DNA from: Branchiostoma floridae | Lineage: Eukaryota; Chordata; Leptocardii; Amphioxiformes; Branchiostomatidae | Direction of reading: 5' to 3' | DNA length: 64,000 nt | Assembly (NCBI RefSeq): GCF_000003815.2 | Contig: NC_049995.1 | Coordinates: forward strand, 15,042,444-15,106,443 | Shown here: positions 1 through 64,000 of the stretch, piece after piece | Position numbering within the stretch: position 1 is the stretch's first letter | Layout: each line of letters opens with the position of its first letter | Notes under the pieces: model-generated | Databases searched by the model: none | What the model saw: the letters and a program-made list of their open reading frames with translations, nothing else | Told to the model about the DNA's origin: nothing | Translations under genes and position numbers: made by a program

Positions 1-139
1 TCCTTGAATGTAAATATAGATAGTTACATTATACAAAACATTGTTGTCCTTTTAAGGGCCATATCATAGCGTAGATATTACCAGTAATCTCTGCGCTATT
101 GTCGGGACTTTCTAGATAATATTAAAGTATGTTTCCCAG

Positions 140-3100
140 TCTGAAATGCAACGGTTTATCCGTGCAGGAGTCGTACAACACCCCGTGGCACCAGGCACGG
201 CTTGCCGGGGAGATGTTCACTCTGTTGGTCGTACTGCTCATCCTCTACGTCGAGGTATAACAATAATTTCCCTAGACTTTGTCCTGTATTGAGTACGGAT
301 AGTTTTCTTAACATTCTTCTTTACTCCGTAAATAGTTTCATCAGGTTAATAAATACTAATATATTTAAGGCCTCGAAACACAACCAAAGTAGTACTCACT
401 TCCAACGTTGCAATATCTGTCAGACACCATCATCAGGGTCAGAATGGCTGGATCTCTTGAAACGTTGAAAGTGAGTACTACTCTTAATGTGTTTGAAGAA
501 CTTAACTGTACGATTCTTCTTTCCTTTTTATCATATGATGCTAGCAATATTAGAAACCTTTTCGTACGTATGTCGACCGTCAATAGGCCGGTCTGGTTCA
601 TGTATCATTATCATCAGAACGCTACAGTGGCGTAGTGACGATCGACTACAAGTCTTATACAGGGATTTCTAATCGGCCGTCACGGTCTGATATACGTCTT
701 CGTCATACTAACTCGGGTGCTGTGGATTTTATTGATAGCTTATTCATATTATATATCTGACATAGGAGAATTCTTGTACACAACCAAAATTAAACTTACT
801 TGCTTACGTTTCGGTGTCTATCAGACACCTTTCTCAGAGCTTCTGACTGGAGTTCTGCTTCTCGTCGCTATATGTAGCCGATGTAGGTGGCGCTTTTGCG
901 ACGAGAAGATTATCCCAAATGTGTCCAAGTTTGTATCCCCCCTTGTCCCGATTCATCACTGGGGCTGACTTTCTTATCCATACCGCCTCTTTAATTCACC
1001 TGAGTCGTCTGTTGTCTACCCTGTCTATGACTATGGTCCCCTCCCAATCAATCTTGAATTTCAATTTTTTAAAAAGCTGTGAAAACCAAGTTTTACGTAA
1101 GTTTAATTTTGGTTGTGTACAAGAATCCTCCTATATCCTATATTCTACCAACCTGATGAAATTATTTTCGGCATATTATATATCTGTTTTCAGATATCTG
1201 ACATTATCCACGTGAAACCACAAGCTTTCGGGATTCTCAACGGAGTCGGGAACGGACCTTTCCGTTTTCTGAGGTACTTGAAAATTATTTATTATTTGTT
1301 TGGAACTTGCCACTGCGGAGACCTTTTTCAGGCAGCTTCTACAAGTTTGCCTTCAAACGTTTTGAAATTTAGCATTTATCATCTTGAATCATAATTCAGC
1401 TGTATTTTCTGTAGTCTCTAATGGGTTTTCTACTTCTCACAAACATTGTCAGATTCAGATTACCTAGAATTGTACAAATCTTTTGTCATAAGCGTAAGAC
1501 ATATTGCATGTAGTGCATAAAAGCTTCTTTGTGTTTGTACAACCCGTGTTGAAACTTATAACTTTCATTACAGCAGTTTGAAGTGAGCATATTGCTTTTG
1601 TGGTGGATTTTGTGTGTCTTTCAGACTAAGACCCTTCTAGCGTTGAGTAAAAGGAAAGTGAGAGAGAAACGTTTTCTTCTATCCCAGCCTGTTATACAGT
1701 TGTGCGGTGCTGATTCTACTGGTATTCCGGTTGACGGACCACCCCCGGGAAGACGTGGTCATGTCCCTAGCCCTGGTGTTCGGCTGGATGTTACTGCTCT
1801 ACTTCTCACGGGGCAGCGAAGCTCTGGGGCCGTTCACTGTCATTATCCAACAGGTACGCACATACATAACAAGCGTTTTCAGCTAGTGTAGACATAAGGA
1901 CGTTGTCATGTCCCTGGCGTTGGTGTTCGGTTGGATATTATTCCTTTACTTCTCACTGGGTAGCGAAGCTCTGGGGTCGTACACTGTTATTATCCAACAG
2001 GTAAATATACCTTGCACGATAAGATAATGTAGTTGTGGACATAACAATACTCCTTGTCCTGGTGTTCAACGGGATGTAGAATTGACAAGGATGTGGCGAT
2101 GCCCTTGGTGCTGAAGTTCAGCTTGATGTTTCTGTTGTGGTTTTCATGGGAAGGTAAACCTAGAAGAAGTACTCTCGTCTGACCCCCTTAACTCATCTGA
2201 CAATACCTAATGCACCCTTCTCACTATGGGCAGCCCTTTCCTCCCACACTCGATAAATTGTAATATCTTTGACTATGTTTTCAATTTTATTAAAATGACC
2301 GGAAGATTTACTTAATCTGATTTGATTGGTAATGCCAGCCTTTATGCGCTCTAGCCCGTTTATGTCGTTATTATTCTTGTTATTCTTATGTTGCCAAATG
2401 ACTTAGTTTATGTTCATGTCATCTTAAGTTATACGTCTCGTTATAATCTCAATTTTGTTACTTTTGATTGTCATTGTATGTGATATACAGAGCAGAAGAC
2501 CTCCATAAGCTCATTGTGAGCTTCTTGTCCCATGCTCAAAAAAATGAATGCGAATAAAATAAAATAAGATAAATAATAAAGTCCTCTAATCATTCACTGT
2601 TATCACAGTACCCAACGGCTGTAGAAAAGGGAGTGGGTGGGTAGGTGGGGGGCTCTTGCTCTTCCATCGCTTCTAAAACAGGAGTCAAACTGAACCTGTA
2701 GATATAGCCAACACAGGTATTTAAGTACTTGTACAATAATAGTAATTGCAGTTCATTGCACATGTGTCTGATGTTTCTACTATTTACTTCCTCTAGATCC
2801 TGGCCGGGGATATCGTTCGCTTCTTTGCCGTCTACCTTGTCTGTCTGCTGGGATACACGGCAGGTAGGTGATCGGATTATTCAACTGACTTATGTTGGTA
2901 CCTTCCGATTGTATGATTGTATTGTACAATTCGTTATATCTGGTTTGGTTATGGCCGTATCTAATGAGAGTTTTGTCTTTCAGTCGGTCTCTCCCTTTCC
3001 AATGTTTTTACTTCCTAAAATAAAAGAAGCCTTAGTCAAACAGATTTACATTTAGGTACTCATTATCCCAAGGATACAACTGGAACATTGCATTTAGAAA

Positions 3101-5165
3101 GCAAACACGTTTCTTCTCAACTCCACGTTTCTAGCCTAACCACTAGGCCATCGACGCTCAAATATAACAGTAAAGGTACGGGTTTAGTGTTAAAATTAAC
3201 GTTGTTCCTCTGTTTTTCTACAGCTTTTTATATCACATATGAGCAAACGGAAGAATACATCGAAAAGTTCTGTGACTTTGAGCACACGATGCTGACCCTG
3301 TTCAAACTCACATTTGGGCATGTTATATTTCCTTTTCTATCTTTTCATCGTCTTGTTTTGCATTTCAGCGTTCTATATCACGTTTGAGCAGGCGGACGAG
3401 TACCTGGAGCAGTTCCGTGACTTTGAGCACACGATGCTGACCCTCTTCAAGCTCACATTTGGGCATGTTATCTTTCCTTTTCGATCTTTTCATCGTCTTG
3501 TCTTGTTCTTCAGCGTTCTACATCACATTTGAGCAGGCTGACGAGTACCTCGAACAGTTCCGAGACTTTGAGCACACCATGCTGACCCTATTCAAACTGA
3601 CCCTCGGCGTTGAAGACGTCACGGTTCTGGACAAGGCCCCCAACCCCGCCATGGCGGTTGCCTTGTTTGTCAGCTTTCTCATCTTCTCCTTCCTCCTGAT
3701 GACCAACCTGCTAATTGGCATGATGGGAGAGACGCTGTCCAGGGTGTCCGAGGAGAAAAGGGATCTTTGGAAACTGCAAGTAGGTATTGGTTGCTTATTT
3801 AGCACAAGCACATGAATTTGATAAGCGCACCGTGTCGCCTATACTCTTCTCCATAACCCTTTTTCTTTTTCTTCCTTGCACGGGCTTGGTGGCCAAATTA
3901 CATCTACTAAACTTAAGGCATATAATTTTCTATTTCAAATTCATCTAATTTTTTTCACATTTTTCCTCAGCGTGCCTGCCTGATCCTCCTTTTCGAGCGG
4001 CGGCTGCCCAGCTGCCTGCGGAGGCCGGCAGGAGAGTACGTGGACGTGCCGGGGTTCGACCCTAACACCAGATACCTCAGGTAAGGGCTGGTACGTGCTA
4101 ATCTCCAAGCAGATCCTACAGTCGCATAAGATAGCTATCAAAAGCTGGCAGAGGAGTAAAACCGGCCTAGGAGTGTGTTTCGCTACTACAAGGCAAATGG
4201 ATAGTTGGGCAGTATCTTATGCCATCGTAGGATCTGCTTGGGGATCAGGTACATGCATTAGTTTGACCTTGCTCGTCAGTATCGTCAGTGGGTATTCTGA
4301 AAGACACAAAGAAAACATGATTCAGGAATTTGCACTTCAGTAAGATGTTGGATAAAGCCACTGGCAACTAGTACTATTAAAACAGTACTGATTAGATGTT
4401 TTGTTCCCATATCTAATTATTAAGACTTTGCGTAGTTTGTTCATTTTACCGATCAGTTTTATGTTTCTGTTTATTTTTATCTCAAACACATTATCTTAAT
4501 ACTAATCGACCTGTTGACTTGATTTCACCCATTGTATATGAACAAATACGAATTGTGTTGGTGGTGGTAAAGATAACACGTCAATGCAGTCAATAAAAAA
4601 GGCATAGTATTACAACAAATCAATCAGTCAGTAGATTTATCCATATTTTTATCCCATGAATTATAGGGTAAAGATCCTGGGGGAGCTGGAGGCCCGCAGT
4701 GAGGTGAAGTTTAAGCGGGCTCCAGCCAGACAGGGGCCAAATAGTGGAACACTTATGTGATGCTAGAATCCACCAGTCAAATTAGTCTATCTATCAATAT
4801 ATCTGTTTATCTATAATCAATCTATTTTGATTTATTATTTAGGGTAAAGATCCTGGGGCGAACTGGAGGCGCGGAGTGAGGTGAAAATTAAGCGGGCCCC
4901 GGCCAGACAGCGCCCGTCTGATGGAACACTTAATATGTGATGTCAGAACCTATCAATATATCTATTTACCTATAATCAATCTTGTGTTTATTCAACATAT
5001 AGGGTGAAGATCCTGGGCGAGCTGGAGGCCCGCAGTGAGGTGAAGTTTAAACGGGCCCCGGCCAGACAGCGCCCGTCCTTCCAGCGGTCCGTAGTCGGCT
5101 CAACCAAATCAGCCAAGATGCGCGCCATGGTGGACTACTGGCGCAAACAAACTACCAGTCTATAA
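140..5165 (+). CDS. TRPV-like cation channel, 3' part (transmembrane and C-terminal exons)
   Basis: The gene enters from the left edge. Coding exons I can place: 140-254 (S2, LKCNGLSVQ...ARLAGEMFTLL), 1688-1853 (S3-S4, ending VFGWMLLLYFSRGSEALG...VIIQQ), 2797-2863 (S5, GDIVRFFAVYLVCLLGY), 3514-3779 (pore and S6, LFKLTLGVED then LLMTNLLIGMMGETLS and WKLQ), 3971-4080, and 5003-5165 ending in TAA. Splice phases agree from 1688 onward; 140-254 ends in phase 0 while 1688 starts in phase 2, so a short S2-S3 exon is probably missing from this model. The LLxGMMGET...WKLQ stretch after S6 and the LVFGW...YFSRG...VIIQ stretch in S4 are typical of vanilloid TRP channels, tetrameric plasma-membrane cation channels. 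The ankyrin-repeat half lies outside the window. The pore reads LTLGVED rather than the family's usual GMGD-type filter, so ion selectivity cannot be predicted. Orthology to one TRPV subtype is not resolved. Confidence 0.8.
322..485. mobile_element. fold-back MITE copy (CACAACCA family), small
   Basis: A short inverted repeat (AGTACTCACTTCCAACGTT near 390 and its complement near 464-480) flanks GTCAGACACCATCATCAGGG. The same core occurs at 11385-11600, and related arms occur at 752-1170 and 45285-45490. It is a non-autonomous element with no coding capacity, lying in a TRPV-gene intron. Confidence 0.55.
752..1170. mobile_element. fold-back MITE copy (CACAACCA family), large
   Basis: Outer inverted arms read TTGTACACAACCAAAATTAA at about 774 and the complement ending near 1125. 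The centre contains TATAGCCGATGTAGGTGGCG and CCCAAATGTG, also present in the copy near 11480. No open frame belongs to it. It sits in a TRPV-gene intron. Confidence 0.65.
1898..2153 (+). pseudogene. two tandem relic copies of the TRPV S4 exon
   Basis: 1898-2000 repeats the second half of the 1688-1853 exon (VVMSLALVFGW, then YFS-GSEALG and VIIQQ) and keeps a GT donor at 2001. About 2090-2153 is a more decayed third copy (DVAMPLVLKFSLMFLL) followed by a GTAAAC donor. Neither copy has the S3 half, so they are unlikely to replace the full exon. Confidence 0.65.
2190..2585 (+). mobile_element. probable non-LTR retroposon 3' end
   Basis: AT-rich sequence without a frame that finishes in an A-rich run of AATAAAAT-like units near 2540-2580, as 3'-truncated non-LTR retroelements do. 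No target-site duplication was identified. Family unknown. It lies in a TRPV-gene intron. Confidence 0.35.
3224..3513 (+). repeat. two upstream tandem copies of the TRPV pore exon start (145-bp units)
   Basis: Units start at 3224, 3369 and 3514, each directly after a polypyrimidine tract and AG. Each encodes AFYIT-x-EQ...DFEHTMLTLFKLT. In the first two the frame then runs into TFGH and a pyrimidine-rich stretch that becomes the next acceptor, so the unit comprises intron end plus exon start. Only the third continues into filter, S6 and TRP-like segment. All three keep usable acceptors. The first two have no strong donor right after the shared part; ATGTTA near 3320 and 3465 is the only weak candidate. 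Confidence 0.75.
4096..4245. mobile_element. palindromic MITE (TCTCCAAGCAGAT family)
   Basis: The ends CTCCAAGCAGATCCTAC and GTAGGATCTGCTTGG are inverted repeats, and the interior pairs in part (GCATAAGATA with TATCTTATGC). A related palindrome with the same ends is at about 50123-50290. Non-coding, inside a TRPV intron. Confidence 0.6.
4667..4945 (+). pseudogene. two tandem copies of the TRPV C-terminal exon
   Basis: 4667-4760 starts like the real last exon at 5003 (phase-matched, R-VKILGELEARSEVKFKRAPARQ) but then leaves homology and stops at 4758-4760 after GPNSGTLM. It could serve as an alternative short C-terminus. The second copy, from 4843, has an indel after VKILG and reaches a stop within about 12 codons, so it looks dead. 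Copies 1 and 3 share acceptor context. Confidence 0.65.
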
Positions 5166-5525
5166 AAAAAAGTAGTATTCACCTGCAGTTCCAGAGCAAG
5201 CTGCTAGGGGGCCCAAACATACATCACCTCTTCCTTACATCACTACTGGCGCAAACAGACTACCAGTCTATAAAAAATTATTCCCCTGCAGTTCCAGAGC
5301 AAGCTGCTAGGGGGGCAAAACATCACATCTTCTTTACATCAATCCTGGCGCAAACAGACTACCAGTCTATAAAAAATTATTCACCTGCAGTTCCATAGCA
5401 AGCTGCTAGGGGCCCAAACATACATCACTTCTTCCTTACATCACCTCTGGCGCAAACAGACTACCAGTCTATAAAAATCCCCTGCAGTTCCAGAGCAAGC
5501 TGCTAGGGGGCCCAAACATACACCA
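5138..5525 (+). repeat. minisatellite made of the channel's last codons plus 3' UTR
   Basis: About four units of roughly 100-118 bp begin at TGGCGCAAACARACTACCAG (5138, 5244, 5346 and 5449) and continue through CCTGCAGTTCCAGAGCAAGC. The first contains the genuine stop (WRKQTTSL then TAA). The rest repeat the tail codons beyond the stop and belong to the 3' UTR or flank. Confidence 0.7.
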
Positions 5526-5765
5526 AGTCTTCCTTATATCACAAGCTACCTGCCACCAAAAAAAATCAAGACCATGGCATGTCTAGGTCAAAAGATACAA
5601 AAATAGAATGTCTGCTGCAGTACTAAGGTCACATACCAGGGGGCCCAAAATTGACATTGACCTACCCACATACCAAACATCATCGTAATCCATCCAGAGG
5701 TTCTAGCGTTGTGCTGACTACAAATATCCGGAAACACAAACACACAGACAGACACACCTAAAAAA
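5526..5765 (+). repeat. interspersed repeat shared with 21280-22345
   Basis: The stretch GGTCACATACCAGGGGGCCC...AAATTGACATTGACC...CATCATCGTAATCCATCCAG...AAATATCCGGAAACACAAACAC recurs with small changes at 21280-21413 and 22197-22345. Function unknown; an old dispersed repeat with no frame. Confidence 0.65.
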
Positions 5766-7129
5766 CTATACATGCATTTTCATGCTGGTAAATAAGGATG
5801 TGAAATTGATAAAAGTCACAATTTTAGATAGTTAGCTGCCCAGTGACTCAAATGCATGGTTCGTTGATAAGATCATCCAATAAACAAAGACGTTTAAAGA
5901 ACTAGAAAGGTCTATACTAAATCTTCCGTTATTGAAAATATGACTTTTTTATGGTTTATTAGAGGAATCTTGGAAAAAAATACGCGTATTCCATATTTCA
6001 CGTTTCAGAGGGAAGTCCCACATACACGCTAAAAGCGTCTTTCTTTTAGTTAGAACATCATTCTTAACGGAGAAAGCTTCCTCATGATTGCTTTCCTGAT
6101 GGGTATGATCTATACAAACATTTCAAGGATAAATTAAACAGACATCTGTATTATTAACTGTTTTTGTGGTTGGCTTCTAAGTAGATAAATAGATTGAATG
6201 AAAGACCTTTATTATACATTTATGCTCCAACAAGCTAAGTACAGGTCGTAGCGATAAGGCACAAATTCATTTACAGAGACTACTATGTGCTAGTATGTAA
6301 CGTTACAGGTTCAACTTCTTCTCGCTTCTTAAGACAGTTGTAAACATAATAAGGGCAGATGTAATCAATAATACAGGATTGATCTAGTTGCATATATATA
6401 TACCATGTTATATATATATATATATGCAAGTATATCCTTCAATGGATGCTATCGACGCTTCCGTTTTCAATCCCATACAGCGAGAGTACCCTTTGGAACT
6501 GAAAGGCTTTTCAATTATGCATCAACAGATGAGCACGTCTACGTGCCATTTCACGAGTAGCGCAAACCACTTTGCTAATATCCCGGGACCTTCACACTAC
6601 TGTGTGGCATGCGAGCACTCCTGCGTGTTATTAGGGCCTTATTTTCAACAGTTAAAGTTAAGGCAACACTGACTTAGTTTAATGGATGACATCCTTTGGC
6701 AAAATTCAGTAAAAAATTGCTACTAAACCACAGTCCATTCTTTTCCAAGCTTGATTTGTCCTGTGTTCACCACTAGTAAGACTGTAATAGACAATCAACA
6801 TCATTTCAATCATGTTTATATTTCCCTTCTTGTTCAAAGAGGGAACAAGGGCGCTTTGGCCACATGCCCTGACCATGTGCCCCTTCCCTGGAGAGCAGAT
6901 CCTCTGGGAAGCATAGAATTCTGATTGATCAGGGATGCTATTGGGTGACAAGATGCCACAGTTTTTTTTTTTTTTTTTTTTTTTTTTAGAACAGGGGAAC
7001 TCAATGCGCGGTTGCCATCCATAAAGTTAAGTCCGTGTGGCCTGAGGCTTATTAGTTGTCCAGTTATACATCAGCAGCGTTGTTTGACGAGTACGCCCAC
7101 CTTGTGACCTTCTCGCCATTCTGCGACAT
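5766..7129. other. intergenic DNA between the channel gene and gene A
   Basis: No exon-like signal. It holds a (TA)n tract near 6393-6426 and a run of about 27 T at 6961-6987, probably the poly(A) tail of a decayed retroposon inserted in reverse. The short open frames here look random. Confidence 0.5.
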
Positions 7130-7279
7130 ACGTGGCGAACTTTACGGGCCATCGTGACGTCACGCGTCGGCAGTATGCACCAGTCACGTGATCAGACCCG
7201 GTAGATAGTGTCTGACTCCGTTCGTGAAGGATCGTGTTTTGCGCGGGACTCTGAGGATTGCCGGCCGAATCTGCTCATG
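7130..7279 (+). promoter_or_regulatory. candidate promoter and leader exon of gene A
   Basis: A locally CG-rich stretch contains a perfect cAMP-response element TGACGTCA (7155-7162) and the E-box palindrome TCACGTGA (7184-7191). It ends in CTCATG followed by a GTAGGT donor, which would give a non-coding exon ending at 7279 and joining the ATG exon at 10856. No TATA box is seen. The exon boundary is inference. Confidence 0.4.
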
Positions 7280-9369
7280 GTAGGTCTCAGGGCTTATTCA
7301 TTACGAGATGTTTCCTTGTACACAGCTTGTTGATCGGATGCTTTGCTAATGGTTAATATTAATATTGCGTAGACGTTGCCCAGTCCATAGGTGTAACTAT
7401 ATTTGACAGAGATATTATTTAGCTCAATGGTATGCCTAACGAAACTACTTATGGATCAAGACATGTTTACTAGGTGTTTCCCTTTAGATGCTTTTCATAA
7501 TCGGGTTGTTGAATGAATGCATTGCTAGTGGTAATGTTATTAGCATAGATTTTATTTATTACACTAATGCCATCACCTTTGTTTACACCAGACTAAATGT
7601 AACTTCTAAAGGGGTAATCTATTTGTATTGAGATGAGAAGAATACTATATAAATAGACATTCATTGCTCAATTCATAGGTGTGATGATATTCGGCGTAGA
7701 GACATTATTTCTCACTCAATGCGTCAAGCAGTTAGCACCCTAGATGTTTAAACAATGATACTCCGTTATGGTTGATGACATGACATACTATGTGGAGAAG
7801 AAAAAAAGGACTGCCTGCTGGTATATGGTTTTGTAAGTGCATTTTAAGGTTTAAGATAGTCGGGTGTGCCTATTCAGTACGCAAAAAAAGGTCACAGACA
7901 GTCATTGGCCCAAATTCTAGACCAAGGATGATCGAGTTTTCCCAGCGTTATATAGACTGTTGTGACCTACTTACGAATATAGCGTGTCCAGAACTGGTAG
8001 TTTGTCGTATAATTGAAAATCACAGGACTTTGGGTCTAACATTACAGTCAAACCTTCACATAGAGACTAAGTGGACTGGAATGAAATGTTTTAACTAGCC
8101 AGGGAGATCCCTGACGCCTGGCTCAATGGAAAACAAACTAAGGGACCACCAAAAATTGGTCACAGACTCACAGCACAATATGGCTGCTGCATATTTGACT
8201 GTATCAAGATTCTACCTTTGTAGCATTTTAAGAATCTAAAAATGCAAGATTGATGTTTTGCCAGCTGCACTACTAGTATAGAAGTATACATTATTAATGT
8301 TTTAAGCCTTTACATGAACGTCATGTTGCGCGGCCTATGGGATTAGAATTTATTGCTCTGACAGTGAAATGTCTGCATCAATGGTATTCGTCTTATCACG
8401 CGAGCTTCATTTATTTTATTGTTAGGGCACAGGCTCGGCATCCAGCTCTATTGTTCTTTTTTCTTGGATCGTTGTATAAAAGAGAATACGTTTTATGCAG
8501 AAAAAAATACTAGCAATATCAAGGCGTTTTGTAAAAATGAGTATTTTAGATGTTATTGATATCTGCAACTCTTATGATAACGTGCCAACGTGTAGCTTAT
8601 AGCCATCATGGGTAATTTGTGGGCAGCTAATCTTCTTGGACTTCGGAACATACAAAGATGCAAGTCGTACAAATTACAGAAAATTTCAATAACCGGTCAA
8701 AAATTTAAACAACCAGTTTAAATGAGATGCAGATAAAGGTGAACTTTATTGGCAACATCTTTGCATTAAGACTTTAACATTTGAATCCCGCCATACGTGA
8801 ATGGCCGCTAGATAATCGTGTCATGTAAAAAGCATGTAACAGCAAGAGTAATGTAAGTCGTATTCACGTGCGACAGTGCTGTACACTGTCCTGGCCTACG
8901 TGCAATAGGAACATTAATAATTCATCAGTTTTGACTAGATACAAACTTTCCCTGCCCGTTGTTATCATAAAGGTACAAGTAACCTTTTCTCTGGACGTTA
9001 ACTACTATCACAATTTTGCTCATTTGTACCTCAAAGTTGTTAAGTGCATATATTTTACAATCATATTGCTGCTTCAAAGTAATAGGATCTTTTCTTGACA
9101 CTTAGTGTATTTTTGTCCACATTCACACCACTTATTAATTATATTTTGTTTATAAAATATCATTAATGATTATTAAAATCAAATTATTTTTAGTACATGC
9201 ATTAAGTTTTACATATTACGTTAAGATACATTAGGTCACTGGACATCGAATTTTATTCAGTGCAGTTATTTTATAATCACTTTTCCAAAGGGCGACAACA
9301 TTCCCTTGGCCTTGATATTGAGTACATTTCCCATTCTCCTCACGTGTACGTTTATCGGATTTGTGCCTA

Positions 9370-10008
9370 CGTGCGCTCAGACGCTTTGTGGCCTACATTT
9401 ACACCGAGTCAATGACCGGGAGGTCGTTCTCGACTATATAACACAGTCAAATGATTTTATTGACCTTTAGTCTGATTAGGGTTATTTTAGACAAAAGTAT
9501 GTGATGTCTGCAAGCGTTGTCTGTTTTAAGTAGCCAACTTTAGCCCCCAGATTCAACGAAGACAGACGCACAGAGAGATCACTTTGACTTTATTAGAATT
9601 GTATAGAGGGCAATATGTGAAATCTAGGCATATATATATAGAGAGAGAGACACACACAGAGAGAGAGACACAGAGAGGGAGAGACGGATAGGTAGGTAGA
9701 TATACATGAACTTGATGAAGATACAGATATAGATATATACACAGTTATCCGAGATCTTTTTCCCAAGTTCACTTAAAAAGATCCTTGAAACATGTATGTT
9801 TTCAATTATCAAGTTAGATATTACATAACACAAAACAACAAGTCAAAGTCAACGGCCCGACATTGATTTTTACATGAGTTTGATTTCCCTTCAACGTGCG
9901 CCCAGACGCTTTGTAGCCCACATTTACGCCGAGTCAATGACCGGAGGGTCGTTCCCGACTATATAATACGGACAAACGATTTTATTGACCTTCTGTCTGT
10001 CTAGAGTT
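9370..10008 (+). promoter_or_regulatory. duplicated promoter-like block with TATA boxes
   Basis: Two direct repeats of about 110 bp (9370-9483 and 9895-10008), mostly identical, each contain CAGACGCTTTGT, GAGTCAATGACCGG and GACTATATAA. An initiator-like TTTAGTCT lies about 33 bp after the TATA element in the first copy. They may be alternative start regions for gene A or a dispersed element that carries a promoter. No leader exon could be assigned. Confidence 0.35.
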
Positions 10009-10077
10009 TATTCCTAGCATTGGTATGTGATTAAAGAAAAAAGGTGGTTGTTTATACCATCACTAGATTTTTACAAT

Positions 10078-10420
10078 ATTATTCTCACTTAAAGTCACTT
10101 GTGTTGGGTGTAAAATGTAAACTACAGGAAATGTGTAGGTCCTTTGAAATTATGTCATTTAGAAAAGATCATAAAACTCTGATATTGTCTTCTAAAAATA
10201 CATTAGAGTACATGTATTCTGTTTCTAATTTACGTAGTATTGCAATTATTCTCACTAAAAGCCATTCTTGTTGGGTGTAAACTAAAGACAATGTGTATGA
10301 CATTCGAAATCATTTTTATTTCTTTCCCACGGTCAGTTAGAAAAGATCATAAAAATCCGATTTGATCTTTTAACAATACATCAAGTTACATGTATTATGT
10401 TGATAATTTTAATATTCTAA
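10078..10420 (+). repeat. tandem duplication, about 180-bp unit
   Basis: Two adjacent copies share ATTCTCACT-AAA, TTGTTGGGTGTAAA, GTTAGAAAAGATCATAAAA and CAT-A--ACATGTATT. Non-coding; moderately diverged. Confidence 0.6.
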
Positions 10421-10855
10421 GTTTGATATATATTCCATCCAATAAAACGGATTCAAGCCAAAGTCAAAGTAGGACGATTCGATATCGGAATCTGGCTACC
10501 TAACATGCATTTGATTGAAAACATTGATTTTCTTTTAACGGTCACACAGGGACTTTACACAATCTGCTGGGATTCAAAATCAATTACGTGATATCGGGCT
10601 ATTCCATTGCTCAAGCTGTAGGGAGAGGGGGTCTTAATCTGTGTATAATCAGTGGCATTCGACATCGTAATAACGACATTAAAGATCGATGATGATAATG
10701 ATGATGACAATGGTTGCTACAATAAAAGCTTGTTGGAAAAAAAGTAAAAAAACACACATTTCAGTCAACGTTCAAAAAGCATCACTGTAGAATTTTCACC
10801 AAAATTTACATATTCTTTGCACCTCTTTTTATTGTATGTTTATCATCAATTACAG

Positions 10856-13800
10856 ATGGCAGACATGGCAAGAGCGCCACTTCCGTCAGCGAACGGAGAG
10901 CGAACTACAGTCAACTGGCACGACCATCAGGTCACAGCGCTGAAGGTAAGACGAGAGAAGAGAAATGCGAGCCACATGATATGTATGCCGAAAGAGAAAT
11001 TTATGATTCACGTTTCAAATTAGCTTATTGGATTAAAATGTTTTTGTTTTATTCTCACATTTCTAAACCACTTGCAGTTAGCCTTCAGTCTTGACCTTGC
11101 ATTAATGATTTTAAAAAAAAAGTTTCCGTAATCAAACTGTACATGTGAAGTACGGTGTGGTGATTTTCATCTTCGTCCCATATTGTTCTATGACATGATT
11201 GTTTACGTAGTTTTGGAGCTACTTTCTATATTCCAGGTTGTTTTGTAGACTTGTAAACTAACCAATTATGATAGGTTAACTTTTTCTTTGCCATCTTTGA
11301 CATCATCGAGGAGGAAAAAGGGGGAAATATATATGTGTACATGGGCGCTGCCCTTGTCAAAATGCTACTTATCCTAATGGCACAACCAGAGAGTACTTAC
11401 TCCCAACGTTTCAGTGTCCGTCAGACACCATCATCAGGGTTAGAATGGCTGGATACGATTCTCGCTGCTACTTATAGCCGATGTAGGTGGCGCTGCAGCA
11501 GTTAGGATGCTGTCCCAAATGTGACTCAGTTTGTATCCCCCCTCGCCTCTGTCTGACAGACACCGAAACGTTAGTAGTAAGTACTTCCTGGTTGTGCCTA
11601 AAGAACCTTACTATATGAATAAAATTGCTACTTATCCTAATGATTAATACGGTGACTTTTTGCTTTCCCCACAGCCGGACCCGCCCGAGTGCCCGCCCGT
11701 GAAGCTGGTGTGGTGTGGGGACATCAGTGGGGAGGTGGGCGTGATGGGCTCATGGGACGGCTGGAGCAAAGTCTGGAAACTTAACAGAAGGTTAGAGGAG
11801 TAAAGTAGACCCTTGTCTACTGTATATAGCTTATAGACAAAACTTGTTCAGCTCTTGGAATAAGCCTTCCTCATGCGAAAACGGTGAAAGTCAGCACATA
11901 GCAAATATTTCCTTTAACTAGTCGAATTGCCAAAAAAGGAATGGAGTTTGTGGTGTCTTGTAGAAGTTTTCTCTATGGATGGATGGAATAAGGAAGTAAC
12001 GGAAGATTCTGTTGTTCCAGTGAGAAGGGAGAGTACAGCGTGGCGCTGAAGATCCCCTGTGGTCAGCACGAGTACAAGTTCCTGGTCAACAACACCTGGT
12101 TTCACGACGAGACCAAGGTAAAGATATCAATAGCATTGAGTCACGATAAGTTGTTTTCTTGTATTTCTCGTGGAAACTAGACAAATTGTTGTTGACATCG
12201 GGTAATATCTATGATAACTGGCTTCCTACCCTCTTATACTTAGATAGTGATAAAAGATTATATTAGTGATATTTATTACGGAAACTGATTTTAGAGTTAA
12301 ATCAGAATAATCCAGCTACCGTGAGAACTACTACCTGTCAGAACCGTAAGAGAAGAATGCATGTAAAGCTATTTTAAGGGAAATAAAATATATCATAATT
12401 ATGCAAATGAAAGAATAAAATCCAAAGATTCTCACTCCCTTTCTTGGCCCGCTCTCCTCCATAGCCGACTGTATCCAACTCGTTTGGGACCCTGAACAAC
12501 CTCGTCAACGTAGTCAAACTTTCCAATGGTCAAGCGAAAGCCGGCATCAATGGGGCCCATAAGAAGTCTATCCCCGACGATATCCCAAACAAAACGAACA
12601 AGCCCCTTAAACCATCCGAACCGACTCTTCCAAACAAAACAGCCAACGAAAGCTTAGATGGTTACAAACAGAAGGCAACAACCGCCACCACCGCTACCAC
12701 CACAACGCCCCAAATCCAGGAAATTTGCAAGCTTGAGACAGCCAAATTAAAAGAAAGCTGCAAAACGAAGACGACAACCGTCACCAGCAACAACGTGACA
12801 GGCCCCCAAATCCCCCAGGAGATTCGCAAGCCTGAGGAGGTTAGCTTTGGTGATACTGGATTCGGTCAGCACGCCAAGCCTACAAGCAATGGTCCGGCCG
12901 ACAGCGTTCAGGGGAAAGGAGAAGTCTCCAATAAAGAGCCCATGCTACAGACGTGCCCAGTGCCGAAGACCACCGCCAGCCGAGCTTCTCGTCCAGTAGT
13001 CCCACCCAAACCTGGGAATTCGACGACAGCCACTCCTTCATCAGCAGTTAATCCAGACCCGCTACTCACCACTAAGGCGACATCTAAAGATGTCTGTGTT
13101 GTGGAACCAGTGCAACAGAAGTGTCCGCAGTCACAGACGACCGCTTACCGGGTTCCTCCAGCTAAATCCCTACCTAAAGCTCCGACGAAGGCAACAACCA
13201 CAGCTCCTCCACAGAACGCCAGAGCTCGTCCCGAGGTCCCACCAAAGCGTACAGCAGATAAAACAGGCAGGCCTGAAGTTGGAACTGTTGGAGGTACAAG
13301 AAATCCCGAAGCAGCACCGCCAACAGCAAGAAATACATTTAAACAGCCTCCCGCGACGAAGCCAAAACCCACCCAGAAACGTGTGGTGACTTCACAAGCT
13401 GCATCCAGGACGGCGGCTAAAACTGTGGACGGCAAGGGGCCCTCCTCACAGTCTGGCCAGGCAGAGACTCGGTATTGTACCCTTAGTCCTTTGATATTAG
13501 TGGGATCGTCTTTTAATCAAGAAGTTCAGTAGAAGCCGTTTAATCGCACACCCAATCTACCAGCGTATTTCGTGCAATTGTCCGACGTGTGCAATAGTGC
13601 GACGTTGCCCAGTTGGACTTTTCGTCGTGCAGATAAGCTACGAGGGGCATTCAATAAGTAATGCCCCTGACCCACTGCCAGTTGTCTGATCTAGATGAAA
13701 TGTTGCATGTGTAATGAGTCATATCTCTATGGATTATGTTGCAAAAAAACAGCTCTGAACTAATTGTGGTTACTGATTTACTGGTGTTTGAACTGAGTCA

Positions 13801-14599
13801 GGTGCGAAATGGACCAGGTGTGAAATGGAGCAAGTTGAGTGTCGCGCAGTGATCCGGTTTTTGTATTTGAAAGGACGCACACCAAAAGGGACTTTTGATG
13901 AAATGAAAAAAACTTATGGTGATGATGCCCCATCATATGACCTTGTAAAACGCTGGCATCCTGAATTCAAACAAGGCCGGAAGTCTGTGGAAACAGCTCC
14001 CAGACCTGGTCGTCCCTCTTCTGCCATTGATGAGGCACCTGTCGGAGGACCAACCTGGGATGTCCTACAAGAACGGTGTCCAGAGCTACATCAAATGATG
14101 GGAGAAATGTGGGTGGTTCCTATGTAGAGAAAGACTAATAACTGTGCCAAGTTTCATTAATCTCCTGCTATGGGAAATGGGTCAGGGACATTACTTATTG
14201 AATGCCCCTCGTAACAATAGAGTGAATGGGAGCCGGTTTGGGACCTGGGGAATCCGTTCAATTGACAGAAGTGTGCGTTTATCTGCAATTTACTGGCTTC
14301 TAATGCACTGCATAGGTATCACTTGCACAGACCGTCATATTTACTAACCGTAGCTGTATCAACATAAGCTTTCAGTGTTACCATAGCAAAGTTCTTTTTT
14401 GGGAATTTCCTAGTGCCGTTGGTGACTGTAGTTTTACTTCTCGTCGCTAGGCAGAGCTGCAATAATAGGAATGCAGCATCGCATATTACCTAACTAAAGA
14501 AAGTTTCATCGTACTTTGGCAACTAATGGAATGTTTATCATCTTCTTTCTTTGTAGCCACAAGACGTTTGCTGGAAGAAAGGCCAAGACGAACAACTGA
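10856..14599 (+). CDS. gene A: single CBM48 (glycogen-binding) protein with long Thr/Pro/Lys-rich tail
   Basis: Exons 10856-10945 (MADMARAPLP...), 11675-11790, 12021-12117, 12465-13471 and 14557-14599 have matching phases (0, 2, 0, 2) and give about 450 residues. The CBM48 module covers residues 31-118: VKLVWCGD...VMGSWDGW, then GEYSVALKIP...HEYKF...WFHDETK, then FGTLNNLVNVV. Residues that bind sugar in AMPK-beta (Trp of the SFNNW-type turn, Lys of EYKF, the next Trp, Thr and Asn of GTxNN) are all present, so glycogen or similar alpha-glucan binding is expected. The tail of about 320 residues is low-complexity (TTATTATTTT, VPPKP and PEVPPKR-type pieces) and ends GRKAKTNN. There is no AMPK-beta C-terminal domain. 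The start is the first ATG immediately after the acceptor. If the last intron is retained, the frame stops at 13532. Confidence 0.75.
11380..11625 (+). mobile_element. fold-back element flanked by a 17-bp direct repeat
   Basis: The insert begins CACAACCAGAGAGTACTTAC, has inverted arms around GTCAGACACC, and ends GAATAAAAT. The 17-bp sequence TGCTACTTATCCTAATG lies on both sides (11363-11379 and from 11626). It belongs to the CACAACCA family seen at 322, 752 and 45285, and lies in the intron before the gene A 'a' exon. Confidence 0.65.
13641..14211 (+). mobile_element. mariner-type element, internally deleted
   Basis: Perfect 23-bp terminal inverted repeats (13641-13663 and 14189-14211; outer end CGAGGGGCATTC) are flanked by TA on both sides, the Tc1/mariner target. 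The 571-bp element keeps the ends of a transposase gene but lacks most of its middle. It lies in the last intron of gene A. The perfect ends suggest fairly recent activity driven by a complete copy elsewhere. Confidence 0.9.
13825..14129 (+). pseudogene. mariner transposase remnant
   Basis: The frame starts MEQVECRAVIRFLYLKG and continues through the N-terminal helix-turn-helix region to RPGRPSSAIDE. A deletion then removes the catalytic core, and the C-terminal residues GGSYVEKD are found near the end in another frame. It cannot make an active enzyme. Confidence 0.85.
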
Positions 14600-15542
14600 A
14601 GGTTTAATATAGGATATAGAGGTAGGAACAGATGATAATATAATATTTCTTCTGACTGACTTTTTAACAATTAGTCATTCTTAGATAACTTTGCTATATG
14701 AACAATAGAACATGATTGACTCATCTCTTGTTTCATGTCTTTTTCTCCAGATCTGGAAAAACATGATGCAACGGAGACTTCGACAATGACCTAAGAAGAT
14801 GCATGTAAATGCTCTATTACCATTGGTCATGGTGTCACGGTCGATCCTAATATTAAGAAGCTATGGATCGTACCAAAAAAACGAACAAACTAAAAAGAAA
14901 CAGAAATTAAATGGAAAAGTTTATGAAAGCAACCGTTACAATATCATTAATGACAGACAATTTCATGATCAATTGAAGTGCACAATTTGCCACACTTAGA
15001 ATACTTTAAATGAAATAGAAGTCTTAAATAATCTATTATTTGCTGCTTAAGAGCAGGTAGTTGTTGATTGTGGTTTAAACAGTATGTATGATAATTCTTA
15101 AGCATCTAGATGATACAAAATCAGACATCAGATAAGTCAAAGCTATGCATAAATACATGCTGCAATGAAATAGGATGTTGTAGATGATGATACGCTGCTA
15201 CGTGTAAATATGCTGCTACTACGTATGATTGTAACTATGACATTGATAGTATAGCTACTTTAAGCTGCTATAAATGATATATCATAATAACTGCCACGAC
15301 CGATTCCCTTAGAGTTGTTGCTTGTATTTAAAATATAAGGGATGAACAAAATGCTTGTAGCTGAACGTTCTAAACATTGTAGACGACAATCAAAGCAGGT
15401 AACTTGTTCAGTACATAATCACATGGGGTATAAGAGAGACTTCACCATTGAAAAGGGTTGCCCTATATGTGTGTTTTTTTGTGTACTTCTGTGTGGCTGC
15501 CATTTCCAACATACACCAAGATTAATGTGCCAATTCACATAA

Positions 15543-15607
15543 GTCACCTTAGCTCAGAGGAACTGTCTCGTAAACCGGGGGTCGTGAGTTCAAACCTCAC
15601 AGGTGGA
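15543..15607 (+). other. tRNA-like sequence (tRNA pseudogene or SINE head)
   Basis: It has an A-box-like TAGCTCAGAGG, a perfect T arm (GTGAG, loop TTCAAAC, CTCAC) and an acceptor stem in which GTCACCT pairs with AGGTGGA at six of seven positions. At about 65 nt it is short. The anticodon stem is poor and the D arm incomplete, so it is probably not a working tRNA. Confidence 0.4.
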
Positions 15608-16589
15608 TGAAGTCGGTTTCTTGATCACTCTTCTTCTTCTAAACAAGAAAAGTTTGCACTAATATCTTACTTCTTTCTTATCGGAGAAAGGAGTACGTGT
15701 CCTTGTCTGTACAGCGATAGCCTGTATGCTAGACTGTTCACAGGGCCAATACAGCCCAACTACAGCAGACCTCCGATACTCTGATAAACACGATAGATAT
15801 TACTGAGATCCGGCTGGAGTCTGGTATCCGGGCTATTAGAGCGTTATCAGCCGCATAAATTCCACGTTATTTACCCTAGCTACTTCACAGATGTGCAAGC
15901 TGTTAGCCTGTGTTTACAACGACAATCTTTATTGACACGACAAAAGTACAGCGACTTTCGTAAGGTCTACATGTATAACAACTACTTACAGTACAACTAA
16001 ACACAAGCTCTCGTTGGCTGGGCTTAATGACCCCCTCCCCGGCGGCAATCGTAGGACCGGCCGCTAGGGGCGCAGTTTTAGTCAGGCTATGCAAGCTGTG
16101 ATGTTTATCAAATCTAACATGTCAGAGTTGAAGCTTTGACATTTCGCTAGATCAGATCACACACCTCTCAGTATACAGTAACCTTAAAGTGAACAAACAG
16201 GTTTAGTCTCCGTCAGCTTGAAGACAAATACGTTTGTGGCGGACAAGCTCTGAAGTATCTAAGTCTATCATTGTCGTCCGATTTTTCCTCACAGGTAGGA
16301 ATATATCCATTGTTCAAATTAATGATCTCTGAGGTAGGTTTGCTACGCTCCGTAGAAAGTTATAACATGGTCTTTTGAAACTAGAAAAAATTACAGTCTT
16401 TCCTCCTGGCTGGCTGTTGAAAAAGACCAGAACAGTTTTCTTTGCGTAGTTACAAAGGATTTCTGCTTCTTCGTGGTTTCAACTGCAACACGTTGTGCTC
16501 GAAAGTTGCTAACATTTTGTTCAGAAAGTAGTTTATTAGGGTAGAGAAATATATTTACGTGACGAAGACAGGATCATTGTTTGTTTGTT

Positions 16590-17600
16590 TGTTGTGCACT
16601 CGTGCAAATATAATTCTATGTCATCCTGACCTTGCCGAGCGCGTTCGTAAAAGAGACATACAACATTGAAGAAAAGGCACACACAGAAAAAAACTAATAT
16701 CTTTAGAAAATAGTTGTGAGATACCTATACAAGATAAGGTGGGATAATTGGTGGAGTGCTGGACGTGACCAGATAAGCAACTACAGTCGGTGTATTTGTG
16801 GTGCATCCAGGTAAACATAATTCCATGTCATCCTGACCTTACCGGTCAATGACGCGTTTGTAAGAGAGACGTACAATCTAAAGAAAAATCACATACAGAA
16901 AAGAATCAATAGCTTTTAAAAGGTGTCTATGGAGGCAGACGTGTCAAATGGATGATAGAAGAGAAGAATTTTTCCAAATAGGGACAAATAAGCAATGCCA
17001 TGTGAAGTCAGTCTTTTTCAGTCCCCACTCAAAATTGGGCAAATTAAAGCGTATCTGAAACCATAGGTCCCTCTATAACGTCAGGTTACTTTGTCTTAAT
17101 GCACGAAGAGGAGTGTGCACAATTGAAGACCACATGACACTGTCGGCTTCATTCGTAAGCAAGCGTGACCAGATTAGCAACTACATACGGTGCTTTTGTT
17201 CTCCACTCAGGTGAACATAATTCCACTGTGTCATGCTGACCTTACCTGTTCCGGACGCGTTTGTAATGGAGGCACACAAAATTGAAGACAGGTCACACAC
17301 AGAACGTCTTTAAAAAAACGCTCCTGCTAGGGCAACCTCACTCCCCTGGGCACAAAGCAACGTGCGGGGCATTGTCCAGTAAAGTCTAGACGTAGAAAAA
17401 ACGCTCGTTATGTTGTCATGTCGTAGTTGGGATGAGACCATATTTCATATTTCATCTAAGCATATCGCAGTAGAGCGAAGGAAAGCGTACCTCGTCTTCA
17501 CGTTACTTTCAAATTGTCTAAATACACAAAAATAGGAGTGTGCACTTTTAAAGACCACATGACACTGTTGGCTTCATTCATAAGCAAGTAGTGATGTTTA
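16590..17600 (+). repeat. locally repeated cassettes (three plus two copies)
   Basis: A cassette containing ACATAATTCCA, GTCAT-CTGACCTT and ACGCGTTTGTAA occurs near 16605, 16806 and 17211. A second one (GGAGTGTGCAC, AAGACCACATGACACTGT, GGCTTCATTC-TAAGCAAG) occurs at about 17110-17163 and 17530-17587. No frame is conserved between copies, so these are DNA-level duplications. Confidence 0.6.
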
Positions 17601-18467
17601 TCGGGGTTAGATATGACCTCCCATGTCAGATGTGAAAGTGCATAGTTCACTAGTGCTTCATCGGATGTAAACATACAGATTAGACTTTATGTCATGCAGA
17701 AGTAATTGTGTATATGTAAGCTCAAATATGGGTTCTCGCGCCATTATCATTCATATCTTTAATGTCTATTTTTTTTTAATTGATCAAGACGCTTGGTCAC
17801 CTCTATAATTAAAAAATGATAATATTTTCTTTTATGCAAATGTTGAGATGGATGGGAATAATTGGTAAAAGAACGGTCGAGCAGACAGCTAAACCACAGA
17901 AAGTGGACGCATCAGAAGAGGAAATTCGTGGGAGGGTCATCTATGTGTGACAGAGGCCTTGCCCCATGTTGCGTCACTTAGGTCATGTTGATTGATTTTA
18001 TGGATGGCATCCCGGCACGCATCAACAAACAAACAAACTGTAAATCGTATACGTACAAAGCAGCTACAAAATGAGCAAATATATAACGTAGATTGCAAAG
18101 AAATGCCATAGAATGCCAACGTCAATTCCAAGGTCAAAAAAGAAGATGTGAAAGAACAAAAATGAAGTGATTATTGTTCGGTATACCATACCCCGTGTGT
18201 GTGCTCAGTCATTTGTTCAACCTTCCTGACCACTCGTATTTAATAATAAAGGCAACTTGCGTAACCAATTCTATTTCATTCGCACTCTCGCATCAGTTTT
18301 GGGGTTTCCAAAAGGATGTCATCCATATGATCAAATCAACATGGCCATAAGGATATTGCAGTAATAAACACGCCAGGAATTTTGCGGGAACCACGTCGGG
18401 CTTTGACAATGCGAGGTGCCAAGTGACCCTCATACGTGCCTCTGGACGTCGTGACGTCTGTACGAAG

Positions 18468-18584
18468 TAAATATATATTTTCATCATGTATCTTGGCTTC
18501 AGTCCCAGCCTGGCCAGTTCACTCCGGGCTACTCCAGTAGACCATCTTCGCTGTTCAGCGCGGTAGAGTTTACAGATTATACAG
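18468..18584 (+). promoter_or_regulatory. core promoter and leader exon of gene B
   Basis: A TATA element (TATATAT from 18472) lies 29 bp before the A of an initiator TCAGTC (A at 18501). The leader (from 18501) starts AGTCCCAGCCTGGCC and ends TATACAG before a GTGAGC donor, giving an untranslated exon 18501-18584. Similar TTGGCT-TCAGTC sequences stand before genes C and D. Confidence 0.55.
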
Positions 18585-20367
18585 GTGAGCATTCATCTAA
18601 CGTTTTCCTATCGCAACCATATATTTATAAGTACTGAATAGAGGTACTATTGCTGTAGATGTATAACACATATTTCAATACGAAATATATAACGTAAATC
18701 TGGTATTAGAGGTCACAAGTGGTTACAGTAAACTATAACAGGTTGGATATTATCATCGTTGGTGAATCGTGATGATGGAATAAGATTTATATGAGTAACC
18801 GGTTACCAGTTTGTAGAAAACGATTTCCTGACCATAGTATTTGTTTATGGTTTAAGGATTTTACAGTTCGCACTTGATTGTTATTACTGGGGTGCGTACG
18901 TGCTAGGGCGACCTTAGAAGGTCAGTGACAATTATTAAACAGGTTTTAAATTGATATTTATCAATTTTGAGATACAAATGAGTAACCAGCTACCAGTTTG
19001 TAAAAAGCTGCTGGTTTACCATAACGTTAAACTTTGTTTACTGGCTGAAGAGATTTAGAGTTCCTACTTGGGTGTTATTGCTGGTATATGGACGTGTTTG
19101 GACGAACTCAGAGGGTCAACTACAGTTGATGGGTTAGGTTACAGTGTAAACATTACAGCCGGGTAATTCTGGTTGGAGCTGGGGTTTACTAAATAAGTAG
19201 CCAGATGGCCAACAGATTATCTGATTGTTACACGTATTACAAATATGAATTTAGTGGTACAATTATAGGGATACTTTATGGTTAACAGTGTAGTTTAGTA
19301 CCCAAGACATAAGGCATAGCCCATCGATAACAAGTTCTCGTTCAATGGTGTTTACGTAATAATCAATATAGATAAAAATGGTGAGCCATAGGGAAATATT
19401 GAGGGTTTCCAGATTGTGCAGTTTTGCAATAATGTGGGCAAATGGCCAGCGGATAGACGTACTATGTTATATTGGGCAAATAATTTAAACAGACAAGATG
19501 CATTTCTACACATATTACGGTTGGGAACTATACGAGTGATTGCTTTGGATAAACTTGCAGCAAACACAACACATCGCAAATGATACTCGAACTAAGACAT
19601 CTAAAACGAAATAAAAGTATTTCACTCACACAAAAATGCTAGTCAAATTGATGAAAGATGATACACATATTGGAGGATATCTATTTATCAAAAGTATCGA
19701 TGATAAAGTAAACTTGACAAATGCAAGTTTAGGGAAGTTTGTGTCAATGTCAATGGCATTACTCGGATTCCACAGGAAGTCATAATAACAAAGTAGTCGC
19801 ATACATTTTGGACAGTCATCTAATTTGTGCATTGTTTTCTTTTATTTGCAACGATTTCTGAAAAAAGTTTGGGGAATCTTACTCCTCCTTTGTACTAAAG
19901 AATACCGATATGTATTTGTTAGTCTTGAAAAGTGAAATACGATCGATTGGCTGTTAGTGATGCTACATACAATAAATCTCAGTCATGTCGTCTGTCATGG
20001 TTGAATTATTGGTTTGGTTATGATGCATCTGGGGGCATCTTCTGTAACAGGGGTCAGATTGTATCTATAGAGGCCATTGAATTACATCCAAGTCTTTCCA
20101 CGCTAACATACAGAAAGAAATACTGAAAACCATTCTCCTCTTAACATCACCAAACCCACAAATTACAGAAAAGATAGGATACTTCGTGTTCTACTGTCTC
20201 AGAAAAAAAATCCAATAAGATACAGTTTAACGTTTGACAAAGACTAGAGTAGTTGCTTACTGTACTGTTGTTCCATTGTTCGCTGCTAATCTGAGTACAC
20301 GGTCCTTGTTAGAAAAAATACGATAAAATAAAAATAAAGGTATTTATTTGTCTTGTGTCCTCTACAG
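18585..20367 (+). other. first intron of gene B
   Basis: AT-rich; I see no exon, recognisable element or strong repeat. Two weakly similar stretches near 18790-18850 and 18970-19030 (ATGAGTAACC-G--ACCAGTTTGTA) suggest an old local duplication. Confidence 0.4.
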
Positions 20368-20389
20368 TAGCAAAAGGTCACGAGCCAAG

Positions 20390-20832
20390 ATGGCGGACCG
20401 AACAAAGGAATGTAGCCCTCTGACGGCCGAGAGGTCAAGTACAGCTGTCAAGGTAGGACTGAAATAGAAGAGTTATTCTATGTATGTAAATAAACGACTT
20501 AACTGCCATGTTTCCCCTTTCCCCTGCATTGCATCACATGTACATAAGGTACTCTGTCATTGTCAAATATACATGCATTACCAGTTACAATCGTTGCGCA
20601 ATAAACTTGACTTGACTTAACTATGAGGTCAAATACGCAGTATGATTTTTATCAGTATTCTTTAAAAGCATGTGTCCAAAGTTAAAATCTTAAAGCTTGA
20701 AAAAGAGATGAAAACAAATATGATAACTTTAATCACTCCACCCCAAGGGATTGATGTCCTGTTTTGTATTCTCTCTCTGTCTCCCCTCTCTCTCTCTATT
20801 TATCTCCCTCGCTGTCTCTCTCTCTCTCTGTA

Positions 20833-20869
<37 letters not shown>

Positions 20870-23800
20870 TTGTGTGTGTGTTGTGTGTGTGTGTGTGTGT
20901 GTGTGCTGTGTGTGTGCGCGTATGTGTTTGTGTCTGAGTTTGTGTATTTTTGCCTTGTAGTTTTGTACGTTCTGTCAGATGGCGCTTACTGTAGGAATTG
21001 GTGAAGTCTGTAATCTCAGATCGCCTTGTCGTCTAGATGCTGGCATAGTACGCTAAAGAAAACCTTAATAATTGCTTTTGTCCATAGGCCGGGGCAGAGG
21101 ACAGCGTGCCTGTGACCTTTGTGCTGAGTTCGAAAGGAAGGACCAGCGGTGACGTGGTCATTCTGGGGTCATGGGACGACTGGAGTCAGGCACGGAAACT
21201 AGAAAATAAGTAAGTAGGACTCTAGTCTAGGGCTAAGCGAGTTTATCAAGCAAGCTTTTGTAAGCCAAGATTTTGACAAAATCGCCTCTGCAGTTCCAGA
21301 ACAAGTCGCTAGGGGTCCAAACCATATTTGCTATATCACAAGGCCACAGCATGCCCAGGTCAAAATATACCAAAAATAAGACTTAAAGTTCTGTTGCAAT
21401 ATCAAGGTCGCATGTCTGGTATTTTAAAATCTTTTGATTTTGTTGCAATTATGGGAATGTTTGTCTGAGTAATATTTATGTAAATTTCTGATATGTGTAA
21501 AATTGAAACCCGGAAAACCCTGCACAAAAATCCACGGATGATCATATATGTGAATGAGCTTTTTGATGTTTGTATGTTGTATTTAATGCTTTTATGTTTA
21601 GTTTGGTATGTGTTAGTTTAATATTGTATATGTAAACATTGTCATTGCAAGTTCTGATGTTTTTGTGAGTTTGTTAGTGCTTAGATTGTGGTATCTTTAT
21701 GTATATGTGATGTGTTTATACTTGTGATTTCTTGTCTTGTATTTTTATATTTGTCCTTTTGTTGCAAATGGGAATGTTTGAGTAATATTTCTGTAAATTT
21801 GTGATATGTGTAAAATTGAAACCAGGGAAGGAAAACCCTGCACAGAAACCCAGGGATGACACCCCTGCACAGAAGTCCTGGGGAAGAAACCCCAGCACAA
21901 AAAATCCAGGGGGGATAAAACACCCCTGTAAAAAAAGTCCTAGGGAGCAAACCCTAGCCAAAAAAAGCCAGTGGGAATGGCCCCTGCAACAATATGTAAA
22001 TGTGTTATAGTATATAGTACTGCATATGTCTAGATGATGGAGTAAATAGTAAGACACTAGTGTGTAAAATATGGTAAGGGAATGCTCGTGTAAATATTCT
22101 ATAATGATTGTGTTTAGTTTTAAGTGATTATCTTTGAATGTTTTGTAATTTATAACTTGTGAATAAAATGTGAGAAAAAAAATATCAAGGTCGCATACCA
22201 GGGGGCCCAAAATTGACTTTGCCCTTTGTCTTCCCAACAGCTACTCACATACCTGATATCATCGTAATCTATTTAGAGGTTTTTGAGTTCTGCTAACTAC
22301 AAATATCGGGAAACACAAACACAAAACACACACAGACACCCACACACACAGCCTCACCCCAAACAATATCTCCATATTTCAGACATATAATCAGACTGAT
22401 TGATCCTTACTATTATCTTGCAGGGAGGACACGTTGGAAGCGTGTCTTGACTTACCCAGTGGAGACTATGAGTATAAATTCAAGATGGGCAAAACCTGGT
22501 TCTGCGACACGACAAAGGTATAGTGCACAGAAAGTTAACTTTCTCAACTAGAGTGCTATCCTTCTCTACGAAGGAAAAAGTCAATGCAATCTGTTTCATC
22601 TTAGCTTTGGCACAACCTATAAAGCTAAAAGCATAGGCAGTTTACATGCCGGAACAAGACATGACTATAGTAGCCTTTAACAGGGGGCAGAGGCTGAATA
22701 TTGAAGATGCCAACACTGATGTTTGAGAGACTTGTGCGCATTATAATGGACCCCAAACCAGTGTTTTTTTAACGAAGGGATTTGTGTTCTTTAGTTTCAC
22801 CGTATCTATCCCCCACCTCCGTGTTCTACATTATTCATTCACTCTAGAATATCCCATATCAAAGTATTATTTTCTATACAAAATTCACCTATTGAGAAGT
22901 TCCTCTTTACCTCCCTCCCCCACAGCCAGTAGTGCCGAACGTGTTTGGAACACTCAACAACTACATTGAAGTAGTCAAAGAGACGGATGGAGGCTCAGCT
23001 ACAAGTTTTCCCGAGACGGTTCAAGTCACGCATCTTGACCCTGAAATACTGCAGCAGGCACTTGCCAAAGTCTCGGAGGAGACACAAACGAGTGAGGTTG
23101 AAATTGAGAAAACTGACGAACGCAGCACTGCAGGAGGAGACGACAAGAATTCAACAACTTTTGTTGAAGAGCAGACGCCGATCCAAGAAGACAAGGTCTC
23201 GGAGGAGAAAGAAACGAGCAAAGATGGAGTTGAGAAAACTGATGAAAGCACTATTGCAGAATGTGTCAGGATCTCAGCAACATGTGTTGAAGAGAAGACG
23301 ATCCAAGAAAACAAGGTCTCGGAAGAAAAAGAAGCGCCAGAAGATAAAATTGAGACAACTGATGAAAGTGGCATTGCAGAAAAAGACGACAAGATCTCTC
23401 CAACATGTTCTGAAGAGCAGACGATCCAAGAAGACACGGAGCCAACAGCGACAGTCGCACCACAGCAGTTTGTCATACAAGATTCACTGATGAGCATTTG
23501 TATGACGCCTGACATGCCTCCTCCAGTCATTTCAAAGCAGGCGACACATGAAGACAAGGATTTCTCCGAGGAAACAGTTTCACAGGGACGAAAAAGAGAC
23601 GAGCCTACTGTCTGTGTCTGTAGAAAGCCAGTGCCGATTCCGGTCAGACCAGTTCCACAGGAGACTACTTCAAATGATGTCATCGAGTCTGAATCCGAGG
23701 CCATCACTGAAACAGCGTCACAAGATGAAACAGCTGCAGAGGGTTCTGAAGACACGAGTCAAAAGTCAAACGAAACAGCACAACAACATGAAGAAGTAGT

Positions 23801-26800
23801 AAAGGAAGAACAACCCGAGTTGACTATGGAAACAAGAGTTGAGAACTTTGATCAAACTGCTGTTAGCGTGGTCGAAAGGCTTGAAGAAAAGGATGACATT
23901 AAAACAACAGCCCAAGAGACAACCCAAATGGTTGAAACAATCACTCCAGATGTCGAAAAGGAGTCGAAAGAAAGGGTTACACCAGATAGCGTTGAGAAAG
24001 AAGAGGACAATACTGTGCCGGAGGCAATTATGATAAAAGACACAACAGGGAAAGGAGTTGCCTTTGTGGAAAAGGAGGCAAAACCAGACGAAAGAGCTGA
24101 AGATGAGGAAACTGTTTCACGGGAAGGAAAAACAGACGAGCCTGTGATCTGTATCTGTTATAAACCAACTCCAGTCACACTAGTTCTATCACCAGAGACT
24201 ACATCAGAAGATGCCATCGAGCCCAAATCCGTGGCCACCACTGACACAACATCACCAGATAAAACAGTAGGAGATATTGCTGAAGGCACTGATAAAAAGC
24301 CAGACGAAACAGCACAACAACAAGAAGTAAAGGTGGTGGAAGAACAACCTGAGTCGTCTGTGGACGAAGAAGATGGGAAGCCAGTTGAACAGGCTGCAGA
24401 TGACAATGTTCAGAAGGTAGAAAGCGTAGAAGTTTCCATGGAAACACCATTACGAGATGAAGAGGTTGAAATAATTGATGAGAAAAGAGAAGAAGTTGTC
24501 CAAGACATCAAAGAGAAGCCAGATCAGAAGGTTTCCAATGAGGAAACACCTCAGAACGAAGCAACTGAGAGGCCTGACCTGGACGTTAGTGACAAATCAG
24601 AGGAAAAGACTTCTTCTCAGACAACACATCCAGACCAAGCAGCTGACGAGGACGTCATAGACATTGTAGTGCAGTCGGTAGACGAAACAGTTGTTAAAGC
24701 TGCCCCAGCCGCGGGTGAGACGTTTGAAGAGAATATTCATACCGAAGTCACACTACCAGATGAAACGATTAAAACAACTGTGCCATGTACTGTGGCTGCA
24801 CCGGAAGAGATAGATGAAACAAATGTTTGGCCACCACAAGAGATAACTATTCAAGAAGCTGTCACGAATCTTGAAACTGCAGTCATAACAGAATCGCCTA
24901 CACAAGACAAAGACGATACTGCAGCAGACTTTGTCGCTGCAACAGACGAATTGGCTGCGTCCGAAATCCAGCGACGAGTGACAGATTCAGTTCAAGAAGT
25001 TTCCCCACAAATCGCTGAAAAGGTAGAAGATCAGGACGCTACAGCTACAAAAAAAGATGAGGAATCCTCCGAAATACCTCAGTCAGAGGGAACCACTCAT
25101 GACACTGTGTTGGTAACGTCTGAAGACGTATATGAGAAAGGTCATTCTGAAATATCTCCAACTAAGGAACCAGTTGAAGTAATTGTCTTAGACACTGTTG
25201 AAAAATTGGACGACACTACCCAGACGGAAACCCCACCGGCACTGCCAACTGGAGTAGCAGACACTGCTGAGAAAGTTACCTCCAAAACAGCACCAACGTT
25301 TGAACCTACACAGAAGGATGCCCCTGACATAGCTGAAGAGGTGAAGGTTATAACGGTAAAGATTACGAAGGAACCACAGACAGGCAAACCATTTAAGGCG
25401 GCTGCTTTACAAAGCAAAACGTATGCTCAGGCTGTCAAGGACAGTTTCCCCAAAGTTGAGAAGACCGTACAGGAAAACGGAGACATGTCAGATGTGGGCG
25501 AAACTCACAAGGAGACACCACCAAAAGACAAGTCGGTCGATGAGACTGTGCCAGAAAATGTGGAACTACCAAAAGAGGAAGTTACTGAAATGCTGCCATC
25601 AGAAAAAGTCGAGGAGAAAGTGTCAGAAAAGGAGGAGCTAACAAAAGAAGAAATCCACATCGATGCACCATCCGAAGACATAATCATTAAGACGATAGTA
25701 GAGCCACAAAGCGTGGAGTTTGGAGAAGAGAAAGTTCACACAGAAACTCCACCACCAGACAAGCCAGTTGAGAGGGTAGTATCAGAAAAGACGGAAGAAC
25801 CTAAAATGGAAATCCACACTGAAACTCCACCAGAAGACAAAACGCCTGAAAACACTGTACAACAGCAACAAGTAGAAGTGGTGGAAGAAGAGAAAGAGGA
25901 GGTACAAGTCGTAGTACAAGAGAAAGTACAAACAGAAACACTATCACCAGACAAGACAGTTGAGACGAAAGTATCAGAAAAGATGGAAGGACTGGAAGAG
26001 GAAGTCAGCATTGAAACGCCACCAGAAGACAAAACGGTAAAAGAGACTGTAAAGCCACAAGTATCAGAAGTGGTAGAAGAGACAATTCAGACAGAAGCTC
26101 CAGATAAGCCAGTTGACGAGAAAGTATCAGAAAAGGTTGAGGAAGCAAAAGAGGAAATCCACACTGAAGCACCACCAGAAGACAAAATAATTATGACGAC
26201 TGTACAGCCACAAAACGTGGAAGTGGTAAAAGAGACAATTCACACAGAAACTCCACCACCAGACAAACCAGTTGACGAGAAAGTATCAGAAAAGGTGGAG
26301 GTACCAAAAGAGGAAATCCACACTGAAACACCACCAGAAGACAAAACGGTGGAAACGACTGTACAGACACATAAGGTGGAGGTGTCAGAAGATACAGTTC
26401 ACACAAAAACACAACCACCAGACAAGCCAGTTGAGAAGGTGTCAGAAACGGTGGAAGTAACAAAAGAGGAAGTCCACATTGAAGCGTCAACAGAAAACGA
26501 CAAACCAGTTGAAAAGATTGTACAACCACAACAAGTATCAGAAGTGTCAGAGAGGCAAGTTCATACAGAAACTACACAACCAGACAAACCAGTTGACGAT
26601 AAAGTATCAGAAAAGGTGGAGATACCAAAAGAGGAAATCCACACTGAAACACCACCAGAAGACAAAACGGTGGAAACGACTGTACAGACACAAGAGGTGG
26701 AGGTGTCAGAAGATACAGTTCACACAGAAACTTCACCGCCCAAAAAAACAGTTGAGATAATAGTATCAGAAAAGAAGAAGGTAGTAAAAGAGGAAGTCCA

Positions 26801-29558
26801 CACTGAAACGCCACTAGAAGACAGATCCGTTAAAGAGACTGTGCAACCACAAAAGGTGAAAGTGGTAGAAGATAAAGTTCAACCAGAAACTCCACCATCA
26901 GACAAGCCAGTTGAGATAATAGTATCAGAAAAGACGGAGGTAGTAAAAGAGGAAGTCCACACTGAAACACCACCAGAAGACAAGACGGTTGAAAAGACCA
27001 TACAACATATAACAGTAGAAGTGTCAAAAGAGGAAAGTCACACAGAGACTCCACCAACAGACAAGCCAGTCGAAAAGAAAGTATTAGAAAAGGTTGAAGT
27101 ACCGAAAGAAAAACTCCACATTGAAGCAAAATCAACAGTTGAGGAAACAGCCCCACACATAGTGGAGTGTTACAAAACTATTCACGAAATACTGACAGAG
27201 ACAGAACCAACAGACAAAACAGTCGAAATAAAAGTATCTGACAAGGTGGAAGTACCAACAGAAAAACTCCACACTGAAGCAGAATCAATAGTTGAGAAAA
27301 CAGCCCCTCCCAAAGTGGAGCCATGTTACAAAACCATTCACGAAATCCTGATGGAAGATACTACAGAGAAGATCCCACTGTTTGAGTATACCCAGTTCAC
27401 ACTTGTATGTAAGGAGGAGACCAGTGGTGACGTGTTCGTTCAAGGATCATGGGACGGATGGAAGGAGTCATTCAAACTCAACAAAAGGTAACGTTAAATC
27501 TACTAAATGACTGGTAGATTACTTTGCCTTTCTCATGTAGTTTTAAACGTTGAAGTTGTAAACGTTGCTCCTATATGTTATTGATTGTTATTCTAGATCT
27601 TTCCTTGTCAAATTTAAATCAATTTGTATTGTCTGTCAGCAGCGCTAGCCCGTTGTAATAGCCACAGGCGGCTAGTTGGGCAGCCCTGGATATGCGAGCT
27701 GAATAGCCAAACCTATAAGTGAATAGATGGCTACACAACGAGATTTGTGATGCCACGCTGTTAGCGGTAGACGTAATTTTGGGCCGTTGCCACTTTCTCG
27801 CCACTTTTGTTCTCTTCAATTCTTTGAAACTCGTTTCTTCAAATTCTTTTTGTAGTGAAGACGGAAGCTACAGCGAATCTGTGATGCTGCCATACGGTCT
27901 ACATGAGTATAAGTACCGAGTTGGAAACAGTTGGATCCACGACGACACAAAGGTACATAGACATAGGTGAAACATATAGACACTGCATATTGTACTGAGG
28001 AAGACGTATGAAAGGCATTGAAAAGCCAGTACGAGAGTAACTGGTTGGGAAAAGAAACGATCCAGTATAAATTGCACTCCTCATTTCCTTACCACAGTCG
28101 GCAGTTCGCAACGCGTTCGGTACGATAAACAACGTGCTGAGGGTCCCCGCTGAGGCCGGAGGGAGCGAGTCTGTGGAGATACCGCCTGAAGAAGATAACT
28201 TAATAACTAAATTTAAGTCTCTGGTAATTTCTAAACAGCTGTTACGCTTCTACTCCACAGGCCGCGGTACGTAATGCCTTTGGTACGATAAACAACGTGC
28301 TGAGAGTCCCCGCAGAGGCCGGAGGGAAGGATTCATTAGAGATCCCACCAGAAGAAGACTCTGACCTGGAGGAGTGTATGAGGGTCCGGCTGGACTGGAC
28401 AGGAGAGGCGACCGGAGACGTGTTCGTGTCGGGGTCTTGGGACGGCTGGACACGCAGCTGGAAACTAAAGAGGAGGTAAGTTCTGTTCTGTCTCGTTCTG
28501 TTAAGCTAAGGTCACAAACCGCCGTGCGTGCAGTTGCATGGTGTCTACGTACTACGAGGAGTGTAGTAGGGTCAGGCTGGACTGGACGAGGCGAGCGGGA
28601 ACGTGTTCGTGTCCTGGTCCTGGGATGGATGGACGCGATCCTGGAAACTCAAGAAGAGGTGAGAAAAACTAGCCTGGGTACGGATTAACCTTTGGATCAA
28701 TCACACGCGTGGCTGTGTGTAAGTTCGTGTGGTCGAACTGCAGGGTGTTCGATCAGAATTCGAAGCCAAAGGCCCTGGGTTCAAATCGCAATATGCTACT
28801 GGTCTTGCGTTTGGGAGGTAAAAGGCAGTGGAAGGAGAGGGACGGGCAATACGTGTCTCCATACATACTATTACTATTTAAGTAAAGTTCGGTCGACAAT
28901 ACATCTTCAGAGGTTTCGGTTTGTGGATTAAAAATTAGAGATGAACATTCGAAAGGTGGCTTTTGTACATCTTTTTCAAAAGTTGATGCCTTTTTCTTTC
29001 TTCTGTTTTGCAGGAATGACAATGAGTACAGCGTGTCCCTGACTCTACCCTGCCGCCAACACCAGTACAAGCTCAGGGCCGGAGACACATGGTTCTACGA
29101 CCAGACAAAGGTAAACGCAGGTGTAAATAGCCTCTACCAGGCTCCGCGGTTTGCGGTCAAATAATGCACATTCAATGCACATCCTGTACGGTACAAATAG
29201 TACGCTAAGGGAGTCGATCGGCCATTGGAGTCAGTATGTCAGCCACTTACTAAGATGGCACCAATGACTACTTTTACAGGTTACAGCGTGAAGAACCATG
29301 GTCTATTTAATATGTTTTATTTATATAGGCTCTACCAGGCTCCATGGGTCGCATACTGATGGCCGGCAGACTGCCCTAGCGCACTATTGTTGACTCTATT
29401 GGCTTTTATCATGTCACTGGATTCTCATTGATTTTTGCATCTCTTTTCAGCCGACTGTTCCCAACAGTTTTGGAACCTTTAACAACACCATTGAAGTCGC
29501 CGCGCCGCCCGCAAATGTGGCAAAACCCTGGGGCAAGAGAAAACTGACGGACTTCTGA
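20390..29558 (+). CDS. gene B: three CBM48 modules joined by a giant PEVK-like linker
   Basis: Exons 20390-20452 (MADRTKECSPL), 21088-21209, 22424-22517, 22926-27487, 27856-27952, 28261-28475, 29014-29110 and 29451-29558 splice in phase to about 1785 residues. The modules are: 1 (GSWDDW, YEYKF, TWFCD, FGTLNN), 2 (GSWDGW, HEYKY, SWIHD, FGTINN) and 3 (GSWDGW, HQYKL, TWFYD, FGTFNN), ending KRKLTDF. Exon 22926-27487, 4.56 kb long, carries the end of module 1, about 1470 linker residues rich in Glu, Thr, Val, Pro and Lys, and the start of module 2. The linker is predicted disordered and almost free of Trp and Cys. The glycan-contact Trp and Lys residues are kept in all modules. Expected role: alpha-glucan-binding scaffold; no catalytic domain is visible. 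The poly(A) signal AATAAA is at 29774. Confidence 0.8.
20500..20620 (+). mobile_element. retroposon 3' end with short tandem tail
   Basis: TTGCGCAATAAA is followed by a TTGACTTGACTT tail. The same GTTGCGCAATAAA junction with a TTGATTGA tail occurs at about 47860-47960, so both are 3' ends of one dispersed retroposon family. Confidence 0.5.
20770..20945 (+). repeat. (CT)n then (TG)n microsatellite
   Basis: A CT-rich tract (20771-20829) is followed by an interrupted TG array to about 20943, in the intron before the first 'a' exon of gene B. Its open frames are composition artefacts. Confidence 0.9.
21280..22345 (+). repeat. interspersed repeat (copy 2), split by a later insertion
   Basis: 21280-21413 and 22197-22345 are the two halves of the element seen at 5526-5765 (AGGTCAAAATATACCAAAAA, GGGGGCCCAAAATTGAC, CATCGTAATC). 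They are separated by the retroposed insert at 21414-22180. Confidence 0.65.
21414..22180 (+). mobile_element. retroposed insert with 16-bp target-site duplication
   Basis: AATATCAAGGTCGCAT occurs at 21398-21413 and again at 22181-22196. The insert ends GAATAAAATGTGAG plus an A run, the signature of poly(A)-primed retroposition on the + strand. The interior (about 21830-21990) has several loose copies of CCCTGCACARAAATCC-type units. No protein is recognised; it may be a truncated LINE or a retroposed non-coding transcript. Confidence 0.75.
23569..24360 (+). repeat. linker duplication with paired-cysteine motif (gene B)
   Basis: Two copies, about 540 bp apart in phase, encode EETVS-G-K-DEP followed by VCVCRKPVPIP (from 23605) or ICICYKPTPVT (from 24145). 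An acidic stretch containing ETTS-D-IE and ETAQQ follows. The C-x-C pair is striking in a linker otherwise nearly free of Cys. Confidence 0.6.
25500..27115 (+). repeat. PEVK-like tandem repeat region in the gene B linker
   Basis: About ten imperfect units of roughly 50 residues, each with two half-units: KVSEKVEVPKEEIHTETPP plus EDKTV, and TTVQ---VEVSEDTVHTETPP plus PDKPV. The best-matched pair starts near 26277 and 26595. The composition of Pro, Glu, Val, Lys and Thr is that of an extended, charged, elastic polymer. Confidence 0.8.
28098..28223 (+). pseudogene. extra 'c' exon copy in gene B
   Basis: It starts after a CCACAG acceptor with SAVRNAFGTINNVLRV, nearly identical to the functional exon at 28261. 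It runs 126 nt in frame to a possible GTAATT donor at 28224. Only 37 nt separate that donor from the next exon, too short for an intron, and reading through hits a stop. It is therefore either skipped or a dead duplicate. Confidence 0.6.
28555..28658 (+). pseudogene. decayed duplicate of the gene B module-3 'a' exon
   Basis: Nucleotides match 28373-28475 closely (EEC then RVRLDW, later TGGGATGGATGGAC and a GTGAGA donor), but a net 4-nt loss after RLDWT breaks the frame. It lies inside the intron between the 'a' and 'b' exons of module 3. Confidence 0.7.
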
Positions 29559-30231
29559 GTAGATTAGAGTCTAAGTGTAGTTTTGCCTTTATATAGGAAA
29601 GGCTTTGGTACAATATTGAAGAGAGACGTACATAGGTTGATTGTACTTCATTTTAATTCATTTTAAATGAACATTGCATATCCGTTGATGGATGTCTTAA
29701 TTTGCTATGCCTGCTTAAAGTTAAAAATGATGGTGTTTTCAAACCAGTTTAGCTCACATAAAATCAATGAACAAATAAAATTAATGTTCCACTGGTTGTA
29801 GAGAACGTAATGCGCAGTTCAGTATTAAAAGGTTTGTTATACCTGGGAAATCCCCAAAGCTGCTTTCGACAAGCACAGTGAACAGTGGTTCACGGCTTAC
29901 CGTCCTATTTTAAGGACTGCAGCCCTTTAGCGTGCATGTCGAGTGAGCGACTCAACCGGTATTCAATATAGAACTCTTGACTTCTTGGTCCAAAAACAGG
30001 GTCCCTCGTTACAGGACTGCGCATGTGTAACGAGATGCTTTACAGCTCTTGTTAACTTGCAATAAAAATAAATCAATAGCAAGAATATGAATTTCAGTGC
30101 ATTTATGTATTCGTAAAAAGGCGGACGACTTTGTGCCAGTGGTTGGTGAAATGTGTGTTATGCATTTACTAAGAAATATGAATAAACGTGGTGGAATTAT
30201 GGTGTCTCATTTCTATGTGTTTCCTCCCTTT

Positions 30232-30486
30232 TAAAGGTAGTATGTCACTGCACTTGGGGCACCAGTGCGGTACTGCGGGGTTCGTAGATGACCCAACGAA
30301 TTGTAGAGACAAATGAACGGATTATCTTACGTTTCATGTTTTTTGTTATCTTTTAAGTCAGACTTTTTCGTATCACGCAATATATCTTAATTATAAAAAA
30401 TCGGCGAAAATAACACAACAGTGCTGCGGTGAACGAACCCCAAAGTGCTGCACCGGTGCCCCAAGTGCAGTGAGATACCACCTTTA
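30232..30486. mobile_element. fold-back MITE (TAAAGGTRGTAT ends)
   Basis: The termini TAAAGGTAGTATGTCACTGC and GCAGTGAGATACCACCTTTA are inverted repeats of about 50 bp that continue through CACTTGGGGCACC. The element is about 255 bp and non-coding. The TA at each end may be the target. Confidence 0.75.
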
Positions 30487-30647
30487 CAGTCATCATCATG
30501 TTACATTCGAACAACCTTGTATGGACCTGTCTGTTACCCTCCTTCCCATGCATGCCCATATGTTTATTTATTTGTCTATTTTTACTTCAGCATGGCATAA
30601 ATCACAGAAGCTGGCAGGTCAATGACCTCTCAGTATTTGGAACTATC

Positions 30648-30990
30648 ATTAGTGACGTAGGAGTCATGTCCATATTTGGCGCGCTCGGTATGTGTCTCTA
30701 AACTGTATCTAGAACGTACGGTGTGTATGTGCAAGCTATGGATGATGTATTTCTTTTATTAATCAATCAATCAATGATCAGTTACAACGTCAACTGTGAA
30801 TAACATCAATGTAGTCTAATAATCAGTGACATAGGAGTCTGTATTTGGTGCGCTCGGTATGTGTCTGTTAACTGTATCTAGAACGTACTGTGTGTGTGTG
30901 CGAACTGCAAGCTATTACTATCATCATCTGTTACTCTAAGACTTTTTTTCTTTATTGATCAATGATCAGTGACAAAGACAACTGTGAATA
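30648..30990 (+). repeat. tandem duplication, 170-190-bp unit
   Basis: GCGCTCGGTATGTGTCT--AACTGTATCTAGAACGTAC appears at about 30680 and 30851. CAACTGTGAATAACATCAATG appears at about 30790 and 30978. Non-coding. Confidence 0.6.
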
Positions 30991-31695
30991 ACATCAATGT
31001 CGTCTAACTGTATGACGACACGGTACTTAGTTGGGATCTGTCATATCGATGAGTTGTTGCCTTGTAGTAAAAAAAAAACATCACGGTTTCTGATGAATGT
31101 TCTACCAGCATTGCATGAGAATCCCGTGCATTACATGCAATATATCTGGAGGCACAACTACATGGACACTCACATCTCATCCATCTCCACGTCTAACTAT
31201 ATATCACCGTTTGGGGCAATATAGAAGATCTTGCGAACAGTTATCTCTACCCTTCTAGTTTTTCTGTTCTTCCTAATGTTTCACTTAATGGCATGCCTTT
31301 CTATTCATTGATATTACCCCCCCCCCATCTTTTCCATTGAAAACTTTTCCGTTGAGAACTACAGAAGATATGACAACCAGCTTTCTCAACACTTCTTGAT
31401 TTACTGTTTTTCCTAATGTTTCCCTTAGTGTCACGCCTGTCCATTCTCTAATGTTACTCTTTTTTATTGTCTAGCCCTCTTACTTTCTCCCTGGACGGTT
31501 CCCTGCATGATAATTCTGTCTGGCTGGTCCCGATGACCGTGAAAACTACACACGGATTACCGTCCTTATATATAAGTGCACCATATACAGGCCGGTTTAC
31601 ATACGTTCCAGTGACGTGTTAATAGCATTGGCTCCCGGTGCCAAACGGACTCCGCGTAAGCTGGCGAACTCGTGGGCTACGTGCCGCTGAAATGA

Positions 31696-31789
31696 GATAA
31701 ATGTGTTTAATGATGCGACCTGGCTCAGTCCCAGCCTGTTCTGTTCATGGGTAGGAAGCAGTGTGCTTCGCGCCGTGGACATGAAAAAG
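31696..31789 (+). promoter_or_regulatory. core promoter and leader exon of gene C
   Basis: ATAAAT (31696) lies 31 bp before the A (31727) of TCAGTC in CTGGCTCAGTCCCAGCCTG, the same initiator and leader start as gene B. The leader exon would be 31727-31789, ending GAAAAAG before a GTAAGC donor. An additional TATATATAAG lies upstream near 31567. The first intron then runs to 36621. Confidence 0.5.
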
Positions 31790-32437
31790 GTAAGCATGTA
31801 ATTTCTCGATATACATATACAAATACATTGCATTCCGATTTAATGACGAGTAATGAAGATGCAAGGGAAGGTTTCTCAGAGAGAGTGACAATACCCTGCT
31901 ATGAGAGAGAGAATGAAGATTGCATTCAGTAGACATAACAATTGGTTTCTTTAGAGGCACAAACATCATGGTCTTACTATAAGGCTGTTGCGAGTAAGAC
32001 ATTGTTACCTTTTACACTACTTGACAACGTGGAAAGAATCGTAAATTTAATTTACTACCTCTCTATATATATGAGAATGTATTTTCTCACTACAACGCTT
32101 GTCGGGTCTTTGTATTTGGTTGTTAATATCCAAACAGATTTAGGGGTGAAAGATCGTAACGTTTTATATGGGCCAACCTCTTACGGTGCCCACTGTCTGC
32201 CGATGACCGAATAGGCGTCATGATCAGAGAAACTTGGCGATCAGAAACGTTATTATCCGCAAGCATTTAGCAGCTGCTTTTTTCACAAAGACCTCATTCC
32301 GCTATGGAGAGTTCTAGCTGAGGCTAAATTGGATCTGTGTAACCTGCACTTTATAATACGAATACCATACAAACTGCCTGAAAAGATACACGCCATATAA
32401 AGTGTAGAAATATTCATCTTTATGTGTAGAATTTTGT

Positions 32438-32990
32438 CAAGTCGCTAGGTCGCAGGGTTGACGCAGTGAGGTCGCGGCAAGATCGCAGAGTAAACGCAGT
32501 AAGGTCGCCGCCCTTGTGGAATAGGACTGCTATCAATACGAGACATACGTGACCAGCAGCCATTGTAAAGGTTCGCAGACTTGTCGCAGTGAGATCGCAG
32601 GCTGGTCTTATCAAGGTCGTAGAGTAGTCAAAGCAAGGTTTCCGCCTTTGTGGAATGGGGCTGCTATTAGTACGAGTTGCATGTAACGTCCTCGTAAAAG
32701 GTCGCATACTGTTCGCGTAGTGAGGTCGCAGGCTGATCGTAGCAAGGTCGCAAATTAGTCGCACCAAGGTTTCCGCCTTTGTGGAATGGGGCTGCTATTA
32801 GTACGAGTTGGATGTGACCTGCCGTCCTCGTAAAAGGTCGCATACTGTTCGTAGTGAGGTCGCAGGCTGATCGTAGCAAGGTCACAGATTAGTCGCAGCA
32901 AGGTTTCCGCCTTTGTAGAATAGGACTGGTATCAGTACGAGGTGCACGTGACCAGACGTCCTTGTATAAGGTCGCAAACGGTGTATAGAT
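32438..32990 (+). repeat. minisatellite, about 132-bp unit, four copies
   Basis: GGTTTCCGCCTTTGTGGAAT and its variants recur at about 32510, 32640, 32771 and 32905. Each unit also has AGGTCGCAGGCTGATCGTAG-type GGTCGCA motifs every 15-25 bp. It lies in the first intron of gene C. Confidence 0.8.
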
Positions 32991-32999
32991 CACGAGCTG

Positions 33000-33990
33000 A
33001 GTGGTTATCCACACATTAACGTCACATGCGCGGGCTCTATGGCACGTAGTCAGATGACAGACAGATGATACAAAAAGGAGTTACTCGATCAACTAAATGT
33101 AAATTTAGAAAATTTTCTAAAACCTCAAAAAAATTCCAAAATCATATTCAGTCGCTTGACTTTGAAAAATGAAATAAAAAAGAAACTTTTCAGATTATTT
33201 GTAGTAAAGTGAGTGGTTAAACACACATTAACGTCACATGCGCGGGCTCTATGGCACGTAGTCGGATGATAAACCTACCTACCTAGTCCCATGACCTCCA
33301 TTTCTTTGGGGGGGGGGGGGGGGGTGGCAAGGCAGCCATGAAGATAGAGTTACTACGGCAAATAGCAGTTACTAAGCAACGGACTTTGATTTTAGAAAAT
33401 ATTCTAAAACCTCTAAAATTTGTCAAAATCATATCTAGTCGCTTGACATGACTTTGAAAAATAAAATAAAAATGAAAATTTGGAGAAATTTTCAAATTAT
33501 TTGTTGTTAAGTGAGTGATTACCACACATTAAGGTCACATGCGCGGGCTCTACGGCAAATAGTCGGATGACATACGGATGATACAATAAGAAGTTACTCA
33601 AAGACAAGCAACTAGACATGGTTTTGGTAAGTATTCCTAAACCTCTAATATATATATATTTAAACCATGTCTATTCGCGATGATTTCTTTAAATTTTCAA
33701 AAAGTCAATTTTGGAAAATTTTCGAATAATTTGTAGTTAAGTGTTAAGTGAGTGCTCACGATAGACAGATGGTACGAAAAGGAGTTACTTAGGCAAATGG
33801 ATATGATTTTGGAAAATTTCCAAACTTCAAAAATCATATCCAAACATATAATCCAAAATACAGTCACTCAAGCAACTCGACACGATTTTGGAAAAGTTCC
33901 AAAATGTTTCAAATTCCATATCCAAACATATCATCCAAAAAGCAGTTCCTCAAACAACTGGATATAAGTTTAGAAAATTACCAAAATTTC
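33000..33990 (+). repeat. second minisatellite, 200-300-bp units
   Basis: ACACATTAACGTCACATGCG with the following GGGCTCTATGGCACGTAGTC recurs near 33013, 33222 and 33527. Fragments with a TTTGGAAAATTTCCAAA-like palindrome extend to 33990. A run of 17 G near 33307 is embedded. Intron 1 of gene C. Confidence 0.7.
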
Positions 33991-34019
33991 CAAAAAATCA
34001 TACAGTTGCTTGAGTAACT

Positions 34020-35720
34020 GTTTTCTGGCGTATCTTATTACCCGGATGTCTAACCTTCAGGTCGATTTATCCTCTTAAGAGAGGTGACACTGACCTTCAT
34101 CGACGAGACAGCTTACAATGTATTACCGCGGATACGTTTGAACTAGAATAATGGAGCTGACTTAACTCCTTTACCAAGGGGTATTTTTATCCAAGACAAT
34201 GACATTATAAACGGTCATTCACTCAGACACACTGAAAGGTTATTTTTTGGTACTATATAATAGCGTTTGGGGGTGGTGTTCGTCGGAGAGTCGGGCAAAT
34301 TTTTTCCAAGGCCCTCCCCTCCTATCAACTTTGAAATATATTCAAGACGTCAATACAATGTAGATCACTGCGCCCCCGTTTGGAAATGTCCTTTGCACCA
34401 TACATACGTACCTTTGATACTGTTTTCTTTTTATCACGAAGCAGATATGTCTAACCTTCATCGACGAAGCAGATAATCATTTATTACTGCGCAAATGCTT
34501 GAAGCCAGAAGAATTGAGTTAGCTCACTCACTTAGCAATGCATCATTATCATCCCAGACAATGTTTGGCGTACTCTTATTACCTGGATGTCTAACCTTCA
34601 TCGACAAAACAATTAATCATTATTACCATGGTTACATTTGAACTAGAAAAATGGTGTTAGCTTGCGTCTTTGCCAATTGCATTGTCACCCCAGACAATGG
34701 CATCATGAAAGCCTCTATACACAGAAACGTCTTGCAGCAATGCACCAGTCTGAGTTATCACTAGCTTCGTATACATAGTTGACTGTCTGCTTATTAGACA
34801 AACAGCCAATACAATAAGCAGTAAGTCAAATATATGAAAAAAATGTTTCCAAAATTTTCAAAAATCATATCTTATAGCGTATCTTATTACCTGCATAGAC
34901 GTTATTTGACCTTCATTGACGAAACAGATCATCGTGTATTACCGTGGTTACGTTTGACACAAGAAGAATTGAGTTAGCTCACTCCTTTACCAAGGGCATT
35001 GTCGCCCCAGACAATGACATTACAAACGGTCAATCACTCAGACTAACTTTCATCACCGAAAGGATAACCGTTAATCACCTTGGATACGCTTGACGCCAGA
35101 AGAATGGGTTTAGCTCACTCATTTGCCAAGGGTATTGTGATCCCAGACAACGGCATTATAATCGGTCAATCACTCAAACACCTTCATAAACATAACGTCT
35201 GGCAGCAATACAACAGTCTGATTTTTTACTAGCTTGGTATACTTAGTCAGCTGACAAACGGATAATACAAAATGAGTTACTCAAGCAACTGGATATGATC
35301 TTGGAAATTTTCCAACTTTTACCAACACCATAATTTAGTTGCTTAAAGCCAAAAGAATAGAGACAGCTCATTCCCCTTCCCAAATACTGTAAATCTGTAA
35401 GTTCGCGGGGATCTAATTTCGTAATTTCGCGGTAGCGGGGAAAAGGACTTTTCGCGGTGGATTTAAGTTCGCTGTAACACCATAGACTGCAATCTACTAG
35501 TAATATCATAATAGAAAAATGTTCGCGGTGGTTTTAAATTCGCGGTGAAGTGATCACCGCGAAAACCGCGAACATTAATCAACCGCGAACACTTTTACAT
35601 TTACAGTACATCGTCGTCGACGTCCCAGACAACGGCATTATAAACGGTCCATCACTCAGACACCTTCCTACAAAATAACGCCTGGGACTAATACATCAGT
35701 CTGGTTTATAACTAGCTTGG
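34020..35720 (+). repeat. third, diverged tandem repeat array
   Basis: Blocks with CTAACCTTCATCGACGAA, CAGACAATGACATTATAAAC and GGTC-ATCACTCAGACAC repeat irregularly (near 34050, 34440, 34580, 34905, 35040 and 35625). Non-coding, in intron 1 of gene C. Confidence 0.6.
35385..35608. mobile_element. MITE with TACTGTAAAT ends and GTTCGCGG repeats
   Basis: The ends TACTGTAAATCTGTAAGTTC and the inverse ending ATTTACAGTA flank several TTCGCGGT motifs and a strong internal palindrome GTGATCACCGCGAAAACCGC. Similar CG-rich fold-backs are, to my knowledge, common in marine invertebrate genomes. It is inserted in the third tandem array. Confidence 0.75.
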
Positions 35721-36317
35721 TATAAATTAATTATGAATTAGTTGTAAATTATCTATGAATTTTCTATTAATTCTAATGCACGGTCACGACCTACTGCCGA
35801 TGATAACACTCGTGTATGTATCTTATTTATTTGTTGCTATGGAACATGACCATGTTCTTAAGATCAATGAATCGAGAAAGACATCTAGACATAACAATTT
35901 TATGTATGGCAATATAAAATAGATCTATGTAGAAATTTAGTCAAATATATTCTTTTGTTACTTAGCTTGTTATGAGAAGTTGATTTTATTATAGGGGAGG
36001 AGGTCTTAGCTCAAAAGCTACATTACACTTTTCCCCCCTCATGCACCTTTTAATGTATGCATTATGTTTTATGTATAATAAAGTTATCCCTGTACAAATA
36101 AATAAGAATAGAAAAATATCCAGCTGTTTTTCCAGGTCTGGAGACTTGTACGTGCTGTACGTGTGCTTACCGATGAATAAGGCTTTACCCAATAAGGTCA
36201 GTATAACCCATTTATTATTGTTAAATAAGGTCAGTATAACCTATCTATCGTTGTTCTGCTGTAAGAAGACAGATGGTGAATCGGTTAATAGTGCTTTGGT
36301 AACTGTTACGCTAGTTC

Positions 36318-36517
36318 ACCTTTATCCGAGGGGTCACCCTTTTCCGTTGTTTTGAAAAAACAGGGGATAAGGGATATCAAGCCGACGAACAGTGGTTTCA
36401 ACTTGCAATATTTTCAAAATACTGCAGTTTGAATCCACCGTCCGTGGACTTGATATCCCTAAAGGCCCCTATTTTTTAAGCAACGAATATCTATTAGGTT
36501 ACCCCGCGGATAAAGGT
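36318..36517. mobile_element. fold-back MITE (ACCTTTATCCG ends)
   Basis: ACCTTTATCCGAGGGGTCAC is inverted as GGTTACCCCGCGGATAAAGG. The interior GGGATATCAAG pairs with CTTGATATCCC and CGAACAGTGG pairs loosely with CCACCGTCCG. About 200 bp, 100 bp before the start exon of gene C. Confidence 0.7.
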
Positions 36518-36643
36518 TTTTTACTGTTATACCAATTGTGCAGACGATATTCTTTGGTCATTTTAGAGACAGTATAAACGTATTATGGGTTTTACAATAC
36601 GGTGATTCTTTTTCCCCACAGTGACAAAACGTCACAAATCAAG

Positions 36644-39600
36644 ATGGCGGAAGCAACAGAAAAATCACGCCCTCTACCGGGTGGAGCGCCGAGTGCAGTA
36701 AAGGTGAGACGGTCTTGACGGAAATAGAAGTATGGCAAAGCCACAAAATATATGAATGATCAATGATTTTTTACCTTAATAATATATACTAAGGGTGTTA
36801 TTATCTGCTCTTCTATCATCCAAACCATTACCACAACGTGTGTACATATGTGTGTGTGCGCGCTTGATAGTGTGAGATACGAAGTAAGCATGAGGAAAAA
36901 CTGACATCTTTTTCGTCCTACTTTCTTCTGTTCTAACTGCTTTATAAAGAAGAGAATATTTGTGTCCAGTTAGACATTTGTTTGTACCATATAAATAATT
37001 GATTTTTTGTGAAACGGACAGGACAAGTCGATTACGTTTGGTAATAATACATGTATTGACAACACATACATGCTTTTGTCACCAATATTTATCCACAGTC
37101 GGAGGAAACCGACACCGTTGCCGTGAAGCTGGTGTTGGATGGGGAGATTGCGGACGATGTGGTGATCCGCGGGTCATGGGACGACTGGAGCAGAGACTGG
37201 CAGCTAGAAAGGAAGTAACGTATTAAATCACGTAAAAGACGTTTAGATATACTAGTGTGAATCATATGTGGTATAGAGGACAATGTTTCAAATACTAGTA
37301 TAACAGCAAATTGTTATGCGTGAAAGCTTTTGCATGTCAATACTTCAAGCAGTGAGATTGCTTGGTAGGGAAACTCGTATTGACTAAATGCATAGTTGCT
37401 CAATTTGAGTGACACAAGCACTCACCATGAGTTTTCAGTCTCTTCGACGTTAATTAGATTTCTCCTTCAAAGCGCTGAGTTTCATGGAAACCGGAAGTAC
37501 AATGACGTCAGGAGTGAATCAAAAGTGGCGGACGTGCTTTCTTTGTATTGACACATATTTCAAATTGTGGGAGATTTCTTCTGTAGATTGCAACTTCTCC
37601 CGACTTTTACACGTTTCTATCATTCAAGATATGCATCTAATATCGTCATATGTCTTAACGTTCCGTGTTATCATTATTTTCCCTTTCAGCAAGAAAACGT
37701 TAGAGAACCGTTTTTGCCTTGACCTGCCCTGTGGCTACTATGAGTACAAGTACAGAGGAGGAAGGAGATGGTTCTGCGACAAGTCTAAGGTATCATATAA
37801 CTATTTATCGTTAGATGTCTGATGTTAGATTGCTGACGAAGAATCAGTATTTATAATCACACCGATACAAATTACTTCAAATTATTTTCAATTCACCAGT
37901 TGAAATCCCAGTCAGCCTTTGTGACAAGTAGTAAAAACCTTTCTCAGCGACTGAAAAACATGTACACGTACAACAACATTAAAAATCTCCCATTTTCACT
38001 CTCCAAGGTATATATAAGTGATAGATAATGCAAATATGTTTTAAGTGCATAATGTAGACTATAACAAATACATGAAAAAATATGATGTGGCTTTCAAACG
38101 AGTGTTATCTTCACTGTTATCTGTGAATTATGAAGCAAACACATAGAGAAATTCACACTAGTGACTTCAATTCTTGTCTCCGTTTGATTTCAAAATCTTG
38201 TTTTTCAGCCGATGGTACGAAACGCGTTCGGAACGCATAACAATTACATGGAAGTAAAGAAAGTGCCTGAGAGTGCCAGCCCTCTCGTTCAAGGCCTGCG
38301 ATCCAAAGTGGCTCATGCCAATATGAAGATACAGAAAAAGGTGGATCTAGAAATCCTTCCTTCGGGAAAGGATAAAAAACAGGAAGAGATCGCTGTTATG
38401 GATGTAGAAAAGCAATTCCAAGATACCGACGAGTTCGAAACCCTAGAAAACGACCTAGAAGTAAAGAAAGTTTCTGACGACGTGTCTACCAATAAGGTTG
38501 CTCATGTCAGTGTAAGGATAGAAAAGAAAATTGATCTAGAAACCGTTGATATTGAAGAGCCTGGATCGAAATTAGAGTATGAAACGAAAAGGCAGGATGA
38601 AACATCTCAAGACAAAAAGAAGACACAAGAGAGCGTTGACGTAGAAATCCTTAAAGCGTCAGAATGCAGTGCACAAACCGGACAAGAAACAGAGGCCACA
38701 AAGCCTGTCCATGGTACTAAAGAGGGGTCCACAGTCAGCGATCCAAGTCTTGCGTTAGTGCAAACGGAAAAGGATGATATTGTTTTTATCAGCAACGATA
38801 GAAAGTCTGATATCAAAGCTCTAATAGAAACAGCAAAACAAGATGTTAATGAAATGGAGGCTGCGTTATACAACATGGCGGTTCTACACGCTGACATGGT
38901 CGAATATAAAAGCGTTCTACAAACTGTCGAGAAATCAGAGGAAGAGGGTGATCTCGATGCAACAGGAAAAATTGTATCTGCTGGACGTATCCATCAAGAT
39001 TTAAAGAAGAATTTGGAAGAAGAAGCTTCCAAAGAAAAAGTGCCACTATCAGAAAATGAAGGACAAACGTCAGTCACAGATTCTACCGAAAGGACTGAAC
39101 AGAAAGCCTACACCGAGACATCAGAACTAGACAAGATAACTGAAAAGCCTGTGCATCCGAGAGAAGACCTAGATTTCGCAATAATACCGCTACCGGATGA
39201 GAAAGATGATGCAACCGTACAAGACATCTGTGGAGGGTTAGACGAGAGGGTTTGCCCTGAGATGACCTCCCCGACGTCAGCAACAAGCAGCAGCAATGGT
39301 TGGATCGTTGTTGACGAGTTAGAAGACGAAGCCACACCTCATGCATCAGTACAACATGAAAGCGTTGAGGAGGTTATCCAACACGCGGATGAAATATTGG
39401 AAGAGATTTCCATAACAGAGACAACGACAGACGAAACAATTGTGGCTACCCAAGGCATTGCTTATAAGGTTCAAGACACATGCGTTATCGAAACAACTCC
39501 GTCAGACAAAACGACTGAGAATGGTAATGAAATGTTGAAAGAGAGTTCTACTACAGAAGCGCCATTAGACGAAACAGTTATGACTACCGAGGATGTAGTT

Positions 39601-42600
39601 GACAATCTTCAAGACACAGCAACCGGTGAAGCACCATCTTCAGAGAACACAGTGAAGATTGCCGACATAAAGATGGTGGAGCAGATGGAAGATATGACCG
39701 CTACTGAAGCATCATCAACACTAGAGGAAAGAGTGAAAGACGTTGCTCCAGCGGTTGGAGGTACTGAAGTGAAGCTGGTGTGGAAGGGAGAGAGCAGAGG
39801 AGTTCTGTATGTACAGGGTTCATGGGACGGATGGAGACAAGCTCATAAACTTACCAAGAGGTGAGGCCTTGTCTATATTGTAAGGCTTCTCTCTCTCCCT
39901 CTTCCCATCTCTCCTCCCTCTCTCTCCCTATCTCTTTCTCTGTATCTACATGTATCTCTATGTTACAAAATGATATAGATAGACAGATAGCTCATCCTGG
40001 ACAATCAAAACAAAAATGCATGCAATGTGTTTTGTTTTTTCTTTTGCAGTGAAGGAGAGGTGCAGAGTGTTACCCTGACGTTGCCGGTGGGTCTCCACGA
40101 GTATAAGTTCCGAACTGGGAACAACTGGTTCCATGACGAGACAAAGGTACATGTAACTTGTTCTAGTAAAGACTAGTCTTAATTGAGAAAATTTTCATTT
40201 TGAATCTGTTAATTATTCCTTTCTAAGTAAAAAAATGACACATTAAAGCTTATTAATTCAAGATTGTTTCTTACAGCCAACCATGCTGAACGCGTTTCGC
40301 ACGCTCAACAACATACTTCAAGTGTCGGGAGAAACTTCTGAAGAGACTATCTCCTTAGAAGTGACCATGCCAGACGATACACTGGAAGCAACCGATCTGT
40401 GTACGAAAGAGAACAACGATTTCACAAAAGCTCCAACGTTAGCTGAAACAACAGGGGACGTTGTCTCGGCTATGGTCGTCATGGAAGACAAAATGTCCTC
40501 TCAAAAGCCTGTTTCAGACGGTGTGCATCAGAAAGACAACATGGATTTCTCCATGCTACAGGGAGAAAAAGCTGATGCTACCGTTCAAGACGTAATAGAA
40601 GAGTCTGGGGAGAATATTACCGCTGAATTGAAACCAGCGGAAGACCCAACTTCAACCGACTCGGAGAACAACGGTTGGACAGTTGTTGATAACTCAGAAG
40701 ACGAAGCTACAACTAAACCACCAGAATCACATGAAAGCGTTCAAAAGCTTATCCAAGAGGAGGTTGAAATGTTCGAGATTTCCATTACAGAAACAGACGA
40801 AACAGTTATGGGTAGCCAAGATGTTGTTGACAAGATTCAAGATACAGCTATTTCTGCAAAACCACCAACAGACAAAACAACCGAAAAAGATGAAATGTTT
40901 GAAGACATTTCTATGATGCCAACAGAGAAAATGGCTATGGATGCTCAAGATATTACTGTCAAGATTCAACACAAAACTATCTCCGAAACAACACCACTAG
41001 ACCAACCAACTGACAAGGCCTCTATAAGCATTGTGGAGATGATAGAAGATATGGCCGCCATTGAAATACTACCACTAGAGGAAGCAGACGTTGTTCTAGG
41101 TGGCGCTCAGGTGACAGAAGAAACGTGTACCGTTTCCACATCATCTCCAGTGAATATGACTGAAATTGGGTCATCAGAAGTAGCGGAAAAGTCAGTGAAC
41201 ACAACTAAAGGCGAAACAAAAGCCCCTGTCGAGACTGCAGGTGTTGAAGCGCCCATCGCAAGGATGTCAGACGAAATGGCTAAAGTTGCAGTTTCGTCAG
41301 CTTTGAAAATATCTGGGAAACTGTCACCAGAAATTCTGGCATCTAAAACAAGTGACACAATGGTCCCTGTCGAAGCTGCAGAGGTTGTACCGACCACCAC
41401 TAAGATGTCAGAAGAAACGGATAAAGTTGCAACGTCATCAGCAGCCAACATGCCTGCGAAACAGTTACCTGAAATTCTGGAAACTACTGCAAGCAAAACA
41501 ATGGATCCTGTTGAAACCGCAGGTATTGAAACGACCATCGCCAAGATGTCGGAAGAAATGGCTAAAGTTACTATTACATCTTCTGCAGTCGAGATGTCTG
41601 CGAAACCGTTATCGAAACATGCCGACACAAGTACAACCGAAGCGGCTGAAACGGCAGCGGTTGGGGGTATTGAAGTGAAGCTGACGTGGAACGGGGAGAC
41701 CAGAGATGATGTGTTTGTACAAGGGTCATGGGATGGATGGAGACAGTCTTATAACCTAACCACTGGGTGAGGCATTGTCTATATTGTAATGTATCTCTCT
41801 CTCTTCCTCTCTGCCCCCTCTCTCCCTCTCTCTAGCCCTCTATATTTCACTGTATCTGTCCATCAATATATCTATCTACATTATGAAATGATATCTATAG
41901 ATTGATAGATAGATAAGTCACTCCTGATGTACTTCAAATATTTTGTCGTAATGTTGGCCATCATGTAACTATTTCTCATTCTGGATGATCAAAAAAGTAA
42001 TACAATGTGTGTGTTTTTCTTTTGCAGCGAAGGAGGGCAGAGTGTTACCCTGACACTGCCCGTGGGTCTCCACGAGTATAAGTTCCGAGTCGGGAACAGC
42101 TGGTTCCATGACGAGACAAAGGTACAAGTAACTTGTTTTTGAAAAGACGACATTTCTAACTTGAGACAAATCATACTGATAATAATTAAGAGTCTGGTAA
42201 CTCACCTCACCTCACCTCACCTCACCTAGTTCCATCCTCATCTGGAGGGTCGGAGACCATGGTTGCCTCTGTCTGTTACCTTCTCTTTTCTTAAATTTTG
42301 ATAAATTGAAGATAAAATAGTTTTGTTTTATTCAAATTCATTTAATATTGTTTCTTGCAGCCAACTATGCTGAACGCGTTTCGCACACTAAATAACACAC
42401 TTAAAGTGCCGGGAGAAACTTCTGAAGAGATCATCATGCCCTCTGAAGTGATGTCAGACAAAGCACTGGAGGCACCCGCCTTGTGTTTGGAAGAGAACAA
42501 CGACTTCATAAAAGCCCCAACGTCTGAAGAGACTACCCCCTTAGAGGTGGCCATGTCAGATGCACCACTTGACATGCCCACCTCATGTATAGAAGAGAAC

Positions 42601-44754
42601 AACGACTTTACAAAAGCTGCAACGTTACAAGTAACAATAGAGGACGTTGTCGATGATATGGTCGCCATGGAAGACAAAAAGCCTGTTTCAAACAGAGCGC
42701 ATCAGACAGATGAGATAGATTCGTCAATGGCAACTCTACAGGATGAGGATGACCTTGCAGCCATTAACCCTCAAACCACCGTAGCTTTTTTGTGACGTAG
42801 ATTACCGTATGGGGTCAAAACTGACCCCAAAACGTTTTGTACAAATACAGTTTTTTGTGTGAATCTTTTTGTGATTTGTATATATGTATAGTTTCATTAA
42901 TCTATGTGGGACAATCTGACATGATTAGGTGAGAATACTTCTAGCTCATTATCATAATTTATGCAAAAGATCATGAGGACCACATTTTTCACCAACGCTA
43001 TTCAGACCGGGAAGGAGGTTTTTGATGCCCGTACAAGCTTCAATGCCATATAGTGCCTGAATGGCTTATGATAGGGCCACCAAACTTGGTAACTTTTTAG
43101 AAAATGTTGATAGCAAACATTTTCAGGGAACAAAGTATGTTCATCATTTTTCATGTTGCCATGGCAACGGAGTTCTGACAGAAATATTTATTACGAAATT
43201 CTCTAATTTTGTATCAAACATTTTAGTTTTAAGGTTTTCTTGGCAAATAACAATTGTTTATCACATCTTATAAATTCAACATAAATTTCAGGACTCAATA
43301 TTCATAATTTATGCTAATTTGATTACGTCATCAGTCAAAATCCAAGATGGCGGCCGATATTACCTAGATGACGTCATAATGTCGTCATATGACATGAAAA
43401 TGGCACAAAAGTTGGTACAATAATTTTGGCTTACATGTACATCATTCTCTGAAAATTTCGTGATCCTACAAGAAGTAGTTTAGGTGTGGGTCGCAAAAGT
43501 TTGTTTAAATAAACGCTGGGGTCAGTTTTGACCCCACTGGACCATGTATAAACTTTCGAGGATAACTTAATCAACAATGAGTCAATCTCGGTAAAAACGT
43601 ATAAGAAGTTAATGGACATACATACAAACAAACTCCTGGAAGGAAATTTGTTTTCGACAAGAAATGACATAATGGCACACATTGATATGTGCCTGGGGTC
43701 AGTTTTGACCCCATACGGTGGTTTGAGGGTTAATGACATTATGGAAGAGTCAAAAGAGAATATTACCGCTGAATTGAAACCGGCGGAGGACCCAACGTCA
43801 ACCGAGTCGGAGAGCAATGGTTGGAGGGTTGTCGGTAATTCAGAAAACGAAGACACCACCAAAGCACCAATATCCGTTGAACCTAAAAGCGTTAAAACAG
43901 CTATCCAAGAGGAGGCTAAAATGTTTGAAGAGCTTTCTATTACAGAAACGTCTCACGACGAAACAGTTATGGCTACCCAAGACATTGCTGACAAGATTCA
44001 AGATACAGCTATTTCTGAAACAGTCACAGAAGACACAGCAACTGAGAAAGATGAAATGTCCGAAGAGAGTTCTATTACAAAAACGGACGAAACAATTATG
44101 GCTACCCAAGACATTACTGACAAGATTCAAGATACAGCTATTTGTGAACCAGTCACAGAAGACACAACAACGGAGAAAGATGAAATGTTTGACAAGAGTT
44201 CTATTACAAAAACGGACGAAACAGTTATGGCGACCCAAGACATTGCTGACAAGATTCAAGAACCAACTATCTCCGAAACACCTCCACCAGACAAAACAAC
44301 CGAGAAAGATGCAATTTTAGAAGCGATTTCTATGAACGAAGTGGATTCTACTACAAGCGAAATAACAGCCGCTGCCGAAACTGCGGAGGTTGAAGAGGCC
44401 GTCACTGGGATGTCTGAAGAAATGGCTAAAGTTACAACATCATCTGCAGTCGAGATGTCGACGAAATCTTTATCAGAACATGCCGATACTACTACAAGCG
44501 TAGCCGAAACGACAGCGGTCGGGGGTACTGAAGTGAGGCTGGTGTGGAAGGGAGAGGTCAGAGGAGATGTATTTGTGCAAGGGTCATGGGACGGATGGAG
44601 ACAATCATATAAACTAAACAAGAGGTAATGTGTTGTCTGTATTTTAGTCTCTATCTCTCTCTCCCTTCCTGCTTCCTCTCTCTCTCTCTCTGTGTCTCTC
44701 CCTCTCTATCTATCTATCTATCTATATCTATCTATCTATCTATCTATCTATATA

Positions 44755-44785
<31 letters not shown>

Positions 44786-44788
44786 ATC

Positions 44789-44857
<69 letters not shown>

Positions 44858-47800
44858 ATCTATCTATTTATCTAACTATATCTATCTATCTATCTATATC
44901 TATTTATCTATCTATATCTATCTATCTATCTATATCTATCTATCTATCTATCTATATCTATCTATATCTATCTATGTATCTATATCTATCTATCTATCTA
45001 TCTATCTATCCAAGAATTGATCGTGTCTATTGTCTCTTTTATTGACGGAAGACTGGTTAACTCAAAATGTGGTGTGCAGGCCCAAATAAGAATTATACAG
45101 TCGCAGGAGAATCATGAAAAGGTAACAATGTCGGTCCATGTGTTTCTTCTGTAGTGTAAACGGAGAGCACAGTGTGACCCTGACACTACCGGTGGGTCTC
45201 CACGAGTACAAGTTCCGAACTGGGGACAGCCGGTTCTATGACGAGACAAAGGTATTTTTATAAGACAATTAAACAATTCCGAAAATAGTTTCATCAGGTT
45301 GGTAGAATATAGGATGAAGGAGAATTCTTATTTCACAACCAGTGGGTACTTACATTGCTGACGTTTCGATGTCTCTCAGATACCTTCGTCAGAGCTTCTC
45401 AAAAGGTTCTCAGAAGCTGTGGCGAAGGTGTCTGAGAGACATCGAAACGTCAGCAATATAAGTCCCCACTGGTTGTGTAATAAGAATTCTCATTCACCCA
45501 AAACAGTTATGGGTCTATTAGCTTTTCTATTTCTTACCGCATCTATTATTCATTCGCATCCAGCTATTTATCTATATTTATCAATCTGTACTCTCTCTCC
45601 CTCTTTCTCTCTCAGAAAGAGGGGGATCGGGAAATAGATAAAAGAGAGGGCAGATAGATACATGTACTAGATATATTTCTTTCTTTGTTTCTTTCAGCCG
45701 GCTATGCTAAACGTGTTTGTGACACTAAATAACATACTTCAAGTGCAAGCACTACCAGAAAGAGCAATGAAAGTCGTACCAAACATTGAAAACAAGTCAA
45801 ACGAAGAACTTGTCAACGAAGCAGCACAACCAATGAAGGCACCTCCGCTTGAGGCTCTACCTGATGTTCATGAAAAAGTGAAAAGTAGCAATTTCAATGA
45901 AACTACAGAAGTTACCGAAACAGATGAGCAAACCGTTGCTAACATGATGAAAAAACTCATTACAACAACAGCAACAGTAAACGAATCAGTTGAAGGGGTC
46001 GAAAAGCCAAAAGAGAAAACCACACTACCAGACAAAACAGACGAAAAGATGGCCCATGATATAATGGAGACCTTAGAACAAATGGAACATGTTGTAACAA
46101 CGATAACTACAGTCGAAGCAGCTGGAAGTGTTTCCTCAGACACAGATCAGATGTTGAAAGTGATCAGCCATACAGACAAAACGCTGCCAGACGAAATGGA
46201 CGGGGGTGTTATAGCATGCAAAGATGACACGCCACGAGAGAATATTTGCACCAAACTAACACCGGACGAGACTACTGTCCGAACAGAGCAGCCTGAACCA
46301 AAGACTCTCACCGAAACAACGTCTGCAGTCGAGGCAGCTGAAGAGGTTCTCCACGATACAGAAAAAGCGTCAGAAGAGCTTACCTCCTACACAACACTGC
46401 AGGACGAAATAGAGAAGAGTTCTGAACCTTTCGATAGTGAGAAATCAGGAGAGAAAAGTTGCCCTGAAACACCAACAGACGGAGCACCTAGTGACGCGAC
46501 TGACACTGACAACATTATCAAGACGGAAGATGGATCTTCCATTGAAATACCAGCACCAGACGTATCCGTTGAGATGACACCCGCACACGAGATGCAGAGT
46601 GCTGTGGATCATGCTGCTGCAGAAACCTCACAAGACAAAACGCAAGACGAGACAGTTTCTCAAAAAGAGGAAACGTCTTACGATAACGATGACTCTACAG
46701 AACCACTAGAAGAAAAGCTAGAGAATACAACAGTAGATTCCTTAAATCACAATACGAAAGATGAAACACCACCCTCTAACGAAACAGTCGACGAGGCACC
46801 AACTGACAAAGACAAGAAGCTAGAGGATGCAGCACAAAAGGAGACACATGTCTCTAACGAAACGGCCAGCAATTCACACGAACAGATGGCGGACAAGATA
46901 GCAGATACAGCTCTCACTCAAACACCATATCCAGAACTTAGAGTGGAGAAGCTGAGAGATACGGCTACCATTGAAGGACTACCAGAGAAAACGTGGGTGA
47001 GGATAGCTCTGCACGACTATGCTCACATCAAGCTTCTGTGGAAGGGAGAAGGCAACGGTGGTGATCTTTACGTACAGGGGTCATGGGACGGGTGGAGACG
47101 GTCTCACAAGCTGAAGAGGGGGTAAGATAACGTATTTGCTTTTGTATTGAATGCTTGAGTTTTCATAAACACTGTTTTTGTATACTGAGTTATCTGGGTG
47201 ACAATGTTTTTATCGTTGTAGCCGACACAAGCATGTGATCTTGCATTTTTAGTAGACAAAAACAAAAACAACTTTAGACAAAACAAGTAAAATTAACTTG
47301 TTGTTGATGAAAAAAAATAACTATCTCAATAGGAACAATAAAACAACACTCTTAAGAAACTAAGGGGCAAAGTCTAACTTTGCCCTTAACAACATGCTCA
47401 TATTACCAAATGCACACGCACACTACGTTAACTAGCGAGAAATACACGATATTTTCCCAGCCTTTACTTACCGTTCAACTATGTTCCTTGAATGTGTTTT
47501 CTATCCCGTAGAGAGTACAGCGTGACACTAAAGCTACCTACCGGTCTACACGAGTACAAGTTCCGGATCGGGAACAACTGGTTTCACGACAACTCGAAGG
47601 TGAGACCATCTGAGTAAACACGTCTAACTTGACTACGAGCCAGTCACATTCTCCAGAACGACGCGGCTGCTATTTGTTTTCACCAACCATCTGTTTCAAA
47701 AATGTTTAAAAAGACCCAAACTTATTGCAAGGGCGACGGTGTAACCGTTACTAGACAAAAATGTTGGTTAGCACACTTTGTCATCATAGAAAGCGATGTA

Positions 47801-48208
47801 AACTAGTCATTTGTTACATAGAACCCTTTACCATTGTTATGTATAAGCAACCACGTAGATATTAGTCTTGATGTTCTGTACATGTATTACACCCGAACTT
47901 GCCATACCCGTACAATTGTTGCGCAATAAAGATTGATTGATTGATTGATTGATTGATTGTAAACGCTTTAAACCCCTCTATCAAAAGAAATACATAATAT
48001 NNNNNNNNNNNNNNNNNNNNNNNNNNNNNNNNNNNNNNNNNNNNNNNNNNNNNNNNNNNNNNNNNNNNNNNNNNNNNNNNNNNNNNNNNNNNNNNNNNNN
48101 CTGACGTTACGTTCCATTACTTCTTTTCTTTATTGTTCTCTGCAGACGACAGTGGCCAACTGTTTTAACACGCTGAACAACGTGATCAACGTTACCATGA
48201 CTACCTGA
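36644..48208 (+). CDS. gene C: five CBM48 modules with LIR-bearing linkers, interrupted by a transposon
   Basis: Exons 36644-36703 (MAEATEKSRPL), 37099-37214, 37690-37789, 38209-39860, 40050-40146, 40277-41766, 42028-42121, 42361-44624 (holding a 966-bp insertion), 45155-45251, 45698-47121, 47512-47599 and 48146-48208 splice in phase to about 2192 residues without the insertion. Module signatures in order: 1 GSWDDW/YEYKY/RWFCD/FGTHNN; 2 GSWDGW/HEYKF/NWFHD/FRTLNN; 3 GSWDGW/HEYKF/SWFHD/FRTLNN; 4 GSWDGW/HEYKF/SRFYD/FVTLNN; 5 GSWDGW/HEYKF/NWFHD/FNTLNN. Linkers of 300-450 residues are acidic and Thr-rich. The first three carry W-x-V-V motifs (39301, 40676, 43821). Read literally, translation stops at 42793-42795 inside the insertion. 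Expected role: multivalent glycogen binding. There is an assembly gap in the last intron. Confidence 0.78.
42768..43729. mobile_element. piggyBac-like MITE inserted in a coding exon of gene C
   Basis: TTAA lies on both sides (42764-42767 and 43730-43733). The inverted ends are CCCTCAAACCACCGTA and TACGGTGGTTTGAGGG, followed by GGGGTCAAAACTGACCCC-type palindromes. The 962-bp element has no transposase. Its interior (TTGCCATGGCAAC, CAAGATGGCGG, TGACGTCATAATG) matches the larger intronic element at 55237-56816. Confidence 0.85.
43960..44300 (+). repeat. 38-40-residue linker repeats (gene C, third linker)
   Basis: Three tandem copies of TVMATQDIADKIQDTAISE plus T-EKDEM--ESSITKTDE start near 43966, 44092 and 44218. 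Looser copies occur in the earlier linkers at about 39430-39640 and 40800-41010, so the linker itself was duplicated with the modules. Confidence 0.75.
44690..45010 (+). repeat. (TCTA)n microsatellite
   Basis: About 320 bp of TCTA units with occasional TATC and TTTA variants, in the intron between the 'a' and 'b' exons of gene C module 4. Shorter CT-rich and (GATA)-type tracts sit at the same position in the introns at 39890 and 41800, so the array grew in a duplicated intron. Confidence 0.95.
45285..45490. mobile_element. fold-back MITE copy (CACAACCA family)
   Basis: GTTTCATCAGGTTGGTAGAA, then CACAACCAGTGGGTACTTAC...GACGTTTCGATGTCTCTCAG, is mirrored by GAGAGACATCGAAACGTCAG and CCACTGGTTGTG. 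Intronic in gene C. Confidence 0.7.
47860..47965 (+). mobile_element. retroposon 3' end with (TTGA)n tail
   Basis: ATTGTTGCGCAATAAAGATT is followed by TTGATTGA repeats; compare 20500-20620. Intronic in gene C. Confidence 0.5.
48001..48100. other. assembly gap
   Basis: Exactly 100 N, in the last intron of gene C between the 'b' and 'c' exons of module 5. The real length is unknown, so an additional module could be hidden here. Confidence 0.99.
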
Positions 48209-50703
48209 CGTCATCAACTGAGGCAATATTACATGCAAATACATATGCTGCATTGAAACAAATACCAGCGATTCTGCGTATCAAATATATCGCTTTACCA
48301 ATTGAAAAAAGATATTAACTTTTTTGCTAGCTATATTACTTTGCAAAGAAATATTTCAAGATGATTTTGGTTGTGTGTTATATGACTCTCACAGTAGTAT
48401 CTCTGTGCTAAACAAAAACGATAAGTTGATTTTCATTTCCGTTTTGTTGAGTGCATTCAGTGTGCTAAAAGGCGGCATAGTATGCGCCTAAAGTTTAATG
48501 TATCAAAGTATCCATCCATTATCATCTGTCGACGTGCTTACACATGGAGTATACCGCCCCGTGTACCCCTGTCACATTTGGCGGAAATCGATCGGACGAC
48601 GAGTCTGCGGCAATCGGCCGAGCCTCACTTATAATTATAGCTTTATTGAACAACAATTGTACAACGTACAAAGTATGGCTTATATGTGACAGGGACGGTT
48701 TTCAGGTGAAGCACTCGAAACCCTCTGTCGATCTTAAATATGGCCGATCTTCCATCGATACGCCCCAACATCGTGGATAATGGGGTATTAGCAGATACAA
48801 GACGGGGATGCGCCAGGTCCTCCGTCCGGGTGAATGGTGTAAATCGCCACATAGCTGATAGGAGACGGAGGTCCGTCAGGCCTCCATTCGGGTGATTTGT
48901 AGGTAAGACAGACAGGAGGATTTCCAGACATGCCCCTACTGGATTTCGTAAGATGTGGTGGGTTCTTTAACGTGCATGAGGTGTGTACTAGTATGTGGCA
49001 CGGGACCTCCATTTAACGTCATATCCGGTCTGAGGGTCGGTCCAAGTGAGGGAGGTCGGGTAATGTACCCAAGGGCACAAAATCGGTGACACGACAGAAG
49101 CCGGTACCTTTCGGTACTGAGCAAAGCACGTTGCAGACTACGCGTGCGATTGAATCATATCTGTAGCAATTGTAAGGAAAATAAATAAAAACATAGTAAA
49201 AGAACTGTTGTCTCGTTTTAGTCTTATTCGATTGTGTTTTTGCAGACACATGAATTAGTGATACAAAAGACACCAGTATCTTTACATTATAGCTACTTAG
49301 ATGGCTAACATTTGTTTGTGCAAATGGGAATTTTTTTGTAGGCTACCAAACATTAGGGGATTTTTGTGGCTTGCTATTGCGTTGTACTTCGATGGTACCA
49401 TGGTGGAAATGTGGAAAAAAGTGACACATGGAACAAATTGCAATCTGAATGGAGATTTTTGAATACAAAATATATGCAGCCCGCCAAATTCCCACCTTTA
49501 CACAACAATGCCTCAGATTACGCTTAAACACCCCTGTAACCAAATGGGTAACACCTGAATATACAGCTGAAAGAAATCTACATGAACACATCACACGGTC
49601 TCTTTTGACCTCCGTGTCCCAAGGAAGAAGGCACGACAAGTAAACTCTCAGGTAAGGACTTAGCGATGTGTAGTCTACATTCGACACTGAGGTTTCCACT
49701 AACTAAAGATGAATTGACTGTGACTTTGTGCGCATTTTCGGACGAAGTTCTAACAATATGCGCACGAAAATGGTATGCTCAGAAATTCAGTAAGGTTTAT
49801 AGAAGCATAAAATGATAGCAAATGATTTTGACCTACATGGATAGGACTCAATAACAGATAGATTTTATGACATACACACGCCGTCCGATGGTATATAGTA
49901 GGTAAAAACCTAAACAGTTTTTCAGAAGGCTCCCCATGATGACACTTACTGTCTTTTTATGTTGAGACGAGATGTAGACTTTTCTACTTTAGTAGCAAAT
50001 CATATGTGTGTAAAGGAACAGACCAGGTATGTTGCACATATTTGTAAGTCCATTGACAATCACCAGCTGTGGGGGTGTCGTGGGAATATTCAAATTAGAT
50101 AGTACTACATGTTACTATATCGTATTCGTTAATCTCCAAGTAGATTCCTCCGTGGCAAGACAGTAACATAAGCTGGGGAAAGACTTTAGCCGGCAGAGGA
50201 GTAAATTGGCAATTTTACTCCTCTGCCGGCTACAGTCCTTCCCCAGCTTCTGATGCTGCCTTGCCACGGAGGAATCTGCTTGGAGATTACTATATCGTCA
50301 CCAGAACTCATTTTCTTCAAAGAGACATCAAAATGTACGATATATTGTATGCTACACAAAAGAGACCATTTACTGGTTACTCGCCAAGGCAATATGGTGC
50401 TACAAACGGACAGAACAGTCTACTTTTGACTTTAACAGTGCTGGCGTGATCGACTGTCACTAATCTAACAGTATCTACTCTCTGAATACGTATTACAGTA
50501 ATATTTTCTACTATGGTGTTATATACAGTAGGTGGTATGTGTAGATGTGCCTTTGACGTGCAATGACTGAGCCAATTACGTTTTGGCATGAAAGTCATTT
50601 GAGCCAAAATCTGAATAAATACTACTTGACTATGTCTGCGCGAGCTTATATTTCAACATGTTATTGTAACGTTAGGAGAAGAAAAAGGACACTACAGTCT
50701 CAC
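48209..50703. other. gene C 3' flank and intergenic DNA
   Basis: 48640-49190 looks like a dispersed repeat. GTGGGTTCTTTAACGTGCAT and GGCACGGGACCTCCATTTAA resemble sequence I associate with marine invertebrate repeats, and two TCCGTC-GG-C-TCCG-TCGGGTGA-T stretches (48820 and 48868) repeat. AATAAA lies at 49180. No exon was recognised. Confidence 0.4.
50123..50290. mobile_element. palindromic MITE (TCTCCAAG family, second copy)
   Basis: TTAATCTCCAAGTAGATTCC and CTCCGTGGCAAG are mirrored by CTTGCCACGGAGGAATCTGC and TTGGAGATTA. The centre is GGCAGAGGAGTAAA and its complement. ACTATATCG occurs on both sides. Related to 4096-4245. Confidence 0.75.
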
Positions 50704-50837
50704 CACGTGGGGTGGTCTTGCGTCATCAATATGTGGGTACGTGACATCACTAGGTAACTTGGCTTCCGTTTCAGTCTGCCTAGCTGGCCGGGGAGGGGCC
50801 TGGGGCAATCCTGCGCCACCGAGAGTACAATCTACAG
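50704..50837 (+). promoter_or_regulatory. candidate promoter and leader exon of gene D
   Basis: TTGGCTTCCGTTTCAGTCTG (A of the initiator at 50773) parallels the initiators of genes B and C. A CACGTG E-box lies at 50704-50709. The exon would end at 50837 (ATCTACAG before GTTTGT). No TATA box at -30. The link to gene D is inference. Confidence 0.4.
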
Positions 50838-53569
50838 GTTTGTTACAGTCTCTCTCTAATATGCATACTAATTTATGCAGTTCGATATCTTATAAGATAA
50901 CAAAGTGTATCTATTCTATGTACCTATGACCATAAAACCATGTCATAAAACGTCATTTTTTAACAATGTTGGAGCTATTTGACTTTTATCAACTGTTAGT
51001 TTGTGAAGGGGCACGGTTGTCACAATGATTGCAATTGTTTATTATTAAGGATTATTGTCCATTAGATTTCTACATTTCTACAATCGCTAATTTCAAAGTA
51101 AAGAGTCTTTTTGTTCCACTGTGACATTACTCTGTGTAGCAGGAGCACAGGGGTTACTTGTGGTTAACGTATCATGTTACGGCGTGTGGCCGTATTTATG
51201 ACGGCAATGGTATCTGCCATTTGTGTCTGCCAAACCATAACCACTGATCGGCCTAACAAGTACATGTAACCACATAAACATATGAGACAAATGTATTCTA
51301 AACGTACAATTTCAAGTCGATGACTGCTTCAAAGATACTTTTTAGGTTGATGATAACTTTTGCTGTGAGACTGTAAGTTTCAGATGCTGTATTTATGACG
51401 CCAGTACCATTTGTGGCTGCCAAACCTTAACCATTGATCTATCTCAGTCATGTAATGCCATAAACAGATGTGACAAAAATATTCTAAATGTAAAACTTTA
51501 ATTCGTGTCTGCTTGAATGCACTTTTTAGAATGGTTATAATGGTTTAGAATGGTGAGACTGGGAGTTTCAGAAGCTGCTGTTGACCAGAACTTGCTAAAA
51601 TTCAAGGTTATGTTCGATTTCATGGTCACGCCCTACATACCAGTACAGCTGACTGTAAAACGATAGGCAGGGAGAAATCCAATAATGTCGTCCGATCCTC
51701 GATGTGTAACATTTTGCCGATATTTCTTGTTTCAAACGCGCCAACCAAGGTCAGACACAGGGTAGCAAGTGCACCGGGCATGCAGTCGTCGGAATGCAGA
51801 AAAATGTTGAAAATGGTTGTTTATTCGTTATAGTAATGTAGATATGTCGCAAAATATATAACAATACCATAAAAAGTTTCTAATAGGTAACTTAAGTTTA
51901 AAACATAAGAAAGACGACTGTATTCTTCGTTTTTAGCGAGTCGCTTCAAATGCATTTTTCTAGGACTATATTGTACCTTTACGTTGGAGAGACATTTTCT
52001 CGCTACTTTTTTTCAGCCAGATGCAGAAACAGCATGTAATATCGGAAATATTCAAATCTGTCAAAATCCTTGAGAGGCTGCTGACACATTTCGTATGTGG
52101 GCACAGCTTCAGACCCCCACATACTGACTGCCTGTAAACTACGTATTTCCATGGTACCATTCACGAAGGTCAGTCAGACTTAGCCGACTACTTTTGCTAT
52201 GTGGAAGGGACCTTTTCGCTGCAGTTTTCTCAAGCTTGGTGCAGAAATAGCATGGGATGTCAAAAGTATTCAAATTTGTCACACAATCTTGAGAGGGTGG
52301 TGACACATTTCTTATGCGGACATAATACCCCTACCGTACATACTGACTACCTGTCTATTTCTATGGTACCATTCACGAAGGTCAGCCTGGCTTAGCCGTT
52401 TCCTTTTGCGACGTGCCCTTTTGATCCTGTCTGTCACTTGTGAGCGGATATCGTATCACAAGGGCACCAGGGACGGCCTCATGTGGGGGACATGTAGCCT
52501 GGTAACGCAGCCACTTCCAGGGCTGCAAAAGGGGCTTGCTCGTGGCAAATGTTAGCATCCACCCCTTGCTGTCATGGCCAACTAAACCTAGCCTCTATCA
52601 GGCCTTGCTATGGAGTTCGATGATAAAATTTGGCAAAAAAAGGTGAACAGAGTTGAGAGTCCTACCAGGGACAGCGTCATGTAGACAAACATAAGTTCGT
52701 CACTACACGAGGGACGGCCACATGTGGGGAAAATGCAGCCTGATAACCAGTCGTTCCTACGACTGTACGTTAGGGGGTCCTCTGCACTGTAGACTTCTAT
52801 TCCCGCCTAGTTGACTATGCCTAGTGGCCATTCCATTCCCCGTCAGACCTTCCTATGGGGATATATGGTAAAATAGGGCAAGTGATTGGGAATGGCATCT
52901 GTGGGAAGGGCATCTTTTTCTCATTAGGTAAATGTTCCTGACTGTATAAATATGGTGCCCAAACTCCTCTAGTAAACTCAAAATCGCCAGTGTAGTCTGG
53001 CATAACGAAGCCCACTCCGTTGATGTTGTCTGCCTAGATTTGCTGGCTATCCAGTGTTGGTGGGGATGTGCTAAAGAAAAGATTTTCTCGGGGAGATGTA
53101 GACCCTGATACCGAAGACCTAAACTGCACAGGTCCTAATACCAGACTGAATTCCAGGCTGCGGGAGATACTGCATGATGAAACTAGATCCAGGGACAGAC
53201 AGACATGACATTTGGTACTAGTGTGTACGACCTTAATCATGTTGGTGCTACGTGTGACATTTCGCGTCTGCATCAGTACAGATTGTCCTTTCATCGTGTA
53301 GAGCTGACACATTGGTGTCTGGTATTTTAGGCCTGTATAACAATGCCCTTTAACTCTATATTTATTTGCATTTTGCCTCATCTGATGTTCTGTGAATAGT
53401 TTCATCAGGCTGGTATGTCACTGAATCAATACTGGATATCTTGTGTAAAATGCACTAGTTTCTTTCTTCCACAACTTGATACTTTATGTAGATACAAGCT
53501 GTTGAAGCTTCTACCAATCTACTAAAATAGACAAATACGTTGCTGTCGTTGTAGTGGCGAAAATCCATG
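50838..53569 (+). other. presumed first intron of gene D
   Basis: Made of local duplications: about 51180-51570 (two units with GTATTTATGACG and GCCAAACC-TAACCA), about 51975-52410 (two units ending TGGTACCATTCACGAAGGTC), and 52430-52760 (GGGACGGCC-CATGTGGGG twice). No conserved frame. Confidence 0.5.
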
Positions 53570-53671
53570 AGAAAAGACGACGGATACAGGAAAATCATCA
53601 CGCCCTCTACCGACTAAAGGTGCGGGTGCAGTAAACCAAACAAGCTCGCCCAAACGGACACCACAACCAAG
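53570..53671 (+). pseudogene. degenerate leader-peptide exon of gene D
   Basis: Nucleotides resemble the ATG exon of gene C (AAATCACGCCCTCTACCG versus AAATCATCACGCCCTCTACC, and GTGCAGTAAA). The frame from its ATG stops at CGACTAA, and the exon ends before a GTAGGG donor at 53672. It may survive as untranslated leader. Confidence 0.5.
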
Positions 53672-54104
53672 GTAGGGCTTACAAAGAAAAACCTTCACAA
53701 ACCATCGTTATGGTAATATCCCAAAGCTTCCTTCATTTTTTTTTTCATTTCCAATACATACTGTATTGAGGTGGCTAGAGCATTTCTACTTGTGGGTAAC
53801 AGCTCTTTATACGCACCTTACCGACGTTTGGAACACCATCTGACTGGTTCTACTTCACACTGCAGCAATCGCTGGTGTTGACATTAACAGTAATTTCAAA
53901 CTTGTAACTCCGGTGTCACTGACGATGTTACCAAGTGCCTTTGCAACGTTGAAGAAGTTGTTTAGTGTCATGGACTTGTTCACCTCCCGGCTGTTTTACA
54001 TTATTATAGCCGGATTCACACGTGCGTATATATTCAAGTCTTTTGGAGGTCCGTATGGAATCCTTAGCCTCTACCAGGCTCATAGTGGAAATTGGAAAAA
54101 TATA

Positions 54105-54135
54105 TTCACATAACATAACATAACATAACATAAAA
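54105..54135 (+). repeat. (ATAAC)n microsatellite
   Basis: Five to six CATAA units in the gene D leader intron. A (TTGCA)n tract lies at 54760-54782. Confidence 0.8.
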
Positions 54136-54351
54136 GTTAGCTGTCCAATGCCACCAGCCTACTTCGCTGGTATAGTATCTTGCTATATTTGTCCAATTTC
54201 TATTACTTTCCTGACGACCTGTGGAGCCTGGTAGAGGCTTATACTTCTATGCGGACCTCAAACTGACTTGAATATATACGTACGTGTGAACCTACCTTTT
54301 CCAGTTACTTACAACCCTGATGCAGCTGATCTTCTCTCTCTCCAGAACAAG

Positions 54352-57300
54352 ATGGCAGACTGTGTTCCCGTGAAGTTTTCGCTGAGGGGGAAAATAAGTG
54401 GAGACGTTTTTGTTCTGGGTTCCTGGGACGGATGGAGTCAGGCTACCAAACTAGACAAAAGGTGAGGCCTTCAAAGATTCCCTCGCTTAGACCATCATGA
54501 GGTTTGAGTTCTTATCCAGTTTGCTTAATGGTTACCTGTATGTAGACTAGACCTCTGACCCACAAGTATCAAACCTAAATACAAAGTTCAACTTATGTTA
54601 AGTTCTACTCAATAAGGATTTTGTCCTTAGGATTAATATTATTGTTTCATTTGAAGTATACGTTAACCATTTGAGTTTGTTAACGTTGTATGTATTCTAT
54701 GAGAAGTGTAAATGTACGAATGTGTTGGCACCCAATATCAGCTAAGCTGTATGAGTCTGCCATGCATTGCATTGCATTGCATTTGTGATTTCAATAAATT
54801 GAATCAAATTATATTTCAGCGATGAAACTCTAGAGAACAGCACGCGGCTAAGTCTACCATGCGGCTACTATGAGTACAAGTTTAAGATAGGCGACCACTG
54901 GATCCACGACAATACAAAGGTAAATTTTGGGTATATATTAGCTCTCAATTAGCCTTAAAGAGTTAAGTATATTTGAATGCTAGATGCATTGTGCATTGCT
55001 ACTACTTAACTACCACGTGCACATTGTATTTTACTTTATAATGTTAACATAACCTGTAGCTACTAAAACAAACACAGCTTCAATTTGTGGATGTAGCTGG
55101 CAATGATATATATTGAGGTAGTTACATGAAATATAATTTGAGCTACACAAGCCTTGAAATAACAAAACTGATTTGATATTCAGGACAGATGGAAAAAGTT
55201 ATACTTACGAAGATGATGGCCCAATTCATGCCTTCGTCCTATCCAGACTGGGGGGGGGGGGGGGGTGCTAAAAGTGCCTGCGCCAACTTTGACCTCCTAT
55301 ACCTCCCAAACGGCTTGTGCTAGAACAACCAAACTTAGTGAGTTTTCCTAAAATACTGTTGGCAACAATTTTTAAAATTTTTTTGATTTTTTCTGATTTT
55401 TCGTGTTGCCATGGCAACTGGTTTCTGAAAAGCAAATTTGACAAAAACCACTAATTTTGGTTTAAACAATGGGATTTTAAGATTTTCTTGCTAAACTTAA
55501 CTTCTTTTCATATATCTTTAATATCTAACACATCTTAGTTAAACATTTATAATTAAATATTCATAAATTATGCTAATGAGATGACGTAATTGCTCAAAAT
55601 CCAAGATGGACGACAATATCATGATTTAAAGTATAACAAACTTATTTTCACTCAGATTTCATTACTACGTGGTATTTTCTTACAGAAAACATTCATGTGA
55701 ACGTTTTTAATCCATTTCCATGGGGTTTTAGCGTTATATGTTGAAAAAAATGTATCTTGAAAAATTTAAGGTTCATAATCCAAGATGGCGGATAGCTGAA
55801 CTACAGATGACGTCATTCTATGACGTCATTTTGACGTCGTTGCGTCGGCTTTTGACAACAGAAGTCTTATAAGGTTTGAGTTTGAGTTTTTTTTAGGATT
55901 TGGGGCCGATTTGAATGTCTCTGAGAAAAGCACTAACGCTTCTCAAAACACCGTTTTTCGGATAATTCAATGTTTCCGATGGAAAAGGGTGTGTTGTCGC
56001 TGACCGACAGACTCATTTGACATTTTCTGTAGAAATGTTATTTTTGGTAAAAACCATCAAAAATATATGCTTTTCATAAAAAAATTGCTAATTTGGGGCC
56101 ATTTTTTACAGGCCGCTACACATGAATTTTCCTGGGATAATGACTCATATGGCAATGAAGGTCAAGACTTCTTCTGTATACTGAGTAAAAAGGAAAAAAG
56201 TTATCCGATACGTTTTCCGCAAGCTCCGATGGCGCTAAAACACCCAAAATGCACATAGAACGCATGATCTGGGTAATCAGGCGACGAAACGCTTTACCGC
56301 TATCGCGCGCACTAATACCAGGAAGTGTTCGCCGCACGATCAAATCTCCGACACCATAAAACGCTACGAACAACAAGCATTTGGAGAACTATAAAAGATT
56401 ATAGACTTTTAAAGCGATAGCCGAAAAATCTAGAGCTAAAACTATGGAGACAACCTCTGATTTGCGTCTTATTCTTAGGGACTATTTAGATATCTGGACA
56501 ATTGAAATTCCGAACCGGAACCATAACACTTAAATATTGATAATAAACCTTTCTTGGTAACTTTTTGAGTGAGATATTCAAGTATTATGGGAATTCCCCG
56601 TTTTAGCCGAAAATATCAATTAATGACGTCATAATTACGTCATATGACGTCATAATGATATAAAAATTTCAGAAATTATAAAACTCGATGAGCATAACCC
56701 CCCTGCAAATTTGGTGATCGTACAGTAAGCCGTTTTGAAAATAGGAAGGGGGGGTCGAATGAGCCCCCCCCCCCCCCCAGGCCAGGGAAGGCCCAAAAAG
56801 CCCAGTCTGGATAGGGTTAAAATGTGCAGCATTCACCCTACCGAGACACTACATTTATGCTACATTTATACATCTGTATTTCACCCTGCTTACAGCCGAC
56901 GGTGGTGAACAAGTTTCGGACACTAAACAACTTCGTCCACGTCATGAAGCCACCCGATATCGCCATCAGTGACGCTAGCGACCAGCCTGAAATTACTGTT
57001 GATTTCAACCCTATTTTACAAGCCACAGAGGAACCTCTGCCATTGATTCCAAAGCTATACGAAGCTGCACCAAAAGAAAATCAAGATGGCGACGAAGAGT
57101 CTGCTTTCAAGGTAGAACCCCATAAAGGCGTAGAGGTCAAATTAGAACCACAAATCGAAGATGTGGTTGACATGCCACAGGAAAGCATTTTAGATTTGGA
57201 ACCAGTTTCTTAAATAGGAATGAGACCTTTCGGATCAGGCCAGCAAAGTGTCGAAGAGGCGCCAGAACCACCGACGAGTGTGACACCAACTAGCGATATC

Positions 57301-60300
57301 ACAATAGACGCTGTTACAGCAAAGGTACAAACTGGTGAGGAAGTCGAAACGACGTCGTTACGGGTAGCAGACGAAATTGTAAAGGAAACAGAGCAAGTCA
57401 AAGATACAGTTTTCGTACCTGTAGTTGAAAGTTCAGACGAGACGTCAGTCAAAGTATCTCTTGTTGAAGACGAACATGGGAATGCTAAAGTAGACAATAT
57501 TGAAGCATCTGAAACGGCGGCGTTACAGATAGCAGACGAAATCGTCAAGGAAACAGAAGAAGTCAAAGATACAGTTGACGTACCTGTAACTGAACGTCAA
57601 GACGAGACGTCAGTCAAAGTATCGATTGTTGAAGACGAACATGGCGCTGCTGAAGTAGAAAATGTTGAAACACCTTTTGAAACGACGTCGTTACAGGTAG
57701 CAGACGACGTCGCGAAGGAAACAGAGCAAGTCAAAGATACTGTTGAAGTACCTGTACTAACTGGACGTCAAGACGAGACGTCAATCAAAGTATCGCTTGT
57801 TGAAGACGAACATGGTGCTGCTGAAGTAGGAAATGTTGAAACACCTGAAACGACGGCGTTACAGGTATCAGGCGAAACCGTGAAGGAAACAGAGCAAGTC
57901 AAAGATACAGTTGACGTACCTGTAATTGAAAGTCCAGAAGAGACGTCAATCAAAGTATCACTGGTTGAAGACGAACATGGTGCGGCTGAAGTAGAAAATG
58001 TTGAAACACCTTTTGAAACGACGTCGTTACAGGTATCAGCCGAAATCGTGAAAACAGAACAAGTCAAGGATGCAGTTGAAATACCTGTAATTGAAAGTCC
58101 AGACGAGGCGTCGACGCCAGTCAAAGCATCGCTTGTTGAAGACGAACATGGTGCTGCAGAAGTAGACAATGTTGAAACACCTTCTGAACAAGAGAAAAGC
58201 AGTTCAGACGCCCGAAACATTGCAGAAAGGGTCTCTGACAAATCAGTTCATCAGGAAGAGATAGCTGCTGACGAAAACGAAGTTAAGCTGCAGAAAGAAA
58301 TAGAAAACGCCGCCGTTCACGAAGCGACCAAGATTGAGGGAGGCTCCATTAAAACCGAACGGCAACTTCAACAAGAAATTGCTGATTATCTTGCAAGAGA
58401 AAACGACAACGTGCCAGAAATGATTGCCACCAAAGAAACAGTTGACCAGAAAGATAATGCCAGCAATGATGTTCAAGACACCATCGAAAAGGTAGCAGAC
58501 GACAAAATAGTGCCTCAAGAAGAACATCGTGACGAGTCAGTAGAACGTGACCCGAGGACAGTTCCAGACGACGAAACACTTTCTCTAGAAAAGAGACACA
58601 CTGTACCAGAAACAAAGGAGTCTGTTAGTGAAAACCAAGACAAAACGCCCATAAGTGCTATCAAGGCAGACGGCGAGACAGGTCCTGAACTTGTTCAACA
58701 TCAAACGGAGAAATACGACCACAAGGTTATTCAAGACATCCCCGAGTCAAAGGACGATTGTGCATCTGATGAAGTCACTAAAGTACTCGAGGAAAGGACG
58801 CTCCAGGAAGAGGAGAAGGCACCTATCCTGCCTCAGTCAGAACCGGTGAGTGAAACTGTCCAACCAGTGCTGCAAGAACAGCAGCCCGAAGAGACTACTT
58901 TAGAAACCTTAGACAAACACACCAACAAAGCAGTGCCACTAGAGGAGACGCCCATAAAGACTGCCGAAGGTGGTCTTGAAATAGAAGCATTCGAGCCTGT
59001 AGTTGAAAGGCAGTCTCTAGACGAGATACCCATCGAAGCTGAGCCGAACGTCCAGGAGAAAGTAGCACAGACTGTGTCTAAAGAAACTGAAAAACACGAC
59101 AATGTTACTCAAGACATCCCTGAGATAAAGGAAGATACAACAACTGATGAGGTACCACCACAGAAAAAAGGAGTTGAAACTGACAAAGAACAGGAAAAGG
59201 AAGCAACAAGCCTAGACAATGGCAGTGATAAAACGAATCTTCAGCAAGGGAATCAGAAACTTGACGAAACGGCTCCTCCAAAAGAGGCAGCCAACCATGT
59301 CGAAACCATGGTTGATGATGTAGTCAAGGAAATTACTAAAACAGCCATTCAAGAAGCTGGCAAAACAAGTCCTCAGCAAGAGACAGTTGAAAGCGCTGCC
59401 ATGCAAGACCTGGAGGAGAAAACTCAAGAAAAACTCACCAAAGAGCCAGCTAAGCACGAAATACCTAATGAGGCGGAAGTCGAAGTTACTCCACATACCA
59501 CAGGTCAGGAAGAGAAAGCCGATATGGCTGAAACAGAGAAAGATAAAGCTGTCGAGGATGTCACGGGCGAGGTAAAGGGGGCAGACAAAGAAGCTGCTCT
59601 TCCTCAAGTCCATACCAAAGCTGATGTAACCGACTATAACATGACAGAGGTCTTGAAGGAAAATTTACAAGACGCAAGGAATGACAAGAAGTCTTCTGCA
59701 GTTGACATTGAAAAGACAACCCAAAATACAGAAGTGGAAGTTACTCCTTCTAGGGTAGATGCCAATGCTGTCCTAACCGACAAGATGGAGGCTTTGACTG
59801 AAATACTACACGAAAAAGAAAAAGATGAAAAACCAGTCGTCGTTGACGTTGGAAAGGCAACCCAACTTGAGCCGGACGCACCGACGTATGCTCCTGATAT
59901 AACAGACTTAGATAAAACCACGAAAAAGACTACGATTGAAACAAAAGTAAAACAAGAAGACGATGATGGCCTAGAAAGCATGCATAAAGAAGAAGTTCTT
60001 CCGGAAGATGAGACTACCAAAGATGTAGTAAGCAACCTTGAAAAAGAAGTAGAAAAGCCTTCGCCCAAAGCACCAGTTCAGGAGAAAATGTCTGATACGG
60101 TAGTCATAGAAAAGGTGGAAAAGGAAAAAGACAAGGCTTTGGGAGAATCGCCTCAGAAGGTAGACAAAGCAATGAAGGAAGCAGACAAAATTGTACCGGT
60201 AGATGGTGGTAAGGAGGTTCAGGACAGGGTGGGCTTGGGAGACCTTGAAACATCTCCTACAAAAGAAATAGGTGAACATGTTATATTCGACAAGGCTGTC

Positions 60301-62743
60301 AGCGACGAATACAAAGATGCTATCGAAGAAAAGACCAGTGTTGCTGTCTCGGAAGAGCAGAAAGGTGACAAGACCGAGGTTCTTATCGAAACAAAACCTG
60401 TGGAAGAAGCGACTAGTAAGGTAATTCTAGACAACCTAGGGGCTGATATAAAACCACAGGAAGAAGTTGCTGTCAAAGAGCAAACGATAGCCAAGCCTGT
60501 CACGGGGGTAGAGGAAGAACCAAGTAATCAGATACAAGTAGAAGACAACTCTGAAAAACGCGAGCCACCATCAGAAACGACGAAGATTTCTCAAGAACTA
60601 GAAGACGTCAAATCAAGAACAACCACTAAAGAAAGAAAAGAGTTACCGACGGCTGGTGGCTCTGAAATACCTATCCTTCTGTTGACAGAGAAACAAGAGA
60701 AGCCACTTAAACCAGAATCCAAGAAGGACACGAAGAAAAAGGAAGACGCAAAGTCACGTCTTCCATTCTGGAAAAAGGACAAGACTTCAGCTGAGCAGGA
60801 GAAGTCTACTCCTGAGAAGAAGCCTACAAGGGAAGTACAGACAACAAAGAAAGAAGATCAGCCAAAACCTCAAACTACATCATCGAAGGAGGAGGCGAAG
60901 AAGAAAGAAGGTCCAACGTCGCGCCTTTCTTTCTTGAAGAAGAAGAAGAAAGAAGAACCTACGGTTCAGAAGCAAACTGAGAAGTCCAAACCTGAGACGG
61001 AGAAACCTTCACCCGAAGAACCCACGACTAAGACGGAGAAAGCAAAAACAAGGTACAACGAGCTGGACTCAAATACCCCTTTTTGTTTCCTATTGCTATC
61101 CGTCATTTTTGTCACTCTTTGGTGGTTTGTGCTTATTTATTCGCTCGTTTACTAGGGTGTTAGAAGATGTTACATAAACAGAAGATAAATTGTTATGCAA
61201 ATGTTTTTAGAACACGACAAATGGTAATGCAAAATGAATTAGCATGGTAAATTGTACTTATGTTTGCATCAATGAATGATTATATGAAAGCTTTCGCCAC
61301 AACATAACTAGTAATTATCATAAATTGAAATAATTTTTGATTTCAGTAAGCCCTATTGGCATGCTTTTGGGATATTCTAAACGTTTTACAAGCGCATTTG
61401 CTATGCATATATGATAATGATACGGGTATATGCGCTATATCAATGAAAAATCATTTATTGAACAACCCTTAGGACATTTGTTGAATAATTAACTTAAAAG
61501 TCAACAAGGCAGAGATCGAGTGTTGTAAGAGTTAAAGAGCGTTTTACTTGTAATAATAAGCTGTTTTAGAAATCTGTGATAAAGTTTGATCAGATTCTTT
61601 GAAAATAATAAAAAAGTAAGCAATGTTGGCATGTCTTGTTTTCTCGAGTATTTAATGTAAGTTGTATGGATATGAGTAAACTGAATACAATAAACGTGGG
61701 GCACTAGGCAAATAATGATAGCACTTCTAGCCTCCAAATTTTGAATTTGTAATCATGAATAAAGAGAAGAGCTAACCTATTTACCACCAAGATTTTTCTC
61801 CATATGAATTGTGATTTTTAACATCTGAAGAATGCTGGTTTCAAGAAGATTACAACTAACGTGTTGAAACTGGGATGATTTTTTCGGTCTTCAAGAAAGT
61901 CTTAAACAGAATTTTTAAGGTCAGTAATTTTTTTATTTTTTTGTCATGTAGCTCGTAGCCAAGAAGCATTTGTCCCAAAACATTGCAAGGGTATCTATTA
62001 CAAGAAAATCTGAGCCAACAGAAACGTTTTGTGAGCCCAGCATCAGATCAAGCCACCGTGAATGACCAGGGCCTCTTGTCGGGAATTTCTTATATCATTC
62101 AAAACATCTCCACGGCTTATTTATTGCTTTCATATCAGTTTGATAGATGTAATGCGTATTCATGTTCCGATTATATAAATGTGGTTGAGTTAATTGTAAC
62201 CATTTGAAATTCGAATAACCACCCTTCTCTGCAATCTTCAGGACCTTTTAACCCTTGATTTGAAAACTACGTCTGACCCAGTCTTAACTCAACTTTTACT
62301 CAGGGGTTCACCCACTTTACCAACAGAAACAAATACCCATATTATGCAGCTTACACAGACATACATACTCCAGACCAACCGTTTTCAAATTGATTGAATA
62401 TTTTCCTTTAAAATCTTGTATGTATATATATATTTATTTGTTGGATCCGTCACCCCACTGCTGTACTACTATTTAATTTGATCTCACATTGTTTTGTCCT
62501 TTGTTTATTTTATTTTCAAATGTCCTAGTGGTAATGTTAATATTAGCTTTGCTAGAGTGCACTTACCACTGTGTCCTATATGTGTACCAATAAAAAAAAA
62601 AAGAATAAACACCCCCCCCCCCCCATAATGATGATGTAACAATGATGATGATCAGCATGGACGGGTTTTCATTTTTCTCCAGCAATGACGACACCAAGCC
62701 GCAAGGTTTCATGGGAATATTGCGGTGCTGTAGGTGCTTCTGA
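54352..62743 (+). CDS. gene D: single CBM48 module with very long disordered tail and membrane-type end
   Basis: Exons 54346-54461 (ATG at 54352, MADCVPVKFSL), 54820-54919, 56896-61052 and 62683-62743 splice in phase. The module has VFVLGSWDGW, YYEYKF, HWIHD and FRTLNN, with the glycan-contact Trp, Lys, Thr and Asn kept. A tail of about 1350 residues follows: five 55-residue repeats, then Glu/Lys-rich sequence, then two basic-hydrophobic SRL-x-F motifs. The last exon gives SNDDTKPQGFMGILRCCRCF. An in-frame TAA at 57211-57213 interrupts the giant exon. Read literally the product has 175 residues (module plus a short tail), and the rest would need read-through, a short splice or a corrected base. 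The start is the first ATG in the 'a' exon because the ancestral leader exon is broken. Confidence 0.68.
55237..56816. mobile_element. piggyBac-like MITE in a gene D intron
   Basis: The inverted ends CCTATCCAGACTGGG and CCCAGTCTGGATAGG are separated by 1.58 kb, with a G run near the left end and a C run near the right. TTAA follows the right end; the left flank is TTCG, probably a mutated TTAA. No transposase. The interior shares TTGCCATGGCAAC, AAATTATGCTAAT and CAAGATGG with 42768-43729. Confidence 0.7.
57346..58188 (+). repeat. five tandem 55-56-residue repeats in the gene D tail
   Basis: Units start at 57346, 57511, 57679, 57847 and 58015 (165-168 bp). The consensus reads ETTSLQVADEIVKETEQVKD, then TV-VPVIES-DETS-KVS, then LVEDEHGAAEVENVETP. 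The repeats are highly alike, so the expansion is recent. The function of the unit is unknown. Confidence 0.9.
61053..62682 (+). other. last intron of gene D, usable as an alternative terminal exon
   Basis: If not spliced, the frame continues for 33 codons to TAG at 61153. Residues encoded by 61081-61152 are 24 uninterrupted, mostly hydrophobic residues (FCFLLLSVIF... to YSLVY). AATAAA signals at 61689 and 61758 could end such a transcript. The remainder includes a retroposon-like A-tailed stretch at 62430-62610 and a C run near 62612. Confidence 0.5.
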
Positions 62744-64000
62744 AGTCACAGCGAGGAAGAAAAAGGTGAATATTCTCTGCCTGTTTAGTTTTGAATTCTT
62801 CTGGATATGTGTTAACTAATTTTATGTTTGAACAAAATTGTTCAGTATTGGTGTTTAAAGTGTAGATGTTAGCACGTTGGTTTGATAATTTTTTGGTGAT
62901 TTTGGCACACTTAAGATGAATTAACATCAGCCGAGATAGTAAAGTTAATAAAGAAGTGTAAATTGCATTTCCCAGGGCACAGCAGCGTGGCATGTCAAAG
63001 TATCGAAACAGGGATCTATTGGTTCTAGGCCAAACGCTCTTTTACGCGTACGACACCATTTTATTACTTCTTACAAAGCCATTTTCTAATCAACCGTTGT
63101 GTTTTTTTCAGCGACGCAGATAAAGACAGCTCACAAGCGCATTAGCAAAGATACGTTTTGATTGGGAGTTAAGATGATTGATCAAAATATCTTTTCTTGC
63201 CTCCTTATTCAGTCAATAATTTAAGTGTAAATGAAACATGTTCACTACGATGGACAGAGCAAGAACAAACAAACAAGAAAAGATGTCCAAAAACATTTCA
63301 AAAGAGATCAAAAAGAGAAATAAAAAAAAAAAAAGAATTTAAGAACGTACAAAACAAACATATTCTAGACTAAAATGACGAAGGCAACCAAGCATGGTAC
63401 TTATTATAGAATTATTAGTTAATGATTATTTAGTACTAATTATCTAGGGATTTCTGTTTAACGTATTCAGTTTGACTTTGCACGGCTATAACTGTACTCT
63501 GTTGTACTCCAAAACGCCAATTACGTTGATATGATGTAGAAATTGTAATTCTAATTATGATGATTTTAGTCTTGATTTAAGAGTATGTCCTACTCTGTAT
63601 GCTAAATAAACATCAACAAAACCAACATAAGAGAGTACGTTGTGATCTGTTTATGTTATGACAAGTGGATATTCTTATCATTAAGCACCGGGATCAAAGC
63701 ATTGAAGGTTCACCTTTCACTTTTTGTAGTAAAGCCCTTTTATTATCCACAAGATGGAATACTAAGAACAGTATCATTCAAATCTTTTTTTAATCTATAC
63801 CTACAAAACACACTTCTTGGAGGAACAATATCTATTTTAGGTTACAAAAACATAAAACATTGAAAACAGTATCAAACCATTCTTCTCCGGCTCTATACCT
63901 ACCGACCACAGCATCACGACACAAAATACACACCAATTTTGCATAACTTGCAACACATCCTATTAGCCAACAATAATAGTATCATAATTGTAATATAAAA
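62744..64000 (+). other. gene D 3' UTR and flank
   Basis: After the stop, a GTGAAT donor at 62766 and a TTTTTTTCAG acceptor ending at 63111 suggest one untranslated exon from 63112. AATAAA at 63605-63610 is a plausible end. Beyond that I see nothing. Confidence 0.45.

Follow-up and report, generated by a model that had tools for sequence, protein, structure and literature searches.

In animals, CBM48 is known mainly from AMPK-beta and branching enzyme, each of which carries it as a single module. A stretch of the Branchiostoma floridae genome (64 kb, the whole of the DNA analysed, here called the window) raises the question of what role CBM48 modules could have outside these two contexts. The window carries four tandem genes on the plus strand with one, three, five and one complete CBM48 modules, respectively, i.e., ten in total. 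A first-pass annotation had described ten such modules in four adjacent genes; all ten were found complete, with an identical intron layout in every one. The start that it gave for the cluster, position 10856, coincides with the ATG of gene 1. We found no support for its end at 62743; evidence of coding sequence extends no further than the stop codon at 61153-61155. Leaving AMPK-beta aside, the family to which the cluster belongs numbers at least seven genes in this genome, including three dispersed relatives on other contigs (C11, C6 and C230), with one module found in each. Among the matches listed in a search of the open-licence literature, there was no paper describing such multi-CBM48 proteins.

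Genes and modules of the cluster

Gene 1 (10856..13532, plus strand; exons 10856-10945, 11675-11790, 12021-12117 and 12465-13532) encodes a protein of 456 aa with one CBM48 module near the N-terminus, followed by a tail that is basic, rich in Pro and Thr, and contains PxxP motifs. Gene 2 (20390..29558, plus strand) encodes 1785 aa with three modules. Its first four exons lie at 20390-20452, 21088-21209, 22424-22517 and 22926-27487, and its last four at 27856-27952, 28261-28475, 29014-29110 and 29451-29558. Modules 1 and 2 of this gene are linked by a single exon of 1520 codons, which is acidic and in part built of degenerate tandem repeats, modules 2 and 3 sit near each other, and the net charge of the whole protein is -227. 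Gene 3 (36644..48208, plus strand) has five modules; its exons 1-6 are 36644-36703, 37099-37214, 37690-37789, 38209-39860, 40050-40146 and 40277-41766, and its exons 7-12 are 42028-42121, 42361-44624 (including an insert, see below), 45155-45251, 45698-47121, 47512-47599 and 48146-48208. Gene 4 (54346..61155, plus strand) consists of one module and a long acidic repeat linker, with exons at 54346-54461, 54820-54919 and 56896-57111 (or to a TAA at 57211) and an ORF at 57214-61155; its start ATG, at 54352, is inside exon A. A 3′ end common to genes 1 and 4 (‘TRY’ before GT) was considered and rejected, as tblastn of the downstream stretches gave nothing convincing.

The first-pass annotation had proposed a check against the Pfam profile PF16561 (AMPK1_CBM), whose cut-off is 26.8 bits. 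All ten modules in the window passed it, with 54.8-74.4 bits (E 1e-14 to 9e-21), as did the three dispersed modules. The gene 1 module (74.4 bits, E 8.5e-21) also passes X25_BaPul_like, a bacterial family related to AMPK1_CBM, at 31.4 bits against a cut-off of 27, but its AMPK1_CBM score is far higher. CBM_20 appeared in one of the ten modules, under the cut-off (E 0.027). Among solved structures, AMPK-beta CBMs provide the closest chains, the best being AMPK-beta-2 (1.9e-17), while the plant glucan phosphatase LSF1 reaches only 1.8e-7. Judged by sequence, the window modules are thus CBM48 of the AMPK-beta type. Regarding the signatures previously listed for them, GSWD(G/D)W and NN hold in all ten modules, but EYK does not, since gene 2 module 3 reads QYK; [EQ]YK is present in all ten.

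The residues aligned with W100, K126, T148 and N150 of AMPK-beta, the last of which is a glycan contact of that protein, are kept in all ten modules, and that aligned with W133 in nine, so that nine modules retain all five. The single exception, already recognized in the first-pass annotation, is gene 3 module 4, with Arg at the position aligned with W133. At the position aligned with L146, all ten modules have Phe instead, and the C230 module has R at the position aligned with K126. The window modules are 40-79% identical to each other, and 25-37% identical to the CBM of the genome’s own AMPK-beta. In AMPK-beta, W100, K126, W133, L146 and T148 contact glycogen, and mutation of the residues tested is reported to reduce glycogen binding markedly (PMC2642990).

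Linkers, tails and a proposed role

The long linkers reported earlier are borne out: seven low-complexity frames run without a stop over 355 to 1531 codons, and when the bases of the window were shuffled 30 times, the longest such run on the plus strand was 168. Their composition suggests that the linkers are disordered. It had also been stated that neither partner domain of animal CBM48 is present, and in the parts scanned there is indeed no AMPK-beta C-terminal or enzyme domain. Specifically, the AMPK-beta C-terminal domain has no Pfam match in the seven long linker exons or in the whole gene 1 protein, other Pfam families have none above the cut-off in the seven long linker exons, and CBM21, of which the genome carries four separate loci, has none in the ten modules, these exons or the gene 1 protein. 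The proteins start with MADM, MADR, MAEA and MADC (genes 1 to 4), and an MG- myristoylation start was found in none of the four. Genes 1-3 have no signal-like hydrophobic segment at the N-terminus, and the highest hydropathy outside the gene 4 tail is 1.29. In this tail, the 24 residues directly before the stop (61081..61152, plus strand) form a candidate C-terminal membrane anchor, with a best 19-residue mean hydropathy of 2.68, a value that 3 of the window’s 748 ORF ends attain. It is not unusual for an ORF there to end in a hydrophobic stretch, since 31 of these ends attain 2.0 and 83 attain 1.6.

We lean towards the view that the cluster encodes cytosolic glycogen-binding scaffold proteins, made of copied AMPK-beta-type CBM48 modules without the kinase-assembly domain, and the most likely role of these proteins is as glycogen scaffolds or tethers in the cytosol. 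We predict that they bind and cluster glycogen, in that each module would grip a glucan chain via the two Trp, the Lys, the Thr and the Asn used by AMPK-beta. The products of genes 2 and 3, with several modules along a single long acidic chain, could bridge multiple glucan chains or particles and so cluster glycogen; alternatively, putative partner proteins bound by the linkers could be held on glycogen. The earlier term ‘multivalent’ fits genes 2 and 3 and should be limited to them, because genes 1 and 4 have one module each and one was found in each dispersed relative. A more tentative extension, which we regard as possible but hardly probable, is that the genes represent a chordate family of non-enzymatic multi-CBM48 proteins that crosslink glycogen granules, with a membrane-anchored member arranged like PPP1R3A but built from an AMPK-beta-type module. 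Such a family would be a means of positioning and clustering glycogen that evolved separately. Gene 3, if intact, might then provide up to five grips per chain of about 2,200 residues. If this is true, dedicated multivalent scaffolds, without an enzyme or kinase part, can run glycogen placement, and the cluster offers a natural series of 1, 3 and 5 modules for measuring the effect of valency on glycogen clustering.

Known proteins offer partial parallels. The glycogen module of PPP1R3A (GM/RGL) is a CBM21. The layout of this protein, with an N-terminal glycogen module, a long tail and a hydrophobic segment near the C-terminus (PMC2214798), resembles that of gene 4. By analogy with PPP1R3A in muscle, the N-terminal module, long spacer and hydrophobic C-terminal tail of gene 4 may fasten glycogen to a membrane. 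However, PPP1R3A has a PP1-binding site, whereas gene 4 has a CBM48 module and no match to the RVxF PP1-docking motif. This motif, searched as a regular expression, is absent from genes 1, 3 and 4, and we rejected PP1 targeting as a general role, as RVxF is matched only loosely and only once, by KGVAF in gene 2. The plant starch-targeting proteins PTST and FLO6 combine CBM48 with coiled coils and are not enzymes; the coiled coil of PTST binds a partner enzyme. In gene 3, a single candidate coiled coil lies in linker 1 (38782..39039, plus strand), and its score on a home-made heptad scale was reached in 1 of 60 shuffles; scores were no better than shuffles in gene 1 (12/60), gene 2 (21/60), the long ORF of gene 4 (28/60) and the second part of gene 3 (17/60). 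PTST carries a partner enzyme to starch, a precedent for a protein with a CBM48 and a protein-binding segment taking a partner to a glucan granule (PMC4339375). On the other hand, PTST has one C-terminal CBM48 and works in the chloroplast, whereas the modules of the cluster begin at the N-terminus and can be several.

A further parallel is STBD1, whose membrane anchor is at the N-terminus. Like the proteins proposed here, STBD1 is non-enzymatic and glycogen-binding, and it is reported to have a membrane anchor and an Atg8-interacting site, which uses W188 and V191 (PMC7648618); it differs in having one CBM20, where the cluster has CBM48. The cluster could accordingly encode glycogen autophagy receptors, in which CBM48 would bind the glycogen while Atg8 proteins would be recruited by short sites within the linkers of gene 3, but we consider this unlikely. 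Three gene 3 linkers contain GW[ITR]VV repeats within a repeated block, namely GWIVV at 39298..39312, GWTVV at 40673-40687 and GWRVV at 43819-43833 (all plus strand), which are weak Atg8-interacting candidates, as a stricter pattern matches none of these W sites. It does match near DEFETL, EMFEDI and KMFEEL in gene 3, but chance readily yields short patterns of this kind. Furthermore, the linkers of genes 1, 2 and 4 have no such site, the sole match in gene 4 being in its hydrophobic tail. Three CBM20 loci were found in the genome, one matching laforin and another a glycerophosphodiesterase (2z0b). We identified no STBD1 among the three, although the exon-wise search of the genome could overlook an STBD1.

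Exon structure and the relation to AMPK-beta

Every module consists of three exons (A, B and C), whose introns are GT-AG and identical in position and phase in all ten modules. Counted from the first base of the GSWD motif, the exon-A donor comes 44 nt later and is in phase 2, and the end of exon B and the start of exon C are both in phase 0. These two introns (phases 2 and 0) match the sites and phases of those in the genome’s own AMPK-beta gene (G000:C1:16084309-16084739) and in all three dispersed relatives. On the evidence of this common intron pair, the modules and the AMPK-beta CBM are of common ancestry. In a tree, both AMPK-beta rows split from the 13 non-AMPK modules at 100/100; among these 13, 2 of 12 inner branches are fully supported and little is resolved. 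As the tree is unrooted, the direction of descent is one that we infer, with AMPK-beta as the probable donor. The family also shows the reuse of an AMPK-beta-type exon triplet as a portable unit. In five of the six successive module pairs (gene 2 modules 1-2 and 2-3, and gene 3 modules 1-2, 2-3 and 4-5), one uninterrupted exon is common to both modules, so that their joining can be read from the DNA alone.

AMPK-beta (PRKAB1/2) and the cluster proteins have in common the CBM48 type, the introns and their phases, and most contact residues. However, AMPK-beta has one module, an MG- start and a C-terminal alpha/gamma-binding domain, whereas the cluster proteins have MAD or MAE starts, up to five modules and no alpha/gamma-binding domain that we could find. 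The common introns could further suggest that the modules act on AMPK instead of glycogen: as independent copies of the beta-CBM, they would dock on the kinase lobe of AMPK alpha and thereby modulate AMPK or localise it. A Ser at the exon A/B junction, in a register that we take to be that of AMPK-beta Ser108, would be in line with this. In AMPK, the beta-CBM is reported to lie on the N-lobe of the kinase, and the ADaM cleft to be stabilised by phospho-Ser108 (PMC4995730). The junction Ser is found in five of the ten window modules and in C11 (not in C230 or C6), but it is missing in the other five, whereas nearly all modules retain the glycan face. Sequence identity to the genome’s own AMPK-beta is only 25-37%, and the beta C-terminal domain was not found in the seven long linker exons or the gene 1 protein. 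A role directed at AMPK is therefore quite unlikely.

Gene integrity, ligand and genome-wide matches

A 962-bp element (42764..43733, no strand assigned) with inverted ends (CCCTCAAACCACC...) and flanked by TTAA interrupts one linker exon in the coding sequence of gene 3. Ends of this kind are piggyBac-like. We rejected the possibility of an ordinary intron, as the ends are TTAA and inverted repeats, and the joined flanks are in one open frame. As assembled, gene 3 encodes 1347 aa (3 modules) up to a stop within the insert, and then 853 aa (2 modules). Gene 4 has an in-frame TAA at 57211, which only weak introns could remove (a candidate intron is 57112-57243), and a former first exon (53577..53671, plus strand) with ACG at the start position, as against ATG in genes 1, 2 and 3. 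Because of the insert and the TAA in the assembly, the copies of genes 3 and 4 may be damaged in the assembled haplotype. Gene 2 contains a partial tandem duplication (28098..28680, plus strand; copies 80-82% identical), in which exon C has an extra copy at 28098 and an 11th exon A, at about 28560-28660, is degenerate.

The insert, the TAA, the lost ATG and the degenerate exon copy would all be expected if the cluster were decaying or non-functional, with an insert, a stop and exon loss having disrupted part of its tandem copies. However, splice sites are intact in all ten modules, the open frames are very long, and the two frame-breaking lesions affect two of the four genes and may be confined to a single haplotype. 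Moreover, omega is 0.14-0.44 for the six pairs among gene 3 modules 2-5 and 0.24 for one linker block (with dS above 1.3 and poorly measured in several of the pairs compared), substitutions that indicate purifying selection on the pairs tested. We therefore judge decay to be quite improbable. The proposal that these are proteins of a structural or other kind, with a CBM48-like fold for a ligand other than glycogen, would accommodate the change of L146 to Phe throughout and W133R in one module, but is very unlikely, as the other contacts are kept despite identities of 40-79% between modules and 25-37% to AMPK-beta.

A search of the genome with the PF16561 profile found AMPK-beta alone (two matches) and not the cluster, presumably because single exons score too low, and protein queries were therefore used for the genome search. 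There are 25 module matches genome-wide, of which 22 are on NC_049995.1, every one inside the window. Weak matches occur at C7:12654982 (E 5.4), C11:13018289 (E 0.19) and C7:10597240 (E 4.6).

Module layout and continuity of the chains

The plus strand of the window carries ten complete CBM48 modules in four tandem genes: one in gene 1 (10856-13532), three in gene 2 (20390-29558), five in gene 3 (36644-48208) and one in gene 4 (54346-61155). Ten modules in four adjacent genes had been proposed in the first-pass annotation. All ten share a three-part exon structure with GT-AG at every junction. Exon part A ends at a phase 2 donor, 44 nt past the first base of the GSWD motif; part B is 88-100 nt long and ends in phase 0, the phase in which part C starts. 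Genes 1, 2 and 3 have short first exons (30, 21 and 20 codons) starting with MADM, MADR and MAEA, respectively. In the first exon of gene 4, an ACG is aligned at the ATG position, and an ATG within exon A is a possible start.

A published warning (PMC4967905) ascribes apparent domain novelty in lancelets to gene prediction errors. For five of the six successive module pairs this warning is answered, since no splice has to be predicted to join them: part C and the next part A lie within a single unbroken open frame in gene 2 modules 1-2 and 2-3 (the latter counted with exon C at 28261, not its duplicate at 28098) and in gene 3 modules 1-2, 2-3 and 4-5. The seven long open frames span 355 to 1531 codons, and the longest in 30 base shuffles was 168.

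In the one remaining pair, modules 3-4 of gene 3, the coding sequence is interrupted at 42764-43733 by an element of 962 bp that has inverted ends and a duplicated TTAA target. Palindromes of the GGGGTCAAAACTGACCCC type occur in it at positions 42811, 43518 and 43695. In this assembly the insert terminates the frame after three modules; its flanks, once joined, form one frame. Gene 4 has a TAA at 57211 between its module and its long ORF. This codon could be excised by 164 in-frame GT-AG pairs, and the top-scoring intron among the best 12 of these, by a crude scoring of our own, is 57112-57243, whose donor is weak and whose pyrimidine tract is poor. Decay of the cluster is a less likely reading, to be weighed against estimates of selection. 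When modules 2-5 of gene 3 are compared with one another, all six omega values (Nei-Gojobori) fall within 0.14-0.44; a comparison of two linker blocks gave 0.24. Four more module pairs gave 0.09-0.39 in three and saturated dS in one. In several of the pairs compared, dS exceeds 1.3 and is therefore a rough estimate.

Module identity and ancestry

All ten modules exceed the cut-off of Pfam AMPK1_CBM (PF16561; 54.8-74.4 bits, cut-off 26.8), the profile comparison suggested at first pass. The gene 1 module also exceeds that of a second family, X25_BaPul_like (31.4 bits vs 27). The best solved chain for a profile of the ten is AMPK-beta-2 (1.9e-17), with plant and yeast relatives far lower. Aligned to human beta-2, the W100, K126, T148 and N150 positions, the last of which we take to be a further glycan contact, are conserved in all ten, and the L146 position is always Phe. 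W133 is conserved in nine, and its replacement by Arg in gene 3 module 4 identifies the one exception to the claimed retention of glycogen-contact residues. W100, K126, W133, L146 and T148 are the AMPK-beta contacts named in PMC2642990.

The genome (513.4 Mb, 431 contigs) also encodes an ordinary AMPK-beta. Its CBM, which matches human beta-2 with an E-value of 8.4e-39, shares both introns with the modules, in phases 2 and 0. Since AMPK-beta is present across eukaryotes, we infer that it was the module donor. Such an occurrence is described in a published account (PMC4995730). A module query of the genome gave 25 matches at E up to 10, 16 of them below 0.001. Of the 22 in the window, 20 are the A and B exons of the ten modules, and the remaining two are a degenerate exon A and an exon C; the other three lie on contigs C230 and C11. 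A query with the C230 sequence added a relative on C6, and a query of the genome with the latter found no further clear gene. All three dispersed modules exceed the Pfam cut-off and have both intron phases. In an unrooted tree, otherwise poorly resolved, two AMPK-beta rows separate from the 13 other modules at 100/100.

In the C11 relative (4147-6837 of stretch L006), a single module precedes a long array of KDGVPSAT-like repeats, each of 8 residues, with a Cornifin-like Pfam match; the C-terminus (RCGCFRGLWKALFSRKKK) is basic and contains Cys. The C6 relative (5590-8084 of stretch L014) has one module and a long AAPAVPASAAEVPEDN repeat array; its basic aromatic C-terminus (KFWKRKSS) is similar to SRLPFWKK near the end of gene 4.

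Linkers and putative role

No other Pfam family exceeded its cut-off in the seven long linker exons, in keeping with the first-pass claim of long linkers that lack a partner domain. Net charge is +21 in gene 1, -227 in gene 2, -145 and -101 in the two parts of gene 3, and -152 in the gene 4 long ORF. In the larger linker repeat arrays the period is divisible by three. Because the glycan face is kept, no AMPK assembly part was found in the sequences scanned and the chains are long and charged, the proteins are probably glycogen-binding scaffolds or tethers, as judged from sequence. Less probably, the modules may dock with AMPK, whose beta subunit they resemble. Autophagy reception is another less likely reading: gene 3 has three candidate W-x-V-V sites, and three further places in it match a strict Atg8-type pattern. 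It also has one candidate coiled coil, whose score was reached in 1 of 60 shuffles.

With regard to the scaffold or tether reading, the best tested CBM48 precedent among the systems compared appears to be PTST (PMC4339375). The layout of gene 4 would, by analogy, resemble that of PPP1R3A, whose tail, according to PMC2214798, contains a short hydrophobic stretch associating with the sarcoplasmic reticulum. In gene 4, FCFLLLSVIFVTLWWFVLIYSLVY closes the long ORF before its stop, with a best 19-residue hydropathy of 2.68. At least this value was reached by 3 of 748 ORF ends in the window (probably including the gene 4 tail), at least 2.0 by 31 and at least 1.6 by 83. Among the open-licence papers listed, judged by titles and the starts of abstracts, no description of such multi-CBM48 proteins was found. 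The cluster is a known module, CBM48, in a new architecture.

Other features of the genome and window

Three CBM20 loci are present in the genome, on contigs C12, C1 and C8 (stretches L011, L012 and L013). The C12 locus matches laforin (7.2e-17) and the C8 locus a glycerophosphodiesterase CBM20 (2z0b, 1.7e-11); no solved-structure match was found for the C1 locus, and none of the three was assigned as STBD1. Window positions 3221-3812 hold what we take to be TRP-channel-like coding remnants, within which there is a 145-bp tandem duplication. Just downstream of gene 1, at 13792-14124, lies a frame that is presumably similar to the N-terminus of a mariner-type transposase.
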